The notes under the pieces: model-generated
Databases searched by the model: none
Seen by the model: the letters and a program-made list of their open reading frames with translations, nothing else
Told to the model about the DNA's origin: nothing
Program-made: the position numbers and the translations under genes
Shown here: positions 1 to 44,514 of the stretch, one piece after another
How positions within the stretch are numbered: position 1 is the first letter of the stretch
Layout: every line of letters starts with the position of its first letter
Assembly: GCA_017439185.1 (NCBI GenBank)
Contig: JAFRTM010000027.1
Coordinates: 1-44,514 of the forward strand
Direction of reading: 5' to 3'
Length of the DNA stretch: 44,514 nt
From: Bacteroidales bacterium
GTDB lineage: Bacteria; Bacteroidota; Bacteroidia; Bacteroidales; P3

Positions 1-3000
1 CGTAGGCGATGCCAGCCTTGTTGACGGCATAAGCCCTCACATAATATGTGGTGTTGGGTTGCAGGCCTGTCATCGTGCAGCTATATGAGCCTGTGCCGTT
101 GCCTTCCAGTTGACTGCTGCCGGCGAGGGTCGGGTTGTGGCCGGTGCTCCAGCAGATTCCGCGGCTGCTGACGAGGGCTCCGCCGCCGTCGCCGGTCACC
201 TCGCAGGCAACCGTGGCTGTGGCCTGCGTGCCGCTTACGCTCACGGTGACCACCGTGGGCACACTATATGTGCTCTCTTCTCCCATCACCAATCTAACAC
301 TTTCTCCGCTACGTCTATAGGAATTGCCGACGTTCACTGTGCTGCTCGACACCTGAACTCTTGCCACTCGCGAGTCGTCGGTGCCTCGTGTAGAACTGAG
401 ATAGTAGCCGCAGCTGCCGGCCTCGCTGACCGAAGTGCCGCTGCGCCAGCCGCCTGCCGGCAGGAACACCGCTCCGGCGTCCTGCATAAGAGTCCAGTTG
501 TCGGCTGTGTAGCTGTTGGCAAAGCCTAAGGTGGCATTGTTGATATTGATTGGTTGTGTCACCTCGGTGGGATGGCTGTAGGTGTCGGGGAACAATATTA
601 TTCCGCTCTTGCCGTTGACGGTTGCCTTGGCAAAGCGGGCGTTGGCCACACCGTTCACCGTAGAGGCGCTGCGGGAGAACAGCAGATAGTTCCACTCGTC
701 CTGCGTCATGGTGCGCCACATCTGCGGCGTGTCGCCTCCGTTGGAGATGGCGTTGAACACGCCCCAGTCGGCGTTAGCGTAGGCTCCGGTCAGGTCGTTG
801 TCCGGGCTTCCGCCGGGGTAATAGTCTGAGCTGGCCGTACTCGTAGCATAAGGCTGATAGGCGGTGGCACCGCTGTTCCATCCGCTCGTACCCCAACAGA
901 AGAGGTCAATCCAGCCGGTATAGGTTGACGAGATGCTGCCGTTGTTTGTTCCTCTGAAGTCATACTGGTTTTCGGCGAAGCGGAAGGTGCCGCTCTGAGA
1001 GCCTCCTGTGGCCACGGCATGGCTGCCGGTGGTGGTGTACTGCAGGTTGCCTCTCGAGAACTTCACCGTGTTGTTGGCGCTCACCGAGAACAGCGAGCCG
1101 ATGGCGCCGTTGGCATCTATGCTGCCCGCTATCTCGCCTGTGGTCAGCTGCACCTCGTTGCCGTAGGCTGTGCCCGTCCGGTTGGTGGCGTAGGCTCTTA
1201 TATAATATGTCGTATTGGGGCGCAGGTTGCCGAGGAGCACTTCGTAGCTGCCCATGCCGGTGCCGTTGGCTACTGCCGTGTCGGCGAGGGTCGGGTTGGG
1301 GCTGGTGCTCCAGCATATTCCGCGGCCGGTGACAGCTGTGCCGCCTCCGTCGTAGGTAACTTCGCCCGTGACCTGCACCGAGCCCGACGAGAGCTGCACC
1401 GCAGCCGTGGTCACCGTAGGCAGGTCGTATTCTGTCACATCGCCCATCACCAGACGCACACTCTCGCCGTTGCGTCGGTAATAGTTGTTTTGTGCCACAA
1501 GGGCGCTCGAGGTGAACTGCACACCGCTGGCGTTGCTCGACTCCGTCCCCTTGGTGGACGACCAGTAGTCACCATAGGAGGCCACCTCGTTGACCGTCGT
1601 GCCGTTGCGCCAGCCTGCCGCAGGCAGGAACACCGCTCCGGCATCCTCCATCTGCACCCACTCGTTAGCCGTGTAGCTTCTGCCGGTGAATGCTGCGCCG
1701 GCATTGTTGATATTGGCTGGCAGGGCAAGCTCGGAAGGATGGGTATAGTTGTCGGAGAACAGTATCAATCCGGGCACCCCGTTCACCTTGGCTTTGGCGA
1801 AGCGTGCGTTGGCTGTGCCGTTCACCGTCGAGGCATTGCGGGTGAAGAGCAGGTAGCGCCACTCCTCGTAGGTCATCGTGCGCCACATCTGCGGCGTGTT
1901 GCCTCCGTTGGAGATGGCGTTGAACACGCCCCAGTCGGCGTTGGCATAGCTGTCCGTCAGCCCGTTCTCTTCCGATCCGCCGGGGGTGTAATCGGTCGAC
2001 GAGGTGGAGCTGGAATAGGGAGCATAGGCCGTAGCTCCGCTGTTCCATCCGCTGGTGCCCCAACAGAAGAGGTCGATCCAGCCGGTATAGGTTGACGAGA
2101 TGCTGCTGTTGCTAGAACCCACATAGTTGTACTGCTTCTCGGCAAAGCGGAAGGTGCCGACGGCCGTGCCTCCTATCGCCACGGCATGCGTGCCGGTGGT
2201 GGTGTACTGCAGGTTGCCTTTCGAGAACTTTACCGTGTTGTTGGCGCTTACCGAGAACTCCAGGATGGTGGCACCGTTGCCGTCAATGCCGCCTGCCACG
2301 GTGCCGGTGGTTATCTCCACCTCGTCGCCGTAGGCTGTGCCGGCCACATTGGTGGCATAGGCCCTAAAGTAATATGTGGTGTTAGACTGCAGGCTACCCA
2401 TCACGCTGGCAAAAGACCCCACTCCTGTGCCGTTGCTGGTGTGCGGGTCGGAGAGCGTGGGATTGTGGCTAGTGCTGTAGCACACTCCCCGTGCGGAGAT
2501 GCTGGCTCCGCCTCCGTCGTAGGTCACCTCGCCTCCGCCGGCCACCGAGCCCGACGACAGATTGGTTGCGGCGGCAGTGGTGACCGTAGGCAGCGCATAG
2601 GTGGTCACCTCGCCCTTCACCAGTCTCACACTCTCGCCGTTGCGGCGATAGTGGTTGTTTTTCATCTCCAACAGGCTGGATGTTGCATTGAAACTTTGGG
2701 CTATCGAGTCGGTCGCCCCGTGGGTCGATGTCCAGTAATCGGCCGAACTGCCTGCATCGCTGACCGAAGTGCCGTAACGCCAGCCGCCTGCCGGCAGGAA
2801 CACTGCTCCGGCATCCTGCATCATCACCCAGTCGGTCGCGGTGTAGCTGTTGCCGCCATAGCCTGCCGTGGCGTTGTTTATATTGGCCGGCATCGTCAGC
2901 TCGGTCGGGTGGCTGTATGTGTCGGGGAAGATTATTATTCCGCTATTGCTGTTGACTGTCGCCTTGGCGAAGCGGGCGTCGGCCGTGCCGTTCACCGACG

Positions 3001-6000
3001 AGGCGCTACGGGAGAATAGCAGGTAGTACCACTCGTCCCTCGTCATGGTGCGCCATATGCCGGGCTGGTTGCCGCCGTTTTCTATGGCGTTGAATATTCC
3101 CCAGTCGGCGTTGGCGTTGGCTCCGGTCAGGTCGTTGGCATAGCTGCCGCCCACTGTGTATCCCACATAGTTGTTGGCGCTGCCGTAGGGCTGGTACACG
3201 GTGGCTCCGCTGTTCCAGCCGCTGGTGCCCCAGCCGAAGAGGTCTATGTATCCCGTATAGCTTGACGAGATGCTGCCGTTGTATGTTCCCCTGAAGTCAT
3301 ATTGGTTTTCGGCAAAGCGGAAGGTGCCGCCCTGAGTGCCTCCTGTGGCTACGCTGTGGCTGCCGGCGGTGGTGTACTGCAGGTTGCCTTTCGAGAACTG
3401 CACCGTGTTGGTCTCGCTCACCGAGAAGTGGGCATTGGTAGCCCCGATGCTGTCTATGCCTCCGGCTATCTCGCCTGTGGTCACCTCCAGCACCTCGCCA
3501 TATCCTACGCTGTCGCAGTTTCTGGCATAGGCCCTGATATAGTAAGTGGTATTGGGTCGGTTGTTGTAAAAGGTGGTAGTGAACGTGCCCAGCCCCGAGC
3601 CCCTCTCTGTGGAGCGGTCGTCCAGGGTTGGCGTCGGGTTGGTACGGCTCCAGCAGAAGCCTCTTTCCGTCACATCGGTGCCGCCTCCGTCGCTTGTGAC
3701 CTCGCCTTCGGCCAGTATCGACCCGGACGACAGCAGCGTGGCCGAGGTGGTCACCACCGTCGGCGCGCCATACACCGTCACGCCGCCCATCACCAGCCTC
3801 ACGCTCTGCCCATTGTAGCGATAGTGTGTGGTTGACAGCTCGCACTCACTTGAGGTGAACTTCAAGGCTGAGGCTCTCCCGGCCTCGCTCCCCTTGGTTG
3901 ACGACCAATAGTCGCCGTTAGCCGTGGCGGAATATACCGACGTGCCTTGCCTGTATCCCGCCACCGGCAGGAATATGGCTCCGGAGTCTTCTATCGCTAT
4001 CCACTGGTCGGAACTATAGACGTTACCCGTGAACGCCGCGGAGGCGTTGTTTATGTTGGTCGGCAGGGCCTGCTCCGCCGGGTGGTTGTAGTGGTCGGGG
4101 AATATTATCAGGCCTTGCACGTTGGCCACCTTGGCCTTGGCAAAGCGGGCGTTGGCTGTCCCGTTCACCGTCGAGGCGCTGCGGGAGAATAGCAGGTAGT
4201 TCCACTCGTCTTTCGTCATCGTGCGCCACATCTCCGGTGCGTTGCCGCCGTTGCTTATCCCGTTGAACACTCCCCAGTCGGCGTTGACATAGGTACCTGT
4301 CAGGTTGCTGTCCGTAGTGCCGCCGGGATAGTAGTTGGAGGCGGTGCTCGACGATGACCAAGGCGCCGTCGAGCTGGCTCCGCTGGCCCAGCCGCTGGTG
4401 CCCCAGCCGAAGAGGTCTATCCATCCTGTGTAGCTGCTCGAGATGCTGCTGTTGCCGGTGCCGATGTTCGTGTATTGGTTCTCGGCAAAACGCCAGGTGC
4501 CGCTGGCCGTGCCGGTCGCCGCGGGGTGAGTGCCGACGGTGCTGTATTGCAGGTTGCCTTTCGAAAAGTGCACCACGTTGTTTCCGCTTACCGAGAACTC
4601 GGCTATCGAGGCTCCGTTGCCGTCGAAGGCTATGCTGTTGTTGGCAACGGTCGTGAATTCCACCTCCTCGCCGTAGGCCGTGCCTCTTTGGTTGGTGGCA
4701 TAGGCTCTGACGTAATATAACGTGCCGGGGGTAAGTCCTGTCATATAGCTCGTGAACGTGCCTGTGCCGACTCCGTCGCCGGTGTGGCTGCCGCTAATAG
4801 TCGGGTTGTGGCTCGTGCTCCAGCACACTCCCCTCGCCGTCACCTCTGCCCCTCCGTCGTCGCTCACCTCGCCTCCGCATGTGGCCGAGGTCATCGCCAT
4901 GTCGCTCACCTCGCCTGTGCTCACCGTGGGCAGCTCGCTCTGCGTGGTGAAGGTCATGTCTGCGCTATAGGCCGTGCCCACACTGTTGGTGGCGTAGGCT
5001 CTCAGGTGATAGGTGGTGGTGCGCGTCAGCCCGTCTATCGTGCTGGCGAAAGTGCCGCTGCCGCTGCCGTCGGTGGTGTGGCTGTCTCCTATCGTAGGGT
5101 TCTCGCTGCTGCTCCAGCACACTCCCCGCTCCACTACCGCAGCTCCTCCGTCATTGGTCACACGGCTGCTTACCGATGCTCCGTTTACCGATGGGTTTAC
5201 GTTGACCACTATCACCGTCGGCAGTTCATACACTATCTCCTCCTCGGTCGTGAACGTACGTTCCTCGCCATAGGCCGTACCCTCGCTGTTGATGGCGTAG
5301 GCCCTGACGTAATATGTCGTGTTGTCCGTCAGTCCGGTAATGCTGCTCACGAAACTCCCTGTACCGCTGCCGTCGGTGGTGTGGCTGCCGCCGACTGTAG
5401 GGTTGGGACTCGTGCTCCAGCACACTCCCCTCGCCGTCACCGTGGCGTTGCCGTCAGAAGTAACGTTTCCTCCACACGTAGCCGAACTTGTGGTGATATT
5501 GCTCACCGCCGCAGTTGTCACCGTCGGCAGTTCATACACTATCTCCTCCTCGGTCGTGAACGTACGTTCCTCGCCATAGGCCGTACCCTCGCTGTTGGTG
5601 GCATAGGCCCTGACGTAATATGTCGTGTTGTCCGTCAGCCCGCTGATGGAGCTGGTAAACGAGCCTGTGCCGTTGCCGTCTGTGGTGTGGCTGCCGCCGA
5701 CTGTAGGGTTGGGACTCGTGCTCCAGCACACTCCTCTCGCCGTCACCGCAGCGTTGCCGTCAGAGGTAACGTTTCCTCCACACGTAGCCGAACTTGTAGT
5801 GATATTGCTCACCGCCGCCGTCGTCACCGTCGGCAACTCCAAAGGTGGCATATTGTCAGTAAACACAAGCTCTATAAGCTCATCCACCATCTGCACCTGC
5901 GTCACAGGCTCACAGATGGCATCGGTCGCTATTCCTACATACGTCATAATATCGCCCACCTCGAAATCTCCCTCAGCCACTGCTTTGGGCAAAGCGAGCA

Positions 6001-6517
6001 TCTCTGTACTGGCCCTCACCTCTATGCGATTATCGCCGCCGTTCCCTTTATTCACCAGCTTCGTAACCCAACGCTGCGATGAGGTATTCACCGTGAGGAA
6101 AGCCACCTGCGGCTCCGCCAGCTGTATTGCCAGCTGGTGCCTCCCTGCCAAAAGTGTAAGTTCCTTGGTAACAACCGGTTGGCCCGTAATGCGTACTATC
6201 TCTATGGTAACCCTTTCGGCCTCTGCCAATGTCAGCGTGGCAGTGGAATTGCCCACGAACGGGTTGGGCGTCACAGGCGAGAGGCCGCTGACTGCCCCCT
6301 CCGCCGTCTCTATACCCTGCGTAAGGTTCAACACAAGCGTGGTGTCGGGATAATTTATCGTCTGCTCCCAACCTCTTGTGAGGTTCTGTATGTGTACACC
6401 GGTAAACGGGTGATATAACCCGTCTGGCGTCCGCCCGGTAAACTTGACGGTGATACTCTGCCCCACTAACGACAAAGCCGAAAACAAAACCATTGATAAC
6501 AAAACAAATCTTCTCAT
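1..6517 (-). CDS. Giant secreted modular repeat protein (Fn3-like and FISUMP-like modules), C-terminus cut by window edge
   Basis: One open frame runs from ATG at 6517 to the left edge, giving 2172 codons with no stop; the frame was checked near both ends and at several internal points. Residues 1-21 are a signal peptide (MRRFVLLS...). Residues about 80-145 resemble a type IX secretion sorting domain (TPNPF...TLTLAEAERVTIEIVRITG), oddly placed at the N-terminus. Four Fn3-like repeats of about 102 residues follow (about 226-626; motifs RGVCWSTSPNPT and YYVRAYATNSEGTAYG). After that, modules of about 285 residues alternate with single Fn3-like repeats, four times over. Each large module carries VKFSKGNLQY, GWIDLFGWGTSGW, NADWGVFNAISNGG, MWRTMT and RNGESVRLV, which resembles the FISUMP or C-type-lectin-like fold. 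The protein is probably an exported adhesin or surface protein; ligand and true length are unknown. The module family assignment is by eye and the function is inferred. Confidence 0.85.
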   Translation of the reverse strand, partial: MRRFVLLSMVLFSALSLVGQSITVKFTGRTPDGLYHPFTGVHIQNLTRGWEQTINYPDTTLVLNLTQGIETAEGAVSGLSPVTPNPFVGNSTATLTLAEAERVTIEIVRITGQPVVTKELTLLAGRHQLAIQLAEPQVAFLTVNTSSQRWVTKLVNKGNGGDNRIEVRASTEMLALPKAVAEGDFEVGDIMTYVGIATDAICEPVTQVQMVDELIELVFTDNMPPLELPTVTTAAVSNITTSSATCGGNVTSDGNAAVTARGVCWSTSPNPTVGGSHTTDGNGTGSFTSSISGLTDNTTYYVRAYATNSEGTAYGEERTFTTEEEIVYELPTVTTAAVSNITTSSATCGGNVTSDGNATVTARGVCWSTSPNPTVGGSHTTDGSGTGSFVSSITGLTDNTTYYVRAYAINSEGTAYGEERTFTTEEEIVYELPTVIVVNVNPSVNGASVSSRVTNDGGAAVVERGVCWSSSENPTIGDSHTTDGSGSGTFASTIDGLTRTTTYHLRAYATNSVGTAYSADMTFTTQSELPTVSTGEVSDMAMTSATCGGEVSDDGGAEVTARGVCWSTSHNPTISGSHTGDGVGTGTFTSYMTGLTPGTLYYVRAYATNQRGTAYGEEVEFTTVANNSIAFDGNGASIAEFSVSGNNVVHFSKGNLQYSTVGTHPAATGTASGTWRFAENQYTNIGTGNSSISSSYTGWIDLFGWGTSGWASGASSTAPWSSSSTASNYYPGGTTDSNLTGTYVNADWGVFNGISNGGNAPEMWRTMTKDEWNYLLFSRSASTVNGTANARFAKAKVANVQGLIIFPDHYNHPAEQALPTNINNASAAFTGNVYSSDQWIAIEDSGAIFLPVAGYRQGTSVYSATANGDYWSSTKGSEAGRASALKFTSSECELSTTHYRYNGQSVRLVMGGVTVYGAPTVVTTSATLLSSGSILAEGEVTSDGGGTDVTERGFCWSRTNPTPTLDDRSTERGSGLGTFTTTFYNNRPNTTYYIRAYARNCDSVGYGEVLEVTTGEIAGGIDSIGATNAHFSVSETNTVQFSKGNLQYTTAGSHSVATGGTQGGTFRFAENQYDFRGTYNGSISSSYTGYIDLFGWGTSGWNSGATVYQPYGSANNYVGYTVGGSYANDLTGANANADWGIFNAIENGGNQPGIWRTMTRDEWYYLLFSRSASSVNGTADARFAKATVNSNSGIIIFPDTYSHPTELTMPANINNATAGYGGNSYTATDWVMMQDAGAVFLPAGGWRYGTSVSDAGSSADYWTSTHGATDSIAQSFNATSSLLEMKNNHYRRNGESVRLVKGEVTTYALPTVTTAAATNLSSGSVAGGGEVTYDGGGASISARGVCYSTSHNPTLSDPHTSNGTGVGSFASVMGSLQSNTTYYFRAYATNVAGTAYGDEVEITTGTVAGGIDGNGATILEFSVSANNTVKFSKGNLQYTTTGTHAVAIGGTAVGTFRFAEKQYNYVGSSNSSISSTYTGWIDLFCWGTSGWNSGATAYAPYSSSTSSTDYTPGGSEENGLTDSYANADWGVFNAISNGGNTPQMWRTMTYEEWRYLLFTRNASTVNGTANARFAKAKVNGVPGLILFSDNYTHPSELALPANINNAGAAFTGRSYTANEWVQMEDAGAVFLPAAGWRNGTTVNEVASYGDYWSSTKGTESSNASGVQFTSSALVAQNNYYRRNGESVRLVMGDVTEYDLPTVTTAAVQLSSGSVQVTGEVTYDGGGTAVTGRGICWSTSPNPTLADTAVANGTGMGSYEVLLGNLRPNTTYYIRAYATNRTGTAYGNEVQLTTGEIAGSIDANGAIGSLFSVSANNTVKFSRGNLQYTTTGSHAVATGGSQSGTFRFAENQYDFRGTNNGSISSTYTGWIDLFCWGTSGWNSGATAYQPYATSTASSDYYPGGSPDNDLTGAYANADWGVFNAISNGGDTPQMWRTMTQDEWNYLLFSRSASTVNGVANARFAKATVNGKSGIILFPDTYSHPTEVTQPININNATLGFANSYTADNWTLMQDAGAVFLPAGGWRSGTSVSEAGSCGYYLSSTRGTDDSRVARVQVSSSTVNVGNSYRRSGESVRLVMGEESTYSVPTVVTVSVSGTQATATVACEVTGDGGGALVSSRGICWSTGHNPTLAGSSQLEGNGTGSYSCTMTGLQPNTTYYVRAYAVNKAGIAY
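285..4640 (-). repeat. Four tandem coding modules of about 1.17 kb (FISUMP-like plus Fn3-like)
   Basis: The same block recurs with a period of about 1166-1170 bp. Landmarks such as the codons for FRFAENQY occur near 4480, 3310, 2140 and 970. The large modules lie at about 3775-4640, 2605-3465, 1430-2300 and 285-1125, separated by about 300-bp Fn3-like units. Copies are diverged but keep long conserved tracts, so recombination between them is possible. Confidence 0.8.
5222..5833 (-). repeat. Two nearly identical 306-bp tandem units (102 codons each)
   Basis: About 70 bases starting at 5222 recur with no visible change at 5528, and most of the remaining unit matches to about 5833. Each unit encodes one complete Fn3-like repeat, so a gain or loss of one unit keeps the frame. 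The near-identity implies a recent duplication or ongoing homogenisation. Confidence 0.85.
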
Positions 6518-6586
6518 ATTCGCGACATTTATATGACAATTAGACGATGATTTACACAAAATATTACAAAAGGCAAAAATTTTTTG

Positions 6587-6594
6587 CAAAAATA
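6587..6594 (-). promoter_or_regulatory. Candidate -7 box (TATTTTTG) of the giant repeat gene
   Basis: The minus strand reads TATTTTTG, matching the Bacteroidetes TAnnTTTG -7 consensus, 70 nt upstream of the ATG at 6517. No clear TTTG -33 element sits at the usual distance, so this rests on the -7 box alone. Confidence 0.45.
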
Positions 6595-6688
6595 CACATT
6601 TTTTTCTTCCCCACCATTTTTTTATAAATTATTGCATATTTCTTAACAAAAAAATCCGCCATACCCGATCCCCAACCCTCCAAAAAAC

Positions 6689-6716
6689 TGACCACTGACC
6701 ACTGGCTACTGGCCAC
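6689..6716 (+). repeat. Array with 7-bp period (TGACCAC-type units)
   Basis: Four consecutive heptamers: TGACCAC, TGACCAC, TGGCTAC, TGGCCAC. The array is intergenic and heads composite element copy A. Confidence 0.8.
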
Positions 6717-6965
6717 TAAATTAACCTTAGACTTACAATAGAGTTGATACCTACTTATGTGCTCTTTACCAGCAATTTAGTATTTGCCAAAAATCACCCC
6801 TCCTCCAACTTTTGATCAAAAAAAATTTACTTTATGTAAACACCGTATAATCAGACCATTAATCCTAATTTTAACACTTTTCTCCCTTTCCTGTCTTTTT
6901 TCCTCCTCCCACACAATATTTTCCTCTCTTTTCCGTTATATTTTGTCTAAATCTGACCCACCCCT
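6689..6965 (+). repeat. Composite intergenic repeat, copy A (heptamer array plus conserved element)
   Basis: After the heptamer array come ATTAACC, ACTT, ATAGAGTTGATACCTAC (6739-6753 region), CAGCAATTTA, a C-rich tract with CCTCC, an A8 run (about 6818-6826) and ACACAATATTTT (6911-6922). A related series in the same order and relative orientation occurs on the minus strand at 24661-24890. The last part of copy A abuts the start of the U32 gene, so this spacer may double as its leader. A 70-85-bp segment after the A-run has no counterpart in copy B. No ORF and no known RNA family was recognised. Confidence 0.6.
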
Positions 6966-8843
6966 ATGACCCCCATCGAACTCCTCGCCCCGGCACGCAA
7001 CCTCTCCCAAGGCATCTCCGCCGTCAACCACGGCGCCGACGCCCTCTACATCGGTGCCCCCTCCTTCGGTGCTCGTGCCGCTGCCACCAACTCTCTCTCC
7101 GACATCGAACAACTCGTCCGCTACGCCCATCTCTACCGCGCCCGTGTTTACGTCACCGTCAATACTCTCCTCTTTGACAATGAGTTAGAGCCGGCAGCCA
7201 AGCTCATTCGTCAACTCTACAACCTCGGCGTGGACGCCATCATCCTCCAGGATCTCGGTCTCCTCCTCGCCGACCTCCCTCCAATACCGCTCCACGCCTC
7301 CACCCAGTGCCACTGCTTCGACCCCGCACGCATCGGCTTCCTCCAGCAGGTGGGCTTCCAACGGGCCATCCTCGCACGCGAGACCTCACTGTCTGAAATC
7401 AACGCCATACACAACGCAACTTCCATAGAATTAGAGGCTTTCGTCCACGGAGCCCTCTGCGTCTCTTTCAGCGGACGCTGCTACCTCAGCCAATACCTCA
7501 CCTCGCGCAGCGGCAATCGCGGCCAATGTGCCCAGCCCTGCCGGTCCCAATGGGATTTACTCGACGAGAAAGGCACTATCTTACATAGAAACAAGCACTT
7601 ACTGAGTCTCCGCGACTTCAACGCTTCGCAGCACCTCTCCCAACTCATCAACGCCGGCGTCACCTCGTTCAAGATAGAAGGCCGCCTCAAGGACGACGCC
7701 TACGTCCGCAACATCACTGCCTATTACCGCTCGCTCCTCGACGGCATCCTCAACGGCAATCCCGACCTGATTCCTTCGTCGTCAGGCAGTACCACTCTCT
7801 TCTTCTCTCCCGACCCCTCCCGTACCTTCAACCGCGGCTTCACCACCTACTTCCTCGACGGACGCCCCGACCGTCTCACCACCGACTCCACACAAAAGAG
7901 CATAGGCAAACAAATCGGTAAAGTACTTAAAATCAATGCTAAAAGCCTTACAGTCTCCACTTCCGAACCTCTACACACGGGCGACGGCCTCTGCTATCTG
8001 TCTAATAATGAGCTACAAGGCTTCGCCGTCAATCGCGTAAACATCATACAATCAGACACGTCTTTCTTACAGGAAATCAACGCCCCGCCCTCCTGCCCTC
8101 CCGCACCGGGCACTCCCCTGTTCCGCAACCACGATATCGCCTTCTCCCGTCTCCTTCAGGGCAACTCCGCTGAACGTAAGATTCCCGTCTCTATGACTCT
8201 ATCTGTCATGGAATCAGGCCTCTCTCTCCTTGTCTCCGACTCCGACGGCTTCTCGGCGTCTGCCTCCACCGACTGCCCACTCTCCCCGGCCAAAGACCCC
8301 TCTAAAGCTGCGCAACAAGCATACAATCAGCTCTCTAAGCTCGGCGACTCGCCCTTCTCTCTCCTCTCCCTCTCGGCCGACAACTGCTCACTCTCCGACT
8401 TCTTCATCCCCGCGTCTGTCCTCAACGCTCTTCGCCGCGCCGCTGTGGAAAAACTCTCCCAAGCCCGCCAAAAATCCAAGCCAACACCTGATTGCCAGCG
8501 TGTTGTCCCCACTACACCTCTTCCCTACCCCGTCTCGGAACCCTCCTCTTCTCTCGGCATAACCAACCACCTGTCCGAGCAGTTCTACCGACTACACGGC
8601 GTCTCTGACATTGAATATAGTGTAGAGAAAACTCAACAGTTTGATTCTAAACCCCTTATGACTACTCGCTATTGCCTACGCTTCGAGCTCGGCATCTGCC
8701 TACGCAAAAATCCTGACTATAAAGGCCCTCTCTTCCTCAAGAACAACCGCTCTCTTCTGCGGGCCGACTTCGACTGTAAGAACTGCCTGATGCGTCTCTA
8801 CGCCGTCAAGAACACCACTGTGCCACCAACACCTGAGCGGTGA
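6966..8843 (+). CDS. Peptidase U32 family protein, probable 23S rRNA hydroxycytidine synthase (RlhA-like)
   Basis: The 625-residue protein starts MTPIELLAPARNLSQG and contains the U32 family signature EAFVHGALCVSFSGRCYLSQ near residues 159-178, followed by GNRGQCAQPCR. The length fits the RlhA/YdcP branch, which hydroxylates C2501 of 23S rRNA; other U32 members act in ubiquinone synthesis or are secreted collagenases. There is no signal peptide, so it is cytoplasmic. C-terminal cysteines (ELGICLRK, FDCKNCLMRLY) could ligate a metal or Fe-S cluster. The coding strand is strikingly C-rich (C 23, G 9 in 8281-8340) although the gene lies on the + strand. Its 3' end overlaps the convergent aspartate kinase gene by 38 bp. 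The family is certain; the RlhA role is inferred. Confidence 0.85.
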   Translation: MTPIELLAPARNLSQGISAVNHGADALYIGAPSFGARAAATNSLSDIEQLVRYAHLYRARVYVTVNTLLFDNELEPAAKLIRQLYNLGVDAIILQDLGLLLADLPPIPLHASTQCHCFDPARIGFLQQVGFQRAILARETSLSEINAIHNATSIELEAFVHGALCVSFSGRCYLSQYLTSRSGNRGQCAQPCRSQWDLLDEKGTILHRNKHLLSLRDFNASQHLSQLINAGVTSFKIEGRLKDDAYVRNITAYYRSLLDGILNGNPDLIPSSSGSTTLFFSPDPSRTFNRGFTTYFLDGRPDRLTTDSTQKSIGKQIGKVLKINAKSLTVSTSEPLHTGDGLCYLSNNELQGFAVNRVNIIQSDTSFLQEINAPPSCPPAPGTPLFRNHDIAFSRLLQGNSAERKIPVSMTLSVMESGLSLLVSDSDGFSASASTDCPLSPAKDPSKAAQQAYNQLSKLGDSPFSLLSLSADNCSLSDFFIPASVLNALRRAAVEKLSQARQKSKPTPDCQRVVPTTPLPYPVSEPSSSLGITNHLSEQFYRLHGVSDIEYSVEKTQQFDSKPLMTTRYCLRFELGICLRKNPDYKGPLFLKNNRSLLRADFDCKNCLMRLYAVKNTTVPPTPER

Positions 8844-10092
8844 TCCGGCTCCTCTGCTCTACCACTATCTCTCTTCCTTCCACTATGCTGTCTATCACCT
8901 CCTGCGTGTAATAGCGTATCGTTATCAGCTCCATTTCCTGGTTATACTTCACGACAAACCTTTCCTGCAGCCGCTCTATCAGCTCTTTAAGCAGCACTTC
9001 ATTATAATCCACACAGAACGAGAAACTTAAGGCGGAATTCTGCATCAGGTTCACCTTCAGGTTAAGCCGTGCCAGTTCGGCAAATATCACCTCCAGGTTG
9101 TCTTCGGCAATAAAAGAAAAGTCTTTCGGCATCACCGATACCAGTACTTGGTTCCGCTTGAATATATAAAGTGGCGTCTGCGGCTCTATCTTGTCAAACT
9201 CCCCAACTGCCGATCCTTCTCTCTCAGGAGTCACAAACGACCTTATATACAATGGTATATGTTTATTTTGTAACGGCTTTACTGTCTTGGGATGTATTAT
9301 CGAGGCTCCATAATAGGCCAATTCGATCGCCTCGGAATATGGTATCTGTCTTACTTTCACCGTATTATGGAAATACTTGGGGTCGGCATTGAGAAATCCT
9401 TCCACATCTTTCCATATAGTAACACTCTTGGAATCAAGCAAGTAGGCCAGCACCGCAGCCGAATAGTCACTCCCCTCCCGCCCAAGGGTTGTAGTGCTGC
9501 CGTCATGTGCCGAAGCTATAAATCCTTGGGTTACAACGACTTTGCCTTCCGTCAAATCAGTCCTCAGCTGTTTGGTGTTCCTCCCGCTCGCCTCCATATC
9601 CACCAATGCTGCCCTGTGCTGCTCATTCGTCGTTATCACCTCTCTTACGTCAAGCCACTTACAATCAATGCCTTGCTGCATCAGATACTGACTCACTATC
9701 GTCGTGCTTAGCAGTTCGCCGTATAGAACCACCCGGTCGTATAATAGATTGTAGTCACGCCCCTCTGCCGGCGCCATTATCTCTGACCGGAGCTCATCAA
9801 ACAGCTTCTTTATCAAGCCATAAACCAGAGCTTTGGGCGAACGGAACAGGTGCCTCAATATCTGCAGATGATACTCTATCACATCTGCCAGCAACGGCTC
9901 TCTCATTTCTGGCTCGCAAACACCTGGTATCAAGCGCTCTAACGCATTGGTCGTCTTGCCCATCGCCGATACCACTATCACTTTGCCGGCTCTGCTCTGT
10001 GACTGCACCCTGGCCACTATCGAGGCCATATTCTCCACAGCCATGGCACTGTTGACTGACGCGCCGCCAAATTTGTGTACTTCTATTTCCAT
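8806..10092 (-). CDS. lysC: Aspartate kinase
   Basis: Aspartokinase catalyses the first step of the aspartate pathway (lysine, threonine, methionine and diaminopimelate), phosphorylating aspartate with ATP. The 428-residue product begins MEIEVHKFGGASV, the KFGG nucleotide-binding motif. It continues with VVSAMGKTTNAL, TTLGREGSDYSAAVLAY and IHPKTVKPL. The C-terminal part (about 300-428, SVMPKDFSFI...) looks like paired ACT regulatory domains, so end-product feedback is likely. The ATG at 10092 is chosen because the kinase motif starts there; an upstream ATG at 10125 would add 11 residues and has a GGGAG sequence before it. No homoserine dehydrogenase domain is present, so it is a monofunctional enzyme. 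Confidence 0.92.
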   Translation of the reverse strand: MEIEVHKFGGASVNSAMAVENMASIVARVQSQSRAGKVIVVSAMGKTTNALERLIPGVCEPEMREPLLADVIEYHLQILRHLFRSPKALVYGLIKKLFDELRSEIMAPAEGRDYNLLYDRVVLYGELLSTTIVSQYLMQQGIDCKWLDVREVITTNEQHRAALVDMEASGRNTKQLRTDLTEGKVVVTQGFIASAHDGSTTTLGREGSDYSAAVLAYLLDSKSVTIWKDVEGFLNADPKYFHNTVKVRQIPYSEAIELAYYGASIIHPKTVKPLQNKHIPLYIRSFVTPEREGSAVGEFDKIEPQTPLYIFKRNQVLVSVMPKDFSFIAEDNLEVIFAELARLNLKVNLMQNSALSFSFCVDYNEVLLKELIERLQERFVVKYNQEMELITIRYYTQEVIDSIVEGREIVVEQRSRITAQVLVAQWCS

Positions 10093-10163
10093 TATATTTC
10101 TCTGATGTATATTATAATAACTCATTTTTTCTCCCAAAATTGTGTCATGTCAAAAAAAAAGTG

Positions 10164-10179
10164 TATTTTTGCAAAAATA
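10164..10179. promoter_or_regulatory. Palindromic divergent promoter core TATTTTTGCAAAAATA
   Basis: A perfect 16-bp palindrome carries one TAnnTTTG -7 box per strand, back to back: 10164-10171 for the WbqC-like gene (ATG at 10186) and 10179-10172 for aspartate kinase (ATG at 10092). The rightward promoter also has TTG at 10140-10142, 21 nt upstream. RNA polymerase could probably occupy only one direction at a time. Confidence 0.65.
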
Positions 10180-10185
10180 TTGCCC

Positions 10186-10818
10186 ATGGAAACACCGCTC
10201 CTCCCCACTTCTTATCTCCCGCCCATTTCCTATATGGCGTTGCTCCTACACTATGGATGTGCCACAATAGAGCGATACGAGACATACCCTAAACAGACCT
10301 GCCGTAACCGTACCACCATACTCTCCGCCAACGGACTTCTGCGACTCTCCGTCCCTGTGGTAAAGACCAACGGCAACCACACCCTTACCAAAGACATCGC
10401 CATAACATACGTTGAACATTGGCAACTCCAACACGTAAGAGCCATAGAATCAGCCTATAGCACCTCCCCGTTTTTCATCCACTACTGGGAGCCTCTCCGT
10501 GAAATAATCCTTAAAGAACATGAATCTCTCTGCTCTCTGAACCACGAACTACTCGACCGGCTGCTCCTCATGATGAAGATCGACTGCGCCGTTAACCCCT
10601 CCTCCGACTACGCCCACACTGCACTAAAAGACTACCGCGACATCTTTTCTCGCCCAACCCCTTCCCTGCCACAATACTATCAAGTATGGTCCGACCGGCT
10701 CCCCTTCGCCTCCAATATTTCTATCTTGGACCTCCTCTTCAACCTCGGTCACATTGAGGCAAAAGAATACTTGCGAAACATTACCCCCCAAATACTAAAA
10801 ACCTTAGAAACAACATAA
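10186..10818 (+). CDS. WbqC-like family protein
   Basis: The 210-residue product starts METPLLPTSYLPPISYMALLLHY. It has the WbqC-like layout: an early tyrosine/proline-rich strand, YPKQTCRNRTTIL, LSVPVV, and a central HWQLQHVRAIESAYSTSPFFIHYWEPL block. WbqC-like proteins often sit in polysaccharide loci, but in Bacteroidetes a lone copy is common and its biochemical role is not settled. No signal peptide or membrane segment is seen. The ATG at 10186 is preferred over longer in-frame options because the promoter -7 box ends at 10171. The gene converges on mnmG, leaving 25 bp between the stop codons that contain a parS-like palindrome. Confidence 0.8.
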   Translation: METPLLPTSYLPPISYMALLLHYGCATIERYETYPKQTCRNRTTILSANGLLRLSVPVVKTNGNHTLTKDIAITYVEHWQLQHVRAIESAYSTSPFFIHYWEPLREIILKEHESLCSLNHELLDRLLLMMKIDCAVNPSSDYAHTALKDYRDIFSRPTPSLPQYYQVWSDRLPFASNISILDLLFNLGHIEAKEYLRNITPQILKTLETT

Positions 10819-10827
10819 TAGACCCGA

Positions 10828-10843
10828 TGTTTCACGAGAAACA
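10828..10843. promoter_or_regulatory. parS-like site, one mismatch (TGTTTCACGAGAAACA)
   Basis: This matches the bacterial parS consensus TGTTTCACGTGAAACA at 15 of 16 positions and lies in the 25-bp gap between two convergent genes. ParB binding is expected from the consensus; it is not shown here. Confidence 0.75.
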
Positions 10844-12769
10844 TCAACCGTTTTTCTTCTCACACACTATCATCAACACCGAAACATCGGCCGGCGATAC
10901 CCCGCTGATTCTTGACGCCTGACCCAATGTTTTGGGCTTCATCTTGCTCAGTTTCTCCCTCGACTCATACGATAACGCCTGTATGGAAAAATAATCTATC
11001 CCCTCCGGCAACTCTATATTCTCAAACTTCACCAATCTGTCTGCCACATCACTCTCTTTTTCGATATACCTTTGATATTTCAACGCTATTTCCGCTCCTT
11101 CCACAATCTCTCTTCTCATATCTTCGGGTTGACTTTCTATAACTTCGCGCAACTCTTGCGACATATCCGCCACATCTTCCATCGTCAACTCTGGACGGGC
11201 GATAAGGTTTTCCAACTTCACCCTCTGTTGCAAAAGCGACGAACCTTTCTCTTCCAGCATGCCATTTACCATTGTTGGAGTCACGCTCTGTTCTCCGACG
11301 CACTTCTTTATCTCCTCCATCCCCTTCCTTTTCTGCTCCACTCTCTTCATCTGACCCTCCGTGGCAAGATGCAATTTCTCATACGACAATGGAGTGAGCC
11401 TTTCGTCGGCATTATCTTGGCGCAGTAATATTCTGTATTCTGCCCGCGAGGTGAACATCCTATAAGGTTCGTCAACTCCTTTGGTCACCAGATCGTCAAT
11501 CAGCACTCCTATATATGCTTGCGTACGGGAAAGCACAAACGGCGCCTCCCCTTTCAGTTTCAACACGGCATTTATTCCTGCCATAAGTCCTTGGCAGGCG
11601 GCTTCCTCATATCCGGTGGTGCCGTTTATCTGTCCTGCAAAATACAGATTCTCCACCCTATTGGTCTCTAGGGTGTAGCGCAACTGTGTCGGTGGAAAAT
11701 AGTCATATTCTATCGCATAGCCCGGCTTGAATATCTCCGCATGCTCAAAACCTTTCATACTTCGCAGAGCCTCCACCTGTACCTCCAGAGGCAACGACGA
11801 GCTGAACCCGTTCAAGTAATACGAGTTTGTGGCGAGTCCCTCGGGTTCTACAAACAACTGGTGCCTCTCTTTTCCGGCGAACCTCACTATTTTGTCTTCG
11901 ATGCTCGGACAATAGCGAGGACCTCGCCCGTGTATCAATCCGCTGAACATCGGCGAGCGGTCAAAACCTGTTGCCAGTATCTCGTGAGTCCTGCTATTCG
12001 TATATGCCATATAGCAACACCTCTTGGCCAGTGGATAACTGAAATCCCTCGTGAACGAGAATCCCTGGGGATCATCGTCGCCCTCCTGTACCTCCAACTG
12101 TGCGAAATCAATCGTCCTACCGTCGATTCTCATCGGAGTGCCGGTTTTCAACCTCTCCACCTCAAAGCCTATGTTCCTAAGACAATCCGACAAACCCACT
12201 GCCGCCCTCTCCCCTATTCTCCCCCCTTCCATCGACATCTCACCTATAAATATTCTCCCGGCCAAGAAAGTTCCGTTGGTCAGCACCACGGCATCTGCGC
12301 TGATTCTAAGACCCATACGGGTTACCACACCCTTTACAACTCCCTCTTCGACCTCAATGCCAGTTACCTCGTCTTGCCAAAGTCTCAAATTAGGCGTATT
12401 CTCCAACACTCTACGCCATTCCACCGTAAACACAGCCTTGTCACACTGGGCTCGCGGACTCCACATTGCAGGCCCTTTCGACCGGTTCAACATGCGAAAC
12501 TGTATCGTACTCAAGTCCGTCACCCTGCCCGACATCCCTCCAATAGCGTCTATCTCTCTTACTATCTGCCCTTTAGCCACTCCTCCCATCGCCGGATTGC
12601 ACGACATGCGGCATATTGCCTCAATATCTTGCGTAATCAACATAGTATCAGCACCTAACCTCGCCGCTGCATGTGCCGCCTCAGCTCCGGCATGTCCTCC
12701 TCCAACCACTATTACTCGTGGTCTCCCCTCGCTTTTTACAAAAATATTATCGCTAACCGTTTGATTCAT
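10844..12769 (-). CDS. mnmG: tRNA uridine-5-carboxymethylaminomethyl modification enzyme MnmG (GidA)
   Basis: MnmG works with MnmE to install the cmnm5 group on the wobble uridine (U34) of certain tRNAs, using FAD. The 641-residue product has the dinucleotide-binding motif VIVVGGGHAGAEAAHAAARLG (about 19-39), CNPAMGGVAKGQIVREIDAIGG, SPRAQCDK, RLKTGTPMRID, and the C-terminal MnmE- and tRNA-binding helices ending YESREKLSKMKPKTLGQASRISGVSPADVSVL. Length is normal. The start overlaps the ybeY stop by 4 bp (ATGA), indicating translational coupling. MnmG is often origin-proximal in bacteria, consistent with the parS sites around it. Confidence 0.98.
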   Translation of the reverse strand: MNQTVSDNIFVKSEGRPRVIVVGGGHAGAEAAHAAARLGADTMLITQDIEAICRMSCNPAMGGVAKGQIVREIDAIGGMSGRVTDLSTIQFRMLNRSKGPAMWSPRAQCDKAVFTVEWRRVLENTPNLRLWQDEVTGIEVEEGVVKGVVTRMGLRISADAVVLTNGTFLAGRIFIGEMSMEGGRIGERAAVGLSDCLRNIGFEVERLKTGTPMRIDGRTIDFAQLEVQEGDDDPQGFSFTRDFSYPLAKRCCYMAYTNSRTHEILATGFDRSPMFSGLIHGRGPRYCPSIEDKIVRFAGKERHQLFVEPEGLATNSYYLNGFSSSLPLEVQVEALRSMKGFEHAEIFKPGYAIEYDYFPPTQLRYTLETNRVENLYFAGQINGTTGYEEAACQGLMAGINAVLKLKGEAPFVLSRTQAYIGVLIDDLVTKGVDEPYRMFTSRAEYRILLRQDNADERLTPLSYEKLHLATEGQMKRVEQKRKGMEEIKKCVGEQSVTPTMVNGMLEEKGSSLLQQRVKLENLIARPELTMEDVADMSQELREVIESQPEDMRREIVEGAEIALKYQRYIEKESDVADRLVKFENIELPEGIDYFSIQALSYESREKLSKMKPKTLGQASRISGVSPADVSVLMIVCEKKNG

Positions 12770-13179
12770 AGTAATTTCAGTGCTTCATCCTCTCTCTGAT
12801 GCATCTTCTTGGCCTCTTTTTCCGTCTTGTCGCCCTGTCCCAACAGGTGCAACACCCCGTGTACCATCACCCGGTGCAGCTCGCTCTCAAAATCCACCCC
12901 GAACTTCTTGGCATTCTCCCCGACCCTCTCCACACTAATCAAAATATCGCCCGACACAACATCCCCTTCATTGTACGGAAAAGTTATTATGTCGGTATAG
13001 GTGTCGTGTTGCAAATACTGACGGTTGACCTCAATCAGATATTTGTCGTCGCAAAAAAGGTAACCTATCTCCCCTACCCTCTTCTTCTCATTCTCGATTA
13101 CACCCTTCAACCACTTCCGCAGACGCAGACGTTCCTTCAACTTGAAATTCTCGGTTTCTATTGTAAAAGTGATAGCCAT
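12766..13179 (-). CDS. ybeY: Endoribonuclease / rRNA maturation factor YbeY
   Basis: YbeY is a zinc-dependent endoribonuclease acting in 16S rRNA 3'-end maturation and ribosome quality control. The 137-residue protein has the TYTDIITFPY block and the metal-binding HGVLHLLGQGDK motif (about 110-121). The usual terminal DH of that motif is DK here; the later His in KKMHQ may be the third zinc ligand. The same substitution seems usual in Bacteroidetes homologues. It is the upstream partner of mnmG in a two-gene operon with an ATGA overlap. The promoter is not obvious in the spacer above it. Confidence 0.93.
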   Translation of the reverse strand: MAITFTIETENFKLKERLRLRKWLKGVIENEKKRVGEIGYLFCDDKYLIEVNRQYLQHDTYTDIITFPYNEGDVVSGDILISVERVGENAKKFGVDFESELHRVMVHGVLHLLGQGDKTEKEAKKMHQREDEALKLL

Positions 13180-13292
13180 TTTTATATTTTCTTGTCATTT
13201 TCATTTTTTAGCTTCCTGCCGCTGTTTTCCATAAAACACGCCCAATCTACTCTCTTTCAATTCATTGTCCGTATATTTCCCTCTTTTTAACC

Positions 13293-13355
13293 CTCTGAGA
13301 ATCGCTTATTTCCCCGTGGCAGCATATCCACCAACCGTTTTTTCGATTCTCAGAG
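13293..13355. repeat. 12-bp perfect inverted repeat around a 39-nt loop
   Basis: CTCTGAGAATCG (13293-13304) pairs exactly with CGATTCTCAGAG (13344-13355). The loop contains a smaller GTGG/CCAC inverted repeat, so transcripts could fold into a nested hairpin. There is no U-tract, so it is not a standard terminator. It sits in the ybeY upstream spacer and could be an operator, leader structure or small RNA. Confidence 0.6.
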
Positions 13356-13418
13356 ACTTTACCGCACATTCGTATGACACAATTTTTCATACCCACTCTC
13401 TCCATTAACCAAAGTTAA

Positions 13419-13483
13419 ACCAACCTTTACTCAACCTTTAACCAACCTTTAACTTACCCTTAATTTGCCCTTAACTTGTCTTA
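13419..13483 (+). repeat. Degenerate tandem array with 11-bp period
   Basis: Six units of 11 bp, for example CTCAACCTTTA, ACCAACCTTTA, ACTTACCCTTA, ATTTGCCCTTA. It lies in the 13180-13544 spacer. The period is close to one DNA helical turn. No ORF covers it convincingly. Confidence 0.7.
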
Positions 13484-13544
13484 TCAAAAAATTGGCATAA
13501 CCGGTACCACCGACTATGCCAAATAAATTTTCAGAATTTTATTT

Positions 13545-14006
13545 TCAATGCAGCAGCACCTCTTCTTTTTTCGACACCCGGTTGAGTGTCCATCTCCTCT
13601 CTGCCGCTACCTCTTCGTCGATTCCGTTAACATCAAAATCCATGACAACCTTACGTCCTCCCTCTTCATAAACCAGTCCGTCAGACAAGCATTTCATAAG
13701 ATAAATACCTGAACCACAGTTATCTGAAAGCGGAAACTCGCCGAAGCGGCCATAATCGAAACCTTCGCCCTGATCCGCCACCGAAAATCTCAAACCGCCA
13801 TCGCAATCGCTACATTCTATTGAAACACTCTTCTTTACATCATTCTTGTTCCCATGTTCCATGGCATTGCGCACAGCGTGCATCAGCGCCACCGACATTG
13901 AGCCATAGTAATTTGTGATGTGTCTTTCACAAACTACGTTCCAAATGAATGATTCAACCTTGGCCAATTCTGACGTATTAGACTGAATAACAAGTGTTTC
14001 CATCAT
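13545..14006 (-). CDS. RsbW/SpoIIAB-like histidine-kinase-type ATPase (anti-sigma-type)
   Basis: The product has 153 residues and a GHKL ATP-binding fold: the N box is ALMHAVRNAMEHGNKND (about 41-57), followed by FSVADQGEGFDYGRF (the D-x-G-x-G motif) and NCGSGIYLMKCLSD. This matches the anti-sigma/serine kinase group (RsbW, SpoIIAB), which binds a sigma factor or phosphorylates an anti-anti-sigma partner. No partner STAS protein or sigma factor is in the window. Start is ATG at 14006 or the adjacent ATG at 14003. A TATCTTTG -7 box lies just upstream. In Bacteroidetes it commonly accompanies ybeY and DUF4175 genes, as here. Confidence 0.8.
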   Translation of the reverse strand: MMETLVIQSNTSELAKVESFIWNVVCERHITNYYGSMSVALMHAVRNAMEHGNKNDVKKSVSIECSDCDGGLRFSVADQGEGFDYGRFGEFPLSDNCGSGIYLMKCLSDGLVYEEGGRKVVMDFDVNGIDEEVAAERRWTLNRVSKKEEVLLH

Positions 14007-14029
14007 ATCTTTACACCTTTTACCAAATA

Positions 14030-14037
14030 CAAAGATA
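14030..14037 (-). promoter_or_regulatory. Candidate -7 box TATCTTTG of the RsbW-like gene
   Basis: TATCTTTG on the minus strand, 24 nt upstream of the start codon at 14006. No convincing -33 element is seen. Confidence 0.5.
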
Positions 14038-14117
14038 CGACTTTTCTTTAATATTCACACTTTTTATGATAATTTTTTTTAACAAACCACTGGTTATTAC
14101 CGGTAATGGTGTGAATA

Positions 14118-17100
14118 TCAATGTGCTACGGCAGAATTATTTTCGTTACCACTACGGAAGAAATAATCGTTAACCTTCTGCTTATAGAAGTTGTTGAGAT
14201 TCGGCACAGTACGCTTCAAAGTCTCCATATTACGCTGTTTCAGGCGTTCGATCTGCTGCATGTCAGATGTCGGGGGAGGGAAGTCGTCTGCCGACTCGCG
14301 GCTTTCCCGACGCTGCTCCTTCTCACGCTGCATCTCGGCCTTCTCGTGTTCGAGCAGCCGCGTCATAATCTGCTGCTGACGCGAAATGGTCTGATTTGTT
14401 ATGGTTTTGTTAACCAGGTCAGTTTCAGTCTGTTCCATCTGCTGTTGGAGCTGTTCTATCTCTTTCGCCAGCTTACTGTCGCCCATATTCCCCTCCTTCA
14501 GTTCCTGGCCATACTGCTGCATCATCCGCCTTATCATTTCCTGCTGAGCCGCCATCCTGGCGAACTCCTCGCTCATAGTCCCCTGTTCGCCCAAACGGTG
14601 TCTGGCAGAGGGTTTTCCCTGTTTGTCCAACTGTTTTTTGAGGGCCTCCATCTGCTTGTTGAGTTCCTCCTGCATCTTGCGCATAGACTTCGGCGACGGG
14701 TTCTTACCCGGGTTGTTGCACTGGCTCTTGCTTTTCTGTTTCGACGGGTTCTTGCAGCTGCTGTTGGACTTCATCTTTGACTGTTGCTGCATCTGGTTGA
14801 GCGACTCGGCAAGCAGAAGCGCCAAATTGTTAAGCGACGTCATCGACGACTGCATCCAACGGGAAGTCCCCGTATTCTTAGAATTGCCGTAAAACGACTG
14901 ATTATAAGTCAGTAAGCCATCTAACGACTTCTTTATATTAAGGTTTACCTCGCCCAATTCCTTGCCAATGGCCGAAGCCACCGTTACCTGCCGTTTGGCT
15001 ATGGCACGCAAGGAATCCTCCAACACTCCGAAGTTGTCCTTTATCTGATTCTGCGACAATATAATAGTTTGATATTTAGGATCTTGTATATATGTGTTCG
15101 ACACCTCGCCGATTAACCCCTCCTGGTTGAACGAGAGTGTTACAAGGCTTGCGAGCAATTGGCGAATCTGGCCCGCATCCTCTGCCATATCCTCCTGCTC
15201 CATCCGTTGTTGCTCCTCGGCAATCTCATTAGCCAAGGAATCAAGCTGTTGTGCCGCCTCCTGCTGTGATTGCGAAGCATTTTTGTTATTGCCCTTGTTC
15301 ATCTGCTGCGAAGCATTGTTCTGGTTGTTTTCTATCTTGTTTTCAAGCGATTGGTCGATCTTGAAGTCCTCCGACGGGTCGAGCTTCTTGTATTCGTTTT
15401 TGATGTCCTGCAGATCCTGCTTCAGGTCTTGGAATTCCTTGTTCAGTTGCTGCTGCTGTTGCTTGAGTTCCTCGTTGTTCTTTCCTTTTGACGATTCTGT
15501 CTTCGACGACATTTCTTGTTGTTTCTCAGACAGTTTACGCGTCTTGTCGATAGTTTCGGAGACCCTGTTCTCCAGTTCCAGCCGCTTCATCAGTTCCAAG
15601 TTCTGGTCGAGCTGCTTCTCAAGGTCTTCATTGCTCATTTTCAGTTGTTCCAGCTGCTCTTGGATCTTGTCCTTCTCCATCTCCTGCATCATCTTGTCTA
15701 TCTCCTCCATCATCTTCTTCATCTCGTCATTCAAGAGCGACTCCATCATATGTTCCAGTTCCTTTTGCTTGTCGAGAATCTGCTGTTCCTGGTCGCGGTA
15801 TTTCTCGCGCAGGCGGTTGTTTTCCTCCATTCGCTGCTTCATCTGCTCAAGCTTCTTCTGGAGCTCTTTCTGCTTGTTTGCCAGTTCTTTAAGTTCATTC
15901 TTGTCCTGCCAGCTGAGTTCCTTCTTGTCTACAAACTTGCGCATAAGTTCGTTGATTTCCTCCTGCAGTTTCCTCAAGTCCGACATTGACGATTCCGCCT
16001 TGTTATAAGCCTCTTCGGCATTATTCGACAGCCGCTCGTCCAGTTCCTCGTCGGTCGGAATATTATATACAAACTCCTGAGAACGAGCCATCTTGGGACC
16101 GTGCACGCCGTCATTGTCCCATACCTCGAAATAATATTTCAGAGCGTCGCCCGGCAAGAGGTTAAGTTCCGCAAAGTTGTAGGAATGAATGAATTCCTGT
16201 GTCGTTTCACGTGAAACCGCGACAGGGTAAGTCAATCGCTCCGTCTGGGCTGTATCGCCATTATGTATGTGATTTACAACCATTTGTAGTTTAGAGAAGC
16301 CATAGTCGTCCTTGATGTTGCCACGGAAGAACGCCCTGTCCGGATAGACCGAGTCGCGTGCCTCCAGGACGAGGATAAGTGGGTAGGCATCGGGTACAGC
16401 GGTGACGGTATAACGCAGAGTATCAAGCGATTGAGTATAACTATTAGCAACCGAGAAAGCATATATGAACGAGCGCGATATGCGGTGGGCAAACTCTATG
16501 CGTCCATTCTTGTCGGGAGTCAGGCGAGTCCACACACTGTCAATCATAAAATAGAGAGTGTCCACGTCGCGCATTTGGAACAGCCACTTAGCGCTGGAAC
16601 CCTCCGGAGCTACTATATCGCCCTCGTTTATAAGCACTTCCGCCTGTTTTGCCGTATAGGCGGGATAGGTCATAGCGACCCTGAAATTGAGAATTGTAGC
16701 CTTAGGATAGACGGTAAGAGTATAATCCCCGGAAGAGAATCCCCCACCCTCGAAATGGAGAGTATGGGAATGCTGGACATTTTTTATAGTGTAGCTAAAA
16801 TGCGTAGCGTCAACCTTTTGCATCTTGAAGGAGAGGTTATCCACGAATATGAAGACCTCTTCCGGTATTGTAGAGCCCACCACAGAAAGCGAGACAAGGA
16901 AATCCTCCTGCTGAGGGATAGACAGGTCGCTGTTTTCAAGGACGAAAGAGAACGGAGCCGGGCGCTCATAGCGAGTGTTGTGGTTGACTATGCGCTCGGC
17001 AGGAGCCGTGATAAATGCCGGGAATATGATGAAAAGGGCGAGGAGCACGAGCAGCGGGATTGCCGCATACTTTATATATTTGATATTGACCTTGAGGTTC

Positions 17101-17546
17101 ACCGCCTTTTTGAGAGGCACGAGGCGTATAAGAGCCGTCTTTTGCTCGATACTGGCGGCGAGGAGGTCCTGCTCTGGGGTAGAAGAGGAGTCGTTAAGTT
17201 GCTGTAACTGTAATAGATTGAGGAGTTTATCTTTTATCTCCGGAAAATGCTCACCCGCCAGACGTGCCGCCTGCTCATAAGAGAGCCCACCGGCAAGGCG
17301 GTGCATGCGGAGAATCGGCAGAAGCACATAAAAGGCTAATACCAAGAGAATTATGAGCAAGAAAGCCCAAAATATGATAGTACGTACAAGAGTACCGAAA
17401 TAGCCGAAATATTCGATAGTCACAAAGAGAAGAAAAAGAGACAAAATCAGCCCCGAACCATATAATAAACCGCGTATGAGACGGCTCATATAGTACTTGC
17501 GAATGAACGCATTGAGGTTTTCCAATATGCCCTTATTCTGGCTCAA
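14118..17546 (-). CDS. DUF4175 family large membrane protein with long coiled coil
   Basis: The 1142-residue product has three predicted membrane helices near the N-terminus (about 24-44, 55-77 and 158-178), then a beta-rich periplasmic-type region (about 180-500). A very long Lys/Glu/Gln-rich coiled coil follows (about 510-760), then a Gln/Asn/Ser-rich low-complexity region and a further helical tail. This is the layout of the Bacteroidetes DUF4175 family, whose function is unknown. The start is a TTG at 17546: an in-frame stop lies four codons upstream, and the first internal ATG (17489) would delete the conserved NLNAFIRKYY segment. A parS site is embedded in the coding sequence (codons for VSRET). 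Strand composition changes inside the gene, from C-rich 3' half to G-rich 5' half on the + strand. Confidence 0.85.
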   Translation of the reverse strand: MSQNKGILENLNAFIRKYYMSRLIRGLLYGSGLILSLFLLFVTIEYFGYFGTLVRTIIFWAFLLIILLVLAFYVLLPILRMHRLAGGLSYEQAARLAGEHFPEIKDKLLNLLQLQQLNDSSSTPEQDLLAASIEQKTALIRLVPLKKAVNLKVNIKYIKYAAIPLLVLLALFIIFPAFITAPAERIVNHNTRYERPAPFSFVLENSDLSIPQQEDFLVSLSVVGSTIPEEVFIFVDNLSFKMQKVDATHFSYTIKNVQHSHTLHFEGGGFSSGDYTLTVYPKATILNFRVAMTYPAYTAKQAEVLINEGDIVAPEGSSAKWLFQMRDVDTLYFMIDSVWTRLTPDKNGRIEFAHRISRSFIYAFSVANSYTQSLDTLRYTVTAVPDAYPLILVLEARDSVYPDRAFFRGNIKDDYGFSKLQMVVNHIHNGDTAQTERLTYPVAVSRETTQEFIHSYNFAELNLLPGDALKYYFEVWDNDGVHGPKMARSQEFVYNIPTDEELDERLSNNAEEAYNKAESSMSDLRKLQEEINELMRKFVDKKELSWQDKNELKELANKQKELQKKLEQMKQRMEENNRLREKYRDQEQQILDKQKELEHMMESLLNDEMKKMMEEIDKMMQEMEKDKIQEQLEQLKMSNEDLEKQLDQNLELMKRLELENRVSETIDKTRKLSEKQQEMSSKTESSKGKNNEELKQQQQQLNKEFQDLKQDLQDIKNEYKKLDPSEDFKIDQSLENKIENNQNNASQQMNKGNNKNASQSQQEAAQQLDSLANEIAEEQQRMEQEDMAEDAGQIRQLLASLVTLSFNQEGLIGEVSNTYIQDPKYQTIILSQNQIKDNFGVLEDSLRAIAKRQVTVASAIGKELGEVNLNIKKSLDGLLTYNQSFYGNSKNTGTSRWMQSSMTSLNNLALLLAESLNQMQQQSKMKSNSSCKNPSKQKSKSQCNNPGKNPSPKSMRKMQEELNKQMEALKKQLDKQGKPSARHRLGEQGTMSEEFARMAAQQEMIRRMMQQYGQELKEGNMGDSKLAKEIEQLQQQMEQTETDLVNKTITNQTISRQQQIMTRLLEHEKAEMQREKEQRRESRESADDFPPPTSDMQQIERLKQRNMETLKRTVPNLNNFYKQKVNDYFFRSGNENNSAVAH
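16203..16218. promoter_or_regulatory. parS site inside DUF4175 gene (core GTTTCACGTGAAAC)
   Basis: The 14-bp parS core at 16204-16217 is a perfect palindrome; only the outermost bases (C and C) differ from the 16-bp consensus. It is intragenic, as many parS sites are. Confidence 0.85.
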
Positions 17547-17637
17547 GCTACTTGTTTACAATATGTTATTACAAATTGACGCTAATAAACCAAACTACAA
17601 AAATACAAAAAATATATGAATATATAATATTTTTATG

Positions 17638-17645
17638 TACTTTTG
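17638..17645 (+). promoter_or_regulatory. Candidate -7 box TACTTTTG of the SDR gene
   Basis: TACTTTTG matches TAnnTTTG and lies 22 nt before the ATG at 17667. The spacer 17547-17666 is AT-rich; no clear -33 box is seen. Confidence 0.5.
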
Positions 17646-17666
17646 CAAAGAGAAACAAATGAAACA

Positions 17667-18467
17667 ATGAACAGAGTAATACTAATCACTGGAGCGTCGT
17701 CAGGATTTGGGAAGAGCATAGCCGAGCGGCTTGTAAGAGAAGGGGAAATCGTATATGGAACCAGCCGTAAAGAGCAAGGGACCAGCGATATAAAGTTTCT
17801 GAAGATGGACGTAAGAGACCGCGAGTCGGTAGGGGAGGGAGTAAAGAAGATAATCGAAGAGCAGGGGCGAATCGATGTGGTGATATGCAATGCCGGGATG
17901 GGCATCGGCGGCTCGTTGGAGTGTGCCACGGCGGAAGAGATAGAGGTGCAGATGGGGACCAACTTTATGGGGTGTGTGAACGTGTGCCAGGCCGTGTTGC
18001 CCTATATGAGGAAAGCGAGGGCCGGCAGGATAGTAAATATCAGCTCAATCGGAGGGGTGATGGGTTTGCCCTACCAAGGGTTCTATTCCGCCTCAAAATT
18101 CGCCATAGAGGGCTTTACCGAGGCGCTGAGCGCAGAGGTCAAAGGCTTTGGAATCAAGGTGAGCATGGTAGAGCCCGGAGACTTCGCCACAGGCTTCACG
18201 GCGAGCAGGATAAACTCGCAGCAAACACTTGACAACGAGGACTATGGTCCAATATTCCGGCGTTCGTTGGAAATTATAGAGAAAGAGGAGAACGGAGGGT
18301 TGAAACCCGAAGTGCTGGCAAAAGCCATAGTGCGGATAATCAATGCCAAACACCCGAGGCTGAGATACCCAGTAGCCAACCTGGAGCAGAAACTGTCGGT
18401 GGTGCTGCACAGGATATTGCCCGGCAACTGGATGGTAGATATACTAAGAGACTACTACAAAGCATAA
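17667..18467 (+). CDS. Short-chain dehydrogenase/reductase (SDR)
   Basis: The 266-residue classical SDR starts MNRVILITGASSGFGKSIAERL, with the NAD(P)-binding TGxxxGxG motif. It continues with NAGMGIGG, NISSIGG (catalytic Ser) and the catalytic YSASK pair, then EPGDFATGF. The substrate cannot be read from sequence. A 3-ketosphinganine-type reductase role is possible because serine palmitoyltransferase lies about 4.4 kb away, but the genes are on opposite strands and not in one operon. The ATG at 17667 is used because the TGxxxGxG motif begins eight residues later, as is usual; the in-frame TTG at 17643 overlaps the promoter -7 box. Confidence 0.88.
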   Translation: MNRVILITGASSGFGKSIAERLVREGEIVYGTSRKEQGTSDIKFLKMDVRDRESVGEGVKKIIEEQGRIDVVICNAGMGIGGSLECATAEEIEVQMGTNFMGCVNVCQAVLPYMRKARAGRIVNISSIGGVMGLPYQGFYSASKFAIEGFTEALSAEVKGFGIKVSMVEPGDFATGFTASRINSQQTLDNEDYGPIFRRSLEIIEKEENGGLKPEVLAKAIVRIINAKHPRLRYPVANLEQKLSVVLHRILPGNWMVDILRDYYKA

Positions 18468-18490
18468 TAGCACGGTATTTGCTAATTGTC

Positions 18491-20179
18491 TCATTGGTTA
18501 ACTTTAACCAAATCGCGAATAGTGTTTCCTACATTTATTAAGTGGTCAGCCACGCGCTCGGCATTCTGAGCGAGCGATATGTATTCCGCACCCGTTGTAG
18601 GATCACATTCCCCTCGACCAAGACGCTCAATATGGCTTTGTTCCATTGTTTCGGTGAAATCATCTATCTTGTCCTCAACAACATAAGCACGCTCAAGTGC
18701 CTCAATGTCAAGTTTATGGTAAGCTTGCATAATCTCAGAATACAGATTGTCGATTAACTTTTCCATTTGAAGTATTTCTTTGATAGCATCCGGGGAGAAA
18801 GAGGAACCTTGTTGCTTGAGAGCGTCGGCATATTCCACAATATTTTCAGCATAATCCCCAATACGCTCAAGGTCACAAACAGAACGGACGGAAGTCGTAA
18901 GATATTGATGGTCAAAGCGATTGAGTCTTTTGTCAAAGAGTTGAACGGTAAATCGAACCAACTCAGCATTGAGATAATTCAATTCATGTTCGGTTTTCTT
19001 AAACTTTTCCAACTCAGAATAATCCATAGTGGTGACAATCTTAATGGCCCGGTGGAAGTTTTGCATAGCAATTTGAGACATATTTTCTATTTCCGCCTTT
19101 ACCTGGCGTACAGCAACCACAGGAGTTCTTAACATTTGATAATCAAGAAAATAGAAATGCGGCTCATCTTTTGTATCAGACTTCTTGTCTTTTATCAATT
19201 TACAGGAGAAGGACACAAGCAGATTGGTAAGAGGAAGAGCCACAAGCATAGTACAAACATTGAAAACCGTGTGGAACATAGCTAGTTGCAACTGAGGCTC
19301 ACCCTTAAACAACAAGCCAAACAGCCGGCCAAAACTCCAATTACCACCAGAAGCCAACCAAAGTATCAAAGCCATTACCAAGAAAATCACCACACCCATA
19401 ATATTGAATATGAGGTGAATAATTGCTGTACGTTTAGCATTAACACCACTTGTCAACCCAGCAATCAAGGCAACAACACAGGACCCGATATTAGAGCCCA
19501 TAGTAAGATAGATACCCTGATCCAGTAAAACCAATCCCGAAACCACCATAGTGATAGTGATCGACGTCATCACAGAGGAAGACTGAATTACGGCGGTCAT
19601 GACGGCACCAATGAAGACAAGCAACAGAGGATTGTCTATGCTTGCGAGGAATAATTTCACACCCTCGAGAGCGGCAAACCCGTCCATTGCATCTGCCATC
19701 ATAGCCAGACCAACAAAGAGCAAGCCAAAACCAGCCAAGATGCCGCCTACTTGTTTCAGCATATCACGCTTTGAAAAGAGAGCCAAGAAGGCCCCTATTC
19801 CCGCCATTGAGGCAAAAATAACGGTAGGAGAAACCCCGCCTGAGCCAGTCATACCAAGAGCCACGAGTTGGGCAGTCACAGTGGTACCGATATTAGCACC
19901 ATAGATGATTGTCGCAGCCTGAGCCAGAGACATTATGCCGACATTGACAAAACCAATAACCATAACGGTTACAGCACCACTGCTTTGTATTGCTGCAGTG
20001 CCTATAGTACCAATACCTACACCAATCCATTTGTTTTTTCCTGTACGGCTGAAAAGTCTTTTTAGGCGTTTTGATGAAACTGATTCAAGGTGGCTGCTCA
20101 TCATCTGACAAGCCATAAGGAATACGCCTATTCCAGCCAGGAGAGTAAGAAAAGCGATGATTATTTCTGTTGCATTCAT
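18491..20179 (-). CDS. Na+/phosphate cotransporter family protein (NptA/YjbB-like) with PhoU-like domain
   Basis: The 562-residue protein has an N-terminal membrane region with the two inverted Na/Pi repeats: IGTAAIQSSGAVTVMVIG, GANIGTTVTAQLVAL, and later AVIQSSSVMTSITITM and GSNIGSCVVALIAGL. The QSS motifs are the family signature. The C-terminal 200 residues (from about 360) are soluble and helical, resembling PhoU. It should sit in the inner membrane and move phosphate with Na+. ATG at 20179 is chosen since it directly precedes the first membrane helix. A strong terminator hairpin ends about 17 nt upstream of its ATG, so it probably has its own promoter, which I could not identify. Confidence 0.9.
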   Translation of the reverse strand: MNATEIIIAFLTLLAGIGVFLMACQMMSSHLESVSSKRLKRLFSRTGKNKWIGVGIGTIGTAAIQSSGAVTVMVIGFVNVGIMSLAQAATIIYGANIGTTVTAQLVALGMTGSGGVSPTVIFASMAGIGAFLALFSKRDMLKQVGGILAGFGLLFVGLAMMADAMDGFAALEGVKLFLASIDNPLLLVFIGAVMTAVIQSSSVMTSITITMVVSGLVLLDQGIYLTMGSNIGSCVVALIAGLTSGVNAKRTAIIHLIFNIMGVVIFLVMALILWLASGGNWSFGRLFGLLFKGEPQLQLAMFHTVFNVCTMLVALPLTNLLVSFSCKLIKDKKSDTKDEPHFYFLDYQMLRTPVVAVRQVKAEIENMSQIAMQNFHRAIKIVTTMDYSELEKFKKTEHELNYLNAELVRFTVQLFDKRLNRFDHQYLTTSVRSVCDLERIGDYAENIVEYADALKQQGSSFSPDAIKEILQMEKLIDNLYSEIMQAYHKLDIEALERAYVVEDKIDDFTETMEQSHIERLGRGECDPTTGAEYISLAQNAERVADHLINVGNTIRDLVKVNQ

Positions 20180-20192
20180 ATTAAAAATTTTA

Positions 20193-20588
20193 TCATTTTG
20201 AAAAGAAAAATGGTACAATTCCGATTGGAATTGTACCATTATAAGAACTAATGTTTGTAATTAAAAAAACTTTTCGCGGGGCATACCGACGGACAAGTCC
20301 TCTCCATTGTTCGTCAGAGCGCTGAACTCCATTGAAATAAAGGATTGGCAAGTATTCATTCCAAATTTTTTTTATGCTATTAACGTACGACGGGGTTTGG
20401 CATTCAGCCATATCGTCTATTTCGTTCCAATCCATATCGTCAGCACTATACTCGACACTTGCAATGACCTGCAAATCCTGCAATTCACGGTTATAGTCGC
20501 CCACTTCATCAACCAATAGGGAAAAACAGAACAATGTTGCCAGTAAAAAGAACAAATAGTTCGAGTATTTTCTTACAAAAGCGAACAT
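20193..20588 (-). CDS. Small membrane-anchored hypothetical protein whose 3' end covers a terminator hairpin
   Basis: The 131-residue frame has one N-terminal hydrophobic helix (YLFFLLATLFCFSLLV, about 10-25), then a soluble acidic part (SADDMDWNEIDDMAECQ). No family was recognised. The last residues (about NGTIPIGIVPFFFSK) are encoded by a perfect 14-bp hairpin plus its T-tract, so the stop lies beyond the transcript's likely end. A run of seven T (A7 at 20263-20269 on +) lies just before; a one-base change there in either direction gives a stop (TAA or TAG) before the hairpin. The real C-terminus is therefore doubtful. It follows the GNAT-like gene by 11 bp and is probably co-transcribed with it. 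Confidence 0.55.
   Translation of the reverse strand: MFAFVRKYSNYLFFLLATLFCFSLLVDEVGDYNRELQDLQVIASVEYSADDMDWNEIDDMAECQTPSYVNSIKKIWNEYLPILYFNGVQRSDEQWRGLVRRYAPRKVFLITNISSYNGTIPIGIVPFFFSK
20196..20240 (-). terminator. Rho-independent terminator of the serine palmitoyltransferase operon
   Basis: AATGGTACAATTCC (20209-20222) and GGAATTGTACCATT (20227-20240) form a perfect 14-bp stem with a GATT loop. On the minus strand it is followed by TTTCTTTT. It lies between the small hypothetical protein and the Na/Pi transporter. Confidence 0.8.
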
Positions 20589-20599
20589 TGCTTACTATG

Positions 20600-21721
20600 T
20601 TAGAGGTTCATGCCGAAGACGGCTCGTTTCATCAGAGGAGTTGCGTCGTATTGTGTACTCCAGATCTTAACAGCCTCGTTACCAATAATCTGCGGATTGG
20701 TATAGGCCGTGTGGACGTTGTATTTTATGGCGTTCTCACTCATGGCGGCGTAATATATGGAGTGGACACCACGTTTCTGCCAGTCGGGGTGGACGCCGTT
20801 AAGGAGCGCGTCGAGCGTGTCATAGTGACGTAGAGCGTGTAGGATGTGGATCCAGCCGAATGGGAAGAGGTGGCCGTTGGCCTTTTTGTAAGCCTTGTTG
20901 AGGTCGGGGACGCTGAGGCCGAAAGCCACGAGATTGTCGTCCTTGTCAACCACGAACTGGACGAACTTGAGGTCGATGAACGGGAAGTATTCTTTGATGT
21001 AAACGTTTATTTCCTTGTCAGTTAGCGGCACGAAATCGTAAAGATCCTTGAAAGCGTCGTTTAGAGTGTGGAAGAACTTGGTGGCGTAGGGATATATTTC
21101 CTTGCGGCTCTTGACTTTTAGGAGGCGGAGATTGTATTTCTCCATGATGAGGCCGTTGATGCGTGCCACCTTGGGAGGAACCGGCTGATTGGCAGGAAGT
21201 TTATACTGAGCCCACTGGCATTTTATCTCCATGCCGAAACGCTGGACAAATTTGATGTAATACTCTGGGTTATAGAGCGTTGAGATATTTTGGCGGGCGT
21301 CGAAGCCTTCGATGACCCAGCACTCCTTGTCCATGTCGGTGAAGCCGAAAGGACCTTCTATCTCGTTCATTCCATGAGACTTGCCGAATTCTATGACCTT
21401 GTTCATGAGGGCCGAAAAGACGTCGTAGTCCTCGATGAAGTCCATCCATCCGAAGCGGACCGCTTTCTTTTCCCAGCGTTCGTTTACGCGAGTGTTGATG
21501 ATAGCCGCCACACGGCCAATGACCTCTTTGCCACGATAGGCGAGGTAGAGAGAGACCGGGCAGTATTCCCACGAGGGGTTTTTGGGAGTGAGAAGCTTGA
21601 CTTCGTCAGAGATGATGGGAGGGATATAAGTAGGTACGTTTTTGAAGAGCCGGTTAGGGAGGTTAATGAACTGGCGGAGTTGTCTGCGGCCAGTAACTTC
21701 CTTGATAACAATAGGTTCCAT
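20600..21721 (-). CDS. GNAT-fold acyltransferase-like protein linked to serine palmitoyltransferase
   Basis: The 373-residue product has PVSLYLAYRGKEVIGRVAAIINTR (about 56-79), an acetyltransferase-like beta-sheet, and GPFGFTDMDKECWVIEGFD, a motif of large GNAT-like Bacteroidetes proteins. It ends NAVKIWS-type sequence (IGNEAVKIWSTQYDATPLMKRAVF). The first base of its ATG is the last base of the serine palmitoyltransferase stop (TAATG), so the two are translationally coupled. Neighbourhood and fold suggest an acyl-transfer step in sphingolipid or ceramide formation; this is inference, as the acceptor cannot be read from sequence. No signal peptide is seen. Confidence 0.75.
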   Translation of the reverse strand: MEPIVIKEVTGRRQLRQFINLPNRLFKNVPTYIPPIISDEVKLLTPKNPSWEYCPVSLYLAYRGKEVIGRVAAIINTRVNERWEKKAVRFGWMDFIEDYDVFSALMNKVIEFGKSHGMNEIEGPFGFTDMDKECWVIEGFDARQNISTLYNPEYYIKFVQRFGMEIKCQWAQYKLPANQPVPPKVARINGLIMEKYNLRLLKVKSRKEIYPYATKFFHTLNDAFKDLYDFVPLTDKEINVYIKEYFPFIDLKFVQFVVDKDDNLVAFGLSVPDLNKAYKKANGHLFPFGWIHILHALRHYDTLDALLNGVHPDWQKRGVHSIYYAAMSENAIKYNVHTAYTNPQIIGNEAVKIWSTQYDATPLMKRAVFGMNL

Positions 21722-22905
21722 TAAAGTATCTCTAATTTTTTGAAGGAGGTGTAAATCTTATCGACAGCGTAGTCGACCTGTTCGCGAGTGTGGGTAGCCA
21801 TGAGGGCGACACGAATGAGGGTGTCCTCCGACTGTACCGCGGGAGCTATGACCGGAGTCACGAAGACGCCCTGTTCGAGGAGCATGTGGGTGAGGAGGAA
21901 CGTCTTGTCCTGGTCGCGTATAAAGAGCGGAATTATAGGCGTTTGAGTGTTGCCGATCTCGAAGCCGAGGTCAGAGAAACATTTCATGGCGTAGTTGGTG
22001 ATGTTCCAGAGAGCCTGCTGGCGTTCCGGCTCAGAGCGCATGATGTGTAGTGCCGCGAGGACGGAGGCAGTAGAGGCAGGAGATATGGAAGCGGTGAAGA
22101 TGTAGGGGCGGACGTTGTGTTTCATCCAGTTGATAGTGTCGGCATCCGAGGCAATGAAACCGCCCACCGAGGCGAGGGACTTGGAGAACGTACCCATCAC
22201 GATATCAACGTTTTGGAGTTGCTGGAAGTGGTCGCAGGTGCCACGTCCTTCGGCTCCAAAGACACCGAGACCGTGAGCCTCGTCAACCATGAGAGTAGCC
22301 TGGTACTGGTCGCAGAGCTGTACGAGCCGGTTGATGTCGGCCACGTCGCCTTCCATGGAGAAGACACCGTCGGTGACTACGAGCTTGGAGGCGTCGAGCG
22401 GGCATTTCTGGAGTAGGCGCTCGAGGTCGTCAAAGTTGAGATGCTTGTATTTATAGGTAGTGGCGAAAGTGATCTGTTTGCCTTCCATGATAGAGGCGTG
22501 GTCCCGTTCGTCGTAGAAAACGAAGTCGTTGCGTCCGGTGACACAAGGGATGGTGCCCGAGTTGGCCTGGAAGCCGGCTGAGAAGAGCATAACTCCGTCT
22601 TTACCAAGGAATTCGGCGAGTTCGTCCTGGAGTTGGATGTGGATGTCGAGAGTGCCGTTGAGGAAAGGAGAGCCTGCGCATCCCGAGCCGTATTTGTCGA
22701 TAGCCGCTTTAGCCGCTTCCTTGATTTTGGGGTGGTTGGTCAGGCCGAGATAAGAATTAGAACCGAACATAAGGACTTTGCGTCCATTGACGAGAACCTC
22801 AGTGTTTTGCTCGGAAGAGATGGGAGTGAAGTAGGGGTAGATGCCCTTAGCCTTGGCTTCCTGAGGTGCTGTGTACTGTGCTAACTTTTTTCTAAGAGGT
22901 TTCAT
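21721..22905 (-). CDS. spt: Serine palmitoyltransferase (alpha-oxoamine synthase family)
   Basis: This PLP enzyme condenses serine with an acyl-CoA to give 3-ketosphinganine, the first step of sphingolipid synthesis. The 394-residue protein shows NSYLGLTNHPKIKEAA, YGSGCAGSPFLNGT, FSAGFQANSG, DERDHASIMEG (His stacking on PLP), VDEAHGLGVFG, and the Schiff-base lysine in GTFSKSLASVGGF (about 240-252). Within the alpha-oxoamine synthases, 2-amino-3-ketobutyrate CoA ligase and 8-amino-7-oxononanoate synthase are alternatives. The closeness to Bacteroides/Porphyromonas serine palmitoyltransferase and the coupled GNAT gene favour the sphingolipid role. A TATCTTTG -7 box lies 36 nt upstream. Confidence 0.87.
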   Translation of the reverse strand: MKPLRKKLAQYTAPQEAKAKGIYPYFTPISSEQNTEVLVNGRKVLMFGSNSYLGLTNHPKIKEAAKAAIDKYGSGCAGSPFLNGTLDIHIQLQDELAEFLGKDGVMLFSAGFQANSGTIPCVTGRNDFVFYDERDHASIMEGKQITFATTYKYKHLNFDDLERLLQKCPLDASKLVVTDGVFSMEGDVADINRLVQLCDQYQATLMVDEAHGLGVFGAEGRGTCDHFQQLQNVDIVMGTFSKSLASVGGFIASDADTINWMKHNVRPYIFTASISPASTASVLAALHIMRSEPERQQALWNITNYAMKCFSDLGFEIGNTQTPIIPLFIRDQDKTFLLTHMLLEQGVFVTPVIAPAVQSEDTLIRVALMATHTREQVDYAVDKIYTSFKKLEIL

Positions 22906-22940
22906 ATATTATGAAGAAATAAAAACTAAAAACGAACTTG

Positions 22941-22948
22941 CAAAGATA
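22941..22948 (-). promoter_or_regulatory. Candidate -7 box TATCTTTG of the spt operon
   Basis: TATCTTTG on the minus strand, 36 nt from the spt ATG at 22905, in the 69-bp gap after deoC. Confidence 0.55.
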
Positions 22949-22974
22949 GGAAAAAAATTTAGAATAACGGTAAA

Positions 22975-23742
22975 TTATTTAGTTAAAAAATCGAAGAGAG
23001 AGTTTGTGAGACGGCTTGCTCCAATTCTAAAATAGTGTTTGTCAATATATTGAGGTCCTAAAATGTTTTGAGCGAGAGAGGCGTAAAGGAGAGCCTGTTC
23101 GGGAGAAGAAATGCCGCCCGAAGCCTTGAATCCGACCAGTTTTTTAGTTTTTTGGTAGTAATTTTTAATACTTTTTAACATAAGTTCCGCTGCCTCCGGG
23201 GTGGCGCCGCCGGGAATTTTGCCTGTAGAAGTCTTGAGGAAGTCGGCGCCGGCTGCGATGGCGAGGTCAGAAGCCTTGGAGATGAGATCCGGGGAGGGGA
23301 GGGCGGAAGTCTCGAGGATGACCTTGAGGACGTGAGAGCCGCAGAGATCTTTTATGGAGGCTATCTCGTCGGAGACTTGGGAGAGTTCGCCTGCGAGGAA
23401 GAGGCCGAGAGAGAGGACGATGTCTATTTCGTCTGCACCGTTGTCGAGAGCATACTGAACCTCAAGGAGTTTGGAGGAGAGAGGAGCCTGAGCAGAGGGG
23501 AACGCCGCTGCCACGGAAGCCACCGAGATGTCCGAGCCCTGGAGAGCCTTGACTGCGGCGGGTACGAGAGAGGGGTAGACGCAAACCGAGGCCACATGAG
23601 GGTTTGGGGAGTTGGGGAGAGAGAGGGAGAGAGAGTGCTGGCAGAAGGCGGCGATAGAAGCCGGGGAGTCGGTAGAGTTGAGAGAAGTGTTGTCGATGCA
23701 GCCGAAGATGGCTGTCAGCAGTTGTCGGTCAGAGAGGTTCAT
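22975..23742 (-). CDS. deoC: Deoxyribose-phosphate aldolase
   Basis: DeoC cleaves 2-deoxyribose-5-phosphate to glyceraldehyde-3-phosphate and acetaldehyde in deoxynucleoside catabolism. The 255-residue product has CIDNTSL, ASVCVYPSLV, EIDIVLSLG, KVILETS, the Schiff-base lysine in GADFLKTSTG, and VGFKASGGI. The ATG at 23742 overlaps the rpiB stop by 4 bp (ATGA) and is chosen because the family N-terminus begins there; an open extension further upstream is only antisense-like Arg-rich sequence inside rpiB. The + strand is unusually G-rich over this gene. Confidence 0.95.
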   Translation of the reverse strand: MNLSDRQLLTAIFGCIDNTSLNSTDSPASIAAFCQHSLSLSLPNSPNPHVASVCVYPSLVPAAVKALQGSDISVASVAAAFPSAQAPLSSKLLEVQYALDNGADEIDIVLSLGLFLAGELSQVSDEIASIKDLCGSHVLKVILETSALPSPDLISKASDLAIAAGADFLKTSTGKIPGGATPEAAELMLKSIKNYYQKTKKLVGFKASGGISSPEQALLYASLAQNILGPQYIDKHYFRIGASRLTNSLFDFLTK

Positions 23743-24179
23743 AGGAGTTGGGATATTTTTTCGACACGGCGTTGATGGCGACCCCCTTCGAAGGGAGTGT
23801 TGAGAAACTCGTCGACGATCTTGATGGCGAGGTCGGCGGGTATGAAACGAGCCGGGAGAGAAAGGACGTTGGCGTCGTTGTGTTGGCGGGCGAGATGTGC
23901 AATCTCGATGTTCCAGCAGAGAGCGCAACGTACGTTAGGATATTTGTTTACAGTCATTTGGACGCCGTTGCCCGAGCCGCAGATGACGATGCCGCGGGAG
24001 AATTCACCACGGTTGACGGCAGAGCCGAGCTGGTGGGCGAAGTCGGGGTAGTCGCAGGAGTCGGAGGAGAAGGTGCCGAAGTCTTTGACGTCGAAGCCGG
24101 CGTCTTTGAGATAATTGATTACCAGTTGTTTGAGTTCATAGCCGGCGTGGTCGCAAGCGATTGGTATAATTTCGTTCAT
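23739..24179 (-). CDS. rpiB: Ribose-5-phosphate isomerase B
   Basis: RpiB interconverts ribose-5-phosphate and ribulose-5-phosphate. The 146-residue product starts MNEIIPIACDHAGYELKQ and has DYPDFAHQLG, GIVICGSGNGVQMTVNKYP (active-site Cys and GxGxG-type loop) and the C-terminal helix IVDEFLNTPFEGGRHQRRVEKI. Length is typical. ATG at 24179 is preferred to an in-frame start 30 bases upstream, which would add ten non-homologous residues. The operon rpiB-deoC links pentose isomerisation to deoxyribose-phosphate breakdown. A TACTTTTG -7 box lies 28 nt upstream. Confidence 0.95.
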   Translation of the reverse strand: MNEIIPIACDHAGYELKQLVINYLKDAGFDVKDFGTFSSDSCDYPDFAHQLGSAVNRGEFSRGIVICGSGNGVQMTVNKYPNVRCALCWNIEIAHLARQHNDANVLSLPARFIPADLAIKIVDEFLNTPFEGGRHQRRVEKISQLL

Positions 24180-24206
24180 TGGTGTGATAATTAAAGATTT
24201 AAGTTG

Positions 24207-24214
24207 CAAAAGTA
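24207..24214 (-). promoter_or_regulatory. Candidate -7 box TACTTTTG of the rpiB-deoC operon
   Basis: TACTTTTG on the minus strand, 28 nt from the ATG at 24179; no clear -33 box. Confidence 0.5.
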
Positions 24215-24530
24215 CAAAGAAAATATGTAACGGGCGCGCGTGGTGTTAATAAAAATATTCACAGAGTTTTTAACAATAGAGTTAAGTTACATGGAATGAA
24301 AGGAATAATGGGTTATCAACAGGTGGGTGTTGAGGAAGTTTGTAAAAGACTGTTAGTATGGTGTTAATGAAAGTTCGGTGGAAGAGAAAAGTTGAGAAAC
24401 TGACGATTTATGAGCGATTTTTAACAATGAATCTTAATTGTAAAGTACAAGGAATGAGGCATTTGGTAGTGTTTTCAACAATATTGACAATGATAAGAAA
24501 AAGAAATATATTTATAAAAGGGAAAAAATA
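24215..24530. other. Gene-free AT-rich region with DnaA-box-like motifs, possible origin
   Basis: No ORF of note. DnaA-box-like 9-mers (consensus TTATCCACA) are TTATCAACA (24313-24321, one mismatch), ATATTCACA (24255-24263, two) and TTTTCAACA (24472-24480, two). TTTTTAACAAT occurs twice, at 24267 and 24418, within longer imperfect direct repeats ending GGAATGA. Genes diverge on either side. This would suit an origin of replication, but boxes are few and weak. Confidence 0.3.
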
Positions 24531-24535
24531 ATATT

Positions 24536-24605
24536 AGTTATAAGTTGTGAGTTCTAAGTTATGAGTTAAGATTGAATTTTGAGTTTTGAGTCTTAAGTTT
24601 TAAGC
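24536..24605 (+). repeat. Array with 7-bp period (AGTTNTR-type units)
   Basis: Ten consecutive heptamers, for example AGTTATA, AGTTGTG, AGTTCTA, AGTTATG, then drifting to TTTGAGT and TTTAAGC. Intergenic. Confidence 0.8.
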
Positions 24606-24660
24606 AAATTAAAAGTTGAATATTATTTTTAAGTGTTTGTTATTTGAGATTTCTTTCATT

Positions 24661-24890
24661 TTTGTATTTGTTAGGTGGAATGGGGGTCGGATTTTGGTTA
24701 AAAGGAAACGTGGGGAGAAAAAAAATATTGTGCGACAGGAGAGAGATTTTTTTTTTGAGAAAAAGAGGGTTGAGGGAGGGTTTTAATAAAAGGTAAGTTG
24801 CTGATAACTAGGACTCGGGTAGGTATCAAGTCTATGTGAAGTATATGGTTGGGTTAATTGAGAATTGAGAATTGAGAATTGAAAGTTGGA
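24661..24890 (-). repeat. Composite intergenic repeat, copy B (inverted relative to copy A)
   Basis: Read on the minus strand from 24890: heptamer array (AATTGAG units on +, 24856-24890), ATTAACC, ACTT, ATAGACTTGATACCTAC, CAGCAACTTA, CCCTCC, an A10 run, CGCACAATATTTT, and AAAATCCGACCCC. Every block has a counterpart in the same order at 6689-6965 on the + strand. By eye the best-aligned 60 bases are about two thirds identical or better. The spacing differs by one 70-85-bp gap. No coding potential. Confidence 0.6.
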
Positions 24891-24922
24891 GTGAGGACAA
24901 TGTTAAAAATGGGGGTGGGGGG

Positions 24923-24952
24923 TTGCGGAAAAGAAAAATGTTTGTATATTTG
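24923..24952 (+). promoter_or_regulatory. Promoter TTG-N19-TATATTTG of the DUF6266-like gene
   Basis: TTG at 24923-24925 and TATATTTG at 24945-24952 are spaced 19 nt, a full Bacteroidetes-type promoter. The start codon is about 120 nt downstream at 25077, leaving a long leader. Confidence 0.65.
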
Positions 24953-25076
24953 CGGCGTGAAAGAGGAGAAGGGGAATGGGTGAGTTGGTGATGGGGTCTG
25001 TGTGGATTGGAGGGTGGAGTTGTGTTGGTTGGGTTGGGGGTTTATATTATATAATGTAATAAAGGAGAACAGAAAT

Positions 25077-25805
25077 ATGGCAGTAAATGATTCGTTGGTG
25101 CATTGGAGTGGGTCGGTGGGGCCGTTGATTGGATACACGGTGAGGGGAGTGAGATATTTCCGGAGTAAGCCTGCGAAGGTGAGGAACCCGCGGACGGAGG
25201 CTCAGACGGCACATAGGGAGAGGTTCGGCGTGGCGAGTTCGTTTGTGAGGAGTCTGGGAGGGGTGTACAAGATTGGGTATGAGTGGTACAGGGAAGAGAA
25301 ATGCCCGCGGGCGAGGATGATGGAGCAGGTGTATTGGGAGGCGATGGACGAGGAGGGAAGAGTAGACTGGAGGAAGGTTAAGGTGGCGAGGGGCAGCCTG
25401 AGGGTGTATGAGGGGAGCGGCGCGAGAGTGGAGGATGGATGGGTGAAGCTGAGATGGAGCAGGAGTGGGGGAGATATGGCCGACGAACTGACGTTGACAG
25501 TATATAACTGGAGCAGGGGAGTGGCGATGAGCAAGAAAGGATGCGCGAAGAGGGGAGACGGGAGGGTGAGCGTGGCGCTACCGGAGGGATGGGAAGAGGA
25601 GAAGGTGGTGGTGTGGGTTTTCTGGAGGAACGAGGGGAGGAGAGCGGTGAGCGACTCGGCGGTGGCGCTGACGATAGGTATGGAAGATTGTGAGAACGAG
25701 GATATTGAGGGCTGGGAGGAGTTGAGGAGAGAGATAACGCGAGGGTGGAAGATGAAGGCGAGCTGGAGAGGGAGGGGGAATTATAATGCCAGTGGTGGTA
25801 TTTAA
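25077..25805 (+). CDS. DUF6266-like protein
   Basis: The 242-residue product starts MAVNDSLVHWSGSVGPLIGYTVRGVRYFRSKPAKVRNPRTEAQ. The segment RSKPAKVRNPRTEAQTAHRERF (about 29-50) resembles the N-terminus of the Bacteroidetes DUF6266 family, often present in several copies per genome and of unknown function. The rest is beta-rich with many Arg and Trp; no signal peptide or membrane helix. The start has a canonical AGGAG at 25063-25067, unusual in this phylum. Base use is extreme: 25321-25380 has G 29 and C 4. The gene stands alone between the repeat-rich spacer and an AT-rich accessory pair. Confidence 0.65.
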   Translation: MAVNDSLVHWSGSVGPLIGYTVRGVRYFRSKPAKVRNPRTEAQTAHRERFGVASSFVRSLGGVYKIGYEWYREEKCPRARMMEQVYWEAMDEEGRVDWRKVKVARGSLRVYEGSGARVEDGWVKLRWSRSGGDMADELTLTVYNWSRGVAMSKKGCAKRGDGRVSVALPEGWEEEKVVVWVFWRNEGRRAVSDSAVALTIGMEDCENEDIEGWEELRREITRGWKMKASWRGRGNYNASGGI

Positions 25806-25865
25806 TGGGCAATTATATATTTTTTAATTATTAGAACTTAAAATTTTTGTATAAGTAATTTTTAT

Positions 25866-25873
25866 TATATTTG
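25866..25873 (+). promoter_or_regulatory. Candidate -7 box TATATTTG of the glycine-zipper gene pair
   Basis: TATATTTG lies 53 nt before the ATG at 25926. A TTG at 25847-25849 is only 16 nt upstream, shorter than usual. The spacer 25806-25925 is very AT-rich. Confidence 0.5.
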
Positions 25874-25925
25874 CAAAATATATTAGTATTATTATTTTAC
25901 TTAACATTAATAAAATCAATTTGTT

Positions 25926-26852
25926 ATGAAAAACAAAAAAATTAGATTATCTATTATTCTGATTGTTATTGCACTTGTGTTTTGTGTACTTTTAATTTGT
26001 TTGAAGCAGTGCAAAAAGGAGCCGTCGGAGAATGTTCCGTCAGATTTATATTCTGAGTGGATTAATGGCTTAAATTATGATGATATTGACAATATATCAA
26101 TGGACATAGCGAAGATTCATACGTTTGAGATATACGCTTTGTTGTCTGATACGGTGTTAGCAAATATGGAGGATGGCATGGATGAGGTTAAATATGTTTA
26201 TGATCGGGTAATGGAAGATTATAAGAATCTGGATTTGCAATATATAAGCAAATATTTTGGTGCAAATGTAGATGATAGTATAAGGGAAAAAATGATTTTG
26301 GAATTGAATAAAGAAGTGATAGAGGGAGGTCATAGTGAAAATGTTACGGTAAATAGTTTTATGGAACAGATAGATTCGGCTATTGTAAAGTGTTTTATGG
26401 AGAGTGATACATATGAAGAATTTTGTAAAAGGGTTGATACAGAAACATCAGCAATAGTTAGAAAAATAGAAGATAAAAAAGATTATTTTGCCGTAAGAGT
26501 ATGTGCAGATATAGCTAAAAGTTCATTTGATGTCTGGACTGACTATTTTTATGGAAACAACGGAGCAAAAGAGAAAGAAAATGCATGGCAGAAACTAAAA
26601 GCAATGGGAGAAAAGATAGTGGAGAAAGGGAAGGAGTTGGATCCATATATAAAAGCTGATTGGGAAGGAGCAAAAGATGGAGCGACAATAGGAGGGATAG
26701 TTGCTGCGGCAGAAACAATAGCAACAGATGGAGCAGGGGCGAGAGTTGGAGGTTATATAGTAATAGGAGGAGCAGCAGTAGGAGCTGTTGCAGGTTCAGT
26801 CCATTATAATAATTCACAAAATAATAACAACAATAATGGTGGAGGACGGTAA
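25926..26852 (+). CDS. Membrane-anchored hypothetical protein with C-terminal glycine-zipper segment
   Basis: Not assignable to a family. The 308-residue product has an N-terminal signal anchor (SIILIVIALVFCVLLICL, about 9-26), then an acidic helical region (about 35-235). A Gly/Ala-rich hydrophobic stretch follows (about 247-290: GATIGGIVAAAE, GARVGGYIVIGGAAVGAVAG) with G-x3-G spacing of the glycine-zipper kind. It ends in an Asn/Gly-rich tail (QNNNNNNGGGR). Glycine zippers occur in pore-forming or membrane-inserting segments. The gene is much more AT-rich than its neighbours, suggesting transfer. The next gene begins 3 bp after its stop and encodes a polytopic membrane protein, so the two probably act together. 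Confidence 0.75.
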   Translation: MKNKKIRLSIILIVIALVFCVLLICLKQCKKEPSENVPSDLYSEWINGLNYDDIDNISMDIAKIHTFEIYALLSDTVLANMEDGMDEVKYVYDRVMEDYKNLDLQYISKYFGANVDDSIREKMILELNKEVIEGGHSENVTVNSFMEQIDSAIVKCFMESDTYEEFCKRVDTETSAIVRKIEDKKDYFAVRVCADIAKSSFDVWTDYFYGNNGAKEKENAWQKLKAMGEKIVEKGKELDPYIKADWEGAKDGATIGGIVAAAETIATDGAGARVGGYIVIGGAAVGAVAGSVHYNNSQNNNNNNGGGR

Positions 26853-26855
26853 TTA

Positions 26856-27269
26856 ATGAAGAAGTTTGTTTATAGGCATACGGGGTTGATTGGCCTTATT
26901 ATTCTGTTTGTGGTGTGGGGATTGGAGTTTACGATTGGTTGGCTGATAGGAGGTGATAGTTTGGTAAGAAATGTATGGTTCTTACTGGCTGCGGTGTTTG
27001 TTGGTGCAGCTGTAGTGAGTTTGTTTCAAATAAAAATAAGGAAAAAGGCGAAAGAGGAGGGTGTGGAGATTGAAAAAGGTATGATGAGATGGGTGAACGG
27101 ACATCTGTTTCTTTCGTATGTGATAGCGCATGTGTTCTGTTTTGGTGTTTGTTTTTTGGTGAACTGGCTGTTGATGAGAGACTGGGATTTTATGATGGAG
27201 GCGCTGTTTTCGTCGTGGATGGCGGCAGGAACTGTATTAGGCTTGGCAAATTCCTGGCGGAAGAAGTGA
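26856..27269 (+). CDS. Four-helix membrane protein paired with the glycine-zipper protein
   Basis: The 137-residue product has four predicted membrane helices (about 10-30, 38-58, 88-110 and 114-132) and a short basic cytoplasmic loop (KIRKKAKEEGVEIEKG). No family was recognised. The start is 3 bp after the preceding stop, so the genes are co-transcribed. Size and topology would suit an immunity or accessory protein for its neighbour, but nothing in the sequence proves that. Confidence 0.7.
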   Translation: MKKFVYRHTGLIGLIILFVVWGLEFTIGWLIGGDSLVRNVWFLLAAVFVGAAVVSLFQIKIRKKAKEEGVEIEKGMMRWVNGHLFLSYVIAHVFCFGVCFLVNWLLMRDWDFMMEALFSSWMAAGTVLGLANSWRKK

Positions 27270-27315
27270 GAGAGGCTGTGAGATATTGAGTTGAGAAAAA
27301 AGTTGGGAAGAAAAG

Positions 27316-27345
27316 TTGTGGAGAGAAATAAAATGTGTATCTTTG
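27316..27345 (+). promoter_or_regulatory. Promoter TTG-N19-TATCTTTG of nadA
   Basis: TTG at 27316-27318 and TATCTTTG at 27338-27345, spaced 19 nt, with the nadA ATG 46 nt downstream. Confidence 0.7.
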
Positions 27346-27391
27346 CATTTTATTTAGATATGTAATATTCATAATATAAAAAAGCGAAGAT

Positions 27392-28342
27392 ATGGACAAG
27401 AAAGAACTGCAGAGAGAGATAGAGGAGCTGAAGAGAGAGAAAGACGCGGTGATATTGGGACACTACTACCAGAGAGAGGAGATACAGGAGGTGAGCGACT
27501 ATGTTGGGGACAGCCTGGCGCTGTCGCAGGAGGCGCAGCGGTGCGAGAAGAGCGTGATAGTGTTCTGCGGCGTGCATTTCATGGCGGAGACGGCGAAGAT
27601 ACTGAACCCGAAGCGTAAGGTGCTGCTGCCCGACATGGAGGCGAGCTGCTCGCTGGCGGAGAGTTGCAAGGCCGAGGACCTGAGGAAGCTGAAGGGCGAG
27701 CATCCCGGGGCGATGGTGGTGAGCTATGTGAACTGCACGGCCGAGGTGAAGGCGGAGAGCGACCTGATATGCACGAGCGGAAACGCAGAGAAGCTGATAA
27801 GAGCGCTGCCGGAGGATCAGGAGATAATATTCGCGCCCGACAAGAACCTGGGCGGCTACATAAATGGAGTGACGGGGAGGAAGATGCTGCTGTGGGACGG
27901 AGTGTGCACGGTGCATGACGCGCTGGTGGCGGAGAACGTACTGAAGATGAAGATGGACAACAGGGACGCGAAGGTGATAGCCCATCCCGAGTGCAACCGG
28001 GCGGTGCTGGAGGTGAGCGACTTTGTGGGAAGCACGAAGGCGATGCTGAAATATATAGGAGAGAGCGGGGAGAAGAGATTTATAGTGGCTACGGAGAGGG
28101 GGATGCTGTATGAGATGAAGAGGATGTATCCCGACAGAGAGTTTCTGGAGGTGGGGAGCGGCAAGGACGGCTGCGCATGTACCGACTGCGCGTATATGAA
28201 GCTGAACACGCTGGAGAAGTTGAGAGACTGCCTGAGAGACGGGAAACCCGAGATAGTGATGGACGAGAAGATGATAGAGGCGGCGCGGAAGCCGATAGAG
28301 CGGATGCTGAAGATGTCACGAGAGTTGGGAATAATAAAATAG
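27392..28342 (+). CDS. nadA: Quinolinate synthase
   Basis: NadA condenses iminoaspartate with dihydroxyacetone phosphate to give quinolinate in NAD synthesis, using a 4Fe-4S cluster. The 316-residue protein shows AVILGHYYQREEIQEVSDYVGDS, VFCGVHFMAETAKIL, LPDMEASCSLAESC, VVSYVNCTAEVKA, FAPDKNLGGYI, HPECNRAVLEVSDFVGSTKAM, and the C-terminal cluster motif GCACTDCAYMKLNTLE. All expected Cys ligands appear present. No nadB or nadC is in the window. The prolyl-tRNA deacylase gene follows after 6 bp. Confidence 0.97.
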   Translation: MDKKELQREIEELKREKDAVILGHYYQREEIQEVSDYVGDSLALSQEAQRCEKSVIVFCGVHFMAETAKILNPKRKVLLPDMEASCSLAESCKAEDLRKLKGEHPGAMVVSYVNCTAEVKAESDLICTSGNAEKLIRALPEDQEIIFAPDKNLGGYINGVTGRKMLLWDGVCTVHDALVAENVLKMKMDNRDAKVIAHPECNRAVLEVSDFVGSTKAMLKYIGESGEKRFIVATERGMLYEMKRMYPDREFLEVGSGKDGCACTDCAYMKLNTLEKLRDCLRDGKPEIVMDEKMIEAARKPIERMLKMSRELGIIK

Positions 28343-28348
28343 AGAGCG

Positions 28349-28864
28349 ATGATAGGGCAGGAAAAGGTTTACGAGCGGCTGAGAGAGTTGGGGATAGAAT
28401 ATGAGTATTACGAGCACCCCGAGGCGCCGACGATAGAGATAGCGCAGCAGTTCTACAGGGGCGAGGGGACCACGCTGTGCAAGAACCTTTTCTTCAGGAA
28501 CCACAAAGGGAATAGGCATTACCTGGTGATCATGGACGCGAGAGGGGAGATGGACATACACAAGATGGAGAAGAGCCTGAGGCAGGGGAAGTTGAGCTTC
28601 GCGTCGGAGGAGCGGATGATGAAATGGATAGGGGTGAGGCCCGGGAGCGTGTCGCTGTTCGGGCTGGTGAACGACAGCGAGAAGGGGGTAAAACTGTTTG
28701 TAGATAAGAATTTGCTGGAGGTGGAGAAGGTGAGTTTTCATCCGAACGACAACCGGGCGTCGCTGGTGATAAGCCGGGAGGGGATGCTGAAATTCATAGA
28801 GGCGAGCGGGAACGAGTGGGAGGCGGTGGAGTTGTATGAGCCCAACGATGTGGTTGATAAGTAG
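28349..28864 (+). CDS. Prolyl-tRNA deacylase (YbaK/ProXp-like)
   Basis: This trans-editing factor hydrolyses mischarged aminoacyl-tRNA(Pro). The 171-residue single-domain protein has YYEHPEAPTIEIA, GTTLCKNLFFRNHKGNRHYLVIMDA (with the conserved KNLF lysine), LSFASEERMMKWIGVRPGSVSLFGLVND and the HPNDNRASLVIS strand. This is the PrdX/ProXp-ala branch of YbaK/EbsC proteins. It lies 6 bp after nadA and is probably in its operon. A parS site follows its stop by 33 bp. Confidence 0.9.
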   Translation: MIGQEKVYERLRELGIEYEYYEHPEAPTIEIAQQFYRGEGTTLCKNLFFRNHKGNRHYLVIMDARGEMDIHKMEKSLRQGKLSFASEERMMKWIGVRPGSVSLFGLVNDSEKGVKLFVDKNLLEVEKVSFHPNDNRASLVISREGMLKFIEASGNEWEAVELYEPNDVVDK

Positions 28865-28896
28865 TTAAGTGTTGTTAATAACCCCAAAAAGGTAAT

Positions 28897-28912
28897 TGTT
28901 TCACGTGAAACA
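28897..28912. promoter_or_regulatory. parS site, perfect consensus (TGTTTCACGTGAAACA)
   Basis: Exact 16-bp match to the parS consensus, in the 89-bp gap between the prolyl-tRNA deacylase and the pseudouridine synthase. It is flanked by two copies of GTTAATAAC (28874-28882 and 28925-28933), each about 25 bp from the centre. Confidence 0.92.
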
Positions 28913-28953
28913 TTGAAGGAGGCGGTTAATAACGATAAAAAGTAAGGAAAAAG

Positions 28954-29814
28954 ATGGAATGGAAAGTTGAAAAGAAGGCCGAGTTGTTGGAGTTTTTGAT
29001 GGAGAAGATGGAGGGGAGCAGCCGTACGAAGATGAAGGAGACGTTGGCGAGGAATGTGATGGTAGATGGGCGGAAAGTGACGCAATATAACTTCCCGCTG
29101 ATGGAGGGAATGACCGTGACGGTGGGGAAGGCCGATTTCAAGAAGCGGTGGACGCCGAGAGACGTAGATATAGTGTATGAAGACCAGTGGCTGCTGGTGG
29201 TGAACAAGAGAGAGGGGCTGGTGTCGTACAGCAGGAAAGCGGGCGACGTGACGATGATAAGCGAGGTGAACGGCTACCTGGAGGCTACGAGGCAGAAATG
29301 CCATGCCCATGTGGTGCACCGGCTGGACAGAGACACGTCGGGGCTGATGGTGGTGGCGAAGAGCAAAGAGGTGGCGAGGAAATTCGAGGAGAACTGGAAA
29401 GAGAGGGTTTATGACAGGAAATATGTGGCGGTGGTGTGGGGGAAGCTGGAGGTGAAAGAGGGGGTGATCAGGAGCTGGCTGACCGACGGAGAATACTGTG
29501 TGCTGTCGTCGTGGGAGGACAATGGGGGAAAAGAAGCAGTGACGAGGTACAGAGTGGTGAAAGAGTCGCGGCGTTACACGATGGTGGACCTGAAGCTCGA
29601 CACAGGGAGGCGGAACCAGATAAGGGTGCACGCAAGAGAGATAGGGCATCCGGTGGTGAAAGACCCGATGTACGGATATAAAGACGACATATCGCCGATA
29701 AACAGGCTGGCGCTGCACGCCTACCGGTTGTGTTTTTTTCATCCCGTGACGGGGAAGAAGATGGAATACGAGACCGAAGTGCCGAAGAGTTTCGAGAAGC
29801 TGATGGAGATATAA
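28954..29814 (+). CDS. RluA-family RNA pseudouridine synthase
   Basis: The 286-residue protein has an N-terminal S4-like RNA-binding region (about 1-55, SRTKMKETLARNVMVDGRKVT) and the RluA catalytic motif HRLDRDTSGLMVVAKS (about 122-137, catalytic Asp). RKYVAVVWG, GRRNQIRVHAREIGHPVVKDPMYG and LALHAYRL follow. It isomerises uridine in rRNA or tRNA; the target position cannot be told from sequence. The upstream spacer holds the parS site. The next gene starts 17 bp after its stop. Confidence 0.95.
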   Translation: MEWKVEKKAELLEFLMEKMEGSSRTKMKETLARNVMVDGRKVTQYNFPLMEGMTVTVGKADFKKRWTPRDVDIVYEDQWLLVVNKREGLVSYSRKAGDVTMISEVNGYLEATRQKCHAHVVHRLDRDTSGLMVVAKSKEVARKFEENWKERVYDRKYVAVVWGKLEVKEGVIRSWLTDGEYCVLSSWEDNGGKEAVTRYRVVKESRRYTMVDLKLDTGRRNQIRVHAREIGHPVVKDPMYGYKDDISPINRLALHAYRLCFFHPVTGKKMEYETEVPKSFEKLMEI

Positions 29815-29830
29815 TCTATAATATAAAGGT

Positions 29831-30418
29831 ATGAAAAAAGTAGTATTTTTGCTGATGGTGGTGTGCGGCCTTATGGCCTGTGCGCAGAAGGTGCCGAACA
29901 TGGTGAAGATAGAGGAGGACACGTATATGGACGACGCGGAGGTGAGCATAGAGTGGTGGATAGAATATGACGAAGACGTGGCGAAGAGGAGTGGTGCGGA
30001 CTCGCCCGAGCGGCTGGCGGTGGCGCCCGACGACAAGGTGTTCCGCTCGCTGTACGGCAAGAGCTATGAGTCGATAAAGAAAGACGACGAGCTGAAGAAC
30101 CGGTATGGCAGGTGTCCGATAGTGGGGTTGAGCCGGGAGCAGATAGCGAAATATTGCAAGTGGAGAACAGAGAAGTGCTCGCAGATGGAGGGATACCAGC
30201 CCCATGGGCATGTGCTGGAGTTCGGGTTGCCCGACAAAGACGACTATGATGCCGGCACGCGCAAGGCGAAATACACGGAGAACGATGCCGGGACGCCGAC
30301 GCCGCAGAAGCGAGGAGGGAAGATCTACGGGCTGTATGATAACGTGGCGGAGATATACCAAGGAGTGACGCCGCCGCATCCGTATGGCTTCCGATGTGTG
30401 GCGAGAGAGGTGGAATGA
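29831..30418 (+). CDS. Short lipoprotein with FGE-sulfatase-like (GldK/GldJ-related) domain
   Basis: The 195-residue product has a lipoprotein-type signal (FLLMVVCGLMAC, Cys 17). Its FGE/SUMF1-like features are NMVKIEEDTYMDD near the start, PIVGLSREQIAKYCKWRTEKC, and the terminal GLYDNVAEIYQGVTPPHPYGFRCVARE. This is the fold of formylglycine-generating enzymes and of the gliding/type IX lipoproteins GldJ and GldK. It is shorter than those by roughly half, and the catalytic Cys pair of true FGE is not evident, so a structural or binding role is more likely. Probably transferred to the outer membrane. Confidence 0.7.
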   Translation: MKKVVFLLMVVCGLMACAQKVPNMVKIEEDTYMDDAEVSIEWWIEYDEDVAKRSGADSPERLAVAPDDKVFRSLYGKSYESIKKDDELKNRYGRCPIVGLSREQIAKYCKWRTEKCSQMEGYQPHGHVLEFGLPDKDDYDAGTRKAKYTENDAGTPTPQKRGGKIYGLYDNVAEIYQGVTPPHPYGFRCVAREVE

Positions 30419-30426
30419 GAGAATTT

Positions 30427-30475
30427 GAGTTTTAAGTTAGGAGTTCTAAGTTCTAAGTGGTGAGTTATGAGTTGT
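30427..30475 (+). repeat. Array with 7-bp period (RAGTTNT-type units)
   Basis: Seven heptamers, for example GAGTTTT, AAGTTAG, GAGTTCT, AAGTTCT, GAGTTAT, GAGTTGT, in the spacer 30419-30548. No conserved element follows it, unlike the arrays at 6689 and 24856. Confidence 0.8.
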
Positions 30476-30548
30476 GAAATGATGCGGCGGGAGGGCGGTA
30501 CAATAAATGTTGGATTTTGGCGTTAATAAGAGAAGAAAGGAAAGAGAT

Positions 30549-31679
30549 ATGAAAAAGATGCTATTATGGATGGCGGTGATGCTGCCGCTGGTGGTGCTGG
30601 GGCAAGAAGAGGGGAGTTTGCGGATAGTGTTCTGTGGCGACCTTATGGGGCACGGCGGGCAGATAAAGGCCGCTGCGGTGGAAGGTGGAGGATATGACTA
30701 TTCGCCCTGTTTCAAATTCATAGAAGGTTATTGGAAAGGTGCCGACCTGACGGTGGCCAACTTCGAGTTGACGCTGGCTGGTCCTCCCTATAGAGGTTAT
30801 CCCCAGTTCAGCTCGCCCGACCAGGTGCTGATAGATGCGCACAAGGCCGGGATAGGGCTTTTCACGACGGTGAACAACCACTGCATGGACAGTGGGAAGA
30901 AAGGCTTTCTGCGGACCCTTGACGTGTTCGACTCGTTGGGGATACCCCATCTGGGAACCTACAGAAACGATATGGAGCGGCTGGAGAAGCACCCGCTGCT
31001 GATGGAGAAGAACGGAATACGGCTGGCGTTTGTGACCTACACCTACGGCACCAACGGGCTGCCGGTGGTGGAGCCGCTGGTGGCCAACCTTATAGACACC
31101 CTGCAGATGGCGTCGGACATAGGCGAGGCGAGGAGACAGGGGGCGGAATATGTGATAGCGATGGTGCACTGGGGCATAGAATACCAGACCAAGGCCAACA
31201 AAGAGCAGGAGACGCTGGCGAAATACCTGCTGGAGAAAGGGGCCGACATAGTGATAGGCGGGCATCCCCATGTGGTGCAGAACGCGACGATGGATGCTAG
31301 ACCCGAGAACAAGAAGGAGCCCGAGATAGTGGTCTATTCGATGGGCAACCTCGTGTCGAACCAGAGAGACGTGAACACCGACGGCGGCATCATGATAGAA
31401 CTGCAGCTGAAGAAAGACGAGAAAGGGAAGATAGAGCAAGACTGCTGGTATATGCCCTATTGGGTCTATAGAGGAGAGTATGACGGGCTGTACCAGTATT
31501 ATATCCTGCCGTCGTATGACGCGACGAAGAACCCCGAGAAATACCAGCTGGAGGCCAAAGACCTGAAAGCGCTGACCGTGTTTGACGAAAACACCTACCT
31601 GAGGCTGAAAGGGCAGCTGAAAGAATGTTCGTACAGAAAAGGAGAGGGTGACACAATAAAATATGAACTTACACGTTAA
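30549..31679 (+). CDS. CapA family (poly-gamma-glutamate biosynthesis-type) protein
   Basis: The 376-residue protein has an N-terminal signal peptide (MKKMLLWMAVMLPLVVLGQ). The CapA metallophosphatase-like fold shows as RIVFCGDLMGHGGQ, LTVANFELTLAGP, TTVNNHCMDSGKKGF, VTYTYGTNG, VIAMVHWGIEYQ, and GADIVIGGHPHVVQ with YSMGNLVSNQ. CapA proteins act in poly-gamma-glutamate export in Bacillus; in Bacteroidetes single copies are common and their role is unclear. No capB or capC is nearby. ATG at 30549 is used because the signal peptide begins there. Confidence 0.92.
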   Translation: MKKMLLWMAVMLPLVVLGQEEGSLRIVFCGDLMGHGGQIKAAAVEGGGYDYSPCFKFIEGYWKGADLTVANFELTLAGPPYRGYPQFSSPDQVLIDAHKAGIGLFTTVNNHCMDSGKKGFLRTLDVFDSLGIPHLGTYRNDMERLEKHPLLMEKNGIRLAFVTYTYGTNGLPVVEPLVANLIDTLQMASDIGEARRQGAEYVIAMVHWGIEYQTKANKEQETLAKYLLEKGADIVIGGHPHVVQNATMDARPENKKEPEIVVYSMGNLVSNQRDVNTDGGIMIELQLKKDEKGKIEQDCWYMPYWVYRGEYDGLYQYYILPSYDATKNPEKYQLEAKDLKALTVFDENTYLRLKGQLKECSYRKGEGDTIKYELTR

Positions 31680-31709
31680 TATAGTTTGTTAAATGATAAA
31701 AAGAGAATT

Positions 31710-32267
31710 ATGGAACTCAACAACATTTTAGTAATTGCGGGAAAACCCGACTTGAGCGAAATCGTATCGCAGACCAAAAATGGAGCAATAGTAAAGAACC
31801 TGGTGACCGGCCAGAAATATCCGGTATTCCGTAATGACAGGATCAGCTCATTGGGAGAGATCAGGATATATACCAACAGCGGCGAGGAGCCGTTGGACAA
31901 GGTGATGGGAGCCATATACGAGAAAGAGGGCGGCAAGGCGCTCGGCTTCGATCCCAAGAAGGTGGAGAACAAGGTGCTGTTCGACTATTTCGGAGAGGCC
32001 CTGCCCGAGTATGACAAAGAGAGAGTCCATGCCAGCGACGTGAAGAAAGTGTTGTCGTGGTACAACGTGCTTCTGGGAGCCGGCAAGCTGGAGCCCGAAG
32101 AGGAGAAGAAAGAAGAGACCGAGAAGAAGGAAGAGGTAGAGGTGAAGGAAGAGAAGAAGCCGGCAGCCAAGAAGGCAGCAGCGCCCAAGAAAGCTGCCGC
32201 CCCCAAAGCCACGGCAAAGCCCAAGACAACCACCAAGAAGACCACCACGGCCAAGAAGACCGTGTAA
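31710..32267 (+). CDS. DUF5606 protein with histone H1-like Lys/Ala-rich tail
   Basis: The 185-residue protein has a compact N-terminal domain (about 1-128: [52 protein letters not shown]) typical of the Bacteroidetes DUF5606 family. Glu/Lys repeats follow (about 130-148), then a Lys/Ala/Pro/Thr tail ([25 protein letters not shown]) resembling histone H1 C-termini. That tail would bind DNA or RNA non-specifically; the function is unknown. The gene lies 59 bp before metG, possibly in one transcript. ATG at 31710 is chosen because the conserved domain begins there. Confidence 0.85.
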
Positions 32268-32326
32268 GACCTGCGAGGCGGCAGCCAGAGCGAGGAGAAC
32301 AGAAGACACATAAAGAAGCGAGAACC

Positions 32327-34381
32327 ATGACATACACAGACAAACAATACAAGCGCTACACCATCACTTCGGCGTTGCCTTACGCCAATGGACCGGTACA
32401 CATAGGACACCTGGCCGGAGTCTATGTGCCCGCCGACATCTATGCCCGCTACCTGAGGATGCAGGGCGAAGAGGTGCTATTCATCGGCGGCAGCGACGAA
32501 CACGGAGTGCCGATCACCATAAAAGCCCGCAAGGAAGGCTGCACCCCTCAGGACATAGTGGACCGATACCACGAAATCATAAAGAAGTCGTTCCAGGAGC
32601 TGGGCATCTCGTTCGACATATACTCTCGCACTTCGTCGGCCGAGCACCACAAGACAGCAGCCGAGTTTTTCGAGAAGCTGTATGCCGAAGGCAAGTTTGT
32701 GGAGAAGACCTCGCAGCAGTACTACGACGAAGAGGCCGGGCAGTTCCTCGCCGACCGCTACATCACGGGCACCTGCCCCCACTGCGGCAACGAGCACGCC
32801 TACGGCGACCAGTGTGAAGCCTGCGGCACCTCGCTCAACGCCACCGACCTGATAAACCCCAAGAGCGCGCTGAGCGGCAACCCGCCGGTGCTGAAGGAGA
32901 CCAAGCACTGGTATCTGCCCCTGGACAAAGACGAGGGTTGGCTGAGAGAGTGGATACTGGAAAGCCACAAAGGCGACTGGAAGAGCAACGTGTATGGCCA
33001 GTGCAAGTCGTGGATCGACGCCGGACTGCAACCTAGGGCCGTGACGCGCGACCTGGACTGGGGCGTGAAAGTGCCCGTCGAAGGCGCCGACGGCAAGGTG
33101 CTGTATGTGTGGTTCGACGCACCGATAGGATATATCTCGTTCACCAAGCAGCTGAAAGGCGACGGCTGGGAGAAGTGGTGGAAAGACAGCGACACCAAGC
33201 TGGTGCACTTCATAGGCAAGGACAACATAGTGTTCCACTGCATCATATTCCCCGCCATGCTGAAGGCTGAGGGCAGCTACATACTGCCCGCCAACGTGCC
33301 AGCCAACGAGTTCCTGAACCTCGAAGGCAACAAGATCAGCACGTCGAAGAACTGGGCCGTGTGGCTCCACGAATACCTCGTGGACTTTCCCGGCAAGCAG
33401 GACGTGCTGCGCTACACGCTGTGCGCCAACGCCCCCGAAACCAAGGACAACGACTTCACGTGGAAAGACTTCCAGCTGAAGAACAACAGCGAGCTGGTGG
33501 CCATACTGGGCAACTTTGTGAACCGCACGATGGTGCTGACGCACAAGTTCTACGACGGCAAGGTGCCCGCCTGCGGCGAGCTGGGCGAGCTGGACAAGCA
33601 GACGGTGGAAGAGATAGCCAAATTCCCCGAACTGATAGGCCGCTCGATAGAGAACTACCGCTTCCGCGAGGCGGTGGGCGAGCTCATGGACCTGGCACGC
33701 TTGGGCAACAAATACCTCACCGAGACCGAGCCGTGGAAACTGATAAAGAGCGACCCCGCCAAGACCGCCACGGTGATGAACATATCGCTGCAGATATGCG
33801 CCAACCTGGCCGTCCTGTGCGCCCCCTTCCTGCCCTTCACGGCCGACAAGATGCACAAGATAATGAACCTGCAGGCGCTGGGATGGAAAGACGCCGGCCG
33901 CAGCGACATCATGACGGAAGGACACCAGATTGCCAAGCCCGAACTCCTCTTCGAGCAGATAAGCGACGAGACCATACAGGCGCAGGTCGACAAGCTGCAG
34001 GCCACCAAGCTGCAGAACGAGCTCAACGCCTGGCATCCCGCCGAGGTCAAGGCCGAAGTGGCCTTCGACGATTTCGGCAAGGTGGATATCAGAGTGGGCA
34101 CAGTGCTGGAATGCAGCAAGGTACCGAAGGCCGACAAGCTGCTGCAGTTCAAGATAGAAGACGGAATGGGCACGCGCACCATAGTGAGCGGCATAGCCAA
34201 ATACTATCCCGAGCCGGAGAAGCTGGTGGGCATGCAGGTCTGCTTCATAGCCAACTTCGCGCCGCGCAAGCTGAAAGGTGTGGAGAGCCAGGGTATGATA
34301 CTGAGCGCCGAAGACCGCGACGGACGGCTGGTGCTGATAACTCCGTCGCAATTGGTAACCCCAGGAAGTTCGGTAGGATGA
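32327..34381 (+). CDS. metG: Methionyl-tRNA synthetase
   Basis: The 684-residue class I synthetase charges tRNA(Met). It shows the HIGH motif in [16 protein letters not shown], a zinc-binding knuckle [18 protein letters not shown] (about 147-164), [12 protein letters not shown], and the KMSKS-equivalent [13 protein letters not shown]. The anticodon-binding helices and a C-terminal EMAPII-type tRNA-binding domain follow (about 580-684, [26 protein letters not shown]). The start ATG at 32327 immediately precedes the family N-terminus. The stop overlaps the DUF4954 start by 4 bp (ATGA). A long antisense open frame across this gene is a composition shadow. Confidence 0.98.
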
Positions 34382-36186
34382 AAACATATCGAAGCCTTAC
34401 AGCCAGTGATATAGAAGTCCTGGAGCGTCACGGCAACCGGTCGAGCGAGTGGGACAAAGTGGTCGTGTGCGATCCCTTTGACAGTGCCAAAATATGGCAC
34501 AGCAGTTTTGAGGGAGCGGTAAAAATAGGCCGCGGGACCGTTGTCAAAGAGGCAGAGCTGATAGATTGTACAATTGGAGACAATTGCGAAGTGTCGCATG
34601 TGAGGCTGATGCGAGGCTACGAGGTAGGCGACGGCTGTGTGCTCTTCAACATAGGAAAGATGGTGGCGGAAGAAGCGGGGTATATGCCGCGAGTGGCCCC
34701 GATGAACGAGAATGGCGGGAGAGAGATCGGTGTTGTGCGAGGGCTGACGGTCGGCGAGGCTTTTCTCTGGGCCAAATATAGGGGAGACAAAGCCTTTGTC
34801 GGGCAGATGGAGCACCTTGCCAAGCAAGAAGCCATGGCCAAGCCGATAGGCCATATCGGAGATTCTGCCGAGTTGCGCAACTGCCTGGCCATAACCAATG
34901 TGGCGATAGAATCTTCAGCCGAGGAACCCACGAAAGTGTCCAATGTGGTGACGTTGGCGGACGGTATTGTTGGATACGGCTGTGAGGTGCGGAATGGCGT
35001 GATAGCCCAGCGTTTTATGATAGGGGAGAAGGTGCGGTTGCTCGACGGATTGCGGCTGACCGATAGTGTGGTGGGCGACAATTCCACGTTGGCGGGAGCC
35101 GAGGTGACGGCGAGTATGGTTTTTCCGTTCCATGAGCAGCATCACAGCAGTTCGTTCCTGATAGCCGCTGCGGTAGAGGGGCAAAGCAATGTGGCTGCCG
35201 GATGTGTTATAGGTTCCAACCATAACAGTCGTGCAGCCGATGGAGAGCTGGTGGCCGGGCGTGGTTTCTGGCCGGCACTCTGCACGAGTCTTAAGCACTC
35301 GTCGCGTTTTGCCTCATATTGCCTTTTGGTGAAAGGAGACTACCCGCACGAGTTGAACATAGCATTGCCGTTCGCGTTGGTAAGTAACAATGCGGGCAAA
35401 AACCAGTTAGAGGTGATGCCGGCGTATTGGTGGATGTACAATATGTTTGCGCTTAGGCGTAACGCCAAAAAGTTTGAGCAGCGCGATAGCCGGACATTTA
35501 AGCGCCAACATATAGAAACCAGCCCGTTGGCCCCCGACACGGCCGAGGAGATAGTGAACGCAAGAAAACTGCTCAAATACTGGACCGAACAAGCCTATAA
35601 CCCCGCGTTGATGAAACTCCTGCCCCCCGAGGAGCGCAAGGTAGAGATTGTGGGACAGGGGATGGAAAATTCGACACGAAAAGTATTGATTCTGAAAGCC
35701 GGCAAGGCATATAAAGCCTACGAAGACATGTTGGTTTACTATGCCATGGGCTTGTTGAGAGAGAAATATGGGCAAGTGCCGCCCGAGGAGCTAAGCGAGG
35801 GAGAACGTGACAAGCAGTGGGTCAATATCGGAGGGCAACCCGTAAGAAAAGAAGACCTGCAGCGGCTGCAGGAAGATATTGTAAAGGTAGAGAACCTTGA
35901 GGCTTTGCAACAATGGCTTGACGACAGGTGGGAGGAGTACGAAGACCAGAAAGTGCGCCACGCCTACAAGATACTGTGTGACCTGTTGCTGGTTGACACA
36001 ATTGGCGCCGAGCAATGGGGTAAACTTAGCGAACGTTATGAAGGATTGCAGCGCACGGTAGAGCAGCAGCGGTTTCTCACGCGAGACAAAGACATGCAGA
36101 ACCCCTTCAAGCAGATGACGTTTGACATCATCGAGGAGATGGAGGCTGTGATAGGTGTTGCGCCGAAAACAGAGAATAACCGATGA
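34378..36186 (+). CDS. DUF4954 family protein (beta-helix, nucleotidyltransferase/acyltransferase-like)
   Basis: The 602-residue protein has hexapeptide-like turns ([37 protein letters not shown], about 55-91, and [25 protein letters not shown]). These suggest a left-handed beta-helix like that of sugar-phosphate nucleotidyltransferases and acyltransferases. The later half is helical. This is the Bacteroidetes DUF4954 family, of unknown function. It is locked between metG and hisK by ATGA overlaps at both ends, so the three are co-translated, though no functional link is obvious. No signal peptide. Confidence 0.88.
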
Positions 36187-36995
36187 ACCCTTGCAATTTC
36201 CATACCCATTCTAAATATTGTGACGGACGAGGCGAGTTGCGCGAATATGTGGAATATGCATTGTCACTAGGTTTTTCGGCACTAGGTTTTTCGAGCCATG
36301 CCCCCGTGCCGTTTGAGAACCGGTTTGCGTTGAAGCAGGAGGATTTCGGCACATATTGTAACGAAGTCAGGCAGTTGCAGCAAGAATACAAGGATCGTAT
36401 AACATTGCGTCTCGGACTGGAGATAGACTATATTCCCCATATTCTCGACGACTTCTCGCATCTGGTGCCGCATCTGGACTATTTCATCGGAAGTGTCCAT
36501 CTGGTCGGCAATCCCAACGAAGCGCCCGACAACCTGTGGTTTATCGACGGCAGCAAACGCGAGGTCTATGACGAGGGGCTGCAAAGGGTGTTCAAGGGCG
36601 ACATCCATAAGGCCGTAAACGCCTTCTTCAGCCAGACCAATGCTATGATTGACAACACAAAGCCGACGATTATAGGCCATTTCAACAAAGTGGTTATGCA
36701 CAATGCCGGCCGCTATTTCTCCGAAGATGACCAGTGGTTCAAAAACCTCGTGGCAGAGACTATTGACCATATTGCGGCGAGTGGGGCGATATGTGAGATC
36801 AACACCCGTGGGATTTACAAGAAGCGTCACGACGACTTCTATCCCTCGCGCGAGATACTTAAATATATGAAGACGCAACATATCCCCGTGGTGGTAAGCA
36901 CCGATGCCCATGACCCCGAAAATCTCGACACTTTCTGCGGGGCCTACGAATTTTTGGAAGACATTGGTTACAAAGATGTTGTAACCTCAATATAG
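36183..36995 (+). CDS. hisK: Histidinol-phosphatase, PHP family
   Basis: It removes phosphate from histidinol phosphate in histidine synthesis. The 270-residue PHP-domain protein has the metal-binding motifs FHTHSKYCDGRG (about 6-17), FSSHAPVPF, LGLEIDYIP, FIGSVHLV, IIGHFNKVV, CEINTRGIYK and VVSTDAHDPENL. These fit the HisK/HisJ group of PHP phosphatases. No other his gene is in the window, so this is an orphan copy. It overlaps the DUF4954 stop by 4 bp. The next gene starts 8 bp after its stop. Confidence 0.9.
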   Translation: MNPCNFHTHSKYCDGRGELREYVEYALSLGFSALGFSSHAPVPFENRFALKQEDFGTYCNEVRQLQQEYKDRITLRLGLEIDYIPHILDDFSHLVPHLDYFIGSVHLVGNPNEAPDNLWFIDGSKREVYDEGLQRVFKGDIHKAVNAFFSQTNAMIDNTKPTIIGHFNKVVMHNAGRYFSEDDQWFKNLVAETIDHIAASGAICEINTRGIYKKRHDDFYPSREILKYMKTQHIPVVVSTDAHDPENLDTFCGAYEFLEDIGYKDVVTSI

Positions 36996-37002
36996 AGCAA
37001 GG

Positions 37003-39030
37003 ATGAGGTGCAAGAGACTTCTGGCAGCGGCTGCTATAGTGTGCTTGGTCGCCTGTAGTCCGGTGGTTTTGTGCCAGAATGTCGAGCAGCTGTATGAAGG
37101 TGAGGTCGAGCAGATTATGGAGCAGATGGAAGATGACGACCTCTCGGCCGATTTGTTGGAAACTCTCTCAGACCTGATAGAAAATCCCGTAAATCTGAAC
37201 GACACCACCGCCATGTTGCCCGAGTGGCTGATAAGCAGGCAGATGCGTGATCGTATCAACGCTTATATCAGCCAATACGGCGAGTTGCTTTTCTGGGACG
37301 AGTTGCTGATGGTCAACGGCATAGACAGTGTCACCGTCGAGCGGTTGAAGCTGGTCTGCCAGCTCTGGCCCGTGGAGAAATCGGTCCCGCGATTGCGCGA
37401 TATGTTACGCTACGGCCATCACAACTTCTTGATGGGTAGCAATATGCAGATAGAGAAAGCCAAAGGCTACACCACGGGCAAATACGAGGGCAATCCCTAC
37501 CGCCTCTACTCACGCTACCGTTTCCATTACCGCGACAACCTCTCCATACAGCTTTCCGCCGACAAAGACGCTGGCGAGTCCCTCTTCCATAACTCTCACA
37601 AACAAGGATTTGACCTCTATAGTGGCCATCTTATGTTGAGCAATATCGGGGTGTTAAAAAAAGCCGTCATGGGTCATTACAGGTTGCAGTTTGGACAAGG
37701 TCTTACCCTCTGGACCGGTGGTAATCCCTATTACGGCTGGGGTGCCGGTGCCCGTCGCAGTGCACGCGGCATCTGTCCTTCCTCGCCGTTTGCCGAATAT
37801 GACTATATGCAAGGGGCGGCAGCCACCTTCGGCTTGCCGCGTGGTTTCGACATCTCGGCATTCTATTCCTTTGTACAACGCGATGCCAACATCGACACCG
37901 CAGCCGGTGTGGCCCTCTCCCTCACCCGTTCGGGATACCACCGTTCCGAATCCGAGATACGCAAGCGCCACACCCTTGGCGAACACCTCTACGGACTTAA
38001 CTTTCAATGGAATAAGCACAATCTCCATATCGGCACAACGGCCTATGGCACCTCGTTCACGTTGCCCTTGCAGCCCAAGCTTCGGCAGTATAACGGTGAC
38101 GCCTTCCGAGGTCAGCACAACCTTAATGTCGGTCTCGACGCAGCCTGGCGGTTTCGCCGGCTCCTGCTCTACGGCGAGGGAGCCTACAGCCGTGGAGGCG
38201 GTTGGGCAGGACTGGCGGGAGCCGACTTTCTCTACGACGCAAACACCACGTTCTCAATCCTTTGTCGTAACTATAGCACAAAATACCATAGTTTCTATGC
38301 CGACGCCTGGAATCGGCTGAGCAGCGTGGAGAACGAGCGTGGTCTCCGCCTCGCAGTCCAGACCCGGCTTCCTTGGCAAGTCGATCTTCTCCTGGCTGCC
38401 GACATCTATGCCCATCCCGGTCCTCGCTATGCCTGTTATTCCCCTTCCGACGGGTACGAGATGCGTTTCGAGCTCAGCAAAAGTATACCCGCCTGGCGGC
38501 AGGACATACAGCCCATGACCATCAGCCTCCGTTACCGCTGTCGTGAGTATGACAAAAACAAAAAGATTGACAACCAATACTTTACCGCCAACTATAGTCG
38601 CCATACGCTCTATGCCGACTTCTCCTTCAACACCGTCTATTTCAACCTCCGCACACGCCTCGGAGCCAGCGCCATAGCCTCAGACGGAACCCTCCAGAGC
38701 TACGGACTCCTCGCCCTCCAGGACTGCACCTTCTCCTACCGCAAGCTCTACATCACCGCACGCCTCGCCGCCTTCAACACAACATCCTATGATGCAAGGC
38801 TTTACGCCACCGAGCGGGATTTCGCCTACGAGTTTGCCTCCCCCGCCCTCTACAACAAAGGAATCCGCACCTACCTCCTCCTGCGCTACAACATCTACAA
38901 AGGCCTCACCCTCGGTCTAAAATACGGCCTCAGCCTCTACGACGGGATGGAAACAGTAGGCTCCGGCAACGACCAGACCGAAGGCAACCATCGCCAACAA
39001 ATCAAAGCGCAGCTCCGTTACACCTGGTAA
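37003..39030 (+). CDS. Helix-hairpin-helix plus outer-membrane beta-barrel protein
   Basis: The 675-residue exported protein has an N-terminal signal (MRCKRLLAAAAIVCLVACSPVVLCQ; a lipobox-like LVAC also occurs). A ComEA-like HhH region follows (about 60-125: NPVNLNDTT, ELLFWDELLMVNGIDSVTVERL), and then a long beta-barrel-like region of alternating aromatic strands (about 150-675) ending in QIKAQLRYTW. Bacteroidetes have a family with this layout; its role is unknown, though the HhH domain hints at DNA contact in the periplasm. The + strand composition changes inside this gene from G-rich to strongly C-rich (38701-38760: C 27, G 9). Start 8 bp after hisK. Confidence 0.82.
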   Translation: MRCKRLLAAAAIVCLVACSPVVLCQNVEQLYEGEVEQIMEQMEDDDLSADLLETLSDLIENPVNLNDTTAMLPEWLISRQMRDRINAYISQYGELLFWDELLMVNGIDSVTVERLKLVCQLWPVEKSVPRLRDMLRYGHHNFLMGSNMQIEKAKGYTTGKYEGNPYRLYSRYRFHYRDNLSIQLSADKDAGESLFHNSHKQGFDLYSGHLMLSNIGVLKKAVMGHYRLQFGQGLTLWTGGNPYYGWGAGARRSARGICPSSPFAEYDYMQGAAATFGLPRGFDISAFYSFVQRDANIDTAAGVALSLTRSGYHRSESEIRKRHTLGEHLYGLNFQWNKHNLHIGTTAYGTSFTLPLQPKLRQYNGDAFRGQHNLNVGLDAAWRFRRLLLYGEGAYSRGGGWAGLAGADFLYDANTTFSILCRNYSTKYHSFYADAWNRLSSVENERGLRLAVQTRLPWQVDLLLAADIYAHPGPRYACYSPSDGYEMRFELSKSIPAWRQDIQPMTISLRYRCREYDKNKKIDNQYFTANYSRHTLYADFSFNTVYFNLRTRLGASAIASDGTLQSYGLLALQDCTFSYRKLYITARLAAFNTTSYDARLYATERDFAYEFASPALYNKGIRTYLLLRYNIYKGLTLGLKYGLSLYDGMETVGSGNDQTEGNHRQQIKAQLRYTW

Positions 39031-39079
39031 CCTCGCCCCTCCCCATCCTTACCTTACCCTTACTTTACCACGGCTCAAT

Positions 39080-39156
39080 GTCGAATGAAACACGAATATG
39101 ATACGAATGTGACATGAATGTGAGTCGAACAAAACATGGAGTTGATATGGAGGTGA
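39080..39156 (+). repeat. Degenerate tandem array with 11-bp period
   Basis: Seven 11-bp units, for example CACGAATATGA, TACGAATGTGA, CATGAATGTGA, CATGGAGTTGA, TATGGAGGTGA. It lies in the 39031-39314 spacer between core genes and the accessory island. Confidence 0.75.
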
Positions 39157-39212
39157 CCTTACTCAGTAATTTGCCTCCGATTCGGCAGCCTTCTCAAAAA
39201 AACGCCCAATAA

Positions 39213-39244
39213 TTTGCACCATTCAAAAAAAATCACTATCTTTG
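39213..39244 (+). promoter_or_regulatory. Promoter TTTG-N20-TATCTTTG of the accessory island
   Basis: TTTG at 39213-39216 and TATCTTTG at 39237-39244, spaced 20 nt, 70 nt before the ATG at 39315. A full Bacteroidetes-type promoter. Confidence 0.7.
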
Positions 39245-39314
39245 CATTTTCATATTATATAACGAATTCATTATAATTAATTACAAACGAAACAAATAAC
39301 AGAAAAGAGCACAG

Positions 39315-39542
39315 ATGAATAACGGAGAAATAATACTCTATCAGCCAGACAACTCTATCAGCATCGAAGTGCTGATGGAAGCAGAAACCGTATGGCTGAA
39401 CCTCAGTCAGATGGCAATGCTGTTTGACAGAGACAAGTCTGTTATTTCCCGTAATATACGCAATATTTATAGTGAGGGCGAGTTAAGAAAAGAGGCAACC
39501 GTTGCAAAAAATGCAACAGTTCAAAAGGAGAGCGGACAATAA
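39315..39542 (+). CDS. Truncated RhuM-family protein (N-terminal HTH-like part only)
   Basis: The 75-residue product matches the start of RhuM virulence-type proteins: GEIILYQPDNSISIEVLMEAETVWLNLSQMAMLFDRDKSVISRNIRNIYSEGEL. Full family members continue for some 200-250 more residues, including a block around YNLDVIISVGYRV, which is missing here. The frame stops after KESGQ and nothing RhuM-like follows. It may be a remnant, or a free-standing DNA-binding fragment kept in expression by the good promoter upstream. A small hairpin (TATACC/GGTATA, 39552-39566) lies between it and the KilA-N gene. Confidence 0.7.
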   Translation: MNNGEIILYQPDNSISIEVLMEAETVWLNLSQMAMLFDRDKSVISRNIRNIYSEGELRKEATVAKNATVQKESGQ

Positions 39543-39584
39543 ATGAAAAATTATACCAAAGGTATAGAAAAAAAGTAAAACAAT

Positions 39585-40388
39585 ATGCCAACAACAATAC
39601 ATGTACAGGAGCAAACCATAACGGTCATATCGCACAACGAAAGCGACTATATATCATTGACTGATATGGTACGTAATCAGATGCAGGAGCATGTGATTTT
39701 CCGTTGGCTGAGTCTGAAAAGCACGATTGAGTACATCGGCGAGTGGGAAGCGTTGTACAATCCCAACTTTAATTATACCGAATTCGGTACAATAAGAAAT
39801 GCTGCCGGCAGTAATAACTTCGTGTTGTCGGTTAAGACATGGGTTGAACGAACTGGTGCGGTAGGCATTATTTCTAAGGCAGGCCGTTATGGCGGAACAT
39901 ACGCACATCGCGATATCGCCTATCATTTTGGTATGTGGATTAGTCCTCGCTTTCAGTTGTTGCTTGTCAAGGAATACCAGCGGCTGAAAGAAGAGGAGCA
40001 GAAGGCTATTGGCTGGTCGGCGAAGAGGGAGTTGTCTAAGATAAACTATCATATACACACCGACGCTGTGCGAGCCAACCTTGTGCCCGACGAGGTGGAT
40101 ACCTACCACAGCTCTCTTATCTATGCCGAGGAGGCGGACGTATTGAATGTTGCTCTATTCGGAATGACAGCAAAAGAGTGGCGTGATGCCAATCCCGGCA
40201 AGAAAGGCAACATGCGTGATTATGCTACGATAAACCAACTTATATGCCTCTCCAATATGGAGAATTTGAATGCAGTGTTTATCAACGAGGGTATCCCGCA
40301 ACGCGAACGTTTGCATAAACTGAACAAGATAGCTATCCAGCAAATGACCGTGCTGGAGGAAGTGGGAAATAGGAAACTGCTGAAATAA
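39585..40388 (+). CDS. KilA-N domain protein
   Basis: The 267-residue protein has a KilA-N domain in its first half: DYISLTDMVR, HVIFRWLSLKSTIEYIGEWEALYNPNFN, FVLSVKTWVERTGAVGIISKAGRYGGTYAHRDIAYHFGMWISPRFQLLLVKEYQRLKEE. The C-terminal half is helical. KilA-N is a DNA-binding module typical of phages and mobile islands; its role in this Bacteroidetes family is unknown. It follows the RhuM fragment by 42 bp, likely in the same transcript. Confidence 0.88.
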   Translation: MPTTIHVQEQTITVISHNESDYISLTDMVRNQMQEHVIFRWLSLKSTIEYIGEWEALYNPNFNYTEFGTIRNAAGSNNFVLSVKTWVERTGAVGIISKAGRYGGTYAHRDIAYHFGMWISPRFQLLLVKEYQRLKEEEQKAIGWSAKRELSKINYHIHTDAVRANLVPDEVDTYHSSLIYAEEADVLNVALFGMTAKEWRDANPGKKGNMRDYATINQLICLSNMENLNAVFINEGIPQRERLHKLNKIAIQQMTVLEEVGNRKLLK

Positions 40389-40405
40389 CAAACAACAACA
40401 AACAT

Positions 40406-40897
40406 ATGAAATTCAAGAAAATCATATCACTTGCATTGATGCCCCTTATATTTGCATCATGTGTGACTCTTCAACCTGTTCGTGTAACGAGAAATGCATC
40501 TTTAGACAATTACACTTATTTTTACATCACACCTACTGAAACTAAGACGGGTTCTACAGGAGGTGTATATGGTAATGGCTATGGAGTATATGGCTCATCA
40601 ACGAGCAAAAGCACAAACCCTGCAGATATTATTACTGGTTACCTCATCAAAAGAGGATTGATTCGTTTGCCCGAGATAAAAAGTGATTTAGCTGACAAAA
40701 CTATGATAATTAATTATGGTGAAACGGGGCGACGTAGCACGGGTCTTGGTGGCTATACCATTGAAATTACTATGCAAATACTTTCTGCAAAAACAAGTGA
40801 AGTCGTTTGTGTTGTAGCAGGCGAAGGTCAAGGTGAAACAGAAGCTGACGATATTAGAATAGCCATTAACCGTTGTCTTGAAGAAATATATAAATAA
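40406..40897 (+). CDS. Small lipoprotein, function unknown
   Basis: The 163-residue product has a clear lipoprotein signal (LALMPLIFASC, Cys 19). A Gly/Tyr-rich stretch follows (STGGVYGNGYGVYGSSTSKS), then a beta-rich part (KTMIINYGETGRRSTGLGGYTIEITMQILSAKTSEVVCVVAGEGQGE). The layout is like Bacteroides proteins that carry DUF4136-like or Lpp-type strands, but I cannot name a family. It is AT-richer than the core genes. It starts 17 bp after the KilA-N stop. Confidence 0.75.
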   Translation: MKFKKIISLALMPLIFASCVTLQPVRVTRNASLDNYTYFYITPTETKTGSTGGVYGNGYGVYGSSTSKSTNPADIITGYLIKRGLIRLPEIKSDLADKTMIINYGETGRRSTGLGGYTIEITMQILSAKTSEVVCVVAGEGQGETEADDIRIAINRCLEEIYK

Positions 40898-40903
40898 TTC
40901 GAG

Positions 40904-41962
40904 ATGAAGGCGCTTTTGTACGAATATGCAAAGAACGAATGTGATGTGTTTACTCACATTGACGATGCAAACAAAGAACATTGTTATAGGTGCATTGAGT
41001 GTGGAGAACCGTTGATTATTAAAGATGGCTCAAAAAAAAGAAAGCATTTCGCACATAAGCGCAATTCAAATTGTGATGGTGAGAGTTACATACATAAGAT
41101 TTGGAAAAAACGCATAAAGGACAAATTTCATAGTTATTCTCCATTCATCATTAAATACGTTGTTGGTACACTTTGTAAAGAAGAGACAACATGTTTGATA
41201 AAAAAGAAGAGTTCAGATTTGAAATGCAATAAGCTTTATGTAAAAGAAGTTGATTTGAAACAAGAATATGATACTTGTGAGGAGGAGGTTGAGTACAAAG
41301 GTTTCGTTGGTGATATAGTGTTGAAAGATAGCAAGAGACCCGAAAAAGAGCCTTTGTTTATAGAAATTGACTACACACATCCATGCGATGAAGAAAAAAT
41401 TGCATCTGGAATAAGAATAATTGAGTTCAAAGTCGAAGATGATAGGAAAAAACCAATTAATTTGTTTGAAATCGGCAAAGTAAATTTAAAAATCGGCAAA
41501 GGCGTTGGAAATCCATACGATATGAAACGCTTACCTGATGTGAGGTTTTATAATTTCGATAGACTACCTTATCCAACAATAGGAGTGTATTCGTTTATAC
41601 GCAATAATGGCGGTCAATGTGAGATGCTATATTCTAATGGAGGCACTTGTAAAGAAAACTCACATAAAAATGAGAATGCAACATTTGAAGTTGCAATAGC
41701 TGATGACATTGTAAAATCAAAAGGAGATAATTATTACATTGAAGCAATATTGGCCTTCGCAGCATTGAACAATCACATTGTGAGGGACTGCCGGTTATGC
41801 TATAAGAAGATATATCAAGACATATTTCATAGAAGATGCCCTGCAATGACAGAAAAAAAATTTGCTTCAGCTCAGCAATGTCGTAGTTATCAAATAAGAC
41901 AATTAGATGTACGTAGAATGTCAGACAGATTAAAAGGGATTCCCTATACAGTAACAACGTAG
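40904..41962 (+). CDS. CoiA-like protein: zinc finger plus PD-(D/E)xK-type nuclease
   Basis: The 352-residue protein starts with a CoiA-type zinc-binding region (CYRCIECGEPLIIKDGSK, HFAHKRNSNC, about 27-57). A nuclease-like core follows with GDIVLKD (Asp 137) and LFIEIDYTHPCDEEK (about 151-165), the acidic residues expected of a PD-(D/E)xK fold. CoiA proteins promote recombination during natural transformation in Gram-positives; Bacteroidetes copies are often in islands and their role is not known. The gene is clearly AT-rich (A and T at most third positions), unlike the core genes nearby, which supports transfer. It follows the lipoprotein by 6 bp. Confidence 0.75.
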   Translation: MKALLYEYAKNECDVFTHIDDANKEHCYRCIECGEPLIIKDGSKKRKHFAHKRNSNCDGESYIHKIWKKRIKDKFHSYSPFIIKYVVGTLCKEETTCLIKKKSSDLKCNKLYVKEVDLKQEYDTCEEEVEYKGFVGDIVLKDSKRPEKEPLFIEIDYTHPCDEEKIASGIRIIEFKVEDDRKKPINLFEIGKVNLKIGKGVGNPYDMKRLPDVRFYNFDRLPYPTIGVYSFIRNNGGQCEMLYSNGGTCKENSHKNENATFEVAIADDIVKSKGDNYYIEAILAFAALNNHIVRDCRLCYKKIYQDIFHRRCPAMTEKKFASAQQCRSYQIRQLDVRRMSDRLKGIPYTVTT

Positions 41963-42200
41963 CGATTCATTCAAAGAAAGCAATAATATTCTCCAAAAAG
42001 TGTTAAATATAGGTTTGGAAGAAATGAAAAAGAATGGAGAGATTTGAAAGGGCACACAAAAGGGCACACAAAAAGAAAAAAACAATACAAAAACAAAGCA
42101 ACTACCTGTTATATAAAGTAATAAAAAGGCGCACAAAAGGGTGCGCAAAATTTATAAAACAAATATCATAGAGCAAAATTAATACACATAAATATTAATC
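41963..42200 (+). repeat. Gene-free AT-rich spacer with GGGCACACAAAA repeats and a small hairpin
   Basis: GGGCACACAAAA occurs twice in tandem (about 42050-42073). A related GGCGCACAAAAGGGTGCGC follows about 55 bp later, in which GCGCAC (42129-42134) and GTGCGC (42141-42146) can pair around a 6-nt loop. There is no U-tract, so it is not a typical terminator. It marks the boundary between the island and the pyruvate oxidoreductase gene. Confidence 0.5.
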
Positions 42201-42214
42201 CTTAAACGTTTAAG
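42201..42214. promoter_or_regulatory. 14-bp perfect palindrome CTTAAACGTTTAAG next to the nifJ start codon
   Basis: The palindrome ends 3 nt before the ATG at 42218, occupying the ribosome-binding region. It could be a repressor site or an mRNA element limiting initiation. It is not the Rex-type operator (TTGTGAA...TTCACAA). No TAnnTTTG promoter box is visible in the 100 bp above. Confidence 0.45.
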
Positions 42215-42217
42215 CTT

Positions 42218-44514
<2,297 letters not shown>

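What the first reader, a model, noticed from the sequence alone, without database searches (positions are those of the whole stretch)
6689..24890. Undescribed composite intergenic repeat in two inverted copies
Copy A (6689-6965, +) and copy B (24890-24661, -) share the same order of blocks: a 7-bp-period array, ATTAACC, ATAGANTTGATACCTAC, CAGCAAYTTA, CCTCC, a long A-run, CACAATATTTT and AAATCYGACCC. The arrays have different unit sequences but the same place and period, and one copy lacks about 70-85 bp. Neither copy codes for protein. It could be a non-autonomous mobile element, a structured RNA or a shared regulatory region. I know no family that matches.
Basis: seen in the sequence. Interest (0 to 1): 0.75.

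Follow-up and report, generated by a model that had tools for sequence, protein, structure and literature searches.

The report
11-bp repeat arrays linked to DUF6266
The two repeats belong to a private family of about sixty copies in this bacterium, built from DNA units one helix-turn long; the same kind of array sits just ahead of a gene family of unknown function (DUF6266) in several related lineages, which hints at an unrecognised protein-DNA partnership.

Summary
The core of the repeat is real. A ~66-bp core is shared by copies A, B and about 58 other places in this genome. In 119 other species of the genus, 6 give only partial matches of at most 23.9 bits.

The core is a run of degenerate 11-bp direct repeats. 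Intergenic 11-bp arrays occur in 14 of 17 sampled genomes of the genus; two congeners have their own high-copy versions. Random stretches of other families have almost none.

Outside the genus such arrays lie ahead of DUF6266 genes: 18 of 43, against 3 of 87 ordinary genes, with period 11 almost alone. One array word occurs in 295 genomes only about 110 bp before DUF6266 genes. Here, seven copies precede verified DUF6266 genes, and copy B lies 224 bp from one.

I found no RNA structure, target duplications or Y1 transposase. Best reading: helically phased operator arrays tied to DUF6266 and dispersed in this genus. Binding is inferred. Inside the genus DUF6266 genes are not significantly richer in arrays (22/59 vs 43/152).

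The parts
6687..6717 (+). copy A: 7-bp array (ACTGACC, 4.4 units) at the left edge
   Evidence: recurrent at this place in 16 of 60 copies
6719..6784 (+). copy A: core of degenerate 11-bp direct repeats
   Evidence: model R1, 64.1 bits; alignments
6807..6824 (+). copy A: T-run/A-run block (AACTTTTGATCAAAAAAA)
   Evidence: position; conserved over 37 copies
6845..6861 (+). copy A: second box (GTATAATCAGACCATTA; family CTGATTATCAGTnnnTTA)
   Evidence: position; conserved over 37 copies
6867..6880 (+). copy A: AATTTTAACACTTT block, last conserved block of the family
   Evidence: position; conservation
24789..24852 (-). copy B: core of degenerate 11-bp direct repeats
   Evidence: model R1, 64.4 bits
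24856..24882 (-). copy B: 7-bp array (AATTGAG on the + strand, 3.9 units)
25077..25805 (+). DUF6266 gene; its start is 224 bp from the core of copy B, which points away from it (the opposite orientation to the other DUF6266-linked copies)
   Evidence: PF19781, 68.7 bits; ORF
13401..13485 (.). another intergenic 11-bp array of this genome, different unit (TTTAACCAACC)
39074..39135 (.). another intergenic 11-bp array (CGAATGTGACA), followed by GGAGTTGATA and a CAGTAATTTG box

Best explanation
The repeat is a helically phased protein-binding array: about five degenerate 11-bp direct repeats, one per DNA turn, read cooperatively by a protein on one face of the helix to control neighbouring promoters. 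Its old home is ahead of DUF6266 genes, which in several families carry arrays of their own. In this genus arrays, with flanking blocks, were copied into many other upstream regions and drifted into a private version in each of the three species where I looked for the family. Shown: the family, the 11-bp period, its private nature, the DUF6266 link outside the genus. Inferred: that a protein binds the array, that this protein is DUF6266 or works with it, and how copies spread.
For: Period 11 (and its double, 22) stands out between genes in a scan blind to sequence: 8 arrays in 145 kb here, 20 in 300 kb of three congeners, 14 in 281 kb of further congener stretches, 0 in 272 kb of other families; 1 in 384 kb of six more other-family samples. 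Private families: 60 compiled places at 22 bits or more here, 31 in G015, 19 in G009, reversed controls 0. Units of 29 non-redundant arrays share a phased consensus: 4.05 bits against 3.50 +/- 0.13, max 3.79, in 40 column-permuted controls. Outside the genus 18 of 43 DUF6266 upstream regions have an array at -430..-50, other periods from 6 to 17 at most 2, ordinary genes 3 of 87, Fisher 7.7e-8. Of 23 DUF6266 loci with both flanks, 9 have an array within 900 bp upstream and 0 downstream. The word CGTATCAAGTCCGTATCAAG (one mismatch allowed) occurs in 295 genomes at four places, all 109-112 bp before a DUF6266 match. In 8 of the 12 copies that I grouped as the DUF6266 class the promoter-like TAnnTTTG begins exactly 52 bp after the core. 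Congeners without DUF6266 hits have 5 arrays in 389 kb, those with hits 39 in 604 kb, on similar amounts of intergenic DNA.
Against: Inside the genus DUF6266 genes are not significantly richer in arrays than other genes (22/59 against 43/152, p 0.14). G313 (0 of 7) and G200 (0 of 3) have several DUF6266 genes and no array in the scanned place. 11 of the 18 outside hits come from G041 and G243, which share a genus; the G170 hit is a pyrimidine-rich run; the control set was not filtered for low complexity while the DUF6266 set was. The density correlation (Spearman 0.54, p 0.025, n 17) is not corrected for ancestry. Three of the four places are where the word came from. The orientation of arrays to genes differs between species. 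Nothing shows that DUF6266 binds DNA: no solved relative (best E 0.45), no significant family match beside DUF6266 itself, model of no use (pLDDT 39.8). Congener G002 (20 kb) shows no 11-bp array despite 18 DUF6266 hits.
Confidence: 0.45

Rival explanations
1. A non-autonomous mobile element (MITE-like, comparable to BrickBuilt) that carries a minisatellite; the arrays have no role of their own and copies were moved by a transposase acting in trans.
For: Dispersed intergenic copies with a sharp left border, private to the species, 31 nearly identical copies in G015; close pairs are rare (1 of 37 gaps under 5 kb, 6.8 expected for uniform placement, P 0.002).
Against: No target-duplication signal in G015 (longest shared word 5.56 within a copy, 5.52 between copies); no terminal inverted repeat seen by eye; right border fades; no Y1 transposase here or in G009 (other transposases were not searched); it does not explain arrays ahead of DUF6266 genes in other families.
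Confidence: 0.25
2. The arrays are operators for an ordinary regulator, for example a response regulator of the OmpR/PhoB kind, and DUF6266 is merely one of its old targets.
For: ArcA of E. coli binds sites in which most hold three to five direct repeats mainly 11 bp apart (PMC3798270, passages); arrays here lie ahead of genes of many kinds.
Against: Unit sequences differ between arrays of one genome and between DUF6266 paralogs of G243, unlike the sites of one regulator; no regulator was identified.
Confidence: 0.15
3. Function-free minisatellites made by replication slippage.
For: Unit sequences turn over fast, 7-bp arrays also occur between genes, and orthologous places are not kept (5 of 29 congener loci around the gene next to copy A hold an 11-bp array, none at a fixed place).
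Against: Slippage does not explain one period, 11, ahead of DUF6266 genes in 8 genomes, nor the phased consensus, nor the fixed order of blocks in 37 copies.
Confidence: 0.1
4. A structured or small RNA whose gene is repeated.
For: G015 copies carry a leftward promoter-like site right of the array in 27 of 30 copies, at the same distance in 17 of 30; G009 arrays are inverted (7 of 9 with arms of at least 19/22).
Against: No conserved pairing in this genome's family, no Rfam match, no strong inverted arms at this genome's arrays (0 of 8). For G015 the low folding energy was compared only with column shuffles, which do not keep dinucleotides.
Confidence: 0.05

Closest known systems
BrickBuilt minisatellite MITE of Porphyromonas gingivalis (PMC4596501; abstract and passages read)
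   Same: Dispersed intergenic repeat of a Bacteroidales species, limited host range, tandem units between leader and tail parts, promoter activity reported
   Different: Units of 23 nt against 11; small inverted-repeat ends reported there and none seen here; 19 copies there; no DUF6266 link reported in what I read
ArcA-type multi-repeat operators of OmpR/PhoB response regulators in E. coli (PMC3798270, passages read)
   Same: Two to five direct repeats, mainly 11 bp (or 22 bp) apart, ahead of many genes
   Different: One consensus for one regulator; here unit sequences differ between arrays and species, arrays are copied with flanking blocks, and no regulator is known
Plasmid centromere arrays of ParR (11-bp repeats) and omega (7-bp repeats) (recalled; only a search listing was seen)
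   Same: Arrays of 11-bp or 7-bp direct repeats near promoters
   Different: Plasmid partition loci; no ParM or ParR was searched for here
REP elements mobilised by RAYT (Y1) transposases (recalled)
   Same: High-copy intergenic repeats
   Different: No Y1 transposase match in this genome or G009; no hairpin in the core

Membership tests
BrickBuilt / MITE | dispersed, intergenic, high copy number | tested here: met
   60 compiled places at 22 bits or more; none covered by a called gene in the table
BrickBuilt / MITE | target-site duplication | tested here: not met
   G015 family, 27 copies: 5.56 against 5.52 in mismatched pairs; not tested for this genome's own family
BrickBuilt / MITE | terminal inverted repeats | tested here: inconclusive
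   none seen by eye; no formal test; right border is gradual
BrickBuilt | 23-nt tandem unit | tested here: not met
   period 11, with 22 as its double
REP / RAYT | Y1 transposase in the genome | tested here: not met
   PF01797: 0 matches in this genome (92% complete) and 0 in G009
Structured RNA | conserved pairing with compensatory changes | tested here: not met
   0 pairs on one strand; 10 pairs with 0 compensatory on the other; no Rfam match
Phased direct-repeat operator (ArcA-like) | several direct repeats 11 bp apart, ahead of genes | tested here: met
Phased direct-repeat operator (ArcA-like) | bound by a regulator in vivo | not testable with these tools
   no binding data
DUF6266-linked array (as proposed here) | 11-bp array 50-430 bp ahead of a DUF6266 gene | tested here: met
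   outside the genus 18 of 43 against 3 of 87; seven copies here with a verified DUF6266 gene on the right. Copy A is not next to one. Inside the genus no significant enrichment

The most novel reading that the evidence does not exclude
DUF6266 proteins and 11-bp arrays form an unrecognised gene-array system: each paralog recognises, and perhaps propagates, its own one-turn-per-unit array, so that protein and array diversify together; in this genus the arrays have spread over roughly a quarter of the sampled upstream regions as species-private regulatory or selfish DNA.
Probability: 0.3. Interest if true: 0.85.

Novelty: new variant of a known kind. Interest (0 to 1): 0.62.

Why it matters
DUF6266 is a family of unknown function with up to 39 matches per genome in this genus and no paper in the library searched. 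A specific DNA partner ahead of its genes would be a first testable handle on what it does. The arrays also show regulatory-looking DNA whose geometry (11 bp) is kept while its letters are replaced from species to species, which bears on how promoters and repeats evolve.

Tried and rejected
RNA structure: rejected for this family. Y1/RAYT: rejected here. Conserved place: 11-bp arrays in the ortholog loci of the gene next to copy A in 5 of 29 congeners, no fixed place. The box next to the array as a general promoter box: 1 hit in 108 promoter regions. Regular spacing: CV 0.78 against 0.92 for uniform placement, P 0.12, not shown; only close pairs are rare (gaps on contigs of known length, not restricted to intergenic DNA). 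A functional theme among 107 neighbouring proteins: none seen by eye, not family-scanned. DUF6266: best PDB match E 0.45; single members give E 0.014 or weaker in PHROGs, NCBIfam and PADLOC, taken as noise; model from one sequence discarded. GTDB scan for CCATAGASTTGATACCTAC: one stretch, which looks like coding sequence by eye and has no array (the tool may leave out this genome); viral contigs 0. Type III toxin-antitoxin arrays were considered and dropped, since their units (recalled) are about 36 nt.

Rows dropped: 4 of the 65 places were not compiled. The model was built from 19 of the 20 places (L020 left out), so these match it by construction. The class 'DUF6266 copies' (12) was set by me: 6 have a Pfam match beside them (L033, L035, L042, L061, L071, L077), L037 shows the protein start, L036 and L041 were grouped by DNA similarity, L050 and L083 end at contig ends and were grouped by eye, and L087 has its DUF6266-like gene on the left, as copy B has. 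One search used 37 copies (no DUF6266 class, 36 bits or more, without L068, L074, L075). One search skipped one 422-base stretch. One search left out L239, L261, L263, L350, L360, L364, L367 and L369 (short, cut or not entered) and pieces under 300 bases (L269, L307, L308); L263 shows an array by eye, L364 none. One search counted runs of N as matches and is replaced.
Full report
Observation. Copies A and B share a core far above shuffled controls (44.0 against mean 24.6, max 35.5), and the genome holds many more. TTGATACCTAC occurs 20 times, 0 times reversed. A sequence-only model from 19 aligned copies finds 65 places at E<=1; I compiled 61, of which 60 have 22 bits or more. The blocks CACAATATTTT and AAATCYGACCC are not part of the family (1 and 0 of 59 other compiled copies), and the right part of A against B is at chance.

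Anatomy. In 37 copies outside the DUF6266 class the order is: core of about 66 bp; C-rich stretch; T-run/A-run block; CTGATTATCAGTnnnTTA; AATTTTAACATTT; then nothing conserved. The left border is sharp and the right one fades. Read by eye, the core is ACTTA-CCATAG-AGTTG-ATACCT-ACTTG-TGTCCT-AGTTA-TCAGCA-ACTTA, a similar 5-bp word every 11 bp. Pairing is not conserved. Neighbouring genes are of all sorts. Of 49 copies outside the DUF6266 class, 21 have divergent neighbours, 14 and 5 lie in tandem, 1 is convergent, and 8 have a side without a called gene.

A genus-wide pattern. A scan blind to sequence finds intergenic 11-bp arrays in this genome (8 in 145 kb), in three congeners (20 in 300 kb) and in 8 of 20 further congener stretches (14 arrays), but 0 in 272 kb of other families and 1 in 384 kb of six more other-family samples. 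Some congener stretches also hold arrays of period 7, 9 and others. The stretches of G009, G015 and G004 were taken from contigs that carry a weak hit of the model, the hit itself lying outside the stretch. In all, 14 of 17 sampled genomes of the genus show at least one. Units differ by species and place, for example TGACTCCTAGA, TTGTTCTTCGA and GGAGTTGAGTA. Two congeners have private families of 31 and 19 places. Of 119 other congeners 6 match this genome's model, none above 23.9 bits (strict filters). Units of 29 non-redundant arrays still share a phased consensus beyond permuted controls (4.05 against 3.50 +/- 0.13); common descent could explain part of it.

The DUF6266 link. In this genome six copies have a Pfam DUF6266 match on their right (L033, L035, L042, L061, L071, L077) and a seventh shows the start of such a protein (L037). 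Further copies at contig ends were grouped with them by DNA similarity or by eye. In 8 of the 12 grouped copies the promoter-like TAnnTTTG begins exactly 52 bp after the core (consensus seen in PMC7366714, one passage). Copy B (224 bp) and L087 (258 bp) have a DUF6266 gene on the other side. The family is amplified in the genus: 21 matches here, 39 in G001, 24 in G004, 26 in G024, none in 5 of 25 genomes. Array density goes with it: 5 arrays in 389 kb of congeners without matches, 39 in 604 kb with matches, though ancestry is not controlled.

Outside the genus the link is sharper. Of 43 DUF6266 upstream regions from 20 genomes, 18 (8 genomes) have an 11-bp array at -430..-50, while no other period from 6 to 17 exceeds 2; ordinary genes of other families score 3 of 87. 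Eleven of the 18 come from G041 and G243, one genus; the G170 case is a pyrimidine-rich run. In G243 7 of 10 examined DUF6266 genes have arrays, and the units differ from paralog to paralog. In G048, G146 and G209, three families, one DUF6266 subtype shares the unit CCGTATCAAGT. A 20-base word of that array was found in 295 genomes of the order at four places only, each 109-112 bp ahead of a DUF6266 match (DUF6266 coordinates). Three of the four are where the word came from; G209:C129 was new. The string TATCAAGTC also appears in the reverse complement of copies of the finding's core (those with CTTGATACC, such as copy B).

Against. In this genus arrays are so common (43 of 152 ordinary upstream regions) that DUF6266 genes do not stand out significantly (22 of 59, p 0.14). 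G313 (0 of 7) and G200 (0 of 3) have several DUF6266 genes and no array. G002 shows none in 20 kb despite 18 matches. No tool gives DUF6266 a function.

Mechanism. I commit to a phased operator array read one unit per helical turn, as for ArcA in E. coli, where most sites hold three to five repeats mainly 11 bp apart (PMC3798270, passages). DUF6266 itself, or a partner controlled with it, is the likeliest reader. The way of spread is open: target duplications are absent in G015, and close pairs are rare here (1 of 37 gaps under 5 kb, 6.8 expected). Arrays and genes keep no fixed orientation between species, which suits a bidirectional or architectural site better than a one-way activator site.

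Known things. The nearest object in print that I saw is BrickBuilt (PMC4596501, abstract and passages). Searches without a report: Cryptobacteroides with intergenic and tandem repeats (the genus name is my guess, no tool named the organism), Bacteroidales with 11-bp, tandem repeats, intergenic and promoter, DUF6266. The library holds only openly licensed papers. I therefore file it as a new variant of a known kind of dispersed repeat, with a possibly new protein partner.

Noticed in passing
L003:1409-1483, L005:1146-1221, L011, L012 (two), L017, L048, L065, L082; congeners L114:16523-16598 and L118:13477-13552: A ~65-nt hairpin motif with a constant internal loop (GCGAGAGCA / TGCCGAGC) and a changing inner stem: 11 sequences, 4 of 11 predicted pairs with compensatory changes. 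No Rfam match for eight loci of this genome scanned. It sits left of several copies of the finding and in two congeners.
   Followed up: partly
L178-L207 (genome G015): The private repeat family of G015 carries a promoter-like site pointing back into the repeat: found in 27 of 30 copies, exactly 128 bp from the array's reference edge in 17 of 30, inside a near-palindrome TTTTGCACTTGCAAAG.
   Followed up: partly
this genome, 37 gaps between copies on contigs of known length: Copies avoid one another: 1 gap under 5 kb against 6.8 expected for uniform placement (P 0.002).
   Followed up: partly
congeners G001, G004, G024 and this genome: DUF6266 genes are strongly amplified in this genus (up to 39 matches per genome) and have no match in 5 of 25 genomes.
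   Followed up: partly
L208-L226 (genome G009) and L124, L158 (genome G029): Arrays built as two inverted 11-bp arrays around a centre; 7 of 9 arrays in the G009 sample have inverted arms of at least 19/22.
   Followed up: partly
window 2-6517 (minus strand); repeats at 5212-5835: A very long ORF (2171 aa, open at the window edge) with two 306-bp tandem copies at 92% matches.
   Followed up: no
window 39585-40388: KilA-N domain gene (PF04383) just after the 11-bp array at 39074-39135.
   Followed up: no
L323-L325 (genome G060, another family) and L127:1-340 (genome G010): Seven intergenic 7-bp arrays in 60 kb of G060 and a 340-bp heptad array of CAACTGT/CAACTAC type in G010: 7-bp arrays are not confined to this genus.
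   Followed up: no
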